DNA from: Synechococcus sp. HK01-R
Lineage (GTDB): Bacteria; Cyanobacteriota; Cyanobacteriia; PCC-6307; Cyanobiaceae
NCBI RefSeq assembly: GCF_014217855.1
Contig: NZ_CP059059.1
Coordinates: forward strand, 434,001 to 498,000
Direction of reading: 5' to 3'
Length of the DNA stretch: 64,000 bases
The notes below the pieces were generated by a model that did no database searches, was not told where the DNA came from, and worked only from the letters and a program-made list of their open reading frames with translations. The position numbers were made by a program, and so were the translations under genes. Position 1 is the stretch's first letter, and each line of letters starts with the position of its first letter. Positions 1-64,000 of this stretch are shown piece by piece.

Positions 1-398
1 TAGATGTATTGCGGGTCATCGATGGCCCGACGTGAATAAAACAACCCCAGAGAGGCGGCACTGCTCTGCAGCGCATCCATCGGGTGGCCACTGGCGGGGA
101 AGCACTTCATCATGTCGCGCACACGGAAGCTGACGCGCCGGTGCATCTGCACCTCTTCCTCGAAGTCGCGCAACTGCTGACTGGTGGGCAACTCTCCCCA
201 GATCAGGAGGTAGGTGGTTTCCAAGAACGTGCTCTTCACCGCCAACTCCTCGAGGGCGTATCCCCGGTAGGAGAGGCGACCGCGCTGACCATCGATATCG
301 CAGATGGCCGACTGGGTGGCAGGCACACCCTCCAGGCCTGGACGGAACACGATGCCCGTCTTGTCGTGACGGATCTCCTCAGCCTGGTTGTGTGCCAC
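1..398 (-). CDS. gltA: Citrate synthase, N-terminal part (gene runs off the window)
   Basis: Condenses oxaloacetate and acetyl-CoA to citrate, the entry step of the cyanobacterial TCA branch. On the minus strand the reading begins VAHNQAEEIRHDKTG and continues FRPGLEGVPATQSAICDIDG, then YRGYALEEL, TYLLIWGELPT and FPASGHPMDALQSS, the usual N-terminal landmarks of hexameric-type citrate synthases. Only about 132 codons are inside the window; catalytic His and Asp residues lie beyond position 1. I start at GTG 398, with a GGAG about 6 nt upstream; GTG 404 in the same frame is an alternative. It lies downstream of sixA on the same strand with a gap of about 25 nt. Confidence 0.93.
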   Translation of the reverse strand, partial: MAHNQAEEIRHDKTGIVFRPGLEGVPATQSAICDIDGQRGRLSYRGYALEELAVKSTFLETTYLLIWGELPTSQQLRDFEEEVQMHRRVSFRVRDMMKCFPASGHPMDALQSSAASLGLFYSRRAIDDPQYI

Positions 399-422
399 CT
401 CCACTCCGCTGCTGAGGGCAAC

Positions 423-923
423 CTAAACCGAGCGGGGGAGAAGAAACCGTGGCCTCAGTAACGCCTCCAGCTGGGCTCCGGACCTGGCGTCAGCCGGCCC
501 CGCCGGGATATGGAGATGGCAGAACCCGGCCTTACGCAAGCGAATGCTTTGGTCTGGAGCACCGAGAAGCCTTGCTGCAAAGGCACTGAGATCAGGCTCA
601 TGACCAACGAGGAGGCAACGGCCCTCCAGGCTTGGCAGCAGGGCATCGCAATCACCTCCAGGCATCAACCTCGACTCCAGCTGCAGCTCTGAAGCGAGAC
701 CAACCTGAAGAGCCAGCTCCGCTGTCTCCCGGGCCCGTCGAAAAGGGCTGCTGAGCAGGCGATCGGCGTTGAAACCCAGACTGCGCAGTCTGCGCACCAC
801 CGCCAGGGTGCGCTGACGCCCTGGCGGGGTCAGGGCCCGTTCAGGATCATCCCGACCCGCAACGCGCTCCTCGGCAATGCCGTGACGGAGGAGGAATAGA
901 TCAAGCGAAGCTGAGCCGGGCAC
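423..923 (-). CDS. sixA: SixA-type phosphohistidine phosphatase
   Basis: A small histidine phosphatase of the phosphoglycerate-mutase superfamily; SixA proteins dephosphorylate phosphohistidine on HPt or PTS-type proteins. The RHG motif sits at the very start (LDLFLLRHGIAEE), the region GRDDPERALTPPGR follows, then SSPFRRARETAEL and the second catalytic His in LVGHEPDLSAFAARLLG. At about 166 residues it matches the compact SixA size. No ATG lies close to the motif, so I use GTG 923, which puts the first 23 nt inside the end of the upstream DUF3352 gene and suggests translational coupling. Neither the substrate nor a partner kinase is visible here. Confidence 0.8.
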   Translation of the reverse strand: MPGSASLDLFLLRHGIAEERVAGRDDPERALTPPGRQRTLAVVRRLRSLGFNADRLLSSPFRRARETAELALQVGLASELQLESRLMPGGDCDALLPSLEGRCLLVGHEPDLSAFAARLLGAPDQSIRLRKAGFCHLHIPAGPADARSGAQLEALLRPRFLLPRSV

Positions 924-2556
924 GGAAGCGCAGGGTGTCGCTGGCTTCAGCCTGATCAGTTGCCGCTGGAATGTCAGCAGAAACAGCCTCTCCTGCAGAA
1001 ACAGCCTCTCCCGCGGAAACAGCCATCGCCATGCCATGAACAGCCGGCAACAGGGAGCGACCGGCCACGGCCTGAAGAAGCGTCCAGGGGCGCCACTGCT
1101 GCAGTTGATCCCGAGCCCCCTGCTCAGCAAGGGCAAGCTGCTGCAACGAGGCCCCGTCGGCGGCAAGCGCCTCCAACTGATCGAGGCGTGGTTCAAGGGC
1201 TTTCTGATCCCTCCGCTGATGCAGCGCCTCGAGAGCGTTGCTCCACCAAGCGACTCCCGATTCCGACTCCAGGGCGACGGCGAGCTGGGCCTCGAGTGCC
1301 TCTTTGCCATGGCTGCGCTGCCGCTGCAGTTGCGTCCAGACGTTCAGGGATGCGGACTCACCAGGCAGGTTGGAACGAACCAGTCCCTTCTGTTTCAGCT
1401 GCGCATCCACGGCCTGATCATCAGGACGGCCATCGCGACTGCCTAGAAGCCAGCCATCGTTCAAATGCTCCCAGAGCAATGGGCCCTCATCGAGTTCGGC
1501 AATCACCTCCAGTGCGGGGGAACCGATCCGCTCCAGACGGCTGCGGAGGATGGGGCCCAGCCATTGGTCCAAAGGATCACCGACGTCGCTTTTGAGTAAC
1601 TGGGCTGGTTTCTCCAGCAACGCCAAGGCATCCGCAGGCCCCCCTGAGGCCCGCAGCAGGGGAGCCGAAAGCTCCGCTGCCCCGGAACGCCGGATGACTG
1701 GCGAGCGGAAACGCAAACGGCCCTCCAACTGCAAATCGGCACGCTCGGGAACCAAGGCCGCCACGAGGCCCTCAAGATCCTTTCGCTGGGAGAGTGCCGC
1801 AGGGAAACCAAGCCAGGTTTCCATGGCCGCCGGACTGGCCGTCAACAAGGCGACACCATGGCCCAGCTGCCGCAGCTGTCGGCTGAGCTCCTGATCACCG
1901 AGCTGATGGAGTTCATCAAGCTGGGATCCATCAAGGGCCTGCTCCAGCACCCCACGACCTGAGGCCAGAAGGAGCAGGTCATCGTCAATCAGTGCCGTGG
2001 CCAGGGGCTGTGGATCGCGTCCCAGCAAGGCCCCGCGACCGCTGATCACGCCAATACCTCGGTAACGGCTGATCTGGAGATCCGTGCCAGCCAGGCTGCG
2101 GGTCTGCCAAAAGCGCTGCAGAAAGCGCCGGGCACCATCGTCATCGCGGCTGGCCAGGGCTAACACCCATCCCATCGCCCCTTCAGCACCAGCCGGTTCC
2201 AGCAGCGCCAGGCTCACCTGAGGGCCGAGCCAATCCGCCAATTCAGAGGTGTAATCAAGTCCTGCCAAGGCGAAGGCGCCATCACGAAGCTGCTCCATCC
2301 CCTCACGAGCGGAGCGCCGCTGGCGTGTAGGGGCCACCGCTTGGGCATAGGCCGGAAGCCGCCCCGGATCCACCAACCAATGCAGGCTCAGGGCCGACTG
2401 CCTGGGCACAAAGCGCGCCGCTCGAGGCAGCTCAAGGGGCTGCTCGGCCAAGCGCAGCGGACTCTGCTGCACCATCGACCACCACAAGGCTGCAGCGGCT
2501 CCCAACAGGAGCACAACCGCAAGGACAACAGCGAGCAGGAAAGAGCGGGCCTTCAT
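901..2556 (-). CDS. DUF3352 family membrane-anchored protein
   Basis: About 551 residues. A single N-terminal hydrophobic segment (SFLLAVVLAVVLLLGAAAAL) anchors or exports it; the rest is a large, mostly soluble region expected outside the cytoplasmic membrane. The sequence fits the cyanobacterial DUF3352 family (FVPRQSALSLHWLVDPGRLP near the start, repeated LxGxL-type strands later). I start at MKARSFLL (2556), which puts the hydrophobic segment at the N-terminus; an ATG 18 nt further upstream is possible. The C-terminus carries a short SAGEAV repeat caused by an 18-bp tandem repeat. No biochemical role is established for the family. It overlaps sixA by 23 nt. Confidence 0.75.
   Translation of the reverse strand: MKARSFLLAVVLAVVLLLGAAAALWWSMVQQSPLRLAEQPLELPRAARFVPRQSALSLHWLVDPGRLPAYAQAVAPTRQRRSAREGMEQLRDGAFALAGLDYTSELADWLGPQVSLALLEPAGAEGAMGWVLALASRDDDGARRFLQRFWQTRSLAGTDLQISRYRGIGVISGRGALLGRDPQPLATALIDDDLLLLASGRGVLEQALDGSQLDELHQLGDQELSRQLRQLGHGVALLTASPAAMETWLGFPAALSQRKDLEGLVAALVPERADLQLEGRLRFRSPVIRRSGAAELSAPLLRASGGPADALALLEKPAQLLKSDVGDPLDQWLGPILRSRLERIGSPALEVIAELDEGPLLWEHLNDGWLLGSRDGRPDDQAVDAQLKQKGLVRSNLPGESASLNVWTQLQRQRSHGKEALEAQLAVALESESGVAWWSNALEALHQRRDQKALEPRLDQLEALAADGASLQQLALAEQGARDQLQQWRPWTLLQAVAGRSLLPAVHGMAMAVSAGEAVSAGEAVSADIPAATDQAEASDTLRFRARLSFA
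977..1024. repeat. 18-bp tandem repeat in the DUF3352 gene
   Basis: The unit gcagaaacagcctctcct occurs at 977-994, again at 995-1012 with one change, and partially at 1013-1024. It encodes the SAGEAV/SADIPA repeat in the C-terminal tail of the DUF3352 protein. The unit length is a multiple of three, so copy number can change without breaking the frame. Confidence 0.85.
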
Positions 2557-2630
2557 GGGCCGGCAACGGGGCACCTCCCGTCATCTTTATCCATCCAGCG
2601 TCCGATGCCAGGGGCTTGCAGAATCAAACA

Positions 2631-2993
2631 ATGAGCAACGACATCGAAACCGGGGCTCCGAAGCCCCTCACGGCCACTGATCTCCATCACTGGCTCCAGG
2701 AGGCCTCACCCCCCCTACTGGTGGATGTGCGGGAACACAGCGAACTGGCCATCGCCCCCTTCCCAAGTCCGGTGCTCCATCTGCCCCTGAGCGAATCAGA
2801 GCAATGGATGGCGGAGCTCGAGACCAAGCTCGCAGGAGTGGAGGCCCTGGTGGTGATCTGCCATGCCGGCGTCCGCAGCTGGCACTTCGGCTGCTGGCTT
2901 CTGTCCAGAGATCCCCACCGCTCCGTCTGGAACCTGAGCGGTGGGATCGATGCCTGGAGTGTGACCGTGGACCCAAGGGTCCCTCGATACTGA
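2631..2993 (+). CDS. Rhodanese-like domain protein
   Basis: Single-domain rhodanese of about 120 residues. Such proteins carry a persulfide sulfur on an active-site cysteine. Landmarks: LLVDVREHSELAIAPFP near the start, HLPLSE, and the active-site loop VICHAGVRSW with the catalytic Cys, followed by WNLSGGIDAWS. It keeps the catalytic residue, so it is probably active. I start at ATG 2631 (MSNDIETG); an ATG 15 nt earlier is in frame. It is divergent from the DUF3352 gene and lies 50 nt ahead of hrcA. The sulfur acceptor is unknown. Confidence 0.85.
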   Translation: MSNDIETGAPKPLTATDLHHWLQEASPPLLVDVREHSELAIAPFPSPVLHLPLSESEQWMAELETKLAGVEALVVICHAGVRSWHFGCWLLSRDPHRSVWNLSGGIDAWSVTVDPRVPRY

Positions 2994-3043
2994 TCACCCC
3001 TGGCTGCTCCCCCTGCTGAGGGGTTCATGACAGAACCGGCGGG

Positions 3044-4087
3044 GTGACCGCTCAGCCCCCGTACGATCGCAACGTTGAGCAAGAACCCTTGGAGACCCTC
3101 CCCAACCGACAACAGGAGGTTCTCCGGGCGACGGTCCATCACTACGTCGATACGATCGAGCCGGTCGGCAGCAGGACGCTCGTTCAGCGCTTCGGACTCA
3201 AAGCCAGCTCAGCCACGGTTCGCTCAGCGATGGGAGCACTGGAGCAGCGCGGGCTCCTGACACAGCCGCACACCTCGGCGGGCCGCGTGCCCAGCCCCAG
3301 TGGCTATCGCCATTACGTGGACTGCTTACTGCCGAAACCCGGTGTCGCGGCGCAGCATCTCGAACAGGAGCTCACCCAGCTGAGCCTCCGCTGGGCAGCC
3401 CTGGATGATCTGCTTCTTCAGATGGCACGTCGGCTGACCGACTTCACCGGCCTGATGAGCCTGATCACGAGACCGACGCGAGCGGAGCCAACCCTTCAGG
3501 CGGTGCGACTGGTGCGCAGCGGAGACAGGTTGCTGGTGATGCTGGTGGAAAACAGCAATCAAGCGAGCCACCTCAACCTGCGTCTCCCCCATGGAGCAGC
3601 CGATCAACTGGAGGCGATGGAGCACTGGACCAGCCATCAGCTGGAACAGCACGGTGACGGCAGCCTGGATTGGAACAGCTTGCCGCTTCAACTCCAACCC
3701 TGCGGACGAGCTCTGCAGGACGCCATCAACAGCCATCAACGCCTGCGACGCCCTGCAGAAAGTGGCGCCCTTGTGCATGGGGTCTCTCGTCTGATCGCCC
3801 AACCGGAATTCAACGACAGCAGCCTGGTGCGTCCGCTGCTCGAATTAATCGACCAACGACCGGCAGCCGTCGTGCCTGGGGATCATCAAGCTCCCCAGGG
3901 GGTCTGGATCGGGCACGAACATCCGGAGGCGGCCCTCCAGTCTTTCTCGGTGGTCCAAGCCAGCTATCGGACTGGAGCCGACGGGATAGGCCAGGTGGCG
4001 CTGGTGGGCCCGATGCGTATGGCCTATGCCACCGCCAGAGCTGCAGCCCGTTCAGTCGCCAGAGCCTTAGAACGCTTGCTCAGCTGA
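3044..4087 (+). CDS. hrcA: Heat-inducible transcription repressor HrcA
   Basis: Represses class I heat-shock genes (groESL and similar) by binding CIRCE operators. The N-terminal winged helix is clear: LPNRQQEVLRATVHHYVDT, EPVGSRTLVQRFGL, SSATVRSAMGALEQRG and TSAGRVPSPSGYRHYVD. The middle and C-terminal part has the regulatory GAF-like domain, ending VALVGPMRMAYATARAA. Length 347 residues matches the family. Start is GTG 3044 (VTAQPPYDRN), preceded by GGCGGG. I see no CIRCE-like inverted repeat between 2994 and 3043, so autoregulation through CIRCE is not supported. Confidence 0.95.
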   Translation: MTAQPPYDRNVEQEPLETLPNRQQEVLRATVHHYVDTIEPVGSRTLVQRFGLKASSATVRSAMGALEQRGLLTQPHTSAGRVPSPSGYRHYVDCLLPKPGVAAQHLEQELTQLSLRWAALDDLLLQMARRLTDFTGLMSLITRPTRAEPTLQAVRLVRSGDRLLVMLVENSNQASHLNLRLPHGAADQLEAMEHWTSHQLEQHGDGSLDWNSLPLQLQPCGRALQDAINSHQRLRRPAESGALVHGVSRLIAQPEFNDSSLVRPLLELIDQRPAAVVPGDHQAPQGVWIGHEHPEAALQSFSVVQASYRTGADGIGQVALVGPMRMAYATARAAARSVARALERLLS

Positions 4088-4096
4088 GGGCAGGCC

Positions 4097-5353
4097 TCAG
4101 CCTCCCAGGGCTTTGCCCAGCTTTTCGGCCACCGTATTCACATCCTTATCGCCGCGGCCGCTGCAGTTGAGCACCACCTCCGTTCCATCCGGCAAGGTCG
4201 GGCAGAGCTGTTCCAACCAGGCGAAGGCATGGGCGGTTTCCAGCGCAGGGATGATGCCCTCAAGCTGACTGACCAGCTGCAGCGCCGTCAGGGCCTCCGC
4301 ATCGGTGACAGCACCGTATTCAGCACGCCCGATCTCGCGCAGGTAGCTGTGCTCGGGGCCCACACCGGGGTAATCGAGACCGGCGCTGATGGAGTGCGCT
4401 TCCTGCACCTGCCCCTCGCTGTCCTGCAGCAGCAGGCTCATGGCCCCGTGCAGCACACCCACCCGTCCTTCGGTGATGGTGGCCGCATGCCGCCCTGTGG
4501 CCACGCCATCACCAGCAGCCTCCACACCAACCAAGCGCACGCCTTTGTCCTGAACAAAGGGGTGGAACAGCCCCATGGCATTGGAGCCGCCACCCACACA
4601 AGCCACCAGAACATCTGGCAAGCGACCGAAGGCCTCATGACATTGACGCTTCGCTTCCTCGCCAATCACGGCGTGGAAATCGCGCACCAACATTGGGTAA
4701 GGGTGGGGTCCGGCCACCGAACCGAGGATGTAATGGGTGCTCTCCACGTTGGTGACCCAATCTCGAATGGCTTCGCTGGTGGCGTCCTTAAGCGTTGCGG
4801 TACCAGCCTTCACCGGTTGCACGGTTGCGCCGAGGAGCCGCATGCGGAACACATTGAGCGCCTGACGTCGCATGTCTTCAGCACCCATATAGACAACGCA
4901 TTCCAGGCCGAAACGGGCACAAACCGTTGCCGTTGCCACCCCGTGCTGACCGGCACCCGTCTCTGCGATCACCCGTTTTTTACCCATACGCAGCGCTAGC
5001 AGGGCCTGGCCCAAAGCGTTGTTGATCTTGTGAGCACCGGTGTGATTCAGGTCTTCCCGCTTGAGCCAAATCCTGGGACCACCATCGGCGCGGCGGTAAT
5101 GGGCCGTCAGCCGTTCGGCCTCATACAACGGAGTCGCCCGCCCCACGTAATTGCGTAACAGCCGGTCTAGTTCGGCAGTGAACGCCGGATCCCTCCAGGC
5201 CTCAGCAGCGGCGGCCTCCAGTTCCGCCAGAGCCGGCATCAACGTTTCAGGCACGTACTGACCGCCATACCGCCCGAAGCGTCCGCGATCGGTGGGCCTA
5301 GCGCTGACGGCCAGATCCGCATCGGTGGGCTGAGAAGGCAGAGTGCTGGTCAC
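4097..5353 (-). CDS. trpB: Tryptophan synthase beta subunit
   Basis: Makes L-tryptophan from indole and serine with PLP, normally in an alpha2-beta2 complex with TrpA. Landmarks: [19 protein letters not shown], the PLP lysine in [13 protein letters not shown] (about residue 109), [18 protein letters not shown], the phosphate-binding loop VGGGSNAMG and the C-terminal NCSGRGDKD. Length 418 residues fits the TrpB1 type. It converges on hrcA with a 9-nt gap and is transcribed away from the SUI1 gene. trpA is not in the window, as is usual for scattered cyanobacterial trp genes. Confidence 0.97.
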
Positions 5354-5502
5354 AGAGCAACCGACCGCGTCTGCGGCCGCTGAAGCATGGGATCAGCGTA
5401 AGCAGGCGGACACACGATGCCGCGAGTCGCCGAAAGACGGCTCGCTCGACGGCTCACTGTCTGGCGCGGAAACGGCAGGATGGATGAGATCGCGGAATCG
5501 CA

Positions 5503-5829
5503 ATGCCGAAGGGTGGCTGGCAGGAATTCAGCAGCACCGAGAGCCTTCAGCGCCCCACCGGCCCAACGGCCGCACCGACCCCGAAGGCTCAGCAGATGGT
5601 GCGGGTGCAGCCCACCCGCGGCGGTCGGGGCGGCAAAACCGTCACGGTGATTCGTGGTCTTGAACTGGATGCCACCGGCTTCAAGGCTCTGCTCAAAAAA
5701 CTCAAGGGCCGGATCGGCAGTGGCGGCACAGCGAAAGATGGCGTGGTGGAACTACAGGGGGATCAGGTGGACGTGGTCCTCGAGCTGCTCAGCCAAGAGG
5801 GTTACCGGCCGAAACGCGCCGGCGGCTGA
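5503..5829 (+). CDS. SUI1-family translation initiation factor (YciH-like)
   Basis: A 108-residue homologue of eukaryotic eIF1/SUI1. The C-terminal domain is typical: VRVQPTRGGRGGKTVTVIRG, FKALLKKLKGRIGSGGTAKDG, VELQGDQVDVVLELL and SQEGYRPKRAG. In bacteria these proteins are thought to affect start-codon selection on the 30S subunit. ATG 5503 gives the normal short N-terminal extension (MPKGGWQEFSSTESL), which itself looks conserved-type. It precedes cysC by 65 nt. Confidence 0.88.
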   Translation: MPKGGWQEFSSTESLQRPTGPTAAPTPKAQQMVRVQPTRGGRGGKTVTVIRGLELDATGFKALLKKLKGRIGSGGTAKDGVVELQGDQVDVVLELLSQEGYRPKRAGG

Positions 5830-5894
5830 CGCCGCTGAGGGAGCTCTAACGGGCTGATGGAGAATGGCGAGCCAACCGGATCTGCCTGCCGCCC

Positions 5895-6542
5895 ATGTCT
5901 GCCTCGCCTACCTACGGCCAGCTCACCAACCAGGGCGCATCCACCAACATCGCTTGGCACCACGCCTCCGTGGATCGAGCAGCCCGTGCCGAACAGCGCG
6001 GACATCGCAGTGCAATCCTCTGGTTCACCGGTCTGAGCGGTGCCGGGAAGAGCACCTTGGCCAATGCGGTGAATCAGGCCCTGTTCGAACGGGGGCTGGC
6101 CACCTACGTGCTGGATGGTGACAACATCCGCCATGGCCTCTGCAAGGACCTCGGCTTTTCTGATGCGGACCGCGAGGAGAACATCCGCCGCATTGGCGAA
6201 GTGGCCAAGTTGTTCCTCGATGCGGGTGTGGTGGTGCTCACCGCCTTCGTTTCACCCTTCCGGGCCGATCGCGACAAAGCCCGCGACCTGGTGGAGGACG
6301 GCGACTTCATTGAAATCTTCTGCGCCGCCGATCTGACGGTCTGCGAGCAGCGGGACACCAAGGGGTTGTATGCCAAGGCCCGTGCTGGAGAAATCAAGGA
6401 ATTCACCGGCATTTCCAGCCCCTATGAGGCGCCCGAACAGCCAGAGCTGAAGGTCGACACCGGCAGCAGCGACCTGGAGGCCTGCGTCGAGCAGGTGGTG
6501 ACTCATCTGATCAGCCTGGGCGTGATTCCGGCGAAGTCCTGA
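5895..6542 (+). CDS. cysC: Adenylylsulfate (APS) kinase
   Basis: Phosphorylates adenosine 5'-phosphosulfate to PAPS in assimilatory sulfate reduction. Walker A is [13 protein letters not shown] (about residues 46-58), followed by the substrate motifs [12 protein letters not shown] and [20 protein letters not shown], then [12 protein letters not shown] and [23 protein letters not shown], which are standard for CysC. Length 215 residues, including about 40 residues before the P-loop. Its 3' end overlaps the convergent permease gene by 32 nt. Confidence 0.97.
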
Positions 6543-7584
6543 GCTCCACCCAGGCATCAACAAGAGTCTTGAAGCAGCTGGCCACTGGAACGGCCAGCAG
6601 CAGCCCCAGCAATTCACCCAGCCCCAGCAGATCGCCAGCTCTGGCACCCAACGGAAGGGCGATCAGCAACCAGGCGGGCTGCAAACCAACGATGCTTCCC
6701 ATCAGACGGGGTTGGATGACCTGATCCACGATCTGACCGACACCGATAGCCGCGGCCAGGATCTCCAAACCGGTGCGGGGGTCCTGCACCGCCAGTAGTG
6801 CACTCACGGCAACGATGGTGAGGGCGCTGGCATAGGGAATCAGGGTCGTCAGGCCAATCAAAACGGCAAAGAGCACGCCGTAGGGAATGGACAGCAACGT
6901 GAAGACAAGGATCTGCCCGGCACTGAGAATGAGTGCCAGCAGCACCTGGCCGCCGAAATAACCACGAAAGGTGCGTGTGATCGTGCTAATCACCAGGGCA
7001 CGCCACTGCTCAGGCAACCAGCGAGCGAGCCCGGCGGTGATCGCATCGCCCCCAAGCAGAAAGAACACGGCCAGCACCAGAACGATCACCGTGTTGATCG
7101 TGGTGCCGAGCGTCGCCCCGAGAATTCCCAGCAAGCGCTGACTGAACTGACTCGCCACCCGACTGACACGCGTCAGCAGATCGCTGCTCAGATCACCGAA
7201 CTCACTGGGCAACCCACGCGAGGCGGCCCAATCCTGCAAACCGCTGATCCAGGCTTCCGCCTGCACCAACCAGCTGGGCAGGGCATTGATCAGCTGCGCC
7301 AGCTGATCAATCAACCTGGGAACCAGGGTGACCCCAGCGAGACCAAGGGCTCCGACGGTGACCAGGGTGACCAGCAGGATCGCCAACCATCGGGGCAGAC
7401 CGCGGCGACTGAGCCAGCGACAGGGAATATCCAGCAGAAAGGCAATCAGAGCCGACGTAAGAAACAGCCCCGGAAATGGCGCCAGAGGCAGCAGTAACTG
7501 CCTCAGAACGTAGAGATTGAGGGTCAGCAGCGGCAGAGCAAGCCCCCATCGCAACCAGCTCGGCCAAGCCATGAGAGAACGCAC
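6511..7584 (-). CDS. AI-2E family (PerM-type) membrane transporter
   Basis: A 357-residue polytopic membrane protein of the PF01594 family, whose members are proposed exporters of small molecules or ions. Hydrophobic segments occupy roughly residues 10-60, 65-90, 150-185, 210-245, 250-300 and 310-340. Family-like stretches are [37 protein letters not shown] and the C-terminal [20 protein letters not shown]. The start is GTG 7584 or ATG 7572. It overlaps the cysC end by 32 nt in tail-to-tail orientation. Substrate cannot be named from sequence. Confidence 0.85.
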
Positions 7585-7628
7585 CTGCGGCCATTGTGTG
7601 GGGATCGGCCAAGCGCTGACTGCTTGAG

Positions 7629-8162
7629 TCAGCGGCCCGCCATCCCTTCCAGGTAGCGGCTCGATCCGATCGCCTGAAGCCGGGCATCCTTGCCGGTGAC
7701 CATGTCGTGCAGTTCCTGGCGATAGGTGGCCAGCCGCTCCGCCAGGGCTTCGTCGGCGGTGGCAAGAATTTGAGCCGCTAACAAGCCGGCGTTGAGCCCC
7801 CCTCCGATCGCCACCGTGGCCACCGGAATCCCTCCTGGCATCTGCACGATCGAATGCAGGGAATCCACCCCAGAGAGCGCCCGGCTCTGCACCGGCACGC
7901 CGATCACAGGGAGGGTTGTGAGCGCGGCGACCATCCCGGGCAGATGGGCAGCACCACCAGCACCGGCCACGATCACCTTGAGGCCCTGGTCTCGAGCCTG
8001 CTGCGCGAACATCACCATCTCCAAAGGTGTGCGATGGGCGGAGAGCACACGCACCTCAACCGCCACTCCCAACTGCTCCAACGCCTCAACGGCTGGCTGC
8101 AGGGTGGGCAGATCGGAATCACTACCCATGATCACCGCCACCTGGGGTGCGACTGAAGGCAT
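7629..8162 (-). CDS. purE: N5-carboxyaminoimidazole ribonucleotide mutase
   Basis: Converts N5-CAIR to CAIR in de novo purine synthesis. Diagnostic stretches: [34 protein letters not shown] with the catalytic His, [40 protein letters not shown] and [14 protein letters not shown]. About 177 residues from ATG 8162; the open frame extends upstream but the added residues have no family character. It is divergent from nagA with about 60 nt between the starts. Confidence 0.96.
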
Positions 8163-8224
8163 GGTGCTGGCGCAAGAAAGCGAGACTGTCATCGTCCCGC
8201 ACGAACCGCTGGCAGTCACCTGGC

Positions 8225-9379
8225 ATGGATCGGATCACCAACGTGCGTTTGCCCCAGCGACCGGGCCGTGATGACCGGCCTGACCTGTGGTGGCTTGAGT
8301 TAGATGACGACAGGCTCATCCTCGACCTTGGCCGAATGCCGGAACGAGGCGCCATGGAGGGCCAGAACTGGCGAGGCGACTGGCTGAGTCCGATGGGGAT
8401 CGACCTTCAGATCAACGGCGGACTTGGCCTGGCATTCCCCGAACTCACCGAGAAAGACCTTCCCAGACTGCTCCAATTACTGGATCAGCTCTGGTTGGAC
8501 GGGGTGGAAGCGATTGCTCCGACCCTGGTGACCTGTGGCATTGAACCGCTACGCGAGGCCCTATCGGTGCTTCGGACGGCGAGGAACGAGGAACACCCCA
8601 ACCGCTGCAGGCTTCTGGGAGCCCATCTCGAAGGCCCCTTCCTGGCCGAGGCGCGCCGAGGCGCCCATCCCCTTGAGCATCTCTGCAAGCCCAGCCTGGA
8701 GGCCCTTGAACGCAGGATCAAAGGCTTCGAGCATGAGATCGCCTTGGTCACCCTGGCCCCGGAGCTCAAGGGAGCGGAGCCGGTCATCGAGCGGCTCCGC
8801 TCCCTTGGCATCACCGTGGCGCTGGGGCATAGCGCCGCCAACGCCAAGGAGGCGACGGCGGCCTATGCGCTTGGGGTCGGGATGCTGACCCACAGTTTCA
8901 ATGCCATGCCAGGACTGCATCACCGAGCGCCGGGCCCCCTGGGTGCGGCCTGTCGTCAGGGCGGCATTGCTCTGGGGCTGATCGCCGACGGGGTGCATGT
9001 GGACCCGACGATGGCCGTGCTTCTGCAACGGCTTGCCGGAGATCAGCTGGTGCTGGTGAGCGATGCCCTGGCGCCCTATGGCCTCGCCGATGGCCAGCAT
9101 CGATGGGATGAACGGGTGCTGCTGGTGGAGAACGGCACCTGCCGGCTCGAAGACGGCACCCTGGCTGGCGTCACCCTCCCCCTGCTGGAAGGGGCCCGCA
9201 GACTCGCCCGCTGGAGCGGAGATCCCGATGGGGCGATCTGGGCCGCAACCCGTGCTCCCCGCGAGGTCCTGGAAGCACCGGAAGCGTGGGACACGCTTCT
9301 GCTTCATCACCCCCTCCAGGCTTGTCTGCGCTGGAGCCTGAAGGGGGATGGGGACCTGCACTGGCAACACGCTGCTTAG
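8225..9379 (+). CDS. nagA: N-acetylglucosamine-6-phosphate deacetylase
   Basis: Removes acetate from GlcNAc-6-P, feeding amino-sugar or recycled cell-wall sugars to glucosamine-6-P. Amidohydrolase landmarks: [45 protein letters not shown] with the metal Glu, [40 protein letters not shown] and [14 protein letters not shown] with the catalytic Asp. About 384 residues from ATG 8225. It is followed by chlM after 28 nt on the same strand, though no functional link is obvious. Confidence 0.93.
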
Positions 9380-9407
9380 GATCCCGCCGACCCATCCACT
9401 CCTCCCC

Positions 9408-10121
9408 ATGGCTCCCGTGCAACGCCTGAATGACACCCAGGCCGAGAAGCAGGAGGTGAAGGGCTACTTCGAGACCACAGGCTTTGATCGCTGGAACCGC
9501 ATCTACAGCGAATCGGACGATGTGAACAAGGTGCAGCGCAACATCCGCATCGGTCACCAGAAAACCGTCGACGAGGTGCTCAGCTGGATCCAAGAGAGCG
9601 GAGACCTGCAGGACGTGAGCTTCTGCGATGCCGGCTGTGGGGTGGGCAGCCTCAGCTTGCCTCTGGCAGCACTGGGGGCGGGCTCGATCAGCGCTAGTGA
9701 CATCTCCGAGGCGATGGCCAAGGAAGCAGAACGCCGCGCTCGCGAAGCCGGGCTCGACATGGGAAGGCTTCAGTTCAGTGCAAGTGATCTAGAAAGCATC
9801 AGCGGCTCCTTTCACACCGTCTGCTGCCTGGATGTCTTCATCCATTACCCGCAGCCTGCTGCAGAAGAGATGGTGAAACACCTCTGCGGCCTCGCCGAGC
9901 AGCGATTAATCGTGAGCTTTGCGCCCTACACGCCCCTGCTGGCGCTACTCAAGGGGATTGGCCAACTGTTTCCAGGCCCCAGCAAAACCACCCGCGCGTA
10001 CACCCTCAAAGAGGACGGCATCGTGCGCGCAGCTGCGGCCTGCGGCTTCCAACCCATGCGCCGGAGTCTCAACAAAGCACCGTTCTATTTCTCAAGGCTG
10101 ATCGAGTTCCGCAGAGCCTGA
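9408..10121 (+). CDS. chlM: Magnesium-protoporphyrin IX O-methyltransferase
   Basis: Uses SAM to methylate the C13 propionate of Mg-protoporphyrin IX in chlorophyll synthesis. The 237-residue protein shows KQEVKGYFETTGFDRWNRIY, DDVNKVQRNIRIGHQKTVDEVL, the SAM motif FCDAGCGVGSLSLPLA, CCLDVFIHYPQ, and the ChlM-type end GKTTRAY-like (SKTTRAYTLKEDGI) and SLNKAPFYFSRLIEF. Start ATG 9408 gives MAPVQRLNDTQAEK. It is strong evidence for a photosynthetic organism. It converges with the next gene with a 2-nt gap. Confidence 0.95.
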   Translation: MAPVQRLNDTQAEKQEVKGYFETTGFDRWNRIYSESDDVNKVQRNIRIGHQKTVDEVLSWIQESGDLQDVSFCDAGCGVGSLSLPLAALGAGSISASDISEAMAKEAERRAREAGLDMGRLQFSASDLESISGSFHTVCCLDVFIHYPQPAAEEMVKHLCGLAEQRLIVSFAPYTPLLALLKGIGQLFPGPSKTTRAYTLKEDGIVRAAAACGFQPMRRSLNKAPFYFSRLIEFRRA

Positions 10122-10123
10122 GC

Positions 10124-11080
10124 TCACACCCAGGCGGTCGGCGCTTCAAAGGCCAGCATGCCCAAAGCGCTCGCCAACTCAAGCTTCCAGGCGTGCAAGC
10201 AGTAACCGCCATCACCAGGTGTGGCATCAGCGGAGATCCGCCGTTCCAGGCGATAGAGCGGATCTCCCAGCAGCGGACTCCCGATCTGAGCCAGATGGAT
10301 GCGGATCTGATGGGGTCGCCCCGTGCTGATCGTGACCTCGAGCAGATCTCCTTTGGCCTGGCGATCGAGCAAGCGCAGCTGGGAGTGGGCCGAGAGCCGC
10401 TTGCGGACCGGCTCATCCACCCAAGGGAGCGGCCCCCAAATCCAGCCCAAGAGCGGATGCTCACGTTCCACAACGTCGGTATCAACCTCCAGGGTCTGGC
10501 CAAACTCAAGACCTTCCACCCGTCGGGCCCAAGCCTGGTAAGTCTTGCGGCAGCTGCCTTCGGGCCTGAATTGCCTGGAGAGCGCTGCCCGTGTGGCGGA
10601 TTCACGGGCACAGACCTGCAAGCCCGAGGTGAATCGCCCCAGTCGGTGCACTGGCTTGGGCACCAGGGCCTCTCCCCGTTCCCGGCTGCGTTGCACCAGC
10701 TGATGGCTGAGGGTGTGGAGCAGGAAGCCTCCACCCGGCATCACCGGAAGCCCCGAGGGTTTATTGATCACCAGCAGATCACCGTTGTCATGGATGGTGT
10801 TCCACTGTTCGGGGACAGCGGGCTCGCGCCAAGGCGGCCGCCGCCACTCAATCCGGTCTCCGTTGGCGACCACTGCATCAGCCCAAAGCACCTGGCCATT
10901 GAGGCTGAGCTCCCCAAGCTGGAGGCGCTCCAGCCAAAGCGAAACAGGCGAATGGCGATACCGAGCCGAGAGCACGGCGCTGAGAAGCTGCCCGGACTGA
11001 TCAACACCAACCCGGTCGCGATAGATCCAGCCTTGATTCAGGGCCGCCTCCCGCCAGCCGACCGGCGCGGGTCTGATCAA
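10124..11080 (-). CDS. RluA-family pseudouridine synthase-like protein with altered catalytic motif
   Basis: A 318-residue RluA-type protein. Conserved parts include LLVINKPSGLPVMPGGG, KPVHRLGRFTSGLQVCA and STGRPHQIRIHLAQIGSPLLGDPLY. In active RluA enzymes the second motif reads HRLD with Asp as the nucleophile; here it reads HRLG (Gly about residue 148). I believe a cyanobacterial or plant subfamily shares this change, but cannot check that here. Activity is therefore uncertain; the RNA substrate is unknown. The start TTG 11080 overlaps the stop of the upstream response regulator by 4 nt, pointing to coupled translation. Confidence 0.8.
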   Translation of the reverse strand: MIRPAPVGWREAALNQGWIYRDRVGVDQSGQLLSAVLSARYRHSPVSLWLERLQLGELSLNGQVLWADAVVANGDRIEWRRPPWREPAVPEQWNTIHDNGDLLVINKPSGLPVMPGGGFLLHTLSHQLVQRSRERGEALVPKPVHRLGRFTSGLQVCARESATRAALSRQFRPEGSCRKTYQAWARRVEGLEFGQTLEVDTDVVEREHPLLGWIWGPLPWVDEPVRKRLSAHSQLRLLDRQAKGDLLEVTISTGRPHQIRIHLAQIGSPLLGDPLYRLERRISADATPGDGGYCLHAWKLELASALGMLAFEAPTAWV

Positions 11081-11829
11081 TCGACCAGGCGATGCTGCAA
11101 AGCGAAGCGGACCAGCTCCGTGCGACTGGAAGTGCCGGTTTTGATAAACAGCCGGCTGACGTATTTCTCGACGTTGCGGATCGAGGTTTCCAGCTGACGG
11201 GCAATCTCCTTGTTCATCAGCCCTTCGGCCACGAGCTGCAGCACGCTGGCCTCCCGCGGGGTGAAGCTCAGCTGCGGCGCTTCAGCCGCCGCAGCGGCAT
11301 CGGCAGCAGAGCCTGTGAGCATCGAGCGGATCTCGTTGATCTGACGGGCCATCTGGCCCACATCCGCATCGGCGAACCGCGCCGCTTCAGTCAGCAGGCG
11401 ATCCTGACGGCGCACCACATTGCGAACCCGCGCAACGAGCTCATCGGGGTCGAAGGGCTTGGGAATGTAGTCGTCAACGCCGGCCAAGTATCCCTGGGTC
11501 CGGTCCGCCGTCATGCCCTTGGCGGTGAGGAAAATCACGGGTGTGCCCCCCAGGCGTTCGTCCTCCCGCATGCGACGCAGCAGGCCGTAGCCATCACAGC
11601 GGGGCATCATCACGTCGCTGATCACGAGATCGGGGAGCAGCTGCTGGGCCTTGCTGAAGCCCTCCTCACCATCCACTGCCGTGGTCACGTCGAACCCCTC
11701 GTCCTCCAGGTAGGCCTGCACAGCAGTGCGCAAACCCGGCTCATCGTCCACCAACAGCAGACGTGGGACCGGCTGGTCGACATCAGCCGCCGGTGCTGGG
11801 TCCTGATCGGCTGGACGGGAAGTCGTCAT
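11077..11829 (-). CDS. NarL/LuxR-type response regulator (Ycf29-like)
   Basis: A 250-residue two-component regulator. The receiver domain has RLLLVDDEPGLRTAV, the phosphoacceptor Asp in LVISDVMMPRCDG, IFLTAKGM and the Lys in YIPKPFDPDEL. A linker of about 50 residues, partly Ala-rich, leads to a LuxR HTH: LSFTPREASVLQLVAEG, MNKEIARQLETSIRNVEKYVS and FIKTGTSSRTELVRFAL. It resembles the Ycf29 class of cyanobacteria and red algal plastids. Start ATG 11829 (MTTSRPADQD). No histidine kinase is adjacent, so the signal is unknown; the pseudouridine synthase-like gene is translationally coupled downstream. Confidence 0.88.
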   Translation of the reverse strand: MTTSRPADQDPAPAADVDQPVPRLLLVDDEPGLRTAVQAYLEDEGFDVTTAVDGEEGFSKAQQLLPDLVISDVMMPRCDGYGLLRRMREDERLGGTPVIFLTAKGMTADRTQGYLAGVDDYIPKPFDPDELVARVRNVVRRQDRLLTEAARFADADVGQMARQINEIRSMLTGSAADAAAAAEAPQLSFTPREASVLQLVAEGLMNKEIARQLETSIRNVEKYVSRLFIKTGTSSRTELVRFALQHRLVD

Positions 11830-11863
11830 GGCCCGGGATCGATCTGGCGGAAATCTAGAAGCG

Positions 11864-12385
11864 TCAGGGCGATGGGACACGCAGGGTCTCGATCGTCTCG
11901 ACCAGGAGGCCGCTATAGCCAAGCTCCCGAGCCTTGGTCGACAACGTGGCAGGGTCCTGACCCGCCTGGGAAGGCACACAGGCCGCCCACCACACCAAAT
12001 GGTTCTCCCGATTCGCGGCTGTGATCGGGCCGCCGGGATTGAGCCTGCGGATGTAGATCGCGTCGTTGTCACGGGTCACCCTCAACGGGGATGTCCTGCC
12101 GCAGTTCACCGATTCGGTAGGAACCACGAGATTGTCGGGATATTCCTTCCAGAGCTTGTAGCGACGCAGATCCGGATCACTGGCATCGCCCTTGATGGCG
12201 TAGATCGCCAGGGTGTAGGTGCCACCACCTATCGATTTGGTTTCGAGGACGGTCATGTCGGATGGCCGCATGCGCTTCATCTGCTCCAACAGCTCCTCCC
12301 GCTCGATCGCGCGTGCTGGCAGGGTGGTGATCGCCGCAAGTGATGCGGTCAAGCCCAGACTGAGGACGCTGAGGAAGGCACGCAT
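11864..12385 (-). CDS. Secreted hypothetical protein
   Basis: About 173 residues with a clear Sec signal peptide (MRAFLSVLSLGLTASLAAI, cleavage probably after PARA). The mature part contains PSDMTVLETKSIGGGTYTLAIYAI, YKLWKEYPDNLVVPTESVNC, RDNDAIYIRRLNPGGPITAANRENHLVWWAACVP with two cysteines that could form a disulfide. I do not recognise the family. It is transcribed with the response regulator (34-nt gap) and is divergent from the cysteine desulfurase gene with 25 nt between the starts. Confidence 0.75.
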   Translation of the reverse strand: MRAFLSVLSLGLTASLAAITTLPARAIEREELLEQMKRMRPSDMTVLETKSIGGGTYTLAIYAIKGDASDPDLRRYKLWKEYPDNLVVPTESVNCGRTSPLRVTRDNDAIYIRRLNPGGPITAANRENHLVWWAACVPSQAGQDPATLSTKARELGYSGLLVETIETLRVPSP

Positions 12386-12410
12386 TCAAAGCAGGAGCAA
12401 ACGTCTCACC

Positions 12411-13595
12411 ATGCTGCCAAGCCCAACGAGAAGCCAGCCGATTTGTCTCGACCACCAGGCCACCACACCCTGCGCATCGGAGGTGGTGGAAGCGATGGCT
12501 CCGTGGTGGACAGAACAATGGGGCAATCCCTCGAGTCGGCAGCACCGGCTCGGCCTCACAGCCTCTGCGGCTGTGGCAGAAGCCCGCGATCGACTCGCTC
12601 GAATACTCGCCGTAGAGAGCGAGCGGGTGATTTTCACCAGTGGTGCCACGGAAGCCAACAACCTCGCTCTCCTGGGTCATGCCCGGGGCAGGGCCCGCCA
12701 ACGGGGCGGCCCGGGGCATTTGATCAGCGTGTGCACAGAGCACCATGCGGTGCTGGATCCCTTGCAACAGCTCACAGAGGAGGGCTTCCGGCTCACCCTG
12801 CTCCAGCCAGATCCTGATGGGTTGGTGTCTCTGGAAGAGCTGAAAGCGGCAATTCGCGATGACACCCTGCTGGTGAGCGTGATGGCGGCCAACAACGAGA
12901 TCGGCGTGCTCCAACCTCTCGCTGCCCTGTCACGCCTGTGTCGGGAGCACGGCATCACCCTGCACAGCGATGCAGCCCAGGCTTTCGGAAACCTGCCCTT
13001 CGAACCGGATGCGCTCGGCGTCGACCTGGCCAGCCTGAGCGCCCACAAGATCTATGGCCCCAAAGGGATTGGGGCCCTGGTGCTGCGGCCTGAGCTAGCG
13101 ATCCAACCCCTGATGTTTGGCGGTGGCCAAGAACAGGGGCTACGCCCTGGCACCCTTCCGGTGCCACTCATCGTGGGCTTCGCAAGGGCGGCGGAACTAG
13201 CGATCAGCGATCGATCGGAACGTAGACAGCGGCTCCGGCTTCTTCGCGATCGGCTTTGGAGAGGTCTGCAAGCAGCGGTGCCTGACCTGCTCTGCAATGG
13301 CTCGATGGAGCACCGGCTGGATCACAACCTGAACATCACGATCCCTGGCGTGAGCGGGAGCCGCCTCCATCAGGAACTGCATCGCCTGGTCACCTGCAGC
13401 AGCGGCTCGGCCTGCAGCCGGGGCACCCCATCCCACGTCCTGCTGGCCTTGGGACGCAGCCGCAAGGAGGCGGAGGCCTCCCTGCGCCTCAGCCTCGGAC
13501 GCCAGACCAGCAGCGAAGACATCGATCGAGCGATCGCCGCCATCAGCACAGTCACCCAGACATTGCGCTCAAGCTCGGGTATCAGAAACCCCTGA
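12411..13595 (+). CDS. Cysteine desulfurase (IscS/NifS type)
   Basis: A PLP enzyme that transfers sulfur from cysteine to Fe-S or other acceptors. Landmarks: CLDHQATTPCASEVVEAM, FTSGATEANNLALLG, CTEHHAVLDPL, VSVMAANNEIGVLQPL, HSDAAQAFGNLPF, the PLP lysine in LSAHKIYGPKGIGAL, GGGQEQGLRPGT and the catalytic Cys loop CSSGSACSRGTPSHVL. Length 394 residues fits class I desulfurases. Start ATG 12411 (MLPSPTRSQ). No isc or suf genes are adjacent. It is 51 nt upstream of the broken membrane-protein gene. Confidence 0.93.
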   Translation: MLPSPTRSQPICLDHQATTPCASEVVEAMAPWWTEQWGNPSSRQHRLGLTASAAVAEARDRLARILAVESERVIFTSGATEANNLALLGHARGRARQRGGPGHLISVCTEHHAVLDPLQQLTEEGFRLTLLQPDPDGLVSLEELKAAIRDDTLLVSVMAANNEIGVLQPLAALSRLCREHGITLHSDAAQAFGNLPFEPDALGVDLASLSAHKIYGPKGIGALVLRPELAIQPLMFGGGQEQGLRPGTLPVPLIVGFARAAELAISDRSERRQRLRLLRDRLWRGLQAAVPDLLCNGSMEHRLDHNLNITIPGVSGSRLHQELHRLVTCSSGSACSRGTPSHVLLALGRSRKEAEASLRLSLGRQTSSEDIDRAIAAISTVTQTLRSSSGIRNP

Positions 13596-13646
13596 AAAAA
13601 TCGGTCAAAGCGGCTACCTTCCGGCCAGAACCGCCCCATCCAGGTC

Positions 13647-14402
13647 ATGACCGACACGCCCAGCAGCAGCAGGCTGCATGTCCTGAAAGCCGTTGAAGAC
13701 GGCTGGAATGCCTTCACCAAGGCACCCTGGCCTTTCATTCTCTACACCCTGCTGGTGGGTGTGCTCTCGCTGATCTTTCAAGCGATCGGCAATGCAGCCA
13801 CCGGCGGCGGCAGCAACACAACTCTCGGCATCGGTGGCGTGATCCTCACGATCGTTGCAGTGGTGGGCTCCTGGATCGTGAGCCTCTGGGGTGTCACCGG
13901 CATGGTGCGCGGCTCCTAGATCGCCCTGGATGGACGCAAACCCGCCTTCGCAGAGTTCACCCGTTGGGATGGCGCCGCAGCCTCCCGACTGTTCGTGCGC
14001 TGGATCGCCCTGACCATTGTGTTCCTGGTGATCGCCATCATCTGCGGCCTGGTGGGCTTTGGCCTGGCTCAGCTCAATCAGGTCCTGATCTGGATTCCAG
14101 CCGTCGTGGCTCTGATCCTGTTCATCTATCTGAGCGTTAATCAGAAATTCCTGCCCTACGTCGCCCTGCTCGAGCAACGCGGCCCGTTTGACACCGTTCA
14201 GCGCGGTCGTGATGTGGTCGATCCCTCCTGGTGGTGGGTGGTTCTTCTGCTGATTGTGGATGCCGTCATCATCACCATTGGCGCTCTGCTGTGTGGCGTG
14301 GGCCTGCTCGTGGCCGCTCCGGTGGTGGCCTGCATTACCACTGCGGCCTACCGCCAACTGTTCGGCATCGAAGACCAGACCGGCCTGCTCAACGGGAACT
14401 GA
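13647..14402 (+). pseudogene. Polytopic membrane protein gene interrupted by one in-frame TAG
   Basis: The reading frame runs from ATG 13647 through 252 codons with a single TAG at 13917-13919; no frameshift is needed. The first part (MTDTPSSSRLHVLKAVEDGW ... VTGMVRG) and the second part (IALDGRKPAFAEFTRWDG onward) are both membrane-protein-like, with about five or six hydrophobic segments in total, and together resemble cyanobacterial DUF975-like membrane proteins. I infer the TAG replaces a Trp codon (TGG), since RG-S-W-IALDGRKP would fit, needing one transition. It may be a recent pseudogene, a sequencing error or readthrough. The gene at 17685 has a similar architecture. Confidence 0.75.
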
Positions 14403-14940
14403 GCAAAAGAAAGCCAACAACACCAAGAAAGGCCAGCACCACCTGCGCCACTCGGCTCACCAGGAGTCCGGCGACAACCGCAAGACCCACAACCGCCCCT
14501 CTCCGCAGGGCCTCAAGCCACCCCAGCATCCGGGGTGGCTTTTTTGTCGCCAGGGTTTCCACCATTGCGGCCCCCAACCAGGGGCCGAACAGCACGCCCA
14601 AGAGCGGTCCACCCACGGGCAAAGCCGGAAGTAGTCCGAAGAAACCGAACAGCAGACCTGCCCCCGCTCCGAGGACTGCCCAGCGACTGGCTTGAAGTCG
14701 GTCCGAAGCCAGACCCAGTGCCAGCACATCGGCACAAAGTCCGAGGCCGAACACGGCAAGAGCAAAAACCACAGAAGGCCAGGCCAGATCCCAACCCACC
14801 GCAAGCCACCAGATGCCTGCCCCAAGCGGCAACCAGATCAGCCCTGGCAAGAGAGGGAGCAAGGTTCCAGGGATCGACAGCAACTGAACCATCAGGGCCA
14901 GCCACCAGAGACCATCACCCCCTGGCGCAGCGTCCATCAA
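14389..14940 (-). CDS. DUF456 family membrane protein
   Basis: A 183-residue very hydrophobic protein with four to five membrane segments; the pattern [21 protein letters not shown] followed by [40 protein letters not shown] and [17 protein letters not shown] is typical of DUF456, a Gly/Pro/Leu-rich family of unknown function. It begins by overlapping the end of rsmH by 4 nt (ATGA) and so is probably co-transcribed with it. Its 3' end overlaps the broken gene by 14 nt and contains a strong terminator hairpin acting on the opposite strand. Confidence 0.85.
14515..14545 (+). terminator. Intrinsic terminator hairpin inside the DUF456 coding region
   Basis: AAGCCACCCC (14515-14524) pairs perfectly with GGGGTGGCTT (14532-14541) around a 7-nt loop, followed by a T run to 14545. 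It lies 113 nt downstream of the broken membrane-protein gene and would end plus-strand transcripts while being part of the minus-strand DUF456 coding sequence. Confidence 0.8.
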
Positions 14941-15863
14941 GGCACGAGCGCGGCATCCCGGCGCCTGGCGATTCGCAGTTTGGCGCTGCGACTGCGGGGG
15001 TTCTGCTCCTGCTCCTCTTCTGAGGCAACCAGGGGGCGACGGGTGATGCGTTGCAAGCGCTCATCCTGAAGAAACGCCGTTTTCACGCGCCGATCTTCAA
15101 GCGAATGGAAGCTGATGATCGCCAGGAGCCCTCCGGGCTCAAGCCAGTCAGGAGCCTGCGCCAACAAGCGATCCAGCACCCCCAATTCATCGTTGACCGC
15201 AATCCTCAGCGCCTGAAACGTGCGCGTGGCTGGGTGAATGCGTCCTTTGCGGGCCTTCGGGGGGTAACAACCAGCAACGGCATAGGCCAGAGAGGCCGTG
15301 CCGTCATAAGGACCCTGGGAGACCAGATCCGCCTTGATCCGTCTCGCGATCCTGCGGGAGAGACGCTCCTCGCCGTAGGCGTAGATGAGATCGGCCAATT
15401 CGGCTTCCGGCAGGCGTTCGATCAGCTCAGCTGCCGTTTCCCCACCGCCCTCCGGATTCATCCGCATATCGAGGGGACCATCGAGGCGAAAGCTGAAGCC
15501 CCGCTCCGCCACATCAAGCTGTGGGCTGCTCACGCCCAGATCGGCCAGCACCAGCGAGACCGGCTCCGTTGGCTCGTAATCAGCGAAGTTGGTCGCCACG
15601 ATGGTGACCCGATCAGACATCGGTGCCAACCGCTGGGCAGCGGCGGCCCTGGCGGTGGGGTCTTGGTCCAGACCGATCAATCGCAGGCCGGGGTAACGCT
15701 CCAAGAGGAGCGCACTGTGGCCTCCTCCCCCCAAGGTGCAATCGAGAAGAACGCCCTGGAGGCCCAGGCCGCCAGGCTCCTCGACCAGCGCCTGCAAGAG
15801 CGGGTCAGCCAGCACAGGGACGTGCATGAACACCTGAGTGGAGCCGGGGGACTGATCGGGCAT
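14937..15863 (-). CDS. rsmH: 16S rRNA (cytosine1402-N4)-methyltransferase
   Basis: Methylates C1402 of 16S rRNA using SAM. Landmarks: [31 protein letters not shown] (SAM motif), [71 protein letters not shown] and [14 protein letters not shown]. Length 308 residues is normal. Start ATG 15863 has a good ribosome binding site (AGGAAGGA). The following DUF456 gene overlaps its stop by 4 nt; no mra/division cluster is present, as usual for picocyanobacteria. Confidence 0.97.
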
Positions 15864-15906
15864 GGGTCCTTCCTAAGATCCCGTCACGATCGTTTTGCCA
15901 CGGCCC

Positions 15907-17091
15907 ATGACGCAGCTGGAAACGCGCACGGAGCCGATGGTGGTCAACTTCGGCCCCCATCACCCCTCGATGCACGGGGTGTTGCGGCTAGTGGTGACCC
16001 TGGACGGTGAAGACGTGGTGGATTGCGAGCCGGTCATCGGCTACCTCCATCGCGGCATGGAGAAAATCGCCGAGAACCGCACGAACGTGATGTTCGTGCC
16101 CTACGTGAGCCGCATGGACTACGCGGCAGGCATGTTCTATGAGGCAATCGTGGTCAACGCCCCGGAACGGCTTGCCAACATCCCGGTTCCGAAGCGCGCT
16201 AGCTACATCCGTGTTCTGATGCTGGAACTGAACCGGATCGCCAACCACCTGCTCTGGCTTGGCCCCTTTCTTGCTGACGTGGGTGCCCAGACCCCGTTTT
16301 TCTACATCTTCCGTGAACGGGAGATGATCTACGACCTCTGGGAGGCAGCCACCGGCCAGCGCCTGATCAACAACAACTATTTCCGCATCGGCGGTGTGGC
16401 AGCAGACCTGCCCTGGGGATGGTTGGAGAAGTGCCGCGATTTCTGCGACTGGTTCGGCCCGAAGATCGACGAATACGAGAAGTTGATCACCAACAACCCG
16501 ATTTTCCGCCGCCGGATTGAGGGCCTGGGAACCATTGGCAAGGAAGAGGCCATCAACTGGTCTCTGTCAGGGCCGATGCTGCGCGCCTCAGGCGTGCCCT
16601 GGGACCTGCGCAAGGTGGATCACTACGAGTGCTACGACGATTTCGATTGGGATGTGGCTTGGGAGAAGGAGGGTGACTGCTTCGCGCGCTACCGCGTGCG
16701 CGTCGAGGAGATGCGCCAGTCGCTGAAGATCCTCCGTCAGGCCTGCGACATGATCCCCGGTGGGCCGACCGAAAACCTGGAAGCCAAGCGGATGGCCGAG
16801 GGCAAGGGCAGCGACTTCGCAGGCTTTGACTATCAGTACGTGGCCAAGAAGGTGGCGCCCACCTTCAAGATCCCGGAAGGGGAGCTCTACACCCGACTGG
16901 AATCAGGCAAAGGAGAGATTGGTGTGTTCATCCAGGGCAACAACGACGTGACCCCCTGGCGCTTCAAGATCCGCGCCGCCGACAGCAACAACCTGCAGAT
17001 CCTTCCTCACATCCTGAAGGGGCACAAGGTGGCAGACATCATGGCGATTCTCGGCTCCATCGACGTGATCATGGGATCCGTTGATCGCTGA
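15907..17091 (+). CDS. ndhH: NAD(P)H-quinone oxidoreductase subunit H
   Basis: The 49-kDa-type subunit of the NDH-1 complex, near the quinone site, serving respiration and cyclic electron flow in thylakoids. It shows [80 protein letters not shown] and the C-terminal [38 protein letters not shown]. Length 394 residues from ATG 15907 ([10 protein letters not shown]). Other ndh genes are not adjacent. It is divergent from rsmH with 43 nt between the starts. Confidence 0.97.
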
Positions 17092-17127
17092 TCGCCCCGC
17101 TGCTGCACTAGAGCTAACTCCCTAGGC

Positions 17128-17541
17128 ATGAACACCTGGCTCAGACGACTCCAACACTCTGGTTATCTGTTGCCGACTGCTGCCACAAGCTATCTGTTGG
17201 TTAAGGGATTACACCCTGGAATTCCAGGCCTTTCCTGTCCCTTCCGAGCCCTCACCGGTGTGCCGTGTCCAGGCTGCTTTCTCACCCGCGCTACAGCGGC
17301 AGCCCTCGCTGGCAACTGGAGCGGGTCGATTGAACTGCATGCTTTCGGTCCTCTCACCGCAGCGTTGGTGGTGACATGGAGCATTCAGTCGTTGCGAACG
17401 AAACGCTTGTTCCCCAAGAACATCACCTTGGCCTGGATCCCGATCGGCACTTCGGCGCTCTTCATCTATTGGCTACTCCGAGTGGTATTTACCTATGGCT
17501 TCCCCAGCGAAGGCCTGTGGCGCTTCCCAGCTGGCTTTTAA
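17128..17541 (+). CDS. DUF2752 family membrane protein
   Basis: A 137-residue protein with three predicted membrane segments (about residues 12-28, 70-88 and 95-118). The DUF2752 signature is present as a Cys-rich loop, CPFRALTGVPCPGCFLTRA. Function of the family is unknown; the conserved cysteines could bind metal or form disulfides. It is 36 nt after ndhH and is followed by a strong terminator, so it may share the ndhH transcript. Confidence 0.82.
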   Translation: MNTWLRRLQHSGYLLPTAATSYLLVKGLHPGIPGLSCPFRALTGVPCPGCFLTRATAAALAGNWSGSIELHAFGPLTAALVVTWSIQSLRTKRLFPKNITLAWIPIGTSALFIYWLLRVVFTYGFPSEGLWRFPAGF

Positions 17542-17608
17542 ACGCCAGGTGTCTTATGACATCAGCTTTACAAAGCCTTAGCGAGAAAGCACTCACCAAA
17601 CCCAAAAT

Positions 17609-17644
17609 CCCTGATGCAACAGAGGCATCAGGGGGGGGCTTTTT
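17609..17644 (+). terminator. Intrinsic terminator after the DUF2752 gene
   Basis: CCCTGATGC (17609-17617) pairs with GCATCAGGG (17625-17633) around a 7-nt loop; a G run and then TTTTT follow (17640-17644). It separates the ndhH/DUF2752 unit from the accessory island and may also serve the minus-strand gene that ends at 17685. Confidence 0.8.
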
Positions 17645-17684
17645 AGCAAATTCCTCCGACCAGAGTCGGTCGTTTAAGCGATGA

Positions 17685-18365
17685 TCAAGCAGCAGCGCGC
17701 ACCAGGCCGCAACGCGATACATACAACTGCAGGAAAAACGTGACTAACGGAACATAGATGATCAATCCAATAATGAAGAAACCGCAGGTGACAAACGCAA
17801 GCAAAAAGGCAAGTAGCTGCAGGCCCACGAGCGCCCAACCCTTCTCACTGCCATAGACAGAAGCAAAGGAGGACGTGAAACAATCCCAAACACTAAGATC
17901 TGTAGTGAACACCTTATTGACGTAAATTGGTGCCGAAGCCAGCACAATGATGCCTGGCAAAAAACACAGAAAAATGCCAACAGTGGAGGCAACTGTAAAC
18001 AGCACACCGGCCAAAAAGTAACGACCCAACCGAGACATCAACAGCGAATAGACATCAGCAAAACTGACCACGCCTTCACCGCGCTGATAGTAGATCGCCG
18101 GTATTGCGGTGAACAACACGCTGATTAAACTCTGTAGAAGCGAGAAAGGGATGCTGCTGAGCTGACCAAAAATGGCACCCATACCTGCGCCCACCCCGGA
18201 GCCATCATCTAACGCCGAGAACAACAGGAAAATCACCCAGTACACGATGAGGCCAGCCACAGCCACAGCGACAGAAGCAAGCCAGGTGAGCAGCAATGTG
18301 GGCACATGGGCAATGGTGTCATTCCAGGCCTCACGGAGGGTGGCGCCCGCACTAAACGTTGTCAT
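17685..18365 (-). CDS. Polytopic membrane protein, unknown function
   Basis: A 226-residue protein with about five hydrophobic segments: residues 22-52, 82-95, 115-150, 173-200 and 200-220. Recognisable pieces are LREAWNDTIAHVPTLLLTWL, FTAIPAIYYQRGEGVVSFADVY and FLCFLPGIIVLASAPIYVNK. The layout resembles the broken gene at 13647 and DUF975-like proteins, but I cannot assign a function. The stretch upstream of ATG 18365 is AT-rich and lacks a Shine-Dalgarno. It marks the left edge of the envelope island. Confidence 0.75.
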   Translation of the reverse strand: MTTFSAGATLREAWNDTIAHVPTLLLTWLASVAVAVAGLIVYWVIFLLFSALDDGSGVGAGMGAIFGQLSSIPFSLLQSLISVLFTAIPAIYYQRGEGVVSFADVYSLLMSRLGRYFLAGVLFTVASTVGIFLCFLPGIIVLASAPIYVNKVFTTDLSVWDCFTSSFASVYGSEKGWALVGLQLLAFLLAFVTCGFFIIGLIIYVPLVTFFLQLYVSRCGLVRAAA

Positions 18366-18503
18366 AAAAAAGAAAAATTTTTAGGCAGTATACAACAAAT
18401 CACTTCAATGGCAACCAGGTTGACGAGTCACCCCTAATTCGATAACGAGAGGCAGGATTGGCAAGTAAACTCTTGAAAATCCCAACCAACCAAACTCAAT
18501 GTC

Positions 18504-18785
18504 ATGCTGCAAATCATTCCGATTGCTCTACTCGCCGCTGTGTTTCTTCTCGATCTCGTGAATGCACTGGTGGGCGTGTTGTCGAATTTTGAGATCCTGC
18601 CGGAACTAGGCCAATGGACGAACATTCTCGGAACAGCGTTGAGCCTGCTCGCCACGCTGATCTCCGCAGTTCTTCTCGCCACAAAGAAATTTTCATCGCT
18701 GGCACTGGGCTTCATGGTGACGCTGCTGTGCGCACTATCCAGTGCTGTGTTCGCTACCTGGACAGCAAGCTGGTTTCTCCCCTAA
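18504..18785 (+). CDS. Small membrane protein, unknown
   Basis: 93 residues with three hydrophobic segments: IIPIALLAAVFLLDLVNAL, NILGTALSLLATLISAVLLA and LALGFMVTLLCALSSAVFAT. No recognised motif. It is divergent from the preceding membrane protein, with 138 AT-rich nt between them that probably hold both promoters. The composition fits a genuine membrane protein rather than a chance frame, but there is no independent support. Confidence 0.6.
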   Translation: MLQIIPIALLAAVFLLDLVNALVGVLSNFEILPELGQWTNILGTALSLLATLISAVLLATKKFSSLALGFMVTLLCALSSAVFATWTASWFLP

Positions 18786-19285
18786 GCCACAAAAACCATC
18801 GACCAGGCTCCAGGTACAACAACAAGGGCGTTAACGGCAGGTGGAGTTCGGTGACACCAATGCCTACGCCATTACAACCCTCCATCAGCCCCTACGCTCG
18901 AGCATTGAGGGTTAACAAGAAAGCCTTGCCACTTCGCAATCGAAACATACGCTGCGCTTCAAGCAAAACGGCCAACACAGCAACCACTCCCCCTAACGCC
19001 AACGCTGCCGTCAAGGAATGTTCTGCGAGGCGACCTCCGCAGCCCAGACATAGCGCATATCTCCTAGAGCTGGAACTACAAGACCCAGGCCCCCTGCAAA
19101 GGGCCGCACCTTCCACCAGATCAGCAACGTGAAGCCAAGACTCAGGCTGTCATCAAGCGATCAAGCCTTTTCCCACCAATAATGATTGCCATTTGACGGC
19201 ACCAGAATCGAGACCACGCAAAAGCTCAGAACAATGACCCAGTGTATTATTTTAATCAGATATATAGATCTCCACACTCATTACG
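18786..19285. other. 500-nt region without an intact gene
   Basis: No intact gene is convincing here. The middle part holds a probable frameshifted membrane-protein remnant on the minus strand (listed separately). The last about 100 nt before 19286 are AT-rich, with TATTAT at 19245-19250 as a possible -10 box for the next gene; no clear -35 box is seen. Confidence 0.6.
18892..19157 (-). pseudogene. Frameshifted remnant of a small membrane protein
   Basis: On the minus strand one frame (about 19157 down to 19011) reads SLGFTLLIWWKVRPFAGG then GDMRYVWAAEVASQN before a stop. The adjacent frame (19116 to 18892) continues with SLTAALALGGVVAVLAVLLE and AQRMFRLRSGKAFLLTLNARA. Joined by one frameshift near 19020 they make a plausible protein of about 85 residues with two membrane segments. 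No good start codon is left on the first part. This is my reading only; an unrelated short gene at 18892-19116 is an alternative. Confidence 0.35.
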
Positions 19286-20035
19286 ATGCATCTCAAACTC
19301 CTAGATCGCGGTGAGTTCAATAATCGTACAGCCGGTTTCAGCACTCAACAGGCTCTAATCATCCTCTTGGCAATCTTTCCCCTGGGAGTAATAGCCCTAG
19401 GAGTCGTCCTCCTCGTGGCAAAGAAACACGGCCAAACTCCAGTGACGAAAGCAGAAGAACCCAAGCCAGCAATCGCGTCCAGACCGGGGCCAACGGGCGA
19501 GGCCAGCACTACGAATCCAACACAAACAAAAGGCTCGACACGTGAAAGAGCCCAGCCATCAATGAGCGGTACAGTCGAGCTCGGACCCTCCGTGAGTGGC
19601 GCTCCAATCCGTTTGCTGATGGGAAGCATTCAATCGCGCGACCAACAGTTCACGGAGTTTCAATATCAACTTGGTACCAGCACAGTGCAGGCGATGGCCA
19701 ACTGCAGTAACCAAAGTTGGACCAGCTATCCCGAGCGCCAGGTGAATCGGCCCCAGTCACCGGCAACGGAGCGCATGCTCAGCCTGGTCTGTAGGAATGC
19801 GCCTCAGGTGAACCAAACAGCAACGGCCCCCACCCCAAATCCGGACGCGTTATATCCAGGGGTAGCGGTTGTGTTCGACCCACCGAGCAATGTGCGCACA
19901 AGCCCAGGCGGAGCCTTCCTCTGCACAGTGAACAATCAGCGGACGATTCCCGTCGGTCAGGCTCAAGGTGAGTGGTACCCCACTTCCGCGTGTGGATCCC
20001 AAGGCTTCATTCATCGCAGTCAAGTTCGCTTCTAA
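19286..20035 (+). CDS. Membrane-anchored SH3-like domain protein with shared N-terminal module
   Basis: 249 residues. Residues about 14-48 are the island's recurring module (TAGFSTQQALIILLAIFPLG, then a hydrophobic run ending VAKKHGQ). A Pro/Thr/Glu-rich linker follows to about residue 90. The central part contains YQLGTSTVQAMANCSNQSWTSYP and NRPQSPATERMLSLVC. The C-terminus looks like a bacterial SH3 domain (SNVRTSPGGAFLCTV, IPVGQAQGEWYPTSACGSQ, GFIHRSQVRF), a fold that often binds cell-wall peptides. I infer one membrane pass with an extracytoplasmic C-terminus. It is followed by a second gene with the same module 34 nt later. Confidence 0.75.
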   Translation: MHLKLLDRGEFNNRTAGFSTQQALIILLAIFPLGVIALGVVLLVAKKHGQTPVTKAEEPKPAIASRPGPTGEASTTNPTQTKGSTRERAQPSMSGTVELGPSVSGAPIRLLMGSIQSRDQQFTEFQYQLGTSTVQAMANCSNQSWTSYPERQVNRPQSPATERMLSLVCRNAPQVNQTATAPTPNPDALYPGVAVVFDPPSNVRTSPGGAFLCTVNNQRTIPVGQAQGEWYPTSACGSQGFIHRSQVRF

Positions 20036-20069
20036 ACACAGACCTTTTGTTTCCCTTCCCTTCTTCCCC

Positions 20070-20621
20070 ATGCTCCCTTTCCGCGACCCCCGCACGGCAG
20101 GATTCTCAAATCAACAGGCACTGCTCGCACTACTAATAGTTTTTCCAATCGGAATGATTGGCATCGGGGTCGTAGTCACCCTTGCAATACGATCCAACTC
20201 TGTCTCCACAGCCGAGGCCCCTGCGCCAGCCATACAGACACCGTCTCCGAGTGCACCTCCTGCTCAAGAGGCGACAGAAATCAACAGGCCGGCGCCGTCA
20301 ACGGACACCAAACCCTTGGCAAATCCAGGATCTGCACGCCCCACCGTCAGTGGGAACACCTGCTGGTTCCAGATGCAGCGGGAAGGCAGTTTGATCGGTA
20401 ATCGTTGCAACGTGACCCAAAGAGTCAACGTCAACGGTGATCGAGTCTTCGACGTGATTGAGCCCTCAGGCCTGAAACGATCCGTGGTGCTATGGGAGAA
20501 CAATGAGGTGGAAGTGTTCCTTGAAGGCGAGCGCTACATTGGAAACTGGCGTATGGATGATGACGGTGATGTTCGCGTCAGCCTGCCCGGAGGTACATTT
20601 GCCTTTACACCTCCTAGCTAG
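20070..20621 (+). CDS. Membrane-anchored protein with shared N-terminal module, beta-rich C-terminus
   Basis: 183 residues from ATG 20070. Residues 8-40 repeat the island module (RTAGFSNQQALLALLIVFPIG and hydrophobic continuation), followed by a Pro/Ala/Ser-rich linker and a compact C-terminal domain: NTCWFQMQREGSLIGNRCNV, VFDVIEPSGLKRSVVLWENN, VEVFLEGERYIGNWRMDDDG. Alternating polar and hydrophobic residues suggest beta strands; two cysteines could pair. I do not recognise the domain. It is in tandem with the SH3-like gene and probably co-transcribed. Confidence 0.72.
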   Translation: MLPFRDPRTAGFSNQQALLALLIVFPIGMIGIGVVVTLAIRSNSVSTAEAPAPAIQTPSPSAPPAQEATEINRPAPSTDTKPLANPGSARPTVSGNTCWFQMQREGSLIGNRCNVTQRVNVNGDRVFDVIEPSGLKRSVVLWENNEVEVFLEGERYIGNWRMDDDGDVRVSLPGGTFAFTPPS

Positions 20622-20664
20622 TACTCCGAACAGTGGCAAAGGGGACCCTCGAGTGAGCGACCAA

Positions 20665-21216
20665 TCAAAAATCGTCGTCGCCTTGCCGCCTGATCAGCAC
20701 AAACAATCCAACCAAAAGAGAAGCAACAACTAAAAAACCAGCCGCCCCTAGCAAAGGTGCCGCAGGAGATGGACTCGAAAACGGTTGAGGAGATTGTGGG
20801 CCAAGCGGTGGGGGATGGCTAGCTGATGGCAATGGTTGATGAGAAGGCTTGGCAGACTGATGCTTGACGTAGCGAACAAAACCCAGCAGACCAACCAACT
20901 CTGATTGATCTGGCGAAACATCGAGGGTTAAACCTGTACCAGTTGACTGATTCACAAGCTTGATCCTGTTCTGTTCAAGAAACTGCCATTGCGCATCAGT
21001 AAGGACACCAAACATCGTGACAGCAGCCTTTCCATCAGGCTCGAGATAAAGACAGGAGAACTGCTCTGCAGACGAACTATCATCCATCCCATCCAAGCAA
21101 TACTTACCACTGAGCCGTGAAGAAGGAGAAGCCAAGCAGGCCTGAAGAGCAGCACAAGAAGCAATAACTACAACAAGTCGGCAACTCCACAATCGATCCA
21201 TAAAACATTTATCCAT
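20665..21216 (-). CDS. Lipoprotein-type exported protein with C-terminal membrane tail
   Basis: 183 residues from ATG 21216 (or 168 from ATG 21201). The N-terminus is a lipoprotein signal ending in the lipobox LQAC. The middle is SGKYCLDGMDDSSSAEQFSC and LTDAQWQFLEQNRIKLVNQ, then a Pro/Ser-rich linker, and the C-terminus is a hydrophobic segment LLGAAGFLVVASLLVGLFVL closed by RRQGDDDF. It would therefore be tethered at both ends. It is the last gene of a four-gene minus-strand operon, overlapping the preceding stop by 8 nt. Function unknown. Confidence 0.65.
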   Translation of the reverse strand: MDKCFMDRLWSCRLVVVIASCAALQACLASPSSRLSGKYCLDGMDDSSSAEQFSCLYLEPDGKAAVTMFGVLTDAQWQFLEQNRIKLVNQSTGTGLTLDVSPDQSELVGLLGFVRYVKHQSAKPSHQPLPSASHPPPLGPQSPQPFSSPSPAAPLLGAAGFLVVASLLVGLFVLIRRQGDDDF

Positions 21217-21778
21217 CGTATCGATACACCCCTTCTCCAACACGAAACGCAGCACCTGTTGATTTCTGAAGCTGCCTTCGAAAACGTTCTGCTTCCTCCA
21301 CCGAATCAAAACTTGCCACTTGCAAAGATCCTTCGGCAGTGATATAGGCATCACCGCAGTATCGATCTCGAATGATTCGCAACAAATTCCTGTCCGGTGG
21401 ACCCAGCACTGGCCACCAACGCTTTGCCGCACCTGGCGGGGAACCGCAGCTGGAGGCATAACGCAATGTAGGCAAAGACTGCACCGATGATTGCTCTCCA
21501 TTGCGCCAAACCACCAGCAACACGAGTGGGCTCAACAACATGGCGATGATCAAAAGAACGATAGCGGGTTGCGCAGAATCATTGCCGGTGGCGGTTGATG
21601 AGAAGGATCGATCACTTTCATCTAAACCAACATAATCAGCTGGTTTAGAGATCGCAGCAGAGTGTGAAAGTGAAGAGATCACACTTGAATCAGCCTCCTC
21701 ATCAAGAGACTGAAGAAAACGCTCTGCTTCCTCGGCGGTTGAACGAAGCTGATCGACACCGTCTTGCTTTGAAGTCAC
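21209..21778 (-). CDS. Single-pass membrane protein with SPOR-like C-terminus
   Basis: 189 residues. The acidic N-terminal part (DQLRSTAEEAERFLQSLDEE) is likely cytoplasmic. One membrane segment lies at about residues 71-91 (AIVLLIIAMLLSPLVLLVVW), and the C-terminal part reads RYASSCGSPPGAAKRWWPVL, then SLQVASFDSVEEAERFRRQL. The last piece looks like a SPOR domain (one strand, then a helix that begins EEAERF); SPOR domains bind denuded peptidoglycan at division sites. The match is from pattern only. Its start overlaps the amidase stop by 4 nt. Confidence 0.65.
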   Translation of the reverse strand: MTSKQDGVDQLRSTAEEAERFLQSLDEEADSSVISSLSHSAAISKPADYVGLDESDRSFSSTATGNDSAQPAIVLLIIAMLLSPLVLLVVWRNGEQSSVQSLPTLRYASSCGSPPGAAKRWWPVLGPPDRNLLRIIRDRYCGDAYITAEGSLQVASFDSVEEAERFRRQLQKSTGAAFRVGEGVYRYDG

Positions 21779-22656
21779 AAGCCGGCCTGCCCGTTATCGA
21801 ACCGTTCAAAACCGCAGAGACGAGCCGATGCTTGGTATTCGGGGTCGAAGCGATCCCAACGGAAGCTACGCGGGTCGTAGCGGCTATGGCTGCGATCAAT
21901 CGCTTCGTGGGTCGTCAGACGCGTTAGAGGAATTCCGAATTTGGCCTGCCATAGCAACACCTGGGCTGCCAGAGTTCGATATTGAGCCTGGGTGTAGCCG
22001 GAGTGCCCACTGCGGTCGTCCCGACCATCCTCTGGCGACACAAGGCTGATATGCAGGGCAATATTGTTCACTGATCCCACGCTGGACGGCTTAGTGCGCT
22101 GGGTGACATCACCAAAAGCCGACATCCCCGCCCCATAGGCGCGCTTTTCATCCGGAACGATGCGCACGCGTGTGCCATCACGGGCAATCAGCATGTGATA
22201 ACTGGCCTGATCCGCATCATTGGGATGAGGAGTTTGAAAGAATGCAACCGTCGCTTTCTCGCTGATCACCGTTTCATGCAAAACGATGATGAGTGGTTCA
22301 GCCTGCAGAGGTCGCTTCCAGGTATCGACAACTTTTCGGTCGCCAAAATTGGTGGTATCGGCGGTTTGATCCTCCTCCTCAGTTAGCCCAAGCGTTTTGA
22401 CACAGCTGGCAATCTCCTGCTTCGTTGCAGGCGGCACACCCGCATCCGCCAACTCCATCAAAGGAGGAAGTGACAGACCTTGTTTCGATATTTTGCTCTT
22501 TGGCTGGGGTCCACCCTCGTCATTGGAATCGGCATGACCATTGATCGAGGGATGCTGATCAGAGACGGATTGCCAAGGGAAGCGGAGCGGCAAGGCCGAA
22601 CAACCGCTGAGAAGGATGAGGGCTGCAACAACAGAAGTAACGCGAAAATTAGACAT
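21775..22656 (-). CDS. Lipoprotein N-acetylmuramoyl-L-alanine amidase (Amidase_2 type)
   Basis: 293 residues. The signal peptide ends in the lipobox LLSGC (Cys about residue 19), so the enzyme is lipid-anchored outside the cytoplasm. After a linker of about 90 residues comes an Amidase_2/PGRP-like domain: PLIIVLHETV with a zinc His, DADQASYHMLIARDGT, NNIALHISLV, YTQAQYRTLAAQVLLWQAKF and TTHEAIDRSHSRYDPRSFRW with the likely remaining zinc ligands. Such enzymes cut the bond between MurNAc and the stem peptide. It sits between the IMS-domain gene (no gap) and the SPOR-like gene (4-nt overlap). Confidence 0.85.
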   Translation of the reverse strand: MSNFRVTSVVAALILLSGCSALPLRFPWQSVSDQHPSINGHADSNDEGGPQPKSKISKQGLSLPPLMELADAGVPPATKQEIASCVKTLGLTEEEDQTADTTNFGDRKVVDTWKRPLQAEPLIIVLHETVISEKATVAFFQTPHPNDADQASYHMLIARDGTRVRIVPDEKRAYGAGMSAFGDVTQRTKPSSVGSVNNIALHISLVSPEDGRDDRSGHSGYTQAQYRTLAAQVLLWQAKFGIPLTRLTTHEAIDRSHSRYDPRSFRWDRFDPEYQASARLCGFERFDNGQAGL

Positions 22657-23310
22657 TTACTGTTTGCGATAATCCCAAATTTTCCATCGACCAGACTCTT
22701 CTTTGAGGGTATAAAGCCAGTCTTTAGTACTTGAGGACGTTTCGCTGCCCTTGGGTGAATGCAGAACAGATACTTCGGTCACAGAAACAACGATCGAAGG
22801 CATGGAAGGCGAGGGCATATAGCGCATCACACGATTCACCTTGATCGCAGAATAACTATAATAGCTATTATTATTTTTTAGCCACTGAATCGAACCATCT
22901 GGCTTAGTGAGATCTGTCCACAACGGTCCTGCTGCAACCACCTGATCGGCCAAATCTGTATTAAATGGTGGTGCAAAGATCTGAGATTTCACCGTGAGCC
23001 ATTGTTCAACGATGGCTCTCGCTTGCTCTTGTGTGAGTCCAGACGGCTGAGCCGCAGGCTGTTTTTGCGTGGGCAGCGGCTGAATCGTGGTGGATCGATC
23101 TGAGGAGTCCGGACGCTCGACGGCCTGGGGAGCGGGAGCCTGCGCAGTTGTCACCGTGCCCTGACGCTGCAGGAGCAACACGACAAGCCCCAGCCCCACC
23201 AAGCCAATTGGGAAAATCAGCAAAAGAACCAACAGGGCTTGCTGATTACTGAAACCTTGCGCGCCGCGCCGCCCTAAACGGAGGCCCTTGATTGACGTTG
23301 AGCGACTCAC
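22657..23310 (-). CDS. Membrane-anchored ARC6-type IMS-domain protein with shared N-terminal module
   Basis: 217 residues from GTG 23310, which has a strong ribosome site (GAGGTGA) 5 nt upstream. Residues 20-55 hold the island module (GFSNQQALLVLLLIFPIG and hydrophobic continuation). After a Pro/Gln linker, the C-terminal 115 residues look like the IMS domain of ARC6/Ftn2 (DUF4101): LTQEQARAIVEQWLTVKSQI, PLWTDLTKPDGSIQWL, SYYSYSAIKVNRV and DWLYTLKEESGRWKIWDY. In ARC6/ZipN this domain faces away from the FtsZ side and contacts division partners. First gene of the four-gene minus operon. Confidence 0.75.
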   Translation of the reverse strand: MSRSTSIKGLRLGRRGAQGFSNQQALLVLLLIFPIGLVGLGLVVLLLQRQGTVTTAQAPAPQAVERPDSSDRSTTIQPLPTQKQPAAQPSGLTQEQARAIVEQWLTVKSQIFAPPFNTDLADQVVAAGPLWTDLTKPDGSIQWLKNNNSYYSYSAIKVNRVMRYMPSPSMPSIVVSVTEVSVLHSPKGSETSSSTKDWLYTLKEESGRWKIWDYRKQ

Positions 23311-23432
23311 GGAATCACCTCGGAGGAAGATGGGGTCGATGCAACAGCACCGAGCTTGCAGGCCCTGACCCAGAAAAAGCCATAAGGCCAACGGTCACAA
23401 TGGGCTAACGACCAGGATGGGAACCAGGGCGA

Positions 23433-24335
23433 TTGAAGCAGGTGTCATCACACGACTCCAGGGACACATCGAAACAGAATCGTAAACCTGATCCTTGGCA
23501 AGGGGGATGCAGCCTGTTGTTCAGCAAAACGCCAAGACCATGGTCGGCACTGGGAAGCTGTGCTGCGATGCAAATCCTGCATCAATCACCAGCTCACGCC
23601 GCATGGGATCTCCGCCATGCCGCAGCAGTGGAAGATCTGCTGAATCAGTACATCAAGACACTGCCACAGGGCGCGAATATGCCTTCTCCAAGGCTGTTCA
23701 TCTACAAGGGCACTGCCTTTTCGCGTGCTTGCCCTCAATCGGGCATCGATGCACCCGCGTACTGTCCAGGCGACCACACCATCTATTTGGAGATAGGACT
23801 TGGAGACCAGGTCGCCAGCAAGTACGGCGATTTCGGAGCACTGTCGATCCTGTCCCACGAATTCGGCCATGCCTATATGAGTCAACGCAAGTTGCATCCC
23901 AGGGGCAAAGAGGGAGAGCTGGCCGCTGATGCCTTCGCAGGGGGCTTCGCGCGATATGTGGAGCAGAAGGGGCTTCTGGAAGCAGGTGACGTCAATGAAG
24001 CCCGTGCGACCTTTGCAGCAGTTGGCGACTACGAGGTGTACCACCACGATCACCACGGCACCCCTATAGAACGTCGCCAAGCCTTTGAACAGGGGTATCA
24101 GCAGGGATTCCGCTTGCCTGGTGATACGTCACCGCCTCCAACCAACCCACTCCCTCCAGCACAATCTCCTGGAGTGCCACCAACCGCAGAACAACACCCT
24201 CCACCCATCGCTCCTCTGAACAACGGAGCATCCCCTGTCACTCCCCTTCTGGGCTTAGGGATTGGAGGTATGCTCTTGATTCTGATCCTGGTCGGCGTGA
24301 TCACCATGATCAATCGCGCCCGGGTGGATGACTGA
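23433..24335 (+). CDS. Neutral zinc metallopeptidase (YpfJ-like) with C-terminal membrane tail
   Basis: Up to 300 residues. The peptidase domain matches the PF04228 type: ACPQSGIDAPAYCPGDHTIYLE, the zinc motif SILSHEFGHAYMSQ (HEFGH about residues 142-146), then GELAADAFAGGFARY with the third ligand region, and the family-typical end HGTPIERRQAFEQGYQQGF. A Pro-rich linker of about 35 residues and a membrane segment (GIGGMLLILILVGVITMI) follow. The N-terminus probably is a signal peptide ending AHA; the exact start is uncertain and could be later than 23433. It overlaps the next gene by 8 nt. Confidence 0.8.
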   Translation: MKQVSSHDSRDTSKQNRKPDPWQGGCSLLFSKTPRPWSALGSCAAMQILHQSPAHAAWDLRHAAAVEDLLNQYIKTLPQGANMPSPRLFIYKGTAFSRACPQSGIDAPAYCPGDHTIYLEIGLGDQVASKYGDFGALSILSHEFGHAYMSQRKLHPRGKEGELAADAFAGGFARYVEQKGLLEAGDVNEARATFAAVGDYEVYHHDHHGTPIERRQAFEQGYQQGFRLPGDTSPPPTNPLPPAQSPGVPPTAEQHPPPIAPLNNGASPVTPLLGLGIGGMLLILILVGVITMINRARVDD

Positions 24336-24840
24336 ACCCAACCGAGGCCTCACCAAGCAGCATGCGCTGCTGGCACTGATTCTTGCCTTTCCGCTGGGCC
24401 TGATGAGCGCAGGCTTTGTCGTGTTGGCGCTGATCAATCGCCCGGAGACCGCAACAGAGCCAACAACGCCCAACACCGAGACGCAACCCGGGCGAGAACA
24501 GGCAGAAAGGCCCACATGGGACAGAGAGCCTTTGCCCAAAGACAAGATCTCTCCACCGGTGCCGAACCCAGCATCAACACGGTCTGAGGACAGACAACTC
24601 GACGATCTTGCGGATGCGATTTTCTGGCGTAGACATCCTTCCTTGTACGGAGTAAAGCTCAGCAATCAAAGCGGGGCTTTAGCCCGTGAATGGCAGCAGA
24701 TCCGCCGATGCGAAGCAATAGTCGACTATCGCTTCTATCAAGTCGTTCCTCAGATGCACGGCCGCGCCATCAACAAAGACCAAACAGAGCTTGTGGTGCT
24801 CTGGCAAAACCTCAGAACTCAGGTGCCTGGCTGCTCCTGA
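24328..24840 (+). CDS. Membrane-anchored protein with shared module and a two-fold FY/W repeat
   Basis: 170 residues. The N-terminus is a variant of the island module (NRGLTKQHALLALILAFPLG with hydrophobic continuation to about residue 35). After a charged/Pro linker, two related units of about 36 residues follow: DAIFWRRHPSLYGVKLSNQS with LAREWQQIRRCEAI, and DYRFYQVVPQMHGRAINKDQ with LVVLWQNLRTQVPGC. I know similar tandem units only as uncharacterised cyanobacterial sequence. ATG 24328 lies inside the end of the metallopeptidase gene, indicating coupling. Its 3' end overlaps the convergent DUF1460 gene by 22 nt. Confidence 0.72.
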   Translation: MTEPNRGLTKQHALLALILAFPLGLMSAGFVVLALINRPETATEPTTPNTETQPGREQAERPTWDREPLPKDKISPPVPNPASTRSEDRQLDDLADAIFWRRHPSLYGVKLSNQSGALAREWQQIRRCEAIVDYRFYQVVPQMHGRAINKDQTELVVLWQNLRTQVPGCS

Positions 24841-25769
24841 CCCACTCCCGTCTGCAAAACAGACCGCGGTCGAAGGATCACAGCTCCAATCGACTCAGGA
24901 ACAGATTGGACGTAACGGTGAAACGACTTGGAGCGGATCACCCCCTGCCCCGGCACCGCATGGACCGCAGACACACCCGAATCATCATTCACAATCACTC
25001 CCATATGCGTGACATCCAAGCCGCGAATCGAGGTGGCCACCGCAAACAGATCACCACTTCGCAAAAGGGAACTGACCCGATTCAGGCTTGAATTTGGGAT
25101 GTAGGTCTGCACAACATCGTAGACCTGCTCCAATCGAGTGATACAGGCCAAGGTGGATTGATTGCGCAGCGGAGCATATAGCTCTGGATGACTCGACATG
25201 TAATTCAGCTTCAAGACACGTGACTGCTGGCCTGGTAGATCCCTGGTGATGTCATCAACAAGGCCAGCGGCTTCAGCAGAGCGACCCCAGTAATGAAAGT
25301 AATGGTGCCTTGAGCAATAGCCCACCTCTCCATTGGCATATCGCAGTTGCCTTGTCACCTCTGCGAATCCATTCCAGGTTTGAGAAGCAGCCAAAGCGAG
25401 CAATTGCTCGACAAACAGCATGCAGTCAAAACGGGTCAAATCCAGCTGAACTCGCTCTTGACGGTCGGCATCAAGAGAGAAGGCTGCATACGGTGTGCCC
25501 AAAAAATGCAACGCCAAGATCGCAACGGTTTGAGCCCCAGACAGGCCAGTAATCAGTGGCTGCAATCTGTCGAATGCAGCCTGCGTTCCAGGAATCACCT
25601 TGAAATCAAAAGGTGCTGTCTCCCTGGCGGGATGCTGCTGGCGTGTTTGCTCGGCAAGCCCAGCCTTATCAAGGGCGTTCACGCCTGCGGGATCACTGGG
25701 AAGGGGGTGAGCTGCCCCGGTCAGAAGCAAAGCGAGCGCTATCAATAGCAACGAGCGATTCGCAATCAT
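24819..25769 (-). CDS. DUF1460 (NlpC/P60-like) amidase-type exported protein
   Basis: 316 residues. The signal peptide is MIANRSLLLIALALLLTGAA. The mature part fits DUF1460, a papain-like fold related to N-acetylmuramoyl-L-alanine amidases: LALHFLGTPYAAFSLDADRQ, then LTRFDCMLFVEQLLALA with the likely catalytic Cys, VTRQLRYANGEVGYCSRHHY, FHYWGRS and late DVTHMGVIVNDDSG with the likely catalytic His region. It would act on peptidoglycan or muropeptides in the periplasm. It is a single minus-strand gene between two plus-strand operons. Confidence 0.82.
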   Translation of the reverse strand: MIANRSLLLIALALLLTGAAHPLPSDPAGVNALDKAGLAEQTRQQHPARETAPFDFKVIPGTQAAFDRLQPLITGLSGAQTVAILALHFLGTPYAAFSLDADRQERVQLDLTRFDCMLFVEQLLALAASQTWNGFAEVTRQLRYANGEVGYCSRHHYFHYWGRSAEAAGLVDDITRDLPGQQSRVLKLNYMSSHPELYAPLRNQSTLACITRLEQVYDVVQTYIPNSSLNRVSSLLRSGDLFAVATSIRGLDVTHMGVIVNDDSGVSAVHAVPGQGVIRSKSFHRYVQSVPESIGAVILRPRSVLQTGVGQEQPGT

Positions 25770-25822
25770 GGGAAAGCCTGGCCGAGCCTCTGCTTCACCC
25801 TGCCACAAACAAATAGGAACGT

Positions 25823-27148
25823 ATGGTTGGAGTGATCATCAGAGCATTCGGGTTGAACCGTTCAACGTTCCGACGTCACCCTGCCGCCTGGTTGACGCTT
25901 CCAGCCACAGCAGCACTTCTCACGGCTTGTGCTCCTTCCGCGCAACTCCCGGATTGCGTCAAAGGCACTCAAGCCCCCACAGCCACGCAGAACCAACGCT
26001 GGGAAGCGGCCTCACCGCGCTCGAGGCTGGAACTTGCCATCGATGGCAGCAGCTCGATGCTTGGGCTGACGGGCTCAGCGTCGGCAAAAAGCGCATGGAA
26101 AGCCTTATTGAAAGGAGTGTCACTAAGCGCAGCCGCCAATGGACTGAGCGTGCAGCCCGTTCGTATTGGCAGCGGCAAAAGCACACCAATCACCAGCACA
26201 TCGCTAGCTGCTGATCCCTGTTTCTTCAGCGGTTGTGGCGCCTTTCGTCCAGTCACCTCCAGCCTCGGCTCCCTCTGGGAACAACCGGGGTTAAGTGAGG
26301 GTGCTCCACCGCTGCGCGTTGCCATCACTGATCTGGAAGTCAACGATGGAGACATCAGCAAACTGGTGAAAGCGATCAAACCGCACGTGAACGAGGGTGC
26401 CGTGATCGGGATCCTGGCGGTTCGCCTTCCTTTTGATGGCGATGTCTACAACAGCCAGGGAGCGGTGATTCACAAGGGTGAGGCCGAACGACCGACCTAC
26501 CTCCTGGCCACTGGTCCTCAGGCCCAGCTCCACAGCTTCCTGCGCGAGATCAAGACCAAATCGGCATTAGCGGGAGTGCCTACGAACTCAATGCAGCTCA
26601 CACTTCTTGATGAGCAAGCGAATGCGCCAACGCTGCTCGCAAAAAATGTCACGTCCACCCCTGCAAACCAAATCAAGGAAGTCCCCCTACGGTTAGGGGA
26701 CAAGAGCTACAGCCCATACAGCAACGCAAACTACCAATTCGCGAAGCTGGAGTCAGGGGTACAGGGCCTGCGCCTCAGCACAAGCGCCAATCCGGGCACA
26801 GACCTGCAACCCGACATGGGCTTGGTGAATATCGAAGGAATTGCTCTGCCAGCAATCGACATGGGCATGAAAGGGACCCGTGCAACAGGGTTCCAACTCA
26901 CGGGAACTGACTTAACCGTCGCGATTGACATCCCCGAGAGCCAAGTCGGTGGTGCGCTGCGTGCAAGCGTCCCTCGAGGTCAACTCCCTGAGGCCTGGTG
27001 GGTAGCCTGGAATCGATCGAATTCTACGGCCAAAGAAGCACCCAATCAAACTGACGGCCTGTTATTGCTCTTAACAAGCCTGAGCAAACTTATGGTGGAA
27101 TCAGGAACGACACCTGCAGCCTCTCTCTGCCTGGCTTTCAGCCGGTAA
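25823..27148 (+). CDS. VWA-domain lipoprotein
   Basis: 441 residues. ATG 25823 has AGGA 6-9 nt upstream. The N-terminus is hydrophobic and ends in a lipobox (LLTAC, Cys about residue 36). A VWA-type domain follows with a complete MIDAS DxSxS (LELAIDGSSSMLG, D74-S76-S78), the Ile/Asp strand LRVAITDLEVNDGD, and IGILAVRLPFDGDVYN. VWA domains bind protein partners through a metal ion. A second half of about 180 residues is beta-rich and unknown. First gene of the six-gene plus-strand operon with the tubulin-like and Hsp70-like genes. Confidence 0.8.
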   Translation: MVGVIIRAFGLNRSTFRRHPAAWLTLPATAALLTACAPSAQLPDCVKGTQAPTATQNQRWEAASPRSRLELAIDGSSSMLGLTGSASAKSAWKALLKGVSLSAAANGLSVQPVRIGSGKSTPITSTSLAADPCFFSGCGAFRPVTSSLGSLWEQPGLSEGAPPLRVAITDLEVNDGDISKLVKAIKPHVNEGAVIGILAVRLPFDGDVYNSQGAVIHKGEAERPTYLLATGPQAQLHSFLREIKTKSALAGVPTNSMQLTLLDEQANAPTLLAKNVTSTPANQIKEVPLRLGDKSYSPYSNANYQFAKLESGVQGLRLSTSANPGTDLQPDMGLVNIEGIALPAIDMGMKGTRATGFQLTGTDLTVAIDIPESQVGGALRASVPRGQLPEAWWVAWNRSNSTAKEAPNQTDGLLLLLTSLSKLMVESGTTPAASLCLAFSR

Positions 27149-27167
27149 CCGATCGATCTCCGGAATT

Positions 27168-27698
27168 ATGCGAAATCTGCAATTAATTATGCTCGCCCTG
27201 TGCATTGCACTCGGTGTCGTCTGGATCTCCATCGCACAAAACTGGATCTTCCTGAATCTGTTTCCGGGAATCCTGGTAGGCCCCGGTCTCAAACTGGATG
27301 ACTATCTACAGACAGGCAGCAGCCCTGCATTCTCCGTCTTCTGGGGAGGGTGCATCACCGCACTGCTGATCTGGATTTCCGTGACTTGGTCAGCTCGTCC
27401 TGTCAGCTCATCGCAAACAAGATTGATGCAACCGATGTGGTGGCTGGCTGCATCAATTCTCGTCGTCTTTGGGTGGCTGTGCCTCGGTTGGTTCACGATT
27501 TTCCAGTGGCAAGTCACTGGCACCAACGCATTGCCTGGCTACAGCAGCTACCCCGTGCCAGCAGGTGGCTGGCTACTCCTTATGGGCTTCGTGATGCTGG
27601 ATGTGATTTTGCTGTTCTGGCTGCCAACCCTCTTGGCATCACCACGCACTTACAGGCTGGTCGTGCCTGGCGCTGTCACTCTGTTGGGAGGCCGCTGA
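27168..27698 (+). CDS. Four-helix membrane protein in the tubulin-like operon
   Basis: 176 residues with four clear membrane segments: LIMLALCIALGVVWISIA, FSVFWGGCITALLIWISVTW, MWWLAASILVVFGWLCLGW and GGWLLLMGFVMLDVILLFWL. No family recognised. It lies 20 nt after the VWA gene and 1 nt before the tubulin-like gene, so it is almost certainly part of the same transcript and could be the membrane hub for this system. Confidence 0.75.
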   Translation: MRNLQLIMLALCIALGVVWISIAQNWIFLNLFPGILVGPGLKLDDYLQTGSSPAFSVFWGGCITALLIWISVTWSARPVSSSQTRLMQPMWWLAASILVVFGWLCLGWFTIFQWQVTGTNALPGYSSYPVPAGGWLLLMGFVMLDVILLFWLPTLLASPRTYRLVVPGAVTLLGGR

Positions 27699-27699
27699 A

Positions 27700-29199
27700 A
27701 TGAAGACGATTTTCGCAATCGGCGTCGGCGGTACAGGTGCGAAATGCATTGAAGCGCTTGTGCACCTGCACGGCTGCGGCCTGCTCACGGATCAAGAGGG
27801 CAACCCCGCGCGTCTTGGGGTATTTCTGGTGGAGCCCGACCAGCAAAGCGCCCTGCTGGTTCGCGCCCAGACCGCCATCAACCGCTATGGCGCCATGCGC
27901 CGTGCCGTGGGGCGCAACAGCGATCGATTCGCACGTGCTGAATTGCGTGACTACGGCCAATGGAGCCCCCTCACCACTTCATCAGGCGCCCTCAGCCTCG
28001 ATCAGGTCTTCCCTAAAGCCGTGCTGCGCACGCAAGCCCCCGGGGTTGCGGCCCTGTTCGATTGCCTTTTCCCTCCAGAAGAGCAAAGCGCCGATCTGGA
28101 AGTGGGCTTTCGCGGCCGCCCTCCCATCGGATCTGCCGTGATGAGCCGTATCAGCCTCGACAAAGAGGCACAGGTGGGTCAATGGCAGCAAATGCTGAGT
28201 GACATCCAAACCGCTGCCGGCAGCGGCGAGGCTCCAGTGATTCATCTGTTCGGAAGCGTGTTCGGTGGAACCGGTGCATCCGGTGTGCCCACCCTCGGTC
28301 AGCTGCTGAAGAACTGGCTAAGACAACAGGGGCTTACCAGCATCCAGGTGCAGGCCTCTCTGCTGCTGCCCTACTTCGATTTCGAAGGCATGGCTGATGA
28401 CGACACCGGCGTTCACGCCGAGTCACGCAACTTCCAACTGAACACCGACGCTGCTCTTCAATACCTGCGCACCAGCGGCCGCGCCTGCTTCGACAGGGTT
28501 TACCTAGTGGGAAGCGACATTAAAGCCCGCTATGGCTTCAGCATCGGCGGCACGTCTCAGTCCAATGCCGCCCATGTGGTTGAGCTCCTTGCCGCTCTTG
28601 GGGTCTGCCATCCAGCTAGCAGCAGTAATGGCTACGCCCATGTGCTCAGTCGCACTGAGCAACAGAGCATGAGTTGGGAAGATCTGCCCGACAACGAAAT
28701 TGTGGGCGAGGCCCTGGCCCGCGGAGCACGATTCGCCGTGGCCTGGCGCAACAACATCAGTCGAGAGATCAATGCAGCCCAAAAGGTGCCGATGCGCACC
28801 TTCCTCAGTGGTGCTCCCTGGGCTCAAAGGTTCTTCCACCCGGCGGGAGCTGGCGCCAGCCGAGGCGGCAGACCTGGCATCCGCGACAAGGAGCAGCTGA
28901 CCGTGCAGAACGCGATCGATCAATACTGCGACACCCTGCTGCAGTGGCTGAATCAGATCTCAAGCAATCTGGGCAGCGGGTTCCGCCAGGAGTTGTTCAC
29001 CGCCGATCTGCTCAAGCCAAGCGATCGCTATCAGAACAATCTGAATCGGATCGTGAGAGGCAAGGCCCGACCCCGCATCGCCGAGTCCTCCGACAGCGTC
29101 GAGTTCATCAAGGTGCGCATGGATCGCCTCAGCTCTGATGCGATCCCCCATCGCGGCATGGCAGGTCTGGCTGACTGCCTCTGGACCCTGGTGGTCTGA
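27700..29199 (+). CDS. Tubulin-like GTPase (Tubulin_2 / PF13809 type)
   Basis: 499 residues. The nucleotide-binding landmarks of the FtsZ/tubulin fold are present: an N-terminal glycine loop IGVGGTGAKCIEAL (residues 7-20) and the signature loop GGTGASGVPTL (about residue 189), with a phosphate-loop-like context HLFGSVF. It is longer than FtsZ and lacks an obvious C-terminal FtsZ tail. This class is distinct from FtsZ and often lies beside VWA or Hsp70-like genes; no cell-division role is established. Good Shine-Dalgarno (GGGAGG) precedes ATG 27700, which is 1 nt after the four-helix gene. Confidence 0.85.
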   Translation: MKTIFAIGVGGTGAKCIEALVHLHGCGLLTDQEGNPARLGVFLVEPDQQSALLVRAQTAINRYGAMRRAVGRNSDRFARAELRDYGQWSPLTTSSGALSLDQVFPKAVLRTQAPGVAALFDCLFPPEEQSADLEVGFRGRPPIGSAVMSRISLDKEAQVGQWQQMLSDIQTAAGSGEAPVIHLFGSVFGGTGASGVPTLGQLLKNWLRQQGLTSIQVQASLLLPYFDFEGMADDDTGVHAESRNFQLNTDAALQYLRTSGRACFDRVYLVGSDIKARYGFSIGGTSQSNAAHVVELLAALGVCHPASSSNGYAHVLSRTEQQSMSWEDLPDNEIVGEALARGARFAVAWRNNISREINAAQKVPMRTFLSGAPWAQRFFHPAGAGASRGGRPGIRDKEQLTVQNAIDQYCDTLLQWLNQISSNLGSGFRQELFTADLLKPSDRYQNNLNRIVRGKARPRIAESSDSVEFIKVRMDRLSSDAIPHRGMAGLADCLWTLVV

Positions 29200-29241
29200 C
29201 ACCTTCTCCACAGAGCTCACTGAACACCTCCTCTCTTCGTC

Positions 29242-32200
29242 ATGACCTCTTCCCAGACCCAGGACATCGTCCAAATCCCCTGGTTTCCAAAAACAGACCC
29301 ACCACTGGCCGGAGGCGCACAGTCGGGAGAGTGGCAGGGTCGTGATCAGCAAAGCCTGGGCACCATCGCCAAAAGCCTTGTGTATGAGGTATCCACCTCC
29401 AGGGTGAATTCGCTGCCTTCCCCCTGGTCGCGGGCTCTGCAGTTCGAGCAAGCTGTGCTCAACACGCGTTACCCCACCCGCGATTCTCTGCTGGAGGAAT
29501 TGTTCGGCGGCATGGCCTGTCTGGGCCTCTGGGAAATGTTCGGCTTACGCCTCGATGCTCAGCGGGTCGCCCTGCTGGAGCATGCCGACCTGGAAGACGA
29601 TGCCGTGGGCCCATTCTCTCGCAGTCTCGCCAGCTCGCTTCCTGACGGAACGACCTCTCTGTCACGTCACCCCGACGGTCGCAATCCCTGGGAAGTCGTC
29701 TATGTGTTCACCCTCCAGAGCACCGTGGTGGGCTTCAGCTCACCCAGCACTCTGTTCTGCCCTGCGGTGCATCTCCCCCAAGCGATCCAGGGGATGGGCT
29801 GGACTGCGGGTGGACGCTTCAGCAACCCCGTTGAATTCCTCGGCGGTCCCCAGCGTCAGGCCCTGGCCGATTGGTTCAGCCATGTGAAGAACGGGATGCT
29901 GAAAGCACCAGATCTGCAGAGCCAGACCACGGCGGGGCAACTGGCTGAAGTGCTTGAGCTATTCATCACCAAACTCACTGCGGGGCGGCTGGGCACCCCG
30001 ACCCTGTCGGACAGCGGGCGCGTTGCCAACCTGCCGTCGAACCCGGTGGCCCTGTCCTTGCTGGCACGCCCCGCCAAGGGTGGCGTCAGTGCCAGCCAGG
30101 CCACTATCGAACTGGGCGATCGCCTCAAGGCGCCGCTTGGGGACACACCGACCGGCGAGCCGGTGGTACTGGTGGATCCCGAGATGCCCAACAAGCTGGG
30201 GGTCAGTGCCGCTGACATCTGCCTGTACAAATCAGCCACGCTTGAGTCCATCGGGTTTGATCCCGGTCAGCTCGAGCGGCAATACGGCCAGGAGATCACT
30301 GTTCTCACGCCTGACCAGATTTTCCTCGACGAGCTGTATCTGGTGTCAGGCGAACAAGCACTGATGCATTCATGGCTGCCAAGCCGCCTCGAAGGCGTGC
30401 CCATGGTTAATGGCGAAGCGGTCACGCCCCTTCTGCCTTTGCGTCCGGAAATCCGCCGTCTGTTCAGCAGCCGCGAACTGCAGGAGCGTTGCGAACTGCG
30501 GGTGATGCAGACCAGTGTGAGCAGTGAACTGGAAATTCGCCTCACCCTGCCGCTTCAAGGCCAGCGGGATGGGTACGCCATCTCCCGCTCCTATCCCTTG
30601 AAGGAGCAGAACCTGGTGGCGGAAGACCTCCCGGTGATCACGCTATGGCCCTTTGTCAGCGATGAGCGCTGGAGGCTTTATTACCTTTTCTGCGAAGACA
30701 GCCCATCAGCACTCACCGTTGATGGATTCGCCGACTACGACCGAAAACTGGGGCGGGATGGCCAGCAGGTCGTGAAGTATTTCACCACCAACCATTTCCC
30801 GGATCTGGTCCGTCTCAGTGAGCGCGGGCAAGACCGTGGTCTATTGCCGGTGACCCCACCTGCCAGCAGCCCGGATCAGGGAACCCAATGGCAAGTGGGC
30901 ATCGACTTCGGCACCTCGTTCACCAACTTCTTCATTGATGAAGGTGCAGGCCCGCAACGGCGCCACCTCGACACCAGGGTGATCTCTCTGACCCTTTCCC
31001 AGAAAGAAGAACGCCAGCGCCTGCTGAATCAGTACTTCGTTCCAGAGGAGATGTTGCCCAACGCCGATAACGGCGGCAATCCACCAACCGCAACCGCCAT
31101 CAGCCTGCGCGGCTGGCAGGAAGTGCTCGGCCAGGTGCCGGAGCTCTTCCATGAGGCTCGCTTGAGGGTTCCCAGCCCAGGCGAATTCGGTGGCGCCGAA
31201 CTGCGCACAGGATTCAAATGGGAGCAGATGCAATATCAAAAACCCTTCCTGAAGGAGGTCGCACTGCTGATCAGTGCCAATGCAGCCGCCAATGGCGCCA
31301 AGGAATTGCAGTGGTCTGTCTCCTATCCCAGTGCGTTCTCTCCAAACGAGGTGGCTCGGTACCGCCGGGTGTGGGTGGAACTCTGCGCTGACCTAAACAA
31401 ACTCACAGGCTTGCGCCATGCCCTCAACGGCAAGGCTGGTGAGGGTGGCCTGCAAACAGAAGCTGTGGCCTTCGCCAGCTACTTCGGAAACTTCCAGAAC
31501 CGGCAGATGGTGCACACCTCCTGCCTCGACGTGGGCGGCGGCACCACCGACATTTCGATCTGGCAGGACAACCGCCTCATTCACCAGGTGTCGATCCCCT
31601 TTGCCGGTCGCGACATCAGCTCTCAGCTGTTGCGCAGGAAGCCAGCATTCTTGAAATCCCTCTTCCCTCCAAGCCTCACTGCCGACATCAGTGATGACGA
31701 AGCAAGGGCCCGGCAAGACCGCAACTTCACCAGTCGTCTCGACAACATCATGCGCTACGGGTCCGATGAGCTGCTAGCCGGTCGGCTCGACATGCTCGTG
31801 AATCAGGAATCGACGCTGCAGGAACCGCTGCAGCAATTCCTCAGCCTGCTCGCCGTCAGCTTTGGAGGGATTTACCACTACCTCGGCCAGATTCAGCAGG
31901 TGCTGCGCGAGGAAGGAAAACTCACACGCTCCACCCCAACCCCGGTGTACATCGGAGGCAATGGCGGGCGGCTGATCAATTGGATTGATGCCAGCTCCAG
32001 CTTCCAGAAGGGAGGTGATCCCGACCGTCTGATGGAGATGCTGCAGATCAAGGCATCCGGCAGTGAAGCCGGCAATGCATCAACCACGCTCTCCGATGCC
32101 TACAAAGACGAAACCTCCTGCGGCTTGATCAGCTCAGGCGTGAATCTGATCGGTGATTTCGATCCCCGTAGCGATGTGATGGTGTGTGGCTCAACCCTGG

Positions 32201-32538
32201 TGGTCAACGATCTAACCTTCGAGGCCGGTGACCGGGTGGAGTTACCTCACACCATGTCGCAGATTGAGCGCTATGAGTTGCCCAATCTCGACGCAATCCG
32301 AGCCTTTGTTGATCACTACGACGACAGCATTGCAGAGCTGCGCATCCGCAGCTTGCTTCCGATTCGTCAGTTGTGTGACCTGGACACTCTCTGGGCCGAA
32401 GTGGAAACGGAAGTGCGCTCCCTCTGCCTGGCCAAAGTGGGCCAAGAAGCCAGTGACCTCGAACCCGAACCGGGCTTCATTCTTGGCCTGAGAGCACTCA
32501 CCAACATCTTGGGCCGTCTTTGGGCCGATCGTTTCTGA
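29242..32538 (+). CDS. Large Hsp70/actin-fold ATPase with unknown N-terminal half (SrfB-like layout)
   Basis: 1098 residues. About 545 N-terminal residues are unknown (soluble, no clear motif). From residue 550 an actin/Hsp70-type ATPase domain begins: phosphate-1 WQVGIDFGTSFTNFFIDE (about 551-568), phosphate-2 LDVGGGTTDISIWQ (D about 763) and adenosine motif YIGGNGGRLINW (about 903). The catalytic signature is complete, so ATP binding is likely. The size and layout recall the SrfB group of Hsp70-like proteins. It follows the tubulin-like gene by 42 nt and is probably its functional partner. Confidence 0.85.
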   Translation: MTSSQTQDIVQIPWFPKTDPPLAGGAQSGEWQGRDQQSLGTIAKSLVYEVSTSRVNSLPSPWSRALQFEQAVLNTRYPTRDSLLEELFGGMACLGLWEMFGLRLDAQRVALLEHADLEDDAVGPFSRSLASSLPDGTTSLSRHPDGRNPWEVVYVFTLQSTVVGFSSPSTLFCPAVHLPQAIQGMGWTAGGRFSNPVEFLGGPQRQALADWFSHVKNGMLKAPDLQSQTTAGQLAEVLELFITKLTAGRLGTPTLSDSGRVANLPSNPVALSLLARPAKGGVSASQATIELGDRLKAPLGDTPTGEPVVLVDPEMPNKLGVSAADICLYKSATLESIGFDPGQLERQYGQEITVLTPDQIFLDELYLVSGEQALMHSWLPSRLEGVPMVNGEAVTPLLPLRPEIRRLFSSRELQERCELRVMQTSVSSELEIRLTLPLQGQRDGYAISRSYPLKEQNLVAEDLPVITLWPFVSDERWRLYYLFCEDSPSALTVDGFADYDRKLGRDGQQVVKYFTTNHFPDLVRLSERGQDRGLLPVTPPASSPDQGTQWQVGIDFGTSFTNFFIDEGAGPQRRHLDTRVISLTLSQKEERQRLLNQYFVPEEMLPNADNGGNPPTATAISLRGWQEVLGQVPELFHEARLRVPSPGEFGGAELRTGFKWEQMQYQKPFLKEVALLISANAAANGAKELQWSVSYPSAFSPNEVARYRRVWVELCADLNKLTGLRHALNGKAGEGGLQTEAVAFASYFGNFQNRQMVHTSCLDVGGGTTDISIWQDNRLIHQVSIPFAGRDISSQLLRRKPAFLKSLFPPSLTADISDDEARARQDRNFTSRLDNIMRYGSDELLAGRLDMLVNQESTLQEPLQQFLSLLAVSFGGIYHYLGQIQQVLREEGKLTRSTPTPVYIGGNGGRLINWIDASSSFQKGGDPDRLMEMLQIKASGSEAGNASTTLSDAYKDETSCGLISSGVNLIGDFDPRSDVMVCGSTLVVNDLTFEAGDRVELPHTMSQIERYELPNLDAIRAFVDHYDDSIAELRIRSLLPIRQLCDLDTLWAEVETEVRSLCLAKVGQEASDLEPEPGFILGLRALTNILGRLWADRF

Positions 32539-32549
32539 GGGACAACGCC

Positions 32550-33557
32550 ATGAACACTGCACGCAAACTCAGCCTGGTTGGCTTGGCATTAACAGCAACC
32601 CTTTGTGGGCTCGGCGATCGGAGCCAAGCGCAGACATCGCCGCCCCCTCGCCCTGAAGACCAGGGACGGGGCCTACCGGGCGAAGGCCTTGAGCCCCCAG
32701 CAGAACAATCCGACTCAAGCTCAGCGCCATCAGCCGATCAAGCTCCTGACTTGGAGCCGGGGATGTTGAACCCAGTTGAGCAGCGCCTAGAGCAACTGGA
32801 ACAACTAAAAACCAGCAAAGCTGACGCCGCAGTCGAGATCGGCCCAATAACCGCGCCCTTCGCATTGCTCACGGGCGGCAGCCTACTGGTGGCTCTGCTC
32901 GGCCTGGCCGCCGGCATCACAGCGCACCTGCAACTGCGCCGCAGCCATCAATCGCTGAGACGGCAGACCGACAATCTGCGCACGCGACTGAACACGCTCG
33001 AAATGCAGGTGGAGCAAGACCGTGTCGTCAATCGCACGCGGCCAACCCCGTCGGCGACAACCCAGCTGTTTGTGAGCCAACCTCCTACGGCCACCCCGAT
33101 GCCGAAACCCATGGCAGTTACTCCAGCTGCAACGACACCAGCTCCCCTCCCTGGAGCACCTCCTGCTCAGAGCCCTGCTCCCTCTCCAATCAGCAAAGCT
33201 GGCCTGATCGCTGCCCTAAACAATGGCGATCGACAGCAGCTGCGTGATGCAGCCCAGGCTGAGCTCAACATTACCAGTGAGTCGGAGAATGCGATCGCGA
33301 CCGGGCGGGCCACAGCAACTGAACTGGAGGAAGTGCCTGGGGGGGGCAGCTACTGGCTGATTTCTGTGAATCAACAGCATTGGTTATTCCCCACCGACCG
33401 CACACTGAAAGGGTTTGCAGCCGCTCAACCTTCCAAAGGGCTATTCACCTACGAGCAGCAAACAATCTCAAAAGCCCAGTTGATTGAACCAGCCTTGCTG
33501 GACTACACGGGAGCAACTTGGAGCGTGAAAACTCTCGGGCGCATCGGCACACCGTGA
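32550..33557 (+). CDS. Exported membrane protein with coiled coil and island-specific C-terminal domain
   Basis: 335 residues from ATG 32550. A signal peptide (LSLVGLALTATLCGLG, cleavage near QAQ), a Pro/Ser-rich stretch, a membrane segment (APFALLTGGSLLVALLGLAA), then a coiled coil (LRRQTDNLRTRLNTLEMQVE) and a long Pro/Ala/Thr linker. The C-terminal about 110 residues are a domain also found in the protein at 34097: ATELEEVPGGGSYWLISVNQ, QHWLFPTDRTLKGF, KGLFTYEQQTISKAQLIEPA and GATWSVKTLGRIG. Function unknown. It follows the ATPase by 11 nt and overlaps the next gene by 4 nt. Confidence 0.75.
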   Translation: MNTARKLSLVGLALTATLCGLGDRSQAQTSPPPRPEDQGRGLPGEGLEPPAEQSDSSSAPSADQAPDLEPGMLNPVEQRLEQLEQLKTSKADAAVEIGPITAPFALLTGGSLLVALLGLAAGITAHLQLRRSHQSLRRQTDNLRTRLNTLEMQVEQDRVVNRTRPTPSATTQLFVSQPPTATPMPKPMAVTPAATTPAPLPGAPPAQSPAPSPISKAGLIAALNNGDRQQLRDAAQAELNITSESENAIATGRATATELEEVPGGGSYWLISVNQQHWLFPTDRTLKGFAAAQPSKGLFTYEQQTISKAQLIEPALLDYTGATWSVKTLGRIGTP

Positions 33558-34084
33558 GCTGTCTGTCGCGCACGGCATCTGATCAGCCCTCTGGGTTCAG
33601 CAATCAGCAGGCACTCCTGGTGCTTCTCCTTGTGTTTCCAGCGGGTCTGGTTCTGCTGGGCGTCGGTTTCACGGTGCTGATGAGACCCCAAGCACAGCAA
33701 GCGGAACAACCCAAACCCTTGACGACAGCCGAGCGCATCGAGCCAAGAGTAAACCCAGTGGACTTAGCCATCAGCACCGTGAACCAATGGGTGCAAGCCC
33801 TATCTGACGGCAACACAACCAAAGCCCACTCACTCATGACCGACGGAGCTGCAACGCTCTATGACCCTGACTTTTTCACTCAATTTGAACGGGTCACAGT
33901 CTCGGATTTACAGGTCTCTAGCGTCAGCGGCTCCTATATCAATCTCAACGGCGTGATGACATTTATCTATCCCGATGGATCAACGCAGCGAGAAACACGA
34001 ACTTTCACAGTGAATGTGTTGTCACAATCTCAACCTGTTGTGACAGCGACCGAGTTTGTCTCAGTCATCAAGCCCCGATACTGA
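33554..34084 (+). CDS. Membrane-anchored NTF2-like protein with shared N-terminal module
   Basis: 176 residues from GTG 33554, overlapping the upstream stop as GTGA. Residues 15-50 are the island module (GFSNQQALLVLLLVFPAG and continuation to VLMRPQ). After a short linker, the C-terminus looks like an NTF2-like/DUF4878 alpha-beta cone: DLAISTVNQWVQALSDGNTT, KAHSLMTDGAATLYDPDFF and a strand series ending TATEFVSVIKPRY. The domain assignment is by pattern. Last gene of the six-gene plus-strand operon. Confidence 0.7.
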   Translation: MSCLSRTASDQPSGFSNQQALLVLLLVFPAGLVLLGVGFTVLMRPQAQQAEQPKPLTTAERIEPRVNPVDLAISTVNQWVQALSDGNTTKAHSLMTDGAATLYDPDFFTQFERVTVSDLQVSSVSGSYINLNGVMTFIYPDGSTQRETRTFTVNVLSQSQPVVTATEFVSVIKPRY

Positions 34085-34096
34085 TTTCAGACCAAC

Positions 34097-34795
34097 TCAA
34101 CCCAACAACCTGGACTCCAGTGCCTGCAATCGTCTTTCAAGGCTGGTCTGCAGCGGATCGGCGTGCAGACCAATCATGCCTTTCTCCCTGAGATACCAGC
34201 GACGACCATGCTCAACACCATGAGCAAAACCCGGCTTGATGAGCTCCATCTCTGCAGGTGGAGAAGCTTCAGCACTTCGATCAAACAAACGCCCCAAACT
34301 TTCAATCTGCGTTTGCCGCTGAAGCATTCCTGGTCGGGGCAACAAAACCCATTCACCATCCTGGGTTTCGATCATCCATGTGGTGCCCTGCGCAAACACC
34401 TCCAGCTCAATTTCCTCAATCGCCCCACTCAAGGTGCGACCACTGACACTACAGGGCCTGGCAAACGGCTGAAGGAGGGCCGGGGTATTGCGATAAACAT
34501 CAACAAGTCCATCGAGCGGAAGATTCAGCGTCGGAATCGCATTCTCTTTGGTATCTAATCGCACCGGAAGCTCAGGCTCACGACGCGGCCCATCAGAACC
34601 CATTAATTCTTGATCACGCCAATTCTGCAAATCCTGATCAATTTTCTCCAATCGATCGGAAAGCTCAGAAACGTCTTGGCGGACGCTCTCAAAGCTACGA
34701 GAAATATTATCGTTCGTCTCAACAAAATGATCACTCAGCTGCCGAACACTTTTCAGCAGAAATTTCACAGAGTCAACAAGTTTCTGGTCATCCAT
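34097..34795 (-). CDS. Coiled-coil protein sharing the island-specific C-terminal domain
   Basis: 232 residues, no signal peptide or membrane segment. The N-terminal about 70 residues form a coiled coil (VKFLLKSVRQLSDHFVETND, SFESVRQDVSELSDRLEKID). After a linker comes a domain matching the C-terminus of the protein at 32550: IELEVFAQGTTWMIETQDGE, WVLLPRPGMLQRQ, LGRLFDRS, AEMELIKPGF and GRRWYLREKGMIG. A short second coiled coil (LQTSLERRLQALESRLLG) closes it. Cytoplasmic location is likely. It is 3 nt after the TM2 gene and converges on the NTF2-like gene with a 12-nt gap. Confidence 0.72.
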   Translation of the reverse strand: MDDQKLVDSVKFLLKSVRQLSDHFVETNDNISRSFESVRQDVSELSDRLEKIDQDLQNWRDQELMGSDGPRREPELPVRLDTKENAIPTLNLPLDGLVDVYRNTPALLQPFARPCSVSGRTLSGAIEEIELEVFAQGTTWMIETQDGEWVLLPRPGMLQRQTQIESLGRLFDRSAEASPPAEMELIKPGFAHGVEHGRRWYLREKGMIGLHADPLQTSLERRLQALESRLLG

Positions 34796-34798
34796 TGA

Positions 34799-35170
34799 TC
34801 ACTCTCCAGATTGCTGCTGAGTACGCTTGACCGATTCTTGTGCAGCACGCAGGAGCTGGTCAAGCTCTCCGTCATCGGCCTGAGAATTCCCAGCAGGAAG
34901 CGAAAATGGAGCTGCATGATGGGTTGAAACGGCAGCAGCATCATGGGCAGGATCAGCAGTCTTTAGCCCCCTATTCGCCTGCTTAACGGAATCCGGCAGG
35001 AGGAAAAGATCTAACAACTGACCAATTCCGCACAAACCAAGCGTGAAGAGCAACACCATGCCATAGCCAACCTGGCCAAGGTACATGCGCTGAACGCCAC
35101 AAACCCCGACAAACGAGAGGCACCAGAGAAGGTAGCTCAGGGATAGCTCTTTTTTCTCCCGAATGGGCAC
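34799..35170 (-). CDS. TM2 domain protein
   Basis: 123 residues. The TM2 fold is visible: two membrane segments around the loop GVQRMYLGQVGYGMVLLFTLG and GIGQLLDLFLLPDSVKQANR. A Pro/His-containing tail and acidic helix (DDGELDQLLRAAQESVKRTQ) follow. TM2 proteins are of unknown or sensor/scaffold type. It is the first gene of a two-gene minus operon with the coiled-coil protein. A second TM2 protein is encoded at 37875. Confidence 0.8.
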   Translation of the reverse strand: MPIREKKELSLSYLLWCLSFVGVCGVQRMYLGQVGYGMVLLFTLGLCGIGQLLDLFLLPDSVKQANRGLKTADPAHDAAAVSTHHAAPFSLPAGNSQADDGELDQLLRAAQESVKRTQQQSGE

Positions 35171-35244
35171 CGATTAATCATTTCAGCTGCACAGTTATTC
35201 TATCGTAAATCCAGCGAAGCCCCAGACCAGGCTCACACCAACCC

Positions 35245-36435
35245 ATGCCGGAGAGCTGGCCAGTCCTCATCAACACCCTGTTACTTGCGTGGCTGGTGCG
35301 AACCGTGATCGTCCTTCAGCTAGCTTTTCGAGATAAAAGATGCGAACTCACGCAGACTCAACACGAACTAGCAATTTCAAAAGCATCAGATAATCAGAAA
35401 TCAATAAGCATCGTCATCCCCGCATTCAACGAGAAGAGATTAATTGAAGCGACTCTACTATCATGCATTCAGTCAGATTATGCCAACAAGGAAATCATTG
35501 TCGTTGACGACGGATCCACAGACGGCACGGGAGTCATCGCGAGAAAACTCGCTGATAAGCACCCAAGCCAACGGATTAAAGTATTAAGAAGCCGCCGCAA
35601 CCAAGGAAAAACTGAGGCCCTCAACCTTGGCCTTAGCCAAGCCAAAGGAGACCTCATCGTTACCCTTGATGCCGACACACAGCTGGAAACAGAACAAACC
35701 CTCTCAGTATTAGTCCGGCCAATCCTTACAAACCCAGAGATTGCAGCAACCACAGCCAACTTCAAAATTGCCAATCCAGCATCAACACTCAGTAGATATC
35801 AGGCGATCGAATATGCCAAAATGATCCAAATAACTAAACGGGCACAAAGTCAAACCAACACAATACTGATACTTCCCGGAGCGCTAAGTGCCTTCAGCAA
35901 AGTTGAGCTCAAGGCAATAGGAGGATTCTCAAAGGCCACATTGGCCGAAGATGCCGATGCCACCATGGCATTGCTTCGTCAGGGTTATCACATCTGCCTA
36001 AATACAAGTGCCTGCGGATTCACAGAAGTACCAACATCCATCGCTACCTTTATCAAACAGCGAATTCGCTGGCGCGTTGGCCAATGGCAATGCCTCTGGA
36101 AACATCGAGGCCTTGCAAGGCAATCATTGGCAGCTTGTTTTTTTTATTTTGACGTCGTCGCAACCAACTGCCTGACAGCGGCAACGCCCATTTTCATTCT
36201 TCTTGCTCTTTGGCGATTAATTGAGCAAGGCGATTGGCAATCCTCAGCCTGGGCCTCCTGCGGCTTCATCGCGACAGATATTTTCGTGACAACAACCACT
36301 ACACAACTCGACAAAAGCTTTAGAACAACATCTGCAAGTTATTGCGGCAGCCTGGTCTTCTTTGCGGCCCTCAACCCTGTGATCACATGGCTCTCGATCA
36401 TCAAGCTATCAAGCAAAATTCCGATCACCTGGTAA
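35245..36435 (+). CDS. Processive GT2 glycosyltransferase (PgaC/cellulose-synthase-like)
   Basis: 396 residues. One N-terminal and three or more C-terminal membrane segments surround a GT2 domain with all the landmarks of processive enzymes: ISIVIPAFNEKRL, IIVVDDGSTDGTG, VTLDADTQLE, LAEDADATMALLRQGY and KQRIRWRVGQWQCLW (Q-x-x-RW). It should add sugar units to an exopolysaccharide or envelope glycan; the donor sugar cannot be read. The gene looks more AT-rich than its core neighbours, which could mean transfer. No dedicated exporter gene is adjacent. Confidence 0.85.
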   Translation: MPESWPVLINTLLLAWLVRTVIVLQLAFRDKRCELTQTQHELAISKASDNQKSISIVIPAFNEKRLIEATLLSCIQSDYANKEIIVVDDGSTDGTGVIARKLADKHPSQRIKVLRSRRNQGKTEALNLGLSQAKGDLIVTLDADTQLETEQTLSVLVRPILTNPEIAATTANFKIANPASTLSRYQAIEYAKMIQITKRAQSQTNTILILPGALSAFSKVELKAIGGFSKATLAEDADATMALLRQGYHICLNTSACGFTEVPTSIATFIKQRIRWRVGQWQCLWKHRGLARQSLAACFFYFDVVATNCLTAATPIFILLALWRLIEQGDWQSSAWASCGFIATDIFVTTTTTQLDKSFRTTSASYCGSLVFFAALNPVITWLSIIKLSSKIPITW

Positions 36436-36456
36436 GGTAATTGCCCAAAAATAATA

Positions 36457-36828
36457 TCACTGCGAAGAATCATCGATCCAGCGGCAAGCCGTATCAGAGT
36501 CTGACGAATATTGAACTGATCCATCTTGGTTCTTACGACCTGCAAGGTTGATGCAGCCTTGCTTACCACGCACATCTTCGATAACCGCCATGAAATCGCA
36601 GTAATAATTACCTCTGTAGCTCCCACAGTCATGCGGATTAGAGAAGGTCACCTTGGTTCCATCGTCCCACTCACCTTCGTTCAACTCTTTTGCCAAACTG
36701 AAACCAAATTTCTTATAGTCAGCGAGGTCATTGTAATTAGTGGGCAAAGAAAACTTTCTGGAATCAATCACTGAACAACCAGAAACAACAAGACCCATCA
36801 GAGGGGCCAAAGCAATCAATCGATACAT
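36457..36828 (-). CDS. Small lipoprotein, unknown
   Basis: 123 residues from ATG 36828 (an ATG 18 nt earlier also fits). The lipobox is VVSGC. The mature part is soluble, with FGFSLAKELNEGEWDDGTKV, four cysteines that could pair (HDCGSYRGNYYC, GKQGC, DTAC) and an acidic C-terminus. No family recognised. It converges on the glycosyltransferase with a 21-nt gap and closes the accessory island. Confidence 0.65.
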   Translation of the reverse strand: MYRLIALAPLMGLVVSGCSVIDSRKFSLPTNYNDLADYKKFGFSLAKELNEGEWDDGTKVTFSNPHDCGSYRGNYYCDFMAVIEDVRGKQGCINLAGRKNQDGSVQYSSDSDTACRWIDDSSQ

Positions 36829-37225
36829 CAGTCTTGTCGCATGCAATGCAACAATAACAAATAATGATGGGTCCCCTCAATACCTTTTTCTGCAATGCAA
36901 ATCCTGCATAAGCAAGCCTGAAAGAGGCACGACGATCTCACACTCCCTTCCAGAAAGCCAGGGTGCGACTATCCTCTCAAATAGCACTGATCACCACTCG
37001 GCTATCACCTCACAGACCAATCACTGGAAACCCGTACAAAACCCACGGTAGTCAACTTCAACTTCAACTTCAACTTCAATTTGCATTACCCAGGAAACGA
37101 TCCAGACCATTGCAGCCTCTGAACAGCAAGACAATGGACATACCAATCTCTTGAAGGAATCAATACACGACCCCAGGCATGCCGCTTGTGATGCACTGTT
37201 GTCAAACTGATAGAGCGTTCCCTGA
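36829..37225. other. 397-nt intergenic region, island boundary
   Basis: I see no convincing gene in it. It contains a tandem hexamer repeat (listed separately) and probably the promoters of the lipoprotein gene (leftward) and the thioesterase gene (rightward). A minus-strand frame across the repeat gives a glutamate-valine run and no domain, so I treat it as spurious. Confidence 0.7.
37053..37082. repeat. Tandem hexamer repeat (caactt)x5
   Basis: Four perfect copies of caactt and a fifth with one change (caattt) run from 37053 to 37082 in the intergenic region. Repeats of this kind change copy number by slippage. It lies about 145 nt before the thioesterase gene and could vary the spacing of a control element, but this is inference. 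Confidence 0.9.
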
Positions 37226-37696
37226 ATGGCAACAGCGTTGACAACGACGCCGACATGGCTGCAACTACACCGCACCGTGCGCTTCGGCGACACCGATGCA
37301 GCCGGCGTGATGCATTTCCACCAGCTGTTGCGCTGGTGCCATGAGTCCTGGGAGGAGAGCCTGGAGCGTTACGGCACTGAAGCTAGTGAGGTGTTTCCTG
37401 GCTGCCGCGGCCAGGAGCGCTGGCCTGAGATCGCTCTGCCGGTAGTTCACTGCAGCGCAGACTTCCTGCGGCCGGTGCACGGGGGTGATCATCTCCAGGT
37501 TCTGGTTGCACCGCAGCGGCTCGATCCAGGGAGCTTTGAGGTGCGCTATCGCTTCCAGCTGGATCACCAAGATGTAGCCCGTGGCTTGATTCGTCAGCTA
37601 GCGATCAGCAGCACGTCCCGCCGGCGTTGCGCCCTACCGGAAGCGATTGATCGCTGGCTGGAAGCATCGGCCCTTGGAAGCATCAGAGGCCTCTAA
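37226..37696 (+). CDS. menI: 1,4-dihydroxy-2-naphthoyl-CoA thioesterase (hotdog fold)
   Basis: Hydrolyses DHNA-CoA in phylloquinone synthesis; this is the likely role because menE, menC, menA and menF lie next to it. The 156-residue protein has the 4HBT-type hotdog signature LHRTVRFGDTDAAGVMHFHQ with the catalytic Asp, then LLRWCHESWEESLERYG, VHCSADFLRPVHGGDHLQV and FEVRYRFQLDHQD. The start ATG 37226 gives MATALTTTPTW. It overlaps the end of the convergent small membrane gene by 4 nt. Confidence 0.85.
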   Translation: MATALTTTPTWLQLHRTVRFGDTDAAGVMHFHQLLRWCHESWEESLERYGTEASEVFPGCRGQERWPEIALPVVHCSADFLRPVHGGDHLQVLVAPQRLDPGSFEVRYRFQLDHQDVARGLIRQLAISSTSRRRCALPEAIDRWLEASALGSIRGL

Positions 37697-37875
37697 TTCG
37701 GCTTGCGCTGCCAGGCCCAGACCAGCGCAGCGCATTGGAGCGGCAGCATGCAAGCGGCAATCAAAAGGGGATGAAAGCCGCCTTGTGATGTCCCAGAAAC
37801 TGCAGCAGCACTAAAAATTGTTGCTCCCACCAACAAACCAGTGGGAGCAATTCGCCGCAGGGAGGGCAACGACAT
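37693..37875 (-). CDS. Small membrane protein, unknown
   Basis: 60 residues with two hydrophobic segments (TGLLVGATIFSAAAVSG and LLIAACMLPLQCAALVWAW). No family recognised. Its ATG overlaps the stop of the upstream TM2 gene by 1 nt (TGATG), which supports it being translated as part of that unit. The short length leaves doubt. Confidence 0.5.
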   Translation of the reverse strand: MSLPSLRRIAPTGLLVGATIFSAAAVSGTSQGGFHPLLIAACMLPLQCAALVWAWQRKPN

Positions 37876-38153
37876 CAGAACCAGGCTTTTTGCTGATCAA
37901 GATAGGTTTCACGGAACTCCTCTGGAGTTTTTGTGAGATAAATGATCCCCTCAATCAGGCCAATTACCTGCATTACAACGTATGCAACTCCACAGGTTGG
38001 AATACTGCCAGCAAGACTGACAACGAGCATGATGATACCTGCATTGTTGTAACCAAGGACAAATTTATGAATACCTAGGCCACCGAAGAAGATACCAAGG
38101 AGGCCGGCGGTAAGTTTTTTGCTGCTGATTTCCGACTCAGAGAGGGTGGTCAT
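37875..38153 (-). CDS. TM2 domain protein
   Basis: 92 residues from ATG 38153. TM2 landmarks are GLLGIFFGGLGIHKFVLGYN followed by NAGIIMLVVSLAGSIPTCGV and VMQVIGLIEGIIYLTKTPEEF. Two or three membrane segments. It is less GC-rich than the men genes around it. Function unknown; it is the second TM2 protein in the window, after the one at 34799. Confidence 0.82.
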   Translation of the reverse strand: MTTLSESEISSKKLTAGLLGIFFGGLGIHKFVLGYNNAGIIMLVVSLAGSIPTCGVAYVVMQVIGLIEGIIYLTKTPEEFRETYLDQQKAWF

Positions 38154-38177
38154 CTTTTTGAAGTATTTTCGCGGCAA

Positions 38178-39416
38178 TTAAAGCAAATCTGCCCATTTTT
38201 GCCAACGCTTACGCTCCCATTTCCCAGCATCTGTCACGGCCAAGCCTGGGCACTGCAGCCATCGGATCGGTCGTTCTGCAGGGAGCCAATCACGCGTCAA
38301 CCCTTCTAAACGAGACTGGAGTTGATGCCACTGATCAGTGGCTAGACACCCCTCTCGGCAGCGAACCAAGGCCACCAAACGCCGCTCCCACTCTGGATGC
38401 TCCACGGGAAGAAACAAGATCCCATCAAGGGCACACCCACAAGCGTGGGCTTCTTTCAACAAGCGCTGAGCCAACTGATCAGGGAAGACTGTTTCCCCGC
38501 CTGATTGAATCGCATCATCCAGGCGGCCATGGATTGTGAGTAGCTGCTGCCCGTCAGCAGCCCAATCCAGGGTCGCTCCATCACCCGATCTCCACCAACC
38601 GTTGGCATCCACCAAGGGCTGCAGGGCTCCATCTTGCCAGCGGCCGATGGCTAACCGCGGGGTGCGCACCAGAAGAGCCCCTGAAGCCTCCAAGCGCAAC
38701 TCCACATCACCAAGGGCTGTTCCAGACCCCCGCTCACCCGCCAAGAAACGCTCTGGTGATTGAGCCGCCACCATGGCGGCCGTCTCTGTCGCGCCGTAAC
38801 AAGGTGCCAGCCGCACCTCCAGCGCACGGGCTCGATCAGCCAGATCGATGGGGAGCGCGGCTCCACCCACCCAGATCACCGCTAAATCTTGCAACCAACG
38901 CACACCCGCGGGGTGATCAAGCAAGCGTCGCAACTGCGTGGGCACCAACGACACCACACGGGGCTTGCTGTACCAGAGCGGCATGGCTCGGCAATGGGAC
39001 AACAACGCCTGCGGATCACGCATCAATGCAGGTGCCAACACAACATGGTCAGCACCCCAAAGACGGCTGCGCCACCAAGGCATCAGGCCGCTCATGTGAT
39101 GCACCGGCAAGGGGTTGAGTACAAGCATCTGATCCAGTTCCAAACCAAGACTCGTCAGCCAGCGTCCGGTTGCGGTCGCGGATTGGTCGAGATGGCCCGC
39201 AGGCTGCAGACACAAGCTGCGACCACCGCTGGAGCCGCCGCTAGCCATGATCACGCCCGCTCCCTGAGGGCAAGCACTGGCCGCAGGCAGCTCAGGAGAA
39301 GCCCCCTTGGGGGCCTGCAACTGGATCCATTGCCCATCCACAAGGGCTTGCTCCACCTCCTGCAGCACCACTGGTAGCTGGGTGGGATCCACGATCAACC
39401 GCTTGGGAGCCGTCAT
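38178..39416 (-). CDS. menE: o-Succinylbenzoate-CoA ligase
   Basis: Activates o-succinylbenzoate to its CoA ester in phylloquinone synthesis. The 412-residue protein has an AMP-binding enzyme layout: GVIMASGGSSGGRSLCLQPA (P-loop-like), NPLPVHHMSGLMPWW, APCYGATETAAMV, GWWRSGDGATLDW and HGRLDDAIQSGGETVFPDQL, with the C-terminal catalytic Lys in TDAGKWERKRW. It is shorter than many acyl-CoA ligases. Start ATG 39416 overlaps the menC stop by 4 nt. Confidence 0.92.
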   Translation of the reverse strand: MTAPKRLIVDPTQLPVVLQEVEQALVDGQWIQLQAPKGASPELPAASACPQGAGVIMASGGSSGGRSLCLQPAGHLDQSATATGRWLTSLGLELDQMLVLNPLPVHHMSGLMPWWRSRLWGADHVVLAPALMRDPQALLSHCRAMPLWYSKPRVVSLVPTQLRRLLDHPAGVRWLQDLAVIWVGGAALPIDLADRARALEVRLAPCYGATETAAMVAAQSPERFLAGERGSGTALGDVELRLEASGALLVRTPRLAIGRWQDGALQPLVDANGWWRSGDGATLDWAADGQQLLTIHGRLDDAIQSGGETVFPDQLAQRLLKEAHACGCALDGILFLPVEHPEWERRLVALVRCREGCLATDQWHQLQSRLEGLTRDWLPAERPIRWLQCPGLAVTDAGKWERKRWQKWADLL

Positions 39417-40402
39417 CTCACATCCCCCGCTGCAGACCACACCTCAAAAGGATCAGACGAAAACAGCGCATCCTCAGGGCACCAACCCGGGGCCAACCCA
39501 GGCGCGGCTGGTGACGGGCCTCGCTGCTGCAAAGCCGCCAGATGGGCCAGCCAGCGGGCGCCGATACCGGTTTCAAACGCAGTGCTCAGCATCAAATGGG
39601 GAGCTCCCTGCTGCAGTTGACGCAACAACGGCCTGGGATCCCCCTCAAGAGCTGGGCGCCGCACCTGCCACCCAGACCAACGGGCCCGCCAAGCGGGGTG
39701 ATCCCGCAAGCTCTCATCCAAAGCCACAGGCACCCGGCACAGCAGGTGCTGATGACCTGCCAGGTCATCCAGCGCCAAGGGCTGCTCAATCCACTCCAGG
39801 CGTGGCTCACCTTGAAGCTCCTCGGCCCACTGCTCCGCAGTCGCCAGTCTCCATCCGCCGTTCGCATCCAGGCGCAGGCGTGCCTGAGATGGCAACGCCT
39901 CCAGCAACCAGGCCAGCAAGCGACGCTCCTCAGGATCCGCTGCCGCCGCCACCTTCCACTTGAGGGTCAGCGCGCCATCCGCTGGTATCGCCTCAAGCAC
40001 CCGGGTGAGGGCCTCCGGCATCGCAGGCCCAGCCGGCAGCAGACGGGCTGATGCAGGAGCCGGCAACCAGTCCAGCGGACTGCGCTCTCCCACCAGCCCC
40101 TGGAGCTCCGCCAGGGCTGCCCCAAAAGCGAAGGCCACTTCCCCAGGACTGCTCTCTAACAGCTGCTCCAGCTCTTCTATAGACGCAAACACAGCTGCGT
40201 CATTGATCCGTTCGATCAACCAACGGTCGCAACGCATCTCCTGATGCGGTGTGAGCGGTGACACCTCGCCCCAACCAAAACGACCGCAGCCATCTTCGAT
40301 ACGCAGCAACCAGCCCCGCCGCTGCTGCCAGGCTCCAGCAGCGGTCTCCAGAGGGCGAGTGAGCGCAAAGGCATAGGGCCTGAGCTGGAGCCGCATCACC
40401 AT
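39413..40402 (-). CDS. menC: o-Succinylbenzoate synthase
   Basis: Dehydrates SHCHC to o-succinylbenzoate; enolase superfamily. Landmarks: LTRPLETAAGAWQQRRGWLL, the catalytic Lys strand LTLKWKVAAA, metal Asp in RLRLDANGGW, metal Glu in LEWIEQPLALDD and VALDESLRDH, and LMLSTAFETGIGARWLAHLA. About 329 residues. ATG 40402 or ATG 40396 could start it. It sits 4 nt after menA and overlaps menE by 4 nt. Confidence 0.92.
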   Translation of the reverse strand: MVMRLQLRPYAFALTRPLETAAGAWQQRRGWLLRIEDGCGRFGWGEVSPLTPHQEMRCDRWLIERINDAAVFASIEELEQLLESSPGEVAFAFGAALAELQGLVGERSPLDWLPAPASARLLPAGPAMPEALTRVLEAIPADGALTLKWKVAAAADPEERRLLAWLLEALPSQARLRLDANGGWRLATAEQWAEELQGEPRLEWIEQPLALDDLAGHQHLLCRVPVALDESLRDHPAWRARWSGWQVRRPALEGDPRPLLRQLQQGAPHLMLSTAFETGIGARWLAHLAALQQRGPSPAAPGLAPGWCPEDALFSSDPFEVWSAAGDVR

Positions 40403-40406
40403 CGGC

Positions 40407-41384
40407 TCAGGCCAGGGGTCCGAATCCAAGCCAAGGCCCGAGCGCGAGACCCACACTCAAACCCAAACCATTCAGCGCCTGAAAGCGGAGGGCTAGGAAT
40501 TTGCTGCCCACAACCCGATCAGGAGTGTGATGGTGCTCCCTCAACAGTCGAATCAGAGCGGCACCCGCGGGGAGAGCCAGCCCGCTCAACAGGGCTGTCA
40601 GAGGCCAGTCCCCCTGCAGGATCGGCACCCACTCCAACGCCAGGGTTCCGGCCACGAACCAAGGCACCAGGGCCGCAGCCCGCGCCGTTCCCAGCCGCAC
40701 CACCGGCGAACGCTTGCCATGGGCGGCATCCTCTTCAGTCTGATGAAAGTGCGAGCAGAACAGCACCAGGGTCGTGGCCAGGGCAGGGCCCGCTCCTAAG
40801 CGAAGGGCGACGGTCCAGGGCACCCTGAAAGCGATCGCTGCAGGCTCGGCGGACGGAGCCAGCACCAGCAGGGCTGCCGCCGTGGCGAAGGGACCGAACG
40901 CCAACCAGCAGAGCGGTTCCCCGAGGCCCAGGTAGCCGAGCCGGAAGGGCGGCCCTTGATACAGATAGCCGAGGCCACAGCTCACCAGCACCAGGGACAA
41001 CACCGCAAGGCTGCTGTGCAGGGCGACCACCAGCATCAGCAGTAGACCCAACAGCAGGGCGAGATTGGCCAGGCGGCGTACCGGTCGGCGCCGCCCCAGC
41101 AGGGCCACCACGGAATGGGGCTTGCCGTTGGTGTCAACGCCAGTTTCAGCATCGAACAGATCGTTGCTGAGGTTTTCCCAGAGCAGGAGCAGCACCGCTG
41201 CCACCAGAAAACCAAGGGCCTGGCTCCAACGCACGGGCTGGCCTGCGGCCAGACGCCAACCTGCCGCCAACACCACGGGCATCACGGCCACGGAATACAT
41301 CGGCCACTTGATCGCGGCCTTCCAAAGCCGACGCCGCTCGGCCACCGGGGCGTGAAGGGATGCAACAGCCTGACGATCTGGCAT
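40407..41384 (-). CDS. menA: 2-Carboxy-1,4-naphthoquinone phytyltransferase
   Basis: UbiA-family prenyltransferase that attaches phytyl to the naphthoquinone ring in phylloquinone synthesis. About eight hydrophobic segments in 325 residues. The first Asp-rich motif is WENLSNDLFDAETGVD and the second is FCSHFHQTEEDAAHGKRS. The start is taken as ATG 41384 (MPDRQAVASLH). The family also makes menaquinone, but the cyanobacterial setting and menI/menE/menC neighbours favour phylloquinone for photosystem I. Confidence 0.93.
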   Translation of the reverse strand: MPDRQAVASLHAPVAERRRLWKAAIKWPMYSVAVMPVVLAAGWRLAAGQPVRWSQALGFLVAAVLLLLWENLSNDLFDAETGVDTNGKPHSVVALLGRRRPVRRLANLALLLGLLLMLVVALHSSLAVLSLVLVSCGLGYLYQGPPFRLGYLGLGEPLCWLAFGPFATAAALLVLAPSAEPAAIAFRVPWTVALRLGAGPALATTLVLFCSHFHQTEEDAAHGKRSPVVRLGTARAAALVPWFVAGTLALEWVPILQGDWPLTALLSGLALPAGAALIRLLREHHHTPDRVVGSKFLALRFQALNGLGLSVGLALGPWLGFGPLA

Positions 41385-41452
41385 GGACTCGGCCCCTGAA
41401 CCCCGCATGAAGGCCCATACATTTGAGCAGCATCACCCACCCATGCCGCCGG

Positions 41453-42868
41453 ATGACGGCTGAGTCCAACACCAGCCCTGCCGAGATCCGCTTCAGCGAG
41501 CTGCTGGACCGGGCCATGCATGTCTGGCGACAGCGGCAGGGAGAAGAGGGAGTCTTCAGCCTGGCCCTGCCCCTGGTGGGACTGGACCCCCTCACCCAGC
41601 TCCCCCTGCTGGAGTCCCCCGACCCCTTCCGCTTCCTCTGGGATGGGGCACCAGGTCTGAGCCTGGCGGCAGCTGGGCGCTGCCATCACCTGGATCTCGC
41701 AGGACCAAGACGTTTCGAACTAGCCCAACGCTTTAGCGACGCAACCCTGGCCCGGGTGCAGGATGGCAACCCGGAGGCACCTGCCCAGGCTCGCTCCCGC
41801 ATCTTGCTGGCCTTCTCCTTCTTTGAGCAGAGTGGCGAACAGCAACCAGCTGGTGGCACCCCGTCGGTTCAAGCCGTACTGCCCCGCTGGCAGCTGAGCT
41901 GCCATGGCCGACAGGGATGGCTTCGCCTGCATGGCGTCGTCAACCAAAGCAGCGATGTGCGTTCGCTGGCGGAAACGCTCTGGTTGATGGCTGAACGGCT
42001 GCAGCAGAACCCAAGTAGCCAGAGGAAACCAGGGATCTCCACCGTCAGCGGCACCACGATTCCAGGAGCCTGGGAACAGCGTTACGCGCCGACCCTGCGC
42101 CGAGGCATCGAGCTGGTCAACGACGGGGAGCTGCACAAATTGGTGTTGGCGGTGCGCCAGTCGATCCAACTTGAGGCCCCACTCGACCCTCTGCCATTGC
42201 TGGATCGGCTGCGTCAGCAACAGGCGGGGAGCTGTCGCTTCCTCTGGCAACGCCACAGAGATGACAGCTTTTTCGGGGCTTCACCGGAACGGCTGCTCAG
42301 TCTGCGCAACGGCCAGCTACGCAGCGATGCTTTAGCCGGAACCGCCGGTCGCAACGAACAGGCCATCAGCCTGCTGCGCTCCGATAAAGACCGACGGGAG
42401 CATGAACTGGTGGTGCAGGCCATCACCGAACATCTGCGCGCCCAGGGATTGCAGCCGCGCCGCCCCCGTCGTCCCCAGCTGGCACGTCATGGCCAGCTGG
42501 TGCATCTCCACACCCCGATCACCGCCGCTGCCCCCGACCAGCAACCGCTCACCCTCGCCGGTGCTCTGCATCCAACACCAGCCGTAGCCGGGCTGCCACG
42601 CCGGGAGGCGATGACCTGGCTGCGCAGCCTGGAACCATTCGAACGCGGGGGGTACGCCGCACCGATCGGCTGGATCGACAGCGCCGGAGATGCGGAGCTA
42701 CGGGTGGCGATCCGCTGCGGCCATGCCCGGGGCCGCCAATTGGATCTCACAGCCGGAGCAGGCCTGGTGCGCGGTTCGGTGGCCGAACGCGAATTGCAGG
42801 AAGTGGGTCTCAAGCTCACGGTGCTGGCGGATCAGCTTGAGCTGCGCCCCCAGCTTCACTGCACCTGA
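41453..42868 (+). CDS. menF: Isochorismate synthase
   Basis: Converts chorismate to isochorismate, the first step toward phylloquinone. The 471-residue protein has the chorismate-binding core in its C-terminal half: [92 protein letters not shown] and [17 protein letters not shown] 41453 ([11 protein letters not shown]) is used. It is divergent from menA with about 68 nt between starts and overlaps the convergent gshB by 13 nt. Confidence 0.93.
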
Positions 42869-43782
42869 GCCTGAAGCCGCTCGATCACCTGGTCAGCCAG
42901 GGGCCGCTGCATCAGACGCTCCACCTCACGGATGCCAGTCGGACTCGTGACATTGATCTCACTGAGCATGCCGCCGATCACATCAATCCCCACGAAGAAC
43001 AAGCCTTCGGCCCGCAAGGCGGGGGCAAGGGCTTCGCAGATGAGCTGTTCTCGGTCCGTCAGCTCAGTCGCTTCCGGATGACCGCCCACAGCAAGGTTGC
43101 TGCGAAATTCCCCTTGCTTCGGCCGCCGGTTCACCGCCCCGAGCGGTTCACCGTCCACCAGCAGGATCCTCTTGTCACCAGCGCTGACCTCGGGCAAGAA
43201 GCGTTGGGCCATCACGGGCAGCCGCTCCTGTTCGGTGACCAGTTCGAGCAGAGCACCGAGCCCCGGAGCATCGGCACTGACCCGAATCACACCGAGGCCG
43301 GCACGCCCCCCGAGGGGCTTGAGCACGATGTCCCCCTGCTCGCGCGCGAACGCTTCCAGCTCCTGAACGCGACCAGCCACCAGGGTCGGGGCCATCCAGC
43401 GACTGAAACGGAGGGCGCCGAGCTTTTCGTTCCAAGCGCGCAGCGAGGAAGGCCGGTTAAGAACGCGAACGCCGGCCCGCTCCGCCACTTCCAAAAGATG
43501 CGTGGCATAGAGATAGGCCTCATCCACCGGCGGATCCTTCCGCATCCAGATCACGTGAAAGCGACTCAGGGGCAGACGCTGCCCTTCGCCGATCGTGATC
43601 CAGGGTTCCGGCTGCACGGGCGCGGCCACAGCAAAGGGCTCATCGGCCAGAGCGATCAGATCAGAAGGGGTGCACGCCCAGAGTTCGTGACCGGCCCTCG
43701 CCGCAGCCTCCATGAGGGCGGCGGTGGAGTCTTTGGCTGGATTGATGCGCTGGAGTGGATCCAGCACGAACAAGTGACGCAT
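42856..43782 (-). CDS. gshB: Glutathione synthetase
   Basis: Joins gamma-glutamylcysteine and glycine with ATP. The 308-residue ATP-grasp protein shows [114 protein letters not shown] and [20 protein letters not shown]. All ATP-grasp landmarks are present. grxC is just upstream on the same strand (11-nt gap), a sensible glutathione pair. Confidence 0.96.
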
Positions 43783-43793
43783 GGCGAGCAGCC

Positions 43794-44057
43794 TCAGGCG
43801 TCACCAGCGAGCAGGGCATCAAGCTCCCCTGCCCGTTCAAGGGCATGGAGATCGTCACAACCACCGACGTGTCGGTCGGCGATAAAGATCTGGGGCACAC
43901 TCCGACGACCATCGCCGCGGGCGGCCATGGCATCACGACCCGGCTCATCACCATCCACAGCATGTTCGGTGTAAGCCACCCCCTTGCGATCCAGGAGCTG
44001 CTTGGCCCGGATGCAGTAAGGGCAGGTGCGCCAGGTGTAAATCTCAACCGGAGCCAT
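43794..44057 (-). CDS. grxC: Glutaredoxin 3 type
   Basis: An 87-residue dithiol glutaredoxin. The active site is CPYC in [20 protein letters not shown], followed by the GSH-binding [21 protein letters not shown]. It reduces protein disulfides with glutathione, made by the adjacent gshB. Start ATG 44057 (MAPVEIYTW). It is divergent from prfB. Confidence 0.95.
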
Positions 44058-44137
44058 GGGGAAACACGCCGAGCTTCTGGATCCTATGCAGAACGACCTC
44101 GCTGATAGGTTCAACCCATTGGATCAGCTGGCAACCG

Positions 44138-45266
44138 TTGCTCGACCTCACCGACTTCAAGCGCGACCTTTCTGAGCTCACCGACCGCCTGGGCCATGCC
44201 CAGGACTGTCTTTGACGTTCCTGCCCTCAAAGCCAGACAGCAGGACCTCGAACAGCTCGCCGCCCAACCGGACTTCTGGGACGACCAACAGAACGCCCAG
44301 AAGCAGATGCGCCGCCTCGATGAGGTGAAGGCCCAACTCGAGCAACTCGGCCAATGGAGACGTGCCGTCGATGACGCCCAGGCCACCCTGGAGCTCTACG
44401 ACCTTGAACCTGACGACGAGATGCTCAGCGAAGCCCAGCAGGGGCTCACCACGCTGCGCAACGACCTGGACCGCTGGGAGCTGGAGCGCCTGCTCAGTGG
44501 TGAGTACGACAAGGAAGGTGCCGTGCTGTCCATCAATGCCGGAGCTGGCGGCACCGATGCCCAGGACTGGGCACTGATGCTGATGCGCATGTACACGCGC
44601 TGGGCCGAAGACCACGGGATGAAGGTGAGCGTCGACGAACTCAGCGAAGGTGAGGAAGCAGGCATCAAGAGCTGCACGATCGAGATCGAGGGCCGTTACG
44701 CCTACGGCTATCTACGGAACGAAAAAGGCACCCACCGCCTGGTTCGCATCTCACCGTTCAACGCCAACGACAAGCGCCAGACCAGCTTTGCCGGTGTGGA
44801 GGTGATGCCAAAGATTGAAGAGGAGGTCAAGCTCGACATCCCCGAGAAGGACCTGGAGATCACCACCAGCCGCTCCGGTGGTGCCGGTGGTCAGAACGTG
44901 AACAAGGTGGAGACGGCTGTGCGCATCCTGCACATCCCCACCGGCTTGTTTGTGCGCTGCACGCAGGAACGCTCCCAGCTGCAGAACAAGGAGAAGGCGA
45001 TGGCCCTGCTGATGGCCAAGCTGCTGGTGATTGCTCAGGAGCAGCGGGCTGCAGAGATCGCCGACATCCGCGGCGACATCGTTGAGGCGGCCTGGGGCAA
45101 CCAGATCCGCAACTACGTGTTCCACCCCTATCAAATGGTGAAAGATCTCCGCACCCAGCACGAAACCACCGATGTGCAAGGGGTGATGGACGGTGATCTC
45201 GATCCCTTCATTCAGGCTCTGCTGCGCCAGGGTGTGGACAGCCCAGGCCGTGAAGAGGACAGCTGA
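44138..45266 (+). CDS. prfB: Peptide chain release factor 2, with programmed +1 frameshift
   Basis: Releases peptides at UAA and UGA codons. The first 25 codons begin at TTG 44138 ([20 protein letters not shown]) and reach CTT followed by an in-frame TGA at 44213-44215; shifting +1 at the CTT reads Asp and continues [20 protein letters not shown]. The rest is normal: [33 protein letters not shown] and the GGQ motif in [19 protein letters not shown]. Joined length is 375 residues. The tripeptide region SPF (from RISPFNA) marks RF2. It leads a plus-strand operon with DUF3285, ybeY, dgkA and trpG. Confidence 0.96.
44210..44216 (+). promoter_or_regulatory. prfB programmed frameshift site CTTTGAC
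   Basis: The seven bases ctttgac match the classic RF2 slippery stop. The peptidyl-tRNA-Leu on CTT shifts to TTT and Asp (GAC) is read. An AGGA-like Shine-Dalgarno stretch (caggac) lies just upstream. When RF2 is low, termination at TGA slows and the shift rises, giving autoregulation. Confidence 0.92.
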
Positions 45267-45269
45267 GCG

Positions 45270-45485
45270 ATGAGCACCAATCCGGCGCCAAACGACCCCG
45301 CCCCCATGGAACCCACGACCAGCGAGGGGGCGCCGACACCACCACCCAGTTTCGTGAAGCTGGCCATGCGCAACATGGTGCGCAAAGGTCGCCAGAGCCT
45401 TGTCCACTTCGGGTTGACGGCCTTCGGCTTCATCGGCTTCATCCTGGTGGTCGCCTGGCTTGGGCGACCGACCCTGCCGCAATGA
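45270..45485 (+). CDS. DUF3285 small membrane protein
   Basis: 71 residues. A Pro-rich N-terminus (EGAPTPPPSFVKLAMRNMVR) is followed by KGRQSLVHFGLTAFGFIGF, a single membrane segment. This matches the cyanobacterial DUF3285 family, function unknown. It is 3 nt after prfB and overlaps ybeY by 4 nt (ATGA), a tight operon. Confidence 0.88.
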   Translation: MSTNPAPNDPAPMEPTTSEGAPTPPPSFVKLAMRNMVRKGRQSLVHFGLTAFGFIGFILVVAWLGRPTLPQ

Positions 45486-46051
45486 GCCCAACTGCGGATC
45501 CAGTGATCAGCATCGACCTCGCCTTCCAGGCCGCACCCTCAGACCTGATGGACGCCGAGGCCGATGCTCAGCTTCAGGAACGGCTCAACACCCAAGACGC
45601 TTGGGAGCTGGACTTGATCACCTGGCTCACAGCCATGCGCAACGACGCGAGCCTGGTCTGCCCGGAGGTCGTACGGACCGCAAGCGAGTTCAGCCTTGGT
45701 CTGCAGTTTTGCGATGACCCAACAATTGCCGCCCTCAACGGACAGTGGCGTCAGAAGCCCCAACCCACCGATGTGCTCTCCTTCCCTGCTCTGGAGGGGG
45801 ATCCGCCGATCGGGGCCGATGCCTGCCTGGAACTCGGAGACATCATCGTGTCGGTACCGACCGCTCAACGGCAGGCTGACGAGCATGGCCATGACCTGCT
45901 GCACGAACTGCGCTGGCTCGTGAGCCATGGGTTTTTGCATCTGCTGGGCTGGGACCATCCCGACGACGCGCAGCTCAACGCCATGCTCCAGTGCCAGGAG
46001 CGTCTGCTAGCCATCAACGGTAAGGTTCAGTCCCAGGGTGAGATCAGCTGA
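45482..46051 (+). CDS. ybeY: Endoribonuclease YbeY (rRNA maturation)
   Basis: Zinc-dependent endoribonuclease used in 16S rRNA 3' processing and ribosome quality control. The zinc motif is VSHGFLHLLGWDHPDD (His-x3-His-x5-His). Upstream are IAALNGQWRQKPQPTDVLSF and ELGDIIVSVPTAQRQADEHG. 189 residues, with an N-terminal extension as in other cyanobacteria. Start overlaps the DUF3285 stop by 4 nt. Confidence 0.95.
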   Translation: MSPTADPVISIDLAFQAAPSDLMDAEADAQLQERLNTQDAWELDLITWLTAMRNDASLVCPEVVRTASEFSLGLQFCDDPTIAALNGQWRQKPQPTDVLSFPALEGDPPIGADACLELGDIIVSVPTAQRQADEHGHDLLHELRWLVSHGFLHLLGWDHPDDAQLNAMLQCQERLLAINGKVQSQGEIS

Positions 46052-46059
46052 ATCAACAG

Positions 46060-46539
46060 ATGGGATCACTGCTGCACTCCGAAGATGACCGCTCATTGAC
46101 CGACGAGCTCAGCCACGCCAGCAGCCAGGCTGCCGCCAGCCACAGGGCCGCGCGGCGCGGGGCCTGGCGCATCGCCGGTGACCTGCCCGCGAGCTTCCGC
46201 TATGCAGCCCAGGGACTGGGCTACGGCTTCGTCAGCCAAAGGAACTTCCGAATCCATGTGGTGATCGGGGCGGTGGTGTTCAGTCTTGGCCTCTGGCTGC
46301 AACTGCCCACCATCCAGCTGGCCGTGCTCGTGCTCACGGTGGCGGCGGTGCTGGTGCTGGAACTGCTCAACACTGCGATCGAATCAGTGGTGGATCTGGC
46401 GATCGGTCGCCGCTTTCATCCCCTGGCAAGAATCGCCAAGGATTGCGCAGCCGCCGCCGTGCTCGTGGCAGCGATCAGCTCCCTGCTCATCGCCTTGCTG
46501 CTGCTCCTCCCTCCCTTGCTGGAGCGCCTTCACGGATAA
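46060..46539 (+). CDS. dgkA: Diacylglycerol/undecaprenol kinase
   Basis: Phosphorylates diacylglycerol or undecaprenol in the membrane. 159 residues with three membrane segments after a soluble N-terminus. The family motif is [20 protein letters not shown], preceded by [20 protein letters not shown] and followed by [20 protein letters not shown]. In cyanobacteria and Gram-positives this family is often undecaprenol kinase; the sequence does not settle which. It lies 8 nt after ybeY. Confidence 0.9.
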
Positions 46540-46547
46540 TCGCCCCC

Positions 46548-47156
46548 ATGCTCCTGGTCATCGACAACTACGACAGCTTCACCTTCAACCTGGTGCAGTA
46601 CTTCGGTGAGCTGGCCGACCAGCACCCGCTGGCTGCGGATCTGCGGGTGGAGCGTAATGACGCCCTGAGCCTGGATGAGATCCGCAGCCTCAATCCCGAC
46701 GCGATCCTGCTCTCCCCAGGCCCTGGGGACCCAGACCAGTCGGGAGTCTGCCTGGAGGTCCTGCGCGAACTTTCGCCAACGGTGCCGACCCTGGGAGTGT
46801 GTCTCGGCCATCAGGCCCTGGCCCAGGTGTATGGAGGTCGCGTGGTGCGGGCAGCGGAGCTGATGCACGGCAAGACTTCACTGGTGCTGCATCAGGGTGA
46901 TGGCGTGTTCGCAGGCTTGCCCCAGCCGCTCACCGCCACGCGATACCACAGTCTGATCGCTGACCGCGAGACCCTACCCGCGTGCCTGGAGGTGACGGCC
47001 TGGCTGGAAGACGGCACGATCATGGGCCTGCAGCATCGGGACTTTCCCCACCTCCAGGGCGTGCAATTTCATCCCGAGAGCGTGCTCACCGAAGCCGGGC
47101 ACCAGCTCCTGGCCAACTTTCTGAAGTTGGCGGAAGGTGGCGCCCACCACTGCTAG
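46548..47156 (+). CDS. trpG: Anthranilate/aminodeoxychorismate synthase glutaminase subunit
   Basis: Class I glutamine amidotransferase that feeds ammonia to TrpE or PabB. Landmarks: [35 protein letters not shown], the nucleophile loop [28 protein letters not shown] and [13 protein letters not shown] with the His-Glu pair. 202 residues from ATG 46548. Whether it serves tryptophan or folate (or both) cannot be read. It is 8 nt after dgkA. Confidence 0.93.
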
Positions 47157-47188
47157 CTTCCAGCTTCCATCGGACTCCGCCTCCGCCC

Positions 47189-47926
47189 ATGCTTGTCCGC
47201 CCGCTGGCCTCGGCCCTGATTGCAGCAGCACTGCCCGCAGCGGCACTGGTTGGAGCAGCACAGCCCGGAGCGGCGATCGCTGGTGGCGTCACCATCACCA
47301 GCTATGGCCACAGCGCCCTGCTGATCAATGGTGGCGGCCAATCGGTGCTCGTGAACCCCTTCAAGGCCGTGGGCTGCGCCAAGGGCCTTCGGGAACCGAG
47401 GGTCAACGCCACGGTGATCCTGGCCAGCTCAGAACTGGCCGACGAGGGTGCCCGCATCGCAGGGGGCACTTTCCTCTCCAAGCCTGGTTCCTACAGGGTC
47501 GGCGGCTTGAAGCTTGAAGGCTTCGCCGCACCCCATGACCGTGTCGGCGGACGACGCTTCGGCCAGTCCACCCTCTGGCGCTGGCAACAGGGAGGATTGA
47601 GCTTCGCCCATCTGGGGGGCACCGCGGCTCAGCTCAGTGGTGAAGACAAGGTGCTGCTGGGTCGCCCGGATGTGCTGATCATCGGTGTCGGTGGCGGCGC
47701 CAAGGTCTACAACGCTGCGGAGGCCGCCAAGGTGGTGAAGGAGCTCAATCCCCGTCGGGTGATCCCCGTGCAGTATGTGAGCGGACCCACCCCTGCGGGC
47801 TGCGACCAAAGCGGGATCCAGCCCTTCCTTGATGCCATGGCCGGTACGGAGGTGCGTCGTGTTGGCACCACCCTCTCGGTTCCCACCGGCCTCGGCGATG
47901 GCACCGTCATCGATGTGATGCGCTAG
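47189..47926 (+). CDS. Exported metallo-beta-lactamase-fold protein lacking the metal motif
   Basis: 245 residues from ATG 47189. A signal peptide of about 30 residues (PLASALIAAALPAAALVGAA) precedes a UlaG-like MBL fold: VTITSYGHSALLINGGGQSV, LVNPFKAVGC, GGLKLEGFAAPHDRVGGRRF, LSFAHLGGTAAQLSGED, DVLIIGVGGG. Where active enzymes have HxHxDH, this one has ASSELADEGA (about residues 79-88), so metal binding is unlikely or different. It probably binds rather than hydrolyses its ligand. The start is 33 nt after trpG; the asparaginase gene converges with 4 nt overlap. Confidence 0.8.
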   Translation: MLVRPLASALIAAALPAAALVGAAQPGAAIAGGVTITSYGHSALLINGGGQSVLVNPFKAVGCAKGLREPRVNATVILASSELADEGARIAGGTFLSKPGSYRVGGLKLEGFAAPHDRVGGRRFGQSTLWRWQQGGLSFAHLGGTAAQLSGEDKVLLGRPDVLIIGVGGGAKVYNAAEAAKVVKELNPRRVIPVQYVSGPTPAGCDQSGIQPFLDAMAGTEVRRVGTTLSVPTGLGDGTVIDVMR

Positions 47927-48975
47927 TGCGTCAGCAGCAGGTCGGCGAGCCGCTGGCGGTCCGCCCCTTGCAGCAGCGCCAACAGCACCAGCACCCTCGC
48001 TTTCTGGGGGCTCAAATCTTCCGCTGGAAGCAAACCGAGCAGCTCATCATCCGACCGCGCCGGCACCCGACCCCGGCCGGTGCGTGACGTGCGAACGAGC
48101 AGCGGAACTTCCTGGAACCTCCCTTGCGCCAGGCACTTGCGCTCCAACGCCAGCCGCTCGAAACAAGAGAGCTGTCCCGCCCCGGTTCCCGCAAAGACCA
48201 AAGCATCGACACCCGCGTCGATCAAGGCCTCAATCAGTCGCGTCGACGGCTGCACATAGCCATACAGGATCTCCACCAGCGGCCAGCATTCAGGGTCCGG
48301 CATGGCCGCGAACGAGGACCGATCAACCACCAGCCCGGAATCGGTGGTGTGGGGATGGCTAGGTGTGCGGGTGAAGCGCACGCCATCACCATCGACCGTG
48401 CCAAGACGCCCGTGACCGGGGGAGCGAAAGGCTGCGACCCCGGAGCAGGCGACCTTCGTCACCTCGCGGGCACCATGAATCTCCCCATCCATCACCACGA
48501 GAACCCCACGACCAACAGCCTGGGGATGCACGGCCACCTGAAGGGCCTGCAACAGGTTGAGGGGACCATCCGCACTCAACGCTGTGGAGGGTCGCATGGC
48601 TCCCACCAGCACCACGGGCCTGGCATGACCGAGTGCGAGATGCAACCAGTAGGCGGTTTCCTCAAGGGTGTTGGTGCCATGGGTGATGACCACACCGCTG
48701 AGGCCGGGATCCTGACGGAAGGCTGCATCGATCCGCCGCAGCAGCTGCAGCCAGAGCCGATGGCTCATATCAGCGCTGTCGATGTTGGCGAGCTGTTCCA
48801 CCTCCAAATCGGCCACGCAGCCGGCATCCGGCAACGCTGCGAGCAACTGCTCACCATCGAGCACCCCGGCGTTGTAATCCTCCAGGGCAAGGCGCGACTC
48901 AGCGGTGCCGGCGATGGTGCCACCCGTGCAAAGCACCAACAGACGGGGGAGGGACTGGGAGGGCCGCTCGCTCAT
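47923..48975 (-). CDS. L-asparaginase
   Basis: Hydrolyses asparagine to aspartate and ammonia. The 350-residue protein has both catalytic motifs: LVLCTGGTIAGTAESR and GVVITHGTNTLEETAYWLHL, then VVLVGAMRPSTALSADGPLN and ALVFAGTGAGQLS. No signal peptide is seen, so a cytoplasmic enzyme is likely. Start ATG 48975 (MSERPSQSLPR); a nearby ATG 6 nt upstream also fits. It follows the hisC-type gene and overlaps the MBL-fold gene by 4 nt at the 3' end. Confidence 0.93.
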   Translation of the reverse strand: MSERPSQSLPRLLVLCTGGTIAGTAESRLALEDYNAGVLDGEQLLAALPDAGCVADLEVEQLANIDSADMSHRLWLQLLRRIDAAFRQDPGLSGVVITHGTNTLEETAYWLHLALGHARPVVLVGAMRPSTALSADGPLNLLQALQVAVHPQAVGRGVLVVMDGEIHGAREVTKVACSGVAAFRSPGHGRLGTVDGDGVRFTRTPSHPHTTDSGLVVDRSSFAAMPDPECWPLVEILYGYVQPSTRLIEALIDAGVDALVFAGTGAGQLSCFERLALERKCLAQGRFQEVPLLVRTSRTGRGRVPARSDDELLGLLPAEDLSPQKARVLVLLALLQGADRQRLADLLLTH

Positions 48976-48988
48976 CAGCAATCAGCCT

Positions 48989-50128
48989 TCAGGGACGGGG
49001 GCCTGGAGCGGCCAAGGAGACATACACCTCCCAAAAGTGCTGCATCTGCTCGGTGGTGCCGATGCTGACCCGCAGAGAACCGTCGATCTGGGGCTTACCC
49101 GCCATCGATCGCACGAGGATCCCCGCCGCGCGCAACTCCGCCTCCACCTCCGCAACGGCCCGCTGCGGCCAGATCAAGAGATAGTTCCCTCCGGCTGCGT
49201 GGAAAGAAACACCAGATCGTGTCAACTCCGAGACGATCCAGTCACGGGCCCGTATCACCTCGGCCACATAGGCATCGGTATAAGGCTGGTCCCGAAGGGC
49301 CGCGAAAGCAGCGGTCACCGCCACGCTGTTCACGTCGTAGGGACCAGTGACCCGACTGACGCGATCCACCACAGCGGCGTGACCGATCGCAAAACCGATG
49401 CGCAGGCCTGCCAGACCGGCCGTCTTGGCCAGGGAGCGCAACACCAGCAGATTGGGAGTAGCGGCGAAATCGGCGCTCGGCAACACACTGTCGCCGGTGA
49501 ATGCCTCATAGAGCTCATCCACCACCACCAACGTGTCAGGGGCAGCAGCCGCCAGCGCCAGCACCTGACCCGCCTCGAGACGGGTGCCGGTGGGGTTATT
49601 CGGATTGCAGAGCATCAGGATCCGCGGCTTCCGACCTAGGGCCGAACGGATGGCATCCAGCGGAAAGACGAACCCAGGCATGCCATGGGGGATCGCCTCG
49701 ATCGTCATCCCTTGCATGGCAGCGCAAGGGGCGTAGTAACCGAAGGTGGGACTCGTGGTGAGCAGCGTGTCACCGGAGGCGCCATAGGCATGGACGACGG
49801 CATGGATCGCCGCATCCACCCCGTTGAAGAGGCCGATCTGATCAACGGTCAGCGGGACACGCAAACCCGAAGACGAGGCCGCCAGATTGGCCATCAAGGC
49901 CTCCCGCAGTCCGTCGTACTCGGGATAGATGGCGATGTGATCGGCTGGAATGGCCCGGATCGCCTCCAGCACCTTCGGGCTAGGACCAACCGTGTTCTCA
50001 TTGAAGTCGAGTCTCAACAAACCCCGCCGACCTTCAAGAGGAGCGCTGTAGGCCTTCAGTCGCTCCACGTCGAGACGCGCTGCAGGACCCTCTTGCCGTT
50101 GCTGCCTGGCCATCGAGGTGTCGCTCAC
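48989..50128 (-). CDS. hisC: Histidinol-phosphate aminotransferase
   Basis: PLP aminotransferase of the HisC type acting late in histidine synthesis. Landmarks: [87 protein letters not shown] and the PLP lysine in [20 protein letters not shown]. About 379 residues. GTG 50128 overlaps the argS stop by 4 nt (GTGA) and is preferred; ATG 50113 is an alternative. Related enzymes act on other amino acids, so the exact substrate is inferred. Confidence 0.85.
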
Positions 50129-51930
50129 ATCCGCTCCAGGGTGGCAATGCCCAACAGTCCTAGGCCGCACTTCAACGTATCGGCCGTGAGCCTGCACAGG
50201 GCCAACCGGGAACTGAGTGTGGCCCCTTCGGCCTTGAGCACCGGCACCTGGTCGTAAAAACGGTTGAACACCTGGCTGAGCTCAAACAGATAGCTGCAGA
50301 GACGATTGGGCAGCAACTCCTCCTCCACCTCGGCGATCACGGCATCAAATTTCAGCAACTCCCTCACCAGAGCCCACTCCTGGGGCTCGCTGAAGCTCAA
50401 GCTGCCCGCCTCTGAGGCGGCGGAGGCTTCCAGATCACCACCCTTGCGGGCAATCCCCGCGATGCGCACCACCGCGTAGAGCAAATAGGGCGCCGTGTTG
50501 CCTTGGAGGGCGAGCATCCGATCAAAGCTGAACTGATAGTTGGTGATTCGGTTCTGGCTGAGATCGGCGTATTTCACCGCCGCTAGTCCCACCGTGGTGG
50601 CCACGTGCTGGATGAACGCCTCGTCCTCGCTGCGGCCCTCGTCCTCGAGGCGACGACGCAGGTCCGCTTCCGCTCGCTCGACGGCTTCATCAAGAAGATC
50701 GCGCAGGCGGACCGTGTCGCCAGCCCTGGTCTTGAGCTTCTTGCCATCGTCGCCCTGCACCAACCCAAAGGGCACATGTTCCAGACGTCCGTTCTCGGGG
50801 ATCCAACCCGCACGACGGGCCACCTGAAACACACCCGCGAAGTGATTGGCCTGGCCCGCATCCGTCACATAAATCACGCGGCGAGCACCATCACCATCCG
50901 GCACTGCTGCGTAGCGATAGCGAATCGCCGCCAGGTCGGTGGTGGCGTAATTGAAGCCCCCATCACTCTTCTGCACGATCACTGGCAGCGGTTTGCCGTC
51001 CTTGCCGCTCACGCCCTCCAGAAACACGCATTGGGCGCCGTCATCGGTCACCAGGAGCTCGGCCTCTTGCAGGCCTTCAAGCACAGCCGGCAGATACGGG
51101 TTGTAGAAGGACTCACCCCTCTCGCTCAAGCGGATGTCGAGTCGGTCGTAAATCTTCTGGAATTCACGACGGGACTGATCGCAAAGCAGTCCCCAAGCTT
51201 TTAGCGATACCGGGTCACCGCCCTGCAGTTTCACCACCTCCTCGCGGGAGGTGATCTGAAACGCCTCATCGTCATCAAAACGCTTCTTGGCCTCGCGATA
51301 GAAGGCCACCAGGTCGCCGAGGTCCACCGCATCAGCGGTCTCCAGAGCGGCAGGCGCCACCTGCTTGAGATGGGTGATCAGCATCCCGAACTGAGTGCCC
51401 CAGTCGCCCACATGGTTGAGACGCAGCACCGGATGGCCACGGAACTCGAGCACCCGCGCCAACGAGTCGCCAATGATCGTGGAGCGCAAATGGCCCACAT
51501 GCATCTCCTTGGCGATGTTGGGGCTTGAAAAATCCACCACCACCGGTGCCGAGTTCTCCACCAGCGGAACGCCCAGGCGGGGATCTCCGAGCCTGGTGAC
51601 CACCTCCGACGCCAGCTGCTCAGGGCGAAGGGTGAGATTGATGAACCCAGGGCCCGCAATTTGGGGCTCCAAGCAGAGATCGGTGAAACCGGGGTTTGCC
51701 TGGAGCTGCTCCACGATCGCGGTGGCGATCTGCCGCGGCGCCTGCTTCAGGGGTTTCGCCAGGGGCAGGGCACCGTTGGCCTGAAAGTCACCGAACTCCG
51801 GCTTGCTGGCCGGGACCAGCTGGGGGTCGAGCGGCCGCCCGACCTCACGCGCTTGTGCTGCCGCTGCTGGAAACGCCCGTTCCATTGCTTCGCGCAGCTG
51901 GGTCTCCAGGGTGTGGGCGATGCGCAGCAT
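50125..51930 (-). CDS. argS: Arginyl-tRNA synthetase
   Basis: Class I synthetase, charges tRNA-Arg. 601 residues. The HIGH motif is in [20 protein letters not shown], the degenerate KMSKS is [20 protein letters not shown], and the DALR anticodon domain ends the protein ([20 protein letters not shown]). Cyanobacterial ArgS uses this type. It overlaps the hisC start by 4 nt and follows nadC by 31 nt. Confidence 0.97.
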
Positions 51931-51961
51931 GGAAGGGGAATGGGGCAGGGCCTGGCTCTGA

Positions 51962-52837
51962 TCATCCCCCGGCGGGGGTGAAACGCATGCTCAGATCCAG
52001 CCAGCTGCTGCGCGTCACGGGTGCACTGGTGGAGATGAGATCAAGACCGCTGGCCGCATAGGCCGCGAGCGCCTCGGGCTGAAGGCCCGAGGCCTCCAGC
52101 ACCACCGGTGCCGCGCCGGGGCGGGCACGCGCCTCGTCCCGCAGTCGAGGCACCAACGCCTTCAGCTCCTCCGGGCTGAACTCATCCAACAGCACCCCAT
52201 CGGCGCCGGCCCGCACGGCCGCGATCGCTTCCACCTCGGTTTCCGCCTCCACAATCACAGGCGCCGGCCAGGGGGCCGAGGCGCGCACAGCCGCCATCGC
52301 CGCCTCCACCCCCCCAGCCCAGGCCAGGTGGTTTTCCTTGAGCATCGCTGCATCGTCTAAACCCATGCGGTGGTTCAAACCACCGCCGCAACGCACGGCA
52401 TATTTCTCCAAAACCCGCAGCCCTGGCGTGGTTTTGCGGGTATCCGCCAACTGCACACCTGAGCCCTTCAGCTGGGCGACCAGCGCTGCGGTGGCCGTCG
52501 CAATCCCGGAGAGGCGCATGGCCAGGTTCAGGGCCGTGCGCTCCATCGCCACCAGCGCCTGGGCCTCAGCGTCCAGTTTGAGCACACGTTGCCCAGGCTT
52601 GACCAGCTCTCCCTCGTCCACCAGCAGCCGCACCCGAGCCGCAGGGTCGAGAAAGCACAGCAATGGCTCCACCAGCACGCCACCGCAGAAACGCCCCTCA
52701 GCCTTGGCGACCCAGTGAGCAGCGCCATGGCACCCGTGAAGTGCTGGAGCTGTGAGATCGCCGCGGCCAAGGTCCTCCATCAGCCAGGCCTCCAGCTGCG
52801 CGCGTAGCTGCGGGGTGATCAACAAAGGAGCCACCAT
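51962..52837 (-). CDS. nadC: Quinolinate phosphoribosyltransferase
   Basis: Makes nicotinate mononucleotide from quinolinate and PRPP in NAD synthesis. Landmarks: [100 protein letters not shown] and [20 protein letters not shown]. 291 residues from ATG 52837. Its ATG shares one base with the stop of the TerB-like gene (TGATG). Confidence 0.95.
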
Positions 52838-53370
52838 CAGAGCCAACTGGTGCCAGAGGCTTCCAGGGCTTCGATCGAGGGCCAGGCCCCCCAGCCAAAC
52901 AGGAGCTGGTTCAGACGGTCCATCAAGGCCGGCGTCTCCTGAAGAGCCTGACGGGCGGCCCATTCAGCCTCTTGCACCTGGTCATCGGAAAGGTTGAGAG
53001 CCTCCAGCAGGCGTCGGTAAGCGACCCGCTCAGCGGCGTTGATGGCACTGTCATCCTCTGGCCCCTGACTGCTGCACGCCATCTGATAGGCGAGAGACAC
53101 CATCTCGATGCGCACATCCTTGTCCTGGAGCTGGCCGACCCAGGCCTCCAGATCCGAGGCCTGCTCAGCCTGCAAAGCCGCCAGCGCATCCTCGGGATCC
53201 ACCTGCGGCAACAGGCGGGCCGACAGCTTGCCCAGCAGCGCCCTCTCTTCCGGAGCTACCTCCCCATCCACACTCGCCACCCAACACAACAACTTCAACT
53301 GAGCCTGTTGCGCGGGGTTGAGGCCAGCCAGGGGATCAGTCACCGGACACACCGAGCGAGAGGCCTTCAT
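52837..53370 (-). CDS. TerB-like protein
   Basis: 177 residues, all helical and acidic. The stretch LKLLCWVASVDGEVAPEERA followed by LLGKLSARLLPQVDPEDALA, VSLAYQMACSSQGPEDDSAI and NAAERVAYRRLLEALNLSDD looks like a TerB fold, a family tied to tellurite resistance operons but widespread in cyanobacteria with unknown role. Start ATG 53370 (MKASRSVCP). It lies 19 nt after mnmE and is coupled to nadC. Confidence 0.7.
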   Translation of the reverse strand: MKASRSVCPVTDPLAGLNPAQQAQLKLLCWVASVDGEVAPEERALLGKLSARLLPQVDPEDALAALQAEQASDLEAWVGQLQDKDVRIEMVSLAYQMACSSQGPEDDSAINAAERVAYRRLLEALNLSDDQVQEAEWAARQALQETPALMDRLNQLLFGWGAWPSIEALEASGTSWL

Positions 53371-53389
53371 TCTGGGAGCCCAGCGGCCC

Positions 53390-54772
53390 TCACTTGCCGA
53401 TGCAGAACCGGGAAAAGATCCGATCCAGCACTGATTCGGTGAGCTCCTCCCCGGTGATTTCACCAAGGCTGTGAATTGCCTGACGCAAATCGATCGTCCA
53501 GAAGTCCCAGGGCAGCCCCTCGGTCGCCACCTGTTCACTGCGGGCCAGGGCATCGGCGGCCTCCTGAGCCAGATCCGCCTGGCGTTGGTTCAGTGAGAGG
53601 AGCAAGGAGCCATCTGTCAGGGCTCCACAACGCTCCAACATGGCCTGCACCAACTCAGCCTCCCCAGCTCCGGTACTGGCACTGAGGCGGATGTCGGCAG
53701 CAGAGCCAGTCAGCCGCGCCGGGATGTCCGTGCCAGCAAGATCCACTTTGTTGCCCACCAGCAGATGGGGCACAGCGGCGGGGATGCGTTGCCGCAGCGC
53801 CTCATCCTCGGGCGTCCAGCCCACGCTCAGGTCAAAGAGGAGCAGCACCAGATCAGCACTGGCCAGGGCGTCATGACTGCGGGCGATGCCGAGCTGCTCC
53901 ACCGCATCGCTCGTCGCCCGGATGCCAGCGGTATCGAGCAGGGTGATCGGCACCCCCTCCAGCACGATCTCGCTCTCCAACAGATCACGGGTGGTGCCGG
54001 GCAGGTCGGTCACGATCGCCCGCTCCCGACGGCTAAGCCGATTCAGCAAGGAGCTCTTGCCCACATTCGGACGTCCCACCAGGGCCACCCGCAGGCCACT
54101 GCGCAGGGCCGCGCCCCGTTCAGCATCCGCCACCAGAGTGCGCAGATCCCTTTGCAACGCCTGCAGCTCTTGCAGTAAGGCCGCACCATCGAGCGGGGGC
54201 AGATCCTCCTCGAAATCCACGCGCGCTTCCAGCTCACTGAGCTGATCGAGAAGTCGTTCACGCAGGGCCGTGATCCGTTGCTGAATCCCCCCGTCGACGC
54301 CGGCCATCGCCAGCTGCGCTGCCCGCTGACTGCGCGCCGCCACCAGATCACTGATCGCTTCAGCGCGGGTCAGATCCAGGCGACCGTTCAGCACCGCGCG
54401 CTGGCTGAACTCTCCCGGCAGAGCCCGGCGCACCCCGGGCTGTTCCAACACCCTGGCCAGAACACGCTGTATGGCGATCACACCCCCGTGGCAATGGATC
54501 TCCACCACGTCTTCGGCGGTGAAACTGCGCGGCGCCAGCATCAAGAGCAGGAGCACCTCATCAATCCGCTCCTCGCCGTCAGCGGCGAGCACGTGGCCGT
54601 AAAGCACCCGATGGCTCTCCCAGGGCTGGTGGCCGGGAATGCGAGTCACGGCGCGCACAGCCGCCTGAGCCTGGGGCCCCGAGAGGCGGATCACCGCGAT
54701 GCCACCCTGCCCCGGGGCCACAGCCGTCGCGACGGCTGCAATGGTGTGCGGACCAGAGCTGCTCTCAGACAT
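53390..54772 (-). CDS. mnmE: tRNA modification GTPase MnmE
   Basis: With MnmG it modifies the wobble uridine of several tRNAs (cmnm5U). 460 residues. The N-terminal tetrahydrofolate-binding domain has TIAAVATAVAPGQGGIAVIR. The GTPase domain holds G1 GRPNVGKSSLLNRL, TDLPGTTRDLLESEIVLEGV and NKVDLAG. The family end motif with Cys is RIFSRFCIGK. mnmG is not in the window. Divergent from the DUF2062 gene. Confidence 0.97.
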   Translation of the reverse strand: MSESSSGPHTIAAVATAVAPGQGGIAVIRLSGPQAQAAVRAVTRIPGHQPWESHRVLYGHVLAADGEERIDEVLLLLMLAPRSFTAEDVVEIHCHGGVIAIQRVLARVLEQPGVRRALPGEFSQRAVLNGRLDLTRAEAISDLVAARSQRAAQLAMAGVDGGIQQRITALRERLLDQLSELEARVDFEEDLPPLDGAALLQELQALQRDLRTLVADAERGAALRSGLRVALVGRPNVGKSSLLNRLSRRERAIVTDLPGTTRDLLESEIVLEGVPITLLDTAGIRATSDAVEQLGIARSHDALASADLVLLLFDLSVGWTPEDEALRQRIPAAVPHLLVGNKVDLAGTDIPARLTGSAADIRLSASTGAGEAELVQAMLERCGALTDGSLLLSLNQRQADLAQEAADALARSEQVATEGLPWDFWTIDLRQAIHSLGEITGEELTESVLDRIFSRFCIGK

Positions 54773-54852
54773 TGGCGCGTTGGGCCGATTTCAGCTCTCT
54801 CCTCTCTACGATCGCAAGCCACACCCTTCTCCGCAGGCGACGGACTGCACCC

Positions 54853-55326
54853 ATGGCCCGGATGCTCCTGAAGGATGTGCAATCCAGAGTTCGACGGGCG
54901 ATGACCTGGATCTGGGACCAGGAAGGCACGCCAGGACAGCGGGCGCGTGGTGTGAGCGCTGGCGTCTTCTGCGGCTGCTTTCCCTTCTTCGGGCTGCAAA
55001 TCATCCTCAGCGTGGGTGTGGCGTCCCTGCTGCGGGGCAACCATCTTCTGGCCGCCGCTGCCACCTTGATCAGCAACCCCTTCACCTACGTGCCCCTTTA
55101 CTGGTTCAACTACCAGGTGGGTGATGCGCTCATTGGGAACGGTCAAGGTCCTGCCCTGAACAGCATCAGTCGCAGCACGCTTTGGGAGCAGGGCTGGGGG
55201 TTCAGCTCCCGCCTACTTCTTGGTTCAGCCGTGGTGGCCACCGTGCTGGCGATCCTGATGGGAGTGCTGGCGTTCCTTGTGTTTCGACGGAATCAGGTCT
55301 CCGCCAAAACAACAAGTCATCCGTAA
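54853..55326 (+). CDS. DUF2062 membrane protein
   Basis: 157 residues from ATG 54853. DUF2062 landmarks: GTPGQRARGVSAGVFCGCFP, FFGLQIILSVGVASLLRGNH, AATLISNPFTYVPLYWFNYQ and the final membrane segment VVATVLAILMGVLAFLVFRR. Three membrane segments. The family has no firm role. A longer frame begins at 54772 but its extra residues are not family-like. Its gap to mnmE (divergent) is about 80 nt. Confidence 0.87.
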   Translation: MARMLLKDVQSRVRRAMTWIWDQEGTPGQRARGVSAGVFCGCFPFFGLQIILSVGVASLLRGNHLLAAAATLISNPFTYVPLYWFNYQVGDALIGNGQGPALNSISRSTLWEQGWGFSSRLLLGSAVVATVLAILMGVLAFLVFRRNQVSAKTTSHP

Positions 55327-55403
55327 AGCTCAAAGCCACCGTTCCGAATCCCCAGAAACACCCCACACAGCAGCAGATTCATGGAGGCTGCTGATGCCAG
55401 AAC

Positions 55404-57737
<2,334 letters not shown>

Positions 57738-57793
57738 CCGACCCGGCAGGGTCAATCCATGGTATTGAGTCGGGTGCTCCTGTGCTGCCATTG

Positions 57794-59401
57794 ATGTCCA
57801 GCGGTTCTGGGTTAGTGCTGGAGCTCAAGCAGTTGAGGCTGCGCTACCCGAGCAGTGATCGCTGGACCCTGGATGGGCTGGACCTTGAGCTGGAGCCGGG
57901 GGAGCGCCTCGCCCTGGTGGGCCCCTCCGGCTGCGGGAAAAGCACCGTGGCCAGAGCTGTACTCCAGCTGCTGCCGGCCGGAAGCCAGTGCCTCGGCGGC
58001 CTGAAATTGCAGGGTCAGGACCCCAGAACGCTGGGCCGCTCAGCACTCCGGCAGCTACGCGGCGAAGCGGTGGGCCTGGTCTTTCAGGACCCGATGACCC
58101 GCCTCAATCCGTTGATGACGGTGGGGAATCACCTCCTCGACACCCTCAGAGCCCACAGGCCGGCCACTCCATCCACGAAACGGCGCAACCGGGCCGAACA
58201 GCTGCTGGAAGCGGTGGGCATCGGAGCTGAGCGCTTCGGCGCCTACCCCCATGAATTCAGCGGTGGCATGCGCCAGCGCCTGGCGATCGCTCTGGCCATG
58301 GCCCTTGATCCGCCGCTGGTCATTGCCGATGAACCCACCACCAGCCTGGATGTGGCCGTGGCGAACCAGGTGATGGGCGCTCTGCAGACGCTCTGTGCAG
58401 AGCGGGGAAGCGCCTTGCTGCTGATCAGCCACGACCTGGCGATGGCCAACAGGTGGTGCGAACGGATGGCCGTGCTCGATCAGGGGCGGGTGGCGGAGCT
58501 CAACAGCAGCCTCACCGTGCTGACAGAGCCCCGGTCCGACGTGGGCCAGCGCTTGGTGGCGGCAGCACGCCAACGGGAGGGAGGTCAGACCCCGGCGGCT
58601 CCAGAGAGCCGACTGCTGCTCCGCGTGGAGAACCTGCGCTGCTGGCACAACCTGGGGGGGCCACCCTGGGCACCCACGTGGCTCAAGGCGGTGGATGGGG
58701 TGAGCTTTGCGCTGCAGGCGGGGGAATCCCTCGGGGTGGTCGGCGGCTCGGGCTGTGGAAAGAGCACGCTCTGCCGCGCCCTCATGGGCCTGAACCCGAT
58801 TCGGGGCGGGCAGGTGTGGCTCAACGGGCAGGAGCTGTTGCGCCTGCGCGGCCCCCAGGAGCAACTGGCGAGGCGTTCGATCCAGATGGTGTTCCAAGAC
58901 CCCTTGGCCTGCCTGAATCCGGCCATGCGCGTGGTCGATGCCATCGCTGATCCGCTGCTCATCCACGGCTTAGCGAAACCGGCAGCCGCACGGGAACGGG
59001 TCCGGGAGCTGCTGGAACTGGTGGGCCTGACTCCGGTCGAAGAGTTTCAGAACCGTCGGCCCCGGCAGCTCTCCGGCGGCCAGCAACAGCGGGTGGCCAT
59101 CGCCCGGGCCCTCGCCCTCGACCCACGGGTGCTGATCTGCGATGAGAGCGTGAGCATGCTCGATGCCGAGATCCAGGCTGAAGTGCTCATGCTGCTGCGC
59201 GGTCTCCAGGCCCGCCTTGGAGTCGCGATGCTGTTCATCACCCACGACCTCTCCGTGGCCAGTGGGTTCTGCCACCGGGTGATCGTGCTCGACAAAGGGA
59301 AGATCGTGGAGGAAGGCCGCGGTGATCAGGTGCTGCAAGCACCGGAAGCGGCAATCACCCGAAAGCTGGTGGCGGCGTGTCCCCGCCTACCCGCCGTCTG
59401 A
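57794..59401 (+). CDS. Double ABC ATPase (peptide/nickel-type, fused DppD-DppF)
   Basis: 535 residues with two complete ABC cassettes. First: Walker A LVGPSGCGKSTVARAV, signature EFSGGMRQRLAIALAMALDP, Walker B LVIADEPTTSLDVAV. Second: VVGGSGCGKSTLCRALMGLN, signature QLSGGQQQRVAIARALALDP, Walker B VLICDESVSMLDAE. Oligopeptide-type importers use this fused form. No permease or binding protein is adjacent, so partners must lie elsewhere. It overlaps the convergent rluD end by 47 nt. Confidence 0.9.
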   Translation: MSSGSGLVLELKQLRLRYPSSDRWTLDGLDLELEPGERLALVGPSGCGKSTVARAVLQLLPAGSQCLGGLKLQGQDPRTLGRSALRQLRGEAVGLVFQDPMTRLNPLMTVGNHLLDTLRAHRPATPSTKRRNRAEQLLEAVGIGAERFGAYPHEFSGGMRQRLAIALAMALDPPLVIADEPTTSLDVAVANQVMGALQTLCAERGSALLLISHDLAMANRWCERMAVLDQGRVAELNSSLTVLTEPRSDVGQRLVAAARQREGGQTPAAPESRLLLRVENLRCWHNLGGPPWAPTWLKAVDGVSFALQAGESLGVVGGSGCGKSTLCRALMGLNPIRGGQVWLNGQELLRLRGPQEQLARRSIQMVFQDPLACLNPAMRVVDAIADPLLIHGLAKPAAARERVRELLELVGLTPVEEFQNRRPRQLSGGQQQRVAIARALALDPRVLICDESVSMLDAEIQAEVLMLLRGLQARLGVAMLFITHDLSVASGFCHRVIVLDKGKIVEEGRGDQVLQAPEAAITRKLVAACPRLPAV

Positions 59402-60362
59402 GCACCGCCAGAAGCTTCTGCATCACAGCCGGCAACGGCGCCTCAAACAGCATCCGCTCCCGCGTGATCGGATGGTCGAGGCCGAGTTGAAAGGCGTGCA
59501 ACGCCTGCCCCGGAAGCTCGATCGGCAATTTTCGGCAGCGGCTGTAGGTGGGGTCCCCCACCACCGGATGGTTCATGTGAGCGCAGTGCACCCGGATCTG
59601 GTGGGTGCGGCCGGTGTCGAGCTTGAAACGCAGCAACGAGTAATCCCCCAACCGCTCCCGCAGGCTCCAATGGGTGCAGGCATAACGCCCGCTCTCTCCG
59701 CTCACCACCGCATATTTCTTGCGATCCGCTGGATGGCGACCGATGGCGCCAACGATCGTGCCGGAATCTCCCTGGGGCACCCCATGCACCACCGCGAGGT
59801 ACTCCCGAGACGCGATCCGTTTCTGGATCTGCACCTGCAGCTTCACCAGTGCCTCCTGCGATTTGGCGATCACGATGCAACCGGTGGTGTCCTTGTCGAG
59901 CCGATGCACGATGCCCGGCCTGAGCTTGCCGCTGATCCCCGGTAGATCGGGGCAGTGGTGAAGCAAACCATTCACCAGCGTGCCGTCTTTGTTACCCGGT
60001 GCCGGATGCACCGTGAGCCCCGCCGGTTTGTTGATCACGATCAGGTGCTCGTCTTCAAAGAGCACATCGAGATCCATTGGTTCCGGCTTCAGGTAAGGCA
60101 GCGGTTCCGGCGGTGGCATCCACAGCTGCACCTCATCGCCCTGGCGCAGGGGCGTTTTGGCCTTGCCGGTCTTGCCGTTCACCCGCACAAAGCCAGCATC
60201 AATGAACTTCTGAATCCGGGCCCGGCTCTGCTCGGATCGCTGGCTCACCAACCAGCGATCCAGACGCATCGGCAGGGGCTTGGGATAGGTGAGCGACACC
60301 AGCTCCCCCTCCCCTTCGCCGAAGGCCTGAGTGAAGACCTCCTCTGGCAGCGGTGGCCTCAA
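59355..60362 (-). CDS. rluD: 23S rRNA pseudouridine synthase RluD type
   Basis: Makes pseudouridines in 23S rRNA (helix 69 for RluD). 335 residues. An S4 domain (MRLDRWLVSQRSEQSRARIQ, AGFVRVNGKTGKAKTPLRQG) is followed by the catalytic core: LIVINKPAGLTVHPAPGNKD, IVHRLDKDTTGCIVIAKSQE with the Asp nucleophile, and DTGRTHQIRVHCAHMNHPVV. TTG 60362 overlaps the ylqF stop by 4 nt; ATG at the S4 start is an alternative. Unlike the protein at 10124, its HRLD motif is intact. Confidence 0.92.
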   Translation of the reverse strand: MRPPLPEEVFTQAFGEGEGELVSLTYPKPLPMRLDRWLVSQRSEQSRARIQKFIDAGFVRVNGKTGKAKTPLRQGDEVQLWMPPPEPLPYLKPEPMDLDVLFEDEHLIVINKPAGLTVHPAPGNKDGTLVNGLLHHCPDLPGISGKLRPGIVHRLDKDTTGCIVIAKSQEALVKLQVQIQKRIASREYLAVVHGVPQGDSGTIVGAIGRHPADRKKYAVVSGESGRYACTHWSLRERLGDYSLLRFKLDTGRTHQIRVHCAHMNHPVVGDPTYSRCRKLPIELPGQALHAFQLGLDHPITRERMLFEAPLPAVMQKLLAVLRRRVGGDTPPPAFG

Positions 60363-61225
60363 ACCGGCAACTCCAGGGCAATGCTGCCAAGGGCCGACTT
60401 GCGGAAGTCATCCATCAGGCGCTGGCTCATTCGCGCCGTGTCGGCCGAGGTATGACGCTCTGCAGCGGCCTGCATCCAGAGGGCGGGATCAGCCGTGCCC
60501 CCAGCCAGAGGGATGCCGTAACGCGACTCCAGCAGTGGCAGAGACACCCCGGAGCCCTGGCGCTGCTCCAGCGCCGCCAGCAGACGCAAAAACGCTTGCG
60601 CGACGAGTTCACCGTCATAGGCGGCCTGACCGATGTCATCACAGAGAGCCAGGTGCAGCGCCGCTCGCTGGTCATCCAGCCGCGGCGGCAGCACGCCGGG
60701 GGCATCCAGCAGATCCAAGTCCTGCCCTAAACGCACCCAACGCAGGGTGCGGGTGACCCCAGCACGGCGAGCGCTGGCGACCACCTTCTGCTTCACCAGA
60801 CGATTGATCAGCGCCGATTTCCCCACATTCGGGAAGCCGAGCGTGAGGGCCCGCACCGGCCGAGGACGCATTCCCCTGTTGCGGCGTCGTTCATTGAGCT
60901 GGTCGCCGGCGCGGATCGCTGCCTGCTGCAGCTGTTTCACACCCGTTCCAGCTTTGGCATCACACCAGACCGTGCTCTGCCCCTCTCCCTTGAACCACTG
61001 CTGCCAGGCCTCGCGCGCCTCAGCGGTGACCATGTCGCGTCGATTGATCACCAGCAGGTGCTGCTTGCCCGTGATCCAGCGATTGAGGTGGGGGTGGCCG
61101 GTGGCCAGAGGGATCCGGGCATCGCGCACCTCGATCACCAGATCCACCTTGTCGAGATTGCGCTTGAGCTGCTGCTCCGCCTTGGCGATATGGCCCGGGT
61201 ACCACTGAATCGGGGGGGAACTCAC
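60359..61225 (-). CDS. rbgA: Ribosome biogenesis GTPase YlqF/RbgA
   Basis: A circularly permuted GTPase used in 50S assembly. 288 residues. GTPase motif order is G4 (LLVINRRDM), then G1 (LTLGFPNVGKSALINRLVKQ), then G3 (LDAPGVL). N-terminal IQWYPGHIAKAEQQLKRNLD is typical of the family. GTG 61225 overlaps the universal stress protein stop by 4 nt. Confidence 0.93.
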   Translation of the reverse strand: MSSPPIQWYPGHIAKAEQQLKRNLDKVDLVIEVRDARIPLATGHPHLNRWITGKQHLLVINRRDMVTAEAREAWQQWFKGEGQSTVWCDAKAGTGVKQLQQAAIRAGDQLNERRRNRGMRPRPVRALTLGFPNVGKSALINRLVKQKVVASARRAGVTRTLRWVRLGQDLDLLDAPGVLPPRLDDQRAALHLALCDDIGQAAYDGELVAQAFLRLLAALEQRQGSGVSLPLLESRYGIPLAGGTADPALWMQAAAERHTSADTARMSQRLMDDFRKSALGSIALELPV

Positions 61226-61605
61226 GGCACGACCAACACAGGGCAAGGGGCGAGCTGAATCACCCGTGCGGCGGTGCTTTCGGTGTCTGTGTCCAGATTC
61301 ACGCCGCGGGTGCCCATCACGATCACATCCACATTCAACTCGTCGGCCACATCACAGATCACAAAGGCCGGCTTGCCCTCCCGCTCGATCACCTCGCAAT
61401 CGAGGCCTGCATCCGCAAAACGTTGGCGGGCCTGCTCGAGCAGCACGGCCACAGCCGCAGGGTCATGCATCTCTGGCCGCTCAGGCTGCACCACAGACAA
61501 CACGATCAGGCGACTGCCATGGCTCTGGGCCAGTTCCAGGGCCTTGCCGGCGGTTTCGATCGCCTGGCGGCTCTGATCGATCGGAAACAGAACGGTGCTG
61601 AACAT
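61222..61605 (-). CDS. Universal stress protein (UspA family)
   Basis: 127 residues from ATG 61605 (an earlier ATG 9 nt upstream also fits). A UspA fold: MFSTVLFPIDQSRQAIETAG, RLIVLSVVQPERPEM and VDVIVMGTRGVNLDTDTEST, then the final strand QLAPCPVLVVP. The ATP-binding loop GxRGx9S is only partly matched (GTRGVNLDTDTEST), so nucleotide binding is uncertain. It leads into rbgA and rluD with 4-nt overlaps, a three-gene minus unit. Confidence 0.88.
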   Translation of the reverse strand: MFSTVLFPIDQSRQAIETAGKALELAQSHGSRLIVLSVVQPERPEMHDPAAVAVLLEQARQRFADAGLDCEVIEREGKPAFVICDVADELNVDVIVMGTRGVNLDTDTESTAARVIQLAPCPVLVVP

Positions 61606-61703
61606 AACGGCCATCCCGACGCAGACCTTTCAGGCCAGTCCTAGCGAGTGCTGCGGAACTCGGGTTAATCTCACCCCGTTTTCTTACCGCACGACACAAC
61701 CCC

Positions 61704-62912
61704 ATGGCGAAGCGTTCCCTGGCCAGCCTCTCCGGCACCGACCTCAGCGGCAAACGCGTGCTTGTGCGGGTTGACTTCAACGTGCCTCTCAACGATGCCG
61801 GCGCCATCACCGATGACACCCGCATCCGCGCTGCCCTGCCCACCATCAACGATCTGATCGGCAAGGGCGCCAAGGTGATCCTCTCCGCTCACTTCGGCCG
61901 TCCGAAGGGCCAGGTGAACGATGCCATGCGTCTGACCCCCGTGGCCGCTCGCCTGAGCGAGCTGCTGGGCAAGCCTGTGGTCAAGACCGAGAGCTGCATC
62001 GGCCCCGACGCCGAAGCCAAGGTGGGCGCCATGGGCAATGGCGATGTTGTGCTGCTGGAGAACGTGCGTTTCTTCGCTGAAGAAGAGAAGAACGAAGCCG
62101 GTTTCGCCGAATCCCTGGCTGGCCTGGCCGATGTGTATGTGAACGACGCCTTCGGCGCCGCCCACCGGGCTCACGCCTCCACCGAGGGTGTGACCAAGTT
62201 CCTGAAGCCTTCCGTCGCCGGCTTCCTGATGGAGAAGGAGCTCCAGTACCTGCAGGGTGCCGTGGATGAGCCCAAGCGCCCCCTCGCTGCCATCGTCGGT
62301 GGCTCCAAGGTGAGCTCCAAGATCGGCGTGCTCGAAGCCCTGATCGACAAGTGCGACAAGGTGCTGATCGGCGGCGGCATGATCTTCACCTTCTACAAGG
62401 CCCGCGGCCTCGCAGTGGGCAAGAGCCTCGTGGAAGACGACAAGCTGGAGCTGGCCAAGGAGCTGGAGGCCAAGGCCGCTGCCAAGGGCGTGCAGCTGCT
62501 GCTGCCCACCGATGTGGTGCTGGCGGATAACTTCGCTCCCGATGCCAACAGCCAGGTGACTGCGATCGACGCCATCCCCGACGGTTGGATGGGCCTCGAC
62601 ATCGGCCCCGATTCGATCAAGGTGTTCCAGGAGGCCCTGGCCGACTGCCAGACCGTGATCTGGAATGGCCCCATGGGCGTGTTCGAGTTCGACAAGTTCG
62701 CCGCTGGCACCAACGCCATTGCCACGACCCTGGCCGAACTGAGCGGCCAAGGCTGCTGCACGATCATCGGCGGCGGCGACTCCGTGGCCGCAGTGGAAAA
62801 GGCCGGCCTGGCCGAGAAGATGTCCCACATCTCCACCGGCGGTGGCGCCAGCCTCGAGCTGCTGGAAGGCAAGGTGCTGCCCGGCGTCGCCGCCCTCGAC
62901 GAGGCTGCTTGA
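61704..62912 (+). CDS. pgk: Phosphoglycerate kinase
   Basis: Interconverts 1,3-bisphosphoglycerate and 3-phosphoglycerate in glycolysis and the Calvin cycle. 402 residues. Landmarks: [104 protein letters not shown] and FCC-like end [20 protein letters not shown]. Highly biased codons (GCC, CTG, AAG) suggest high expression. A terminator follows about 48 nt after the stop. Confidence 0.98.
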
Positions 62913-62945
62913 GCCAATGAGCTGCTTGAGCAGACAACAGGAGCT

Positions 62946-63401
62946 TCAGCTCCCCCGCGGGCCGTTCCACCAGGAGCGGCCTTTTTGCTGACGCTGCTCA
63001 GCCCGGCGCCAGCCCTGGTGATCAGGGCGCAGCGGCAGGCCTAGACGGCGACGTTCCGCATTCATCACCTGTCGGCCCTGCGCATGAAGCACCCGACGGG
63101 CCTGGCGCTGGTTCTGCTGGCAACGGCCAAAGGCCTCGGGCGTGCGCGCCTGCTCCAGACAGCGCCGCTGCGAACGCAACAGGGCCAGGCGTTGGTCGTA
63201 GCTGCGCAGCTCCCAGTCGCGGCGGGTCTGGAACAACTGCTGTTTCTGGCTGTCGGTGAGACCCTTGACGTTCTGTTCGTGGGTCGACCAGCGACGCCCC
63301 GGTTCTGGGTCAGCCAAGGCCAGACCTGGTTGCAGGGCAGCGACCGTGAGGGCCGCACAGGCCATCCGCTGAGCCTGCTGCCAACGCGTCGTGAAAGCCA
63401 T
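62946..63401 (-). CDS. Small exported hypothetical protein
   Basis: 151 residues from ATG 63401 (ATG 63410 also possible). A signal peptide (MACAALTVAALQPGLALA, cleavage near ALA-DPE) is followed by a basic, Arg/Gln-rich helical part: LTDSQKQQLFQTRRDWELRS, YDQRLALLRSQRRCLEQART, QNQRQARRVLHAQGRQVMNA. No family recognised. Its 3' end overlaps the pgk terminator hairpin. Divergent from the dehydrogenase gene. Confidence 0.7.
   Translation of the reverse strand: MAFTTRWQQAQRMACAALTVAALQPGLALADPEPGRRWSTHEQNVKGLTDSQKQQLFQTRRDWELRSYDQRLALLRSQRRCLEQARTPEAFGRCQQNQRQARRVLHAQGRQVMNAERRRLGLPLRPDHQGWRRAEQRQQKGRSWWNGPRGS
62960..62986 (+). terminator. Terminator of pgk
   Basis: GGCCGTTCC (62960-62968) pairs with GGAGCGGCC (62973-62981, one G-T pair) around loop ACCA, followed by TTTTT (62982-62986). 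It lies about 48 nt past the pgk stop and inside the last codons of the convergent exported protein gene. Confidence 0.85.
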
Positions 63402-63477
63402 GGGATCCATCCGAAAGAGGACCCGCTCATGCTGCGCCGATCGGCAGGGCAGGATCTGACCGGAACGGCAGCCAACG

Positions 63478-64000
63478 ATGACTGAATCTGACCTGCAGGC
63501 CCCGGCCCCTATCGCCTGCATCGGCCTGGGGGCCCTGGGGCTGCCGATGGCCATCAACCTTCGGCGCGCGGGCTACGAACTGCACGTGCATACCCGGAGC
63601 CGAACCCCCGAGAGCGATCCCGCCCTTCAAGGCGCTCCAGGTGCAGATACCCCCGCCGACACGGTGCAGGGCTGCAGAGCCCTGCTGCTCTGCGTAAGCG
63701 ATGACGCCGCTGTGGAAGCCGTGCTCTGGGGGGAGCACGGTGCTGGGCCGGCCCTGACGACCGGCAGCCTGGTGATCGACTGCTCCACCATCAGCCCGGC
63801 CACATCCCAGGCCATGGCGCAACGCCTGGCGGTGCGCGGTGTGCGCTACCTCGATGCTCCGGTCACCGGCGGCACGGAAGGAGCGAAAGCCGGCACACTC
63901 ACCGTGCTCTGTGGCGGCAGCGCCGCCGATCTGAAACGAGCCCTGCCGGTCTTGGAGGCGATCGGCGGCTCCATTCACCATTTCGGTGCCGTCGGCAGCG
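63478..64000 (+). CDS. Beta-hydroxyacid dehydrogenase (3-hydroxyisobutyrate / tartronate semialdehyde reductase type), N-terminal part
   Basis: NAD(P)-dependent dehydrogenase of the 6-phosphogluconate dehydrogenase-like superfamily. The dinucleotide fold is seen in IACIGLGALGLPMAINLRRA. The substrate region YLDAPVTGGTEGAKAGTLTV and LVIDCSTISPATSQAMA are typical of tartronate semialdehyde (garR) or 3-hydroxyisobutyrate enzymes. About 174 residues are inside the window; the catalytic Lys region lies beyond the end. Start ATG 63478. In cyanobacteria a role in photorespiratory glyoxylate metabolism is possible. Confidence 0.85.
   Translation, partial: MTESDLQAPAPIACIGLGALGLPMAINLRRAGYELHVHTRSRTPESDPALQGAPGADTPADTVQGCRALLLCVSDDAAVEAVLWGEHGAGPALTTGSLVIDCSTISPATSQAMAQRLAVRGVRYLDAPVTGGTEGAKAGTLTVLCGGSAADLKRALPVLEAIGGSIHHFGAVGS

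What the first reader, a model, noticed from the sequence alone, without database searches (positions are those of the whole stretch)
17685..36828. An accessory island of envelope proteins that may form one unnamed cell-surface or cell-wall machine
About 19 kb between core genes (ndhH/DUF2752 and the men block) holds some 20 genes, nearly all exported, lipid-anchored or membrane proteins. They include three probable peptidoglycan enzymes or binders (lipoprotein amidase, DUF1460, SPOR-like), a YpfJ-type metallopeptidase, an IMS-domain protein, a tubulin-like GTPase, a giant Hsp70-like ATPase, a VWA lipoprotein and a processive glycosyltransferase. They sit in tight operons and share domains with one another, so a common job is likely. 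The function (wall remodelling, surface structure, motility or defence) is inference.
Basis: partly seen in the sequence, partly recalled or inferred. Interest (0 to 1): 0.85.

Follow-up and report, generated by a model that had tools for sequence, protein, structure and literature searches.

The report
Mobile cytoskeleton-and-envelope machine of cyanobacteria
A 17.6 kb block of foreign-looking DNA in a picocyanobacterium carries an unnamed machine, built around a tubulin-like and an actin-like protein, that scattered bacteria share as one unit and that in many relatives comes with an ion-driven motor like that of the Zorya anti-phage system.

Summary
The island is real (about 19,286-36,846; 55.7% GC against 63-64% outside). 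Its core, VWA lipoprotein - 4-TM protein - short tubulin-like GTPase - 1,098-aa ATPase - coiled-coil protein, is a conserved unit: in 79 named loci the 4-TM gene lies directly before the tubulin gene in 72 and the ATPase directly after it in 68, in cyanobacteria and in bins of five other phyla. The ATPase looks more like MreB than Hsp70. In 10 of 17 picocyanobacterial carriers and 9 of 12 loci from other phyla a MotA/MotB-type gene or pair like ZorA/ZorB of Zorya stands beside the core. The window's genome and G019, its nearest block carrier, lack that pair; their blocks hold peptidoglycan enzymes and five proteins with one membrane-anchor tag not found elsewhere in these genomes. The block lies elsewhere in other chromosomes and the core on plasmids. 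The tubulin is not published FtsZl1, which 9 of 29 carriers also have, often in its own FtsZl1-ZorA-ZorB-like operon. I read it as a sister design to the predicted FtsZl1 'membrane remodelling' system and favour a peptidoglycan-linked stress or remodelling machine; phage defence remains open.

The parts
19286..20035 (+). membrane-anchored protein with shared anchor tag (tmp1); C-terminus looks SH3b-like by eye only
   Evidence: TM; tag; no Pfam hit
19968..20621 (+). membrane-anchored protein with shared anchor tag (tmp2); true start probably later in this ORF
20665..21501 (-). lipoprotein-like ORF with C-terminal TM (true start probably internal, as the ORF overlaps the next gene)
   Evidence: no Pfam hit
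21209..21778 (-). single-TM protein with SPOR-like C-terminus
   Evidence: SPOR E=5e-4, 20.7 bits against cut-off 21
21775..22656 (-). Amidase_2 lipoprotein (N-acetylmuramoyl-L-alanine amidase)
   Evidence: E=1.6e-17; lipobox
22657..23391 (-). anchor-tagged ARC6-like IMS domain protein
   Evidence: E=2.2e-18; tag
23433..24335 (+). YpfJ-like zinc metallopeptidase with C-terminal TM
   Evidence: E=9.8e-14; TM
24328..24840 (+). anchor-tagged protein (tmp4)
24819..25808 (-).
   Evidence: E=2.5e-39
25823..27148 (+). CORE: VWA-type lipoprotein, lipobox LTAC, MIDAS-like DGSSS
   Evidence: synteny
27168..27698 (+). CORE: 4-TM membrane protein (MEM)
   Evidence: directly before TUB in 72 of 79 named loci
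27700..29199 (+). CORE: short tubulin-like GTPase (TUB), loops GVGGTGAK and FGGTGASG
   Evidence: Tubulin_2 30.6 bits; invariant glycines
29242..32538 (+). CORE: 1,098-aa protein; residues about 548-966 actin/MreB-type ATPase fold, N-terminal half not identified
   Evidence: model pLDDT 86.1; Z 19.6 to MreB; motifs
32520..33557 (+). CORE: one-TM coiled-coil-type protein (CC family)
33518..34084 (+). anchor-tagged protein (tmp5)
34097..34795 (-). CC-family protein without TM
34799..35170 (-). TM2-domain protein
   Evidence: E=1.5e-11; a TM2 protein is also near the core in Picosynechococcus
35245..36435 (+). GT2 glycosyltransferase (in the block of G019 too, 44% identical)
   Evidence: E=8e-35
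36457..36846 (-). small lipoprotein, no relative found in the loci compared
17128..18785 (.). NOT part of the island: resident ndhH-menE site genes (DUF2752, 226-aa membrane ORF, 93-aa ORF)

Best explanation
The island is a horizontally moving cassette for one trans-envelope machine. Shown: a five-gene core (VWA-type lipoprotein, 4-TM protein, short tubulin-like GTPase, large actin-fold ATPase, one-TM CC protein) kept in order in cyanobacteria and other phyla; in many relatives a ZorA/ZorB-like MotA/MotB-type pair stands beside it. Inferred: the tubulin-like and actin-like proteins form a nucleotide-driven scaffold on the cytoplasmic face, held to the membrane by the 4-TM and CC proteins and read out or anchored on the other side by the VWA lipoprotein, whose MIDAS could switch ligand binding. 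Where the motor is present, ion flow through it and binding of its OmpA domain to peptidoglycan would couple wall state or force to the scaffold through the long MotA tail. The window's version has no motor and instead carries peptidoglycan hydrolases, a SPOR-like protein and five proteins sharing one anchor tag, so it probably senses or trims the wall by these. Its job is peptidoglycan-linked stress response or remodelling, possibly against phage.
For: Order: MEM next upstream of TUB in 72 of 79 named loci, ATPase next downstream in 68 of 79, CC after the ATPase in 59 of those 68, VWA beyond MEM in 55 of those 72 (27 same strand, 28 divergent). Distribution: 17 of 300 Cyanobiaceae and 33 of 388 class genomes, plus bins labelled KSB1, Nitrospirae, Acidobacteria, Poribacteria, Aminicenantes. 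Motor pair: PADLOC ZorA E=4e-13 over the channel domain of L011 and ZorB to 2e-15; PDB profile matches include ZorA 8qyh/8qyd and the MotB-type partners in 8vvn and 8qyd; TM Asp and OmpA-domain Asp and Arg invariant in 14 of 14 rows. Strong OMPA hits in 13 of 300 Cyanobiaceae, 12 of them among the 17 TUB carriers, in G190 and G177 on other contigs than TUB. Mobility: block elsewhere in G019 and G006; five cyanobacterial plasmids, one with a MOBP relaxase; fourfold-site difference G000-G019 0.15-0.35 for tmp4, VWA, MEM, TUB, ATPase, CC and tmp5 against 0.59-0.77 in IMS, amidase, SPOR, tmp1, tmp2 and GT and 0.42 in ndhH. Accessory link: all 5 tag hits of G000 and all 5 of G019 lie in the block.
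Against: The window genome has no motor pair, and most cyanobacterial loci outside the picocyanobacteria show none within about 10 kb. Pfam MotA_ExbB is over its cut-off in only 1 of the 6 MotA-type proteins scanned (23.1 against 22.9 bits) and OmpA in 4 of 6 OMPA proteins. VWA fold unconfirmed by any profile. Accessory genes are confined to close relatives, and the tag is absent from three of the six TUB carriers among the 60 relatives (G032, G048, G056). Flanks in other phyla gave ordinary metabolic families and no functional hint. Loci are related to one another, so the counts are not independent. No experiment.
Confidence: 0.66

Rival explanations
1. It is an anti-phage defence system of Zorya type: the envelope part detects wall disturbance at infection and the cytoplasmic NTPase scaffold blocks the phage.
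For: Motor pair of relatives matches ZorA/ZorB; patchy, mobile distribution; VWA and CC diverge faster than TUB and ATPase (G000-G006: 42 and 38% against 83 and 78%); a full-length SNase subfamily has a copy beside a ZorAB-like pair in all four genomes that match it at over 230 bits (G032, G006, G010, G001).
Against: No known effector in the 10 of 19 window proteins scanned against PADLOC; the window has no motor and no SNase hit in the block; two of those four genomes (G001, G010) have the pair but no TUB, so that link is to the motor, not to this core; flanks in other phyla show no defence theme in the 25 of 106 families listed.
Confidence: 0.33
2. It is a wall or membrane remodelling machine (division, vesicles, surface structure), as proposed for FtsZl1 operons.
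For: Peptidoglycan enzymes and SPOR/IMS/TM2 proteins co-travel in the window and G019; TM2, IMS and serine hydrolase genes are annotated next to the core in Picosynechococcus; sister operon of FtsZl1 with a like motor.
Against: Present in only 6-9% of the genomes searched, so not needed for growth in general; accessory enzymes missing in most carriers.
Confidence: 0.4
3. A motility or gliding apparatus.
For: General likeness to motors coupled to cytoskeletal NTPases and surface lipoproteins (recalled, no call).
Against: No adhesin or track protein recognised; window lacks the motor; a link to SwmA/SwmB was not tested by sequence.
Confidence: 0.08
4. A random mosaic of unrelated envelope genes in a hot spot.
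For: The ndhH-menE site is variable (gap 0.5-10 kb in 30 other genomes, my subtraction of coordinates); G008 and G012 hold three and two of the outer genes without a TUB match.
Against: Block synteny in G019 at another site; core order across phyla.
Confidence: 0.05

Closest known systems
FtsZl1 / vWA / OmpA predicted membrane-remodelling system (Makarova and Koonin 2010, PMC2875224)
   Same: Tubulin-superfamily GTPase beside a vWA-type protein, TM proteins and, in relatives, an OmpA-type protein; patchy.
   Different: TUB is about 500 aa and scores 19-35 bits to Tubulin_2; canonical FtsZl1 scores 200-365 bits in open frames of mostly 0.93-1.17 kaa (761 in G569) and lies elsewhere in 9 of the 29 TUB-carrier genomes scanned. 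The actin-fold ATPase and 4-TM protein are extra; no P-loop GTPase or kinase hit in the window. 'Hsp70' and 'MotA' do not occur in the paper's main text; its supplements were not open to me.
Zorya ZorA/ZorB motor (PMC11890865)
   Same: In relatives: MotA/ExbB-like channel with long coiled tail and MotB-like partner with OmpA domain; TM Asp and OmpA-domain Asp/Arg kept.
   Different: Beside VWA, tubulin-like and actin-like genes; no ZorC/D/E match in the window proteins scanned; absent from the window genome.
DO-GTPase/GAP1 conflict systems with tubulin, HSP70 and vWA (Kaur et al. 2020, PMC7159879)
   Same: Combine tubulin, HSP70 and vWA genes in mobile neighbourhoods, many near the membrane.
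   Different: Defined by DO-GTPase and GAP1; no hit of such a name in the window. The paper calls these systems nearly completely absent in cyanobacteria; for the GAP1-N2 type it gives tubulin and HSP70 as separate themes.
MreB / MamK / FtsA bacterial actins
   Same: Fold of residues about 548-966 and the phosphate and adenosine motifs.
   Different: Embedded in a 1,098-aa protein with a large N-terminal part not identified.

Membership tests
FtsZl1 / vWA / OmpA system | FtsZ-like domain plus extended coiled coil plus helical C-terminus (about 1,000 aa) | tested here: not met
   499 aa; canonical FtsZl1 found separately in 9 of 29 carrier genomes
FtsZl1 / vWA / OmpA system | vWA protein in the operon | tested here: inconclusive
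   MIDAS-like residues conserved but no profile or fold confirms a VWA domain
FtsZl1 / vWA / OmpA system | OmpA-family partner (frequent, not universal) | tested here: not met
   none in G000; present in many relatives
FtsZl1 / vWA / OmpA system | P-loop GTPase or protein kinase partner (frequent) | tested here: not met
   no such Pfam hit among the 20 ORFs scanned
Tubulin_2 (PF13809) | score over curated cut-off 27 bits | tested here: met
   30.6 bits (27.2 in the genome search); G019 and G006 fall below
Tubulin/FtsZ superfamily | tubulin fold | not tested
Zorya | ZorA and ZorB | tested here: not met
   no OMPA match in G000 and none of the window proteins scanned matches; homologues in relatives
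Zorya | effectors ZorC/ZorD or ZorE | tested here: inconclusive
   no match in the 10 of 19 window proteins scanned; the other nine and the neighbours in relatives were not scanned for them
DO-GTPase/GAP1 systems | DO-GTPase and GAP1 | tested here: inconclusive
   no Pfam hit of such a name in the window; I did not check that Pfam holds these models; in other phyla only 25 of 106 families were shown
actin/MreB-like ATPase | actin-type nucleotide-binding fold with phosphate-1, phosphate-2 and adenosine motifs | tested here: met
   MreB Z 19.6, rmsd 3.6 over 282 residues; GIDFGTS, D-x-GGGT-x-D and GGNG invariant in the 4-row alignment

The most novel reading that the evidence does not exclude
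A new class of bacterial machine in which an ion-driven ZorAB-type motor is mechanically coupled to paired tubulin-like and actin-like NTPases and a VWA lipoprotein, serving as an envelope-integrity immune or repair system, with two sister designs (FtsZl1 type and this type); the window shows a motor-less derivative that has taken on peptidoglycan hydrolases and a private membrane tag.
Probability: 0.3. Interest if true: 0.92.

Novelty: new variant of a known kind. Interest (0 to 1): 0.7.

Why it matters
It would join three things studied apart: bacterial tubulin relatives of unknown role, bacterial actins, and Zorya-type peptidoglycan-binding motors. The core is carried on plasmids of cultured Picosynechococcus strains, so its function is directly testable, and the FtsZl1 operons with their own ZorAB-like pair give the 2010 'membrane remodelling' prediction a concrete mechanical partner.

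Tried and rejected
Random mosaic: rejected for the core by synteny. Phage origin: no match in 50,697 phage records; four weak hits (21-26% identity) in viral contigs, not followed. Defence-island context: ORFs of 150 aa or more around the core in 12 loci of other phyla (62 of 69 given) and in 11 picocyanobacterial and related loci (63 of 77 given) were scanned with Pfam only; the 25 families shown of 106 and of 93 are mixed, many of them metabolic, with Uma2 in 2 and 3 members and SNase in 3 of the latter; no control set, so neither enrichment nor its absence is claimed. Swimming genes SwmA/SwmB: literature listing and passages only. TUB profile against PDB sequences: no match; VWA profile: nothing meaningful. 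In the fold list for the ATPase model the rows span about residues 547-972; the N-terminal half was not folded alone, so nothing is claimed about its fold. Actin against Hsp70: MreB rows run from Z 17.3 to 19.6 and DnaK rows to 17.6, so the structure alone only leans to actin; the sequence profile's 11 PDB matches are actin, MreB and FtsA chains and one biotin ligase, no Hsp70.

Caveats on counts: my ORF caller kept the longest non-overlapping frames, so some true genes were lost (L034/L075 lost TUB that way). The MOTA profile drifted on iteration and picked up OMPA proteins; in L141, L144 and L148 this moved the OMPA label, so OMPA is in 16 of 80 named loci by best label and 19 by its own profile. 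The strong-OMPA count uses a cut (at least 230 bits, or the split hit of G222) chosen after seeing the list; without it 18 of 300 match, 12 of them TUB carriers. Seven of the 14 profile rows come from those carriers and genomes are related, so the Fisher value of 9e-17 is not an honest probability. In the class set the link is weaker: 11 of 33 TUB carriers and 38 of 355 others, partly because the profile also finds the pair of FtsZl1 operons. The Zn-peptidase was left out of the fourfold-site comparison because its G019 copy is cut by the border of two fetched stretches.
Full report
WHAT IS THERE. Between the resident genes ndhH - DUF2752 - 226-aa ORF - 93-aa ORF and a thioesterase-menE pair, the window holds a block at 19286-36846 with 55.7% GC; the flanks have 63.4 and 64.1%. 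I kept 19 ORFs; 16 have a hydrophobic segment or a lipobox. The ndhH-menE gap is 0.5-10 kb in the 30 other genomes where I found both genes on one contig (my subtraction of coordinates) and 21 kb here: a variable site.

CORE. With the tubulin-like protein as query, 6 of 60 relatives (own genome included) match. G019 carries 17 of the 19 genes in reverse orientation at another chromosomal place, in the window's order: GT, TM2, dbl, tmp5, CC, ATPase, TUB, MEM, VWA, AmiA-like, tmp4, Zn-peptidase, IMS, amidase, SPOR, tmp2, tmp1; the ORF at 20665 (beyond its overlap with SPOR) and the last lipoprotein were not found there. G006 and the contig of G032 carry smaller versions. A profile finds TUB in 17 of 300 Cyanobiaceae and 33 of 388 genomes of the class. 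A scan of the genome-contig collection found 282 relatives, of which the best 80 loci were kept. In the 79 of these with a called TUB ORF, MEM is the next gene upstream in 72, the ATPase the next downstream in 68, CC follows the ATPase in 59 of those 68, and VWA precedes MEM in 55 of those 72, same-strand in 27 and divergent in 28; some misses are contig ends. Carriers outside cyanobacteria are labelled KSB1, Nitrospirae, Acidobacteria, Poribacteria, Aminicenantes and one Chloroflexaceae; they are metagenome bins. A 'Euryarchaeota' bin (L072) is probably misbinned picocyanobacterial DNA (84% identity).

COMPONENTS. VWA-type protein: lipobox Cys36 in at least 90% of rows, D74 and D170 invariant, S78 in at least 90% of 32 rows. 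TUB: invariant glycines in both GTP loops over 54 rows, Tubulin_2 at 30.6 bits. The ATPase model (45 rows, mean pLDDT 86.1, pTM 0.76) shows an actin-type fold at residues 548-966: MreB Z up to 19.6, MamK 18.6, FtsA 18.4, DnaK 17.6. Its N-terminal half is unexplained. CC: one TM in the window's copy; the family has one to five copies per locus.

MOTOR IN RELATIVES. In Cyanobiaceae 10 of the 17 TUB carriers hold a MotA/ExbB-like and a MotB/OmpA-like gene beside the core: mostly after CC, in G115, G142, G197 and G222 before VWA, in G006 on the other strand. Of 12 loci from other phyla (the 4 kb Chloroflexaceae contig left out), 9 have the MotA-type gene after the core and 8 also the OmpA-type gene; the other three contigs end soon after the core. 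The proteins match PADLOC ZorA and ZorB and solved ZorA/ZorB-type structures, although Pfam MotA_ExbB reaches its cut-off in only 1 of 6 scanned and OmpA in 4 of 6. The TM aspartate and the OmpA-domain Asp and Arg are invariant in 14 of 14 rows; in Zorya the TM aspartate, the tail and the peptidoglycan contacts are needed for defence (PMC11890865, start of abstract and passages). By profile, 12 of 13 strong OMPA carriers in 300 Cyanobiaceae are TUB carriers, in G190 and G177 on another contig; caveats stand under Tried and rejected. The window's genome and G019, each one contig, have none. In a tree of 54 TUB rows the window nests among rows with linked or, in L071/G177, unlinked motor (bootstrap not settled), so loss of the motor is likely.

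ACCESSORY SET. Five island proteins share a stretch G-F-S-N-Q-Q-A-L-L...F-P-x-G at the start of their TM segment. A profile built from them and two G019 copies finds, in 60 relatives, 5 copies in G000, all in the island; 5 in G019, all in its block; 1 in G006, in its block; 2 in G008 and 1 in G012, beside an amidase gene and without TUB; none in the other 55, which include the TUB carriers G032, G048 and G056. Between G000 and G019 fourfold sites differ by 0.15-0.35 for tmp4, VWA, MEM, TUB, ATPase, CC and tmp5, 0.39 for AmiA-like, 0.46 for dbl, 0.42 for ndhH, 0.57-0.81 for three resident-site genes and 0.59-0.77 for IMS, amidase, SPOR, tmp2, tmp1 and GT: the middle seems to have been exchanged more recently than the rim. 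The core is also on five cyanobacterial plasmids; one has a MOBP relaxase. Next to the core of Picosynechococcus sp. PCC 73109 are annotated TM2, serine hydrolase and IMS genes, kinds of domain that the window also has (TM2, IMS).

RELATION TO KNOWN SYSTEMS. Makarova and Koonin 2010 (PMC2875224; abstract and Findings read) predicted a membrane-remodelling system of FtsZl1, vWA, GTPase and OmpA proteins. Canonical FtsZl1 (200-365 bits) occurs together with our TUB in 9 of 29 carrier genomes, in its own neighbourhood. In 5 of 8 such neighbourhoods fetched it is followed by a ZorA-like and a ZorB-like gene, and in 4 of these preceded by a vWA-like gene (that vWA label is mine, from a D-L-T-x-S pattern; Pfam gives no hit in the three scanned). 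So two sister designs share the motor. Kaur et al. 2020 (PMC7159879, passages only) describe DO-GTPase systems with tubulin, HSP70 and vWA themes, nearly absent in cyanobacteria. Searches for this combination in print brought up no paper that, in what I saw of the listings and passages, describes it; the library lacks most subscription papers.

MECHANISM. Shown: conserved unit, NTPase motifs, lipoprotein and TM signals, ZorAB-like partners in relatives, mobility. Inferred: scaffold, coupling, wall sensing or trimming. Between wall stress or remodelling and phage defence the evidence does not decide.

Noticed in passing
L158, L159, L160, L161, L165 (genomes G618, G569, G420, G427, G630): The canonical FtsZl1 operon in these five of eight fetched neighbourhoods carries its own ZorA-like and ZorB-like genes after FtsZl1, with a vWA-like gene before it in four.
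   Followed up: partly
L009:1584-2514 and L010:1617-2547 (G006): Direct repeats of 931 bp, 98.7% identical, about 20 kb apart, flank the block in G006; each holds most of an SNase gene.
   Followed up: partly
L011:13601, L009:1545, L156:8575, L157:7593: An SNase subfamily with a GGGLDxxGCHT stretch near a signal-like start is matched at over 230 bits only in G032, G006, G010 and G001, each time with a copy beside a ZorAB-like pair.
   Followed up: partly
L156:9274-13234 and L157:8441-12397 (G001, G010): Another ZorAB-like operon without TUB, with a protein of about 451 aa (in G001 matching PADLOC candidate C3a124, E=2e-38) and one of about 166 aa.
   Followed up: partly
window 23433-24335 and 20665-21501: The Zn-peptidase and the lipoprotein-like ORF seem to share a C-terminal TM tail (PLLG...DD type); weak matches link the latter to Zn-peptidases of other loci.
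   Followed up: no
L014 (G019): G019 has two menE-like genes near ndhH, one 86% and one 56% identical to the window's.
   Followed up: no
L015:256-7645 (G001): At the same ndhH-menE site G001 carries a different cluster of unknown ORFs (721, 347, 326, 147, 412, 364 and 132 aa), so the site takes up varied cargo.
   Followed up: no
L072: A bin labelled Euryarchaeota holds a picocyanobacterial-looking TUB locus, 84% identical to the window: probably misbinned.
   Followed up: no
NC_022111.1:623715-624668: A Prevotella replicon in the plasmid collection holds a weak TUB relative (24%, E=5e-8).
   Followed up: no
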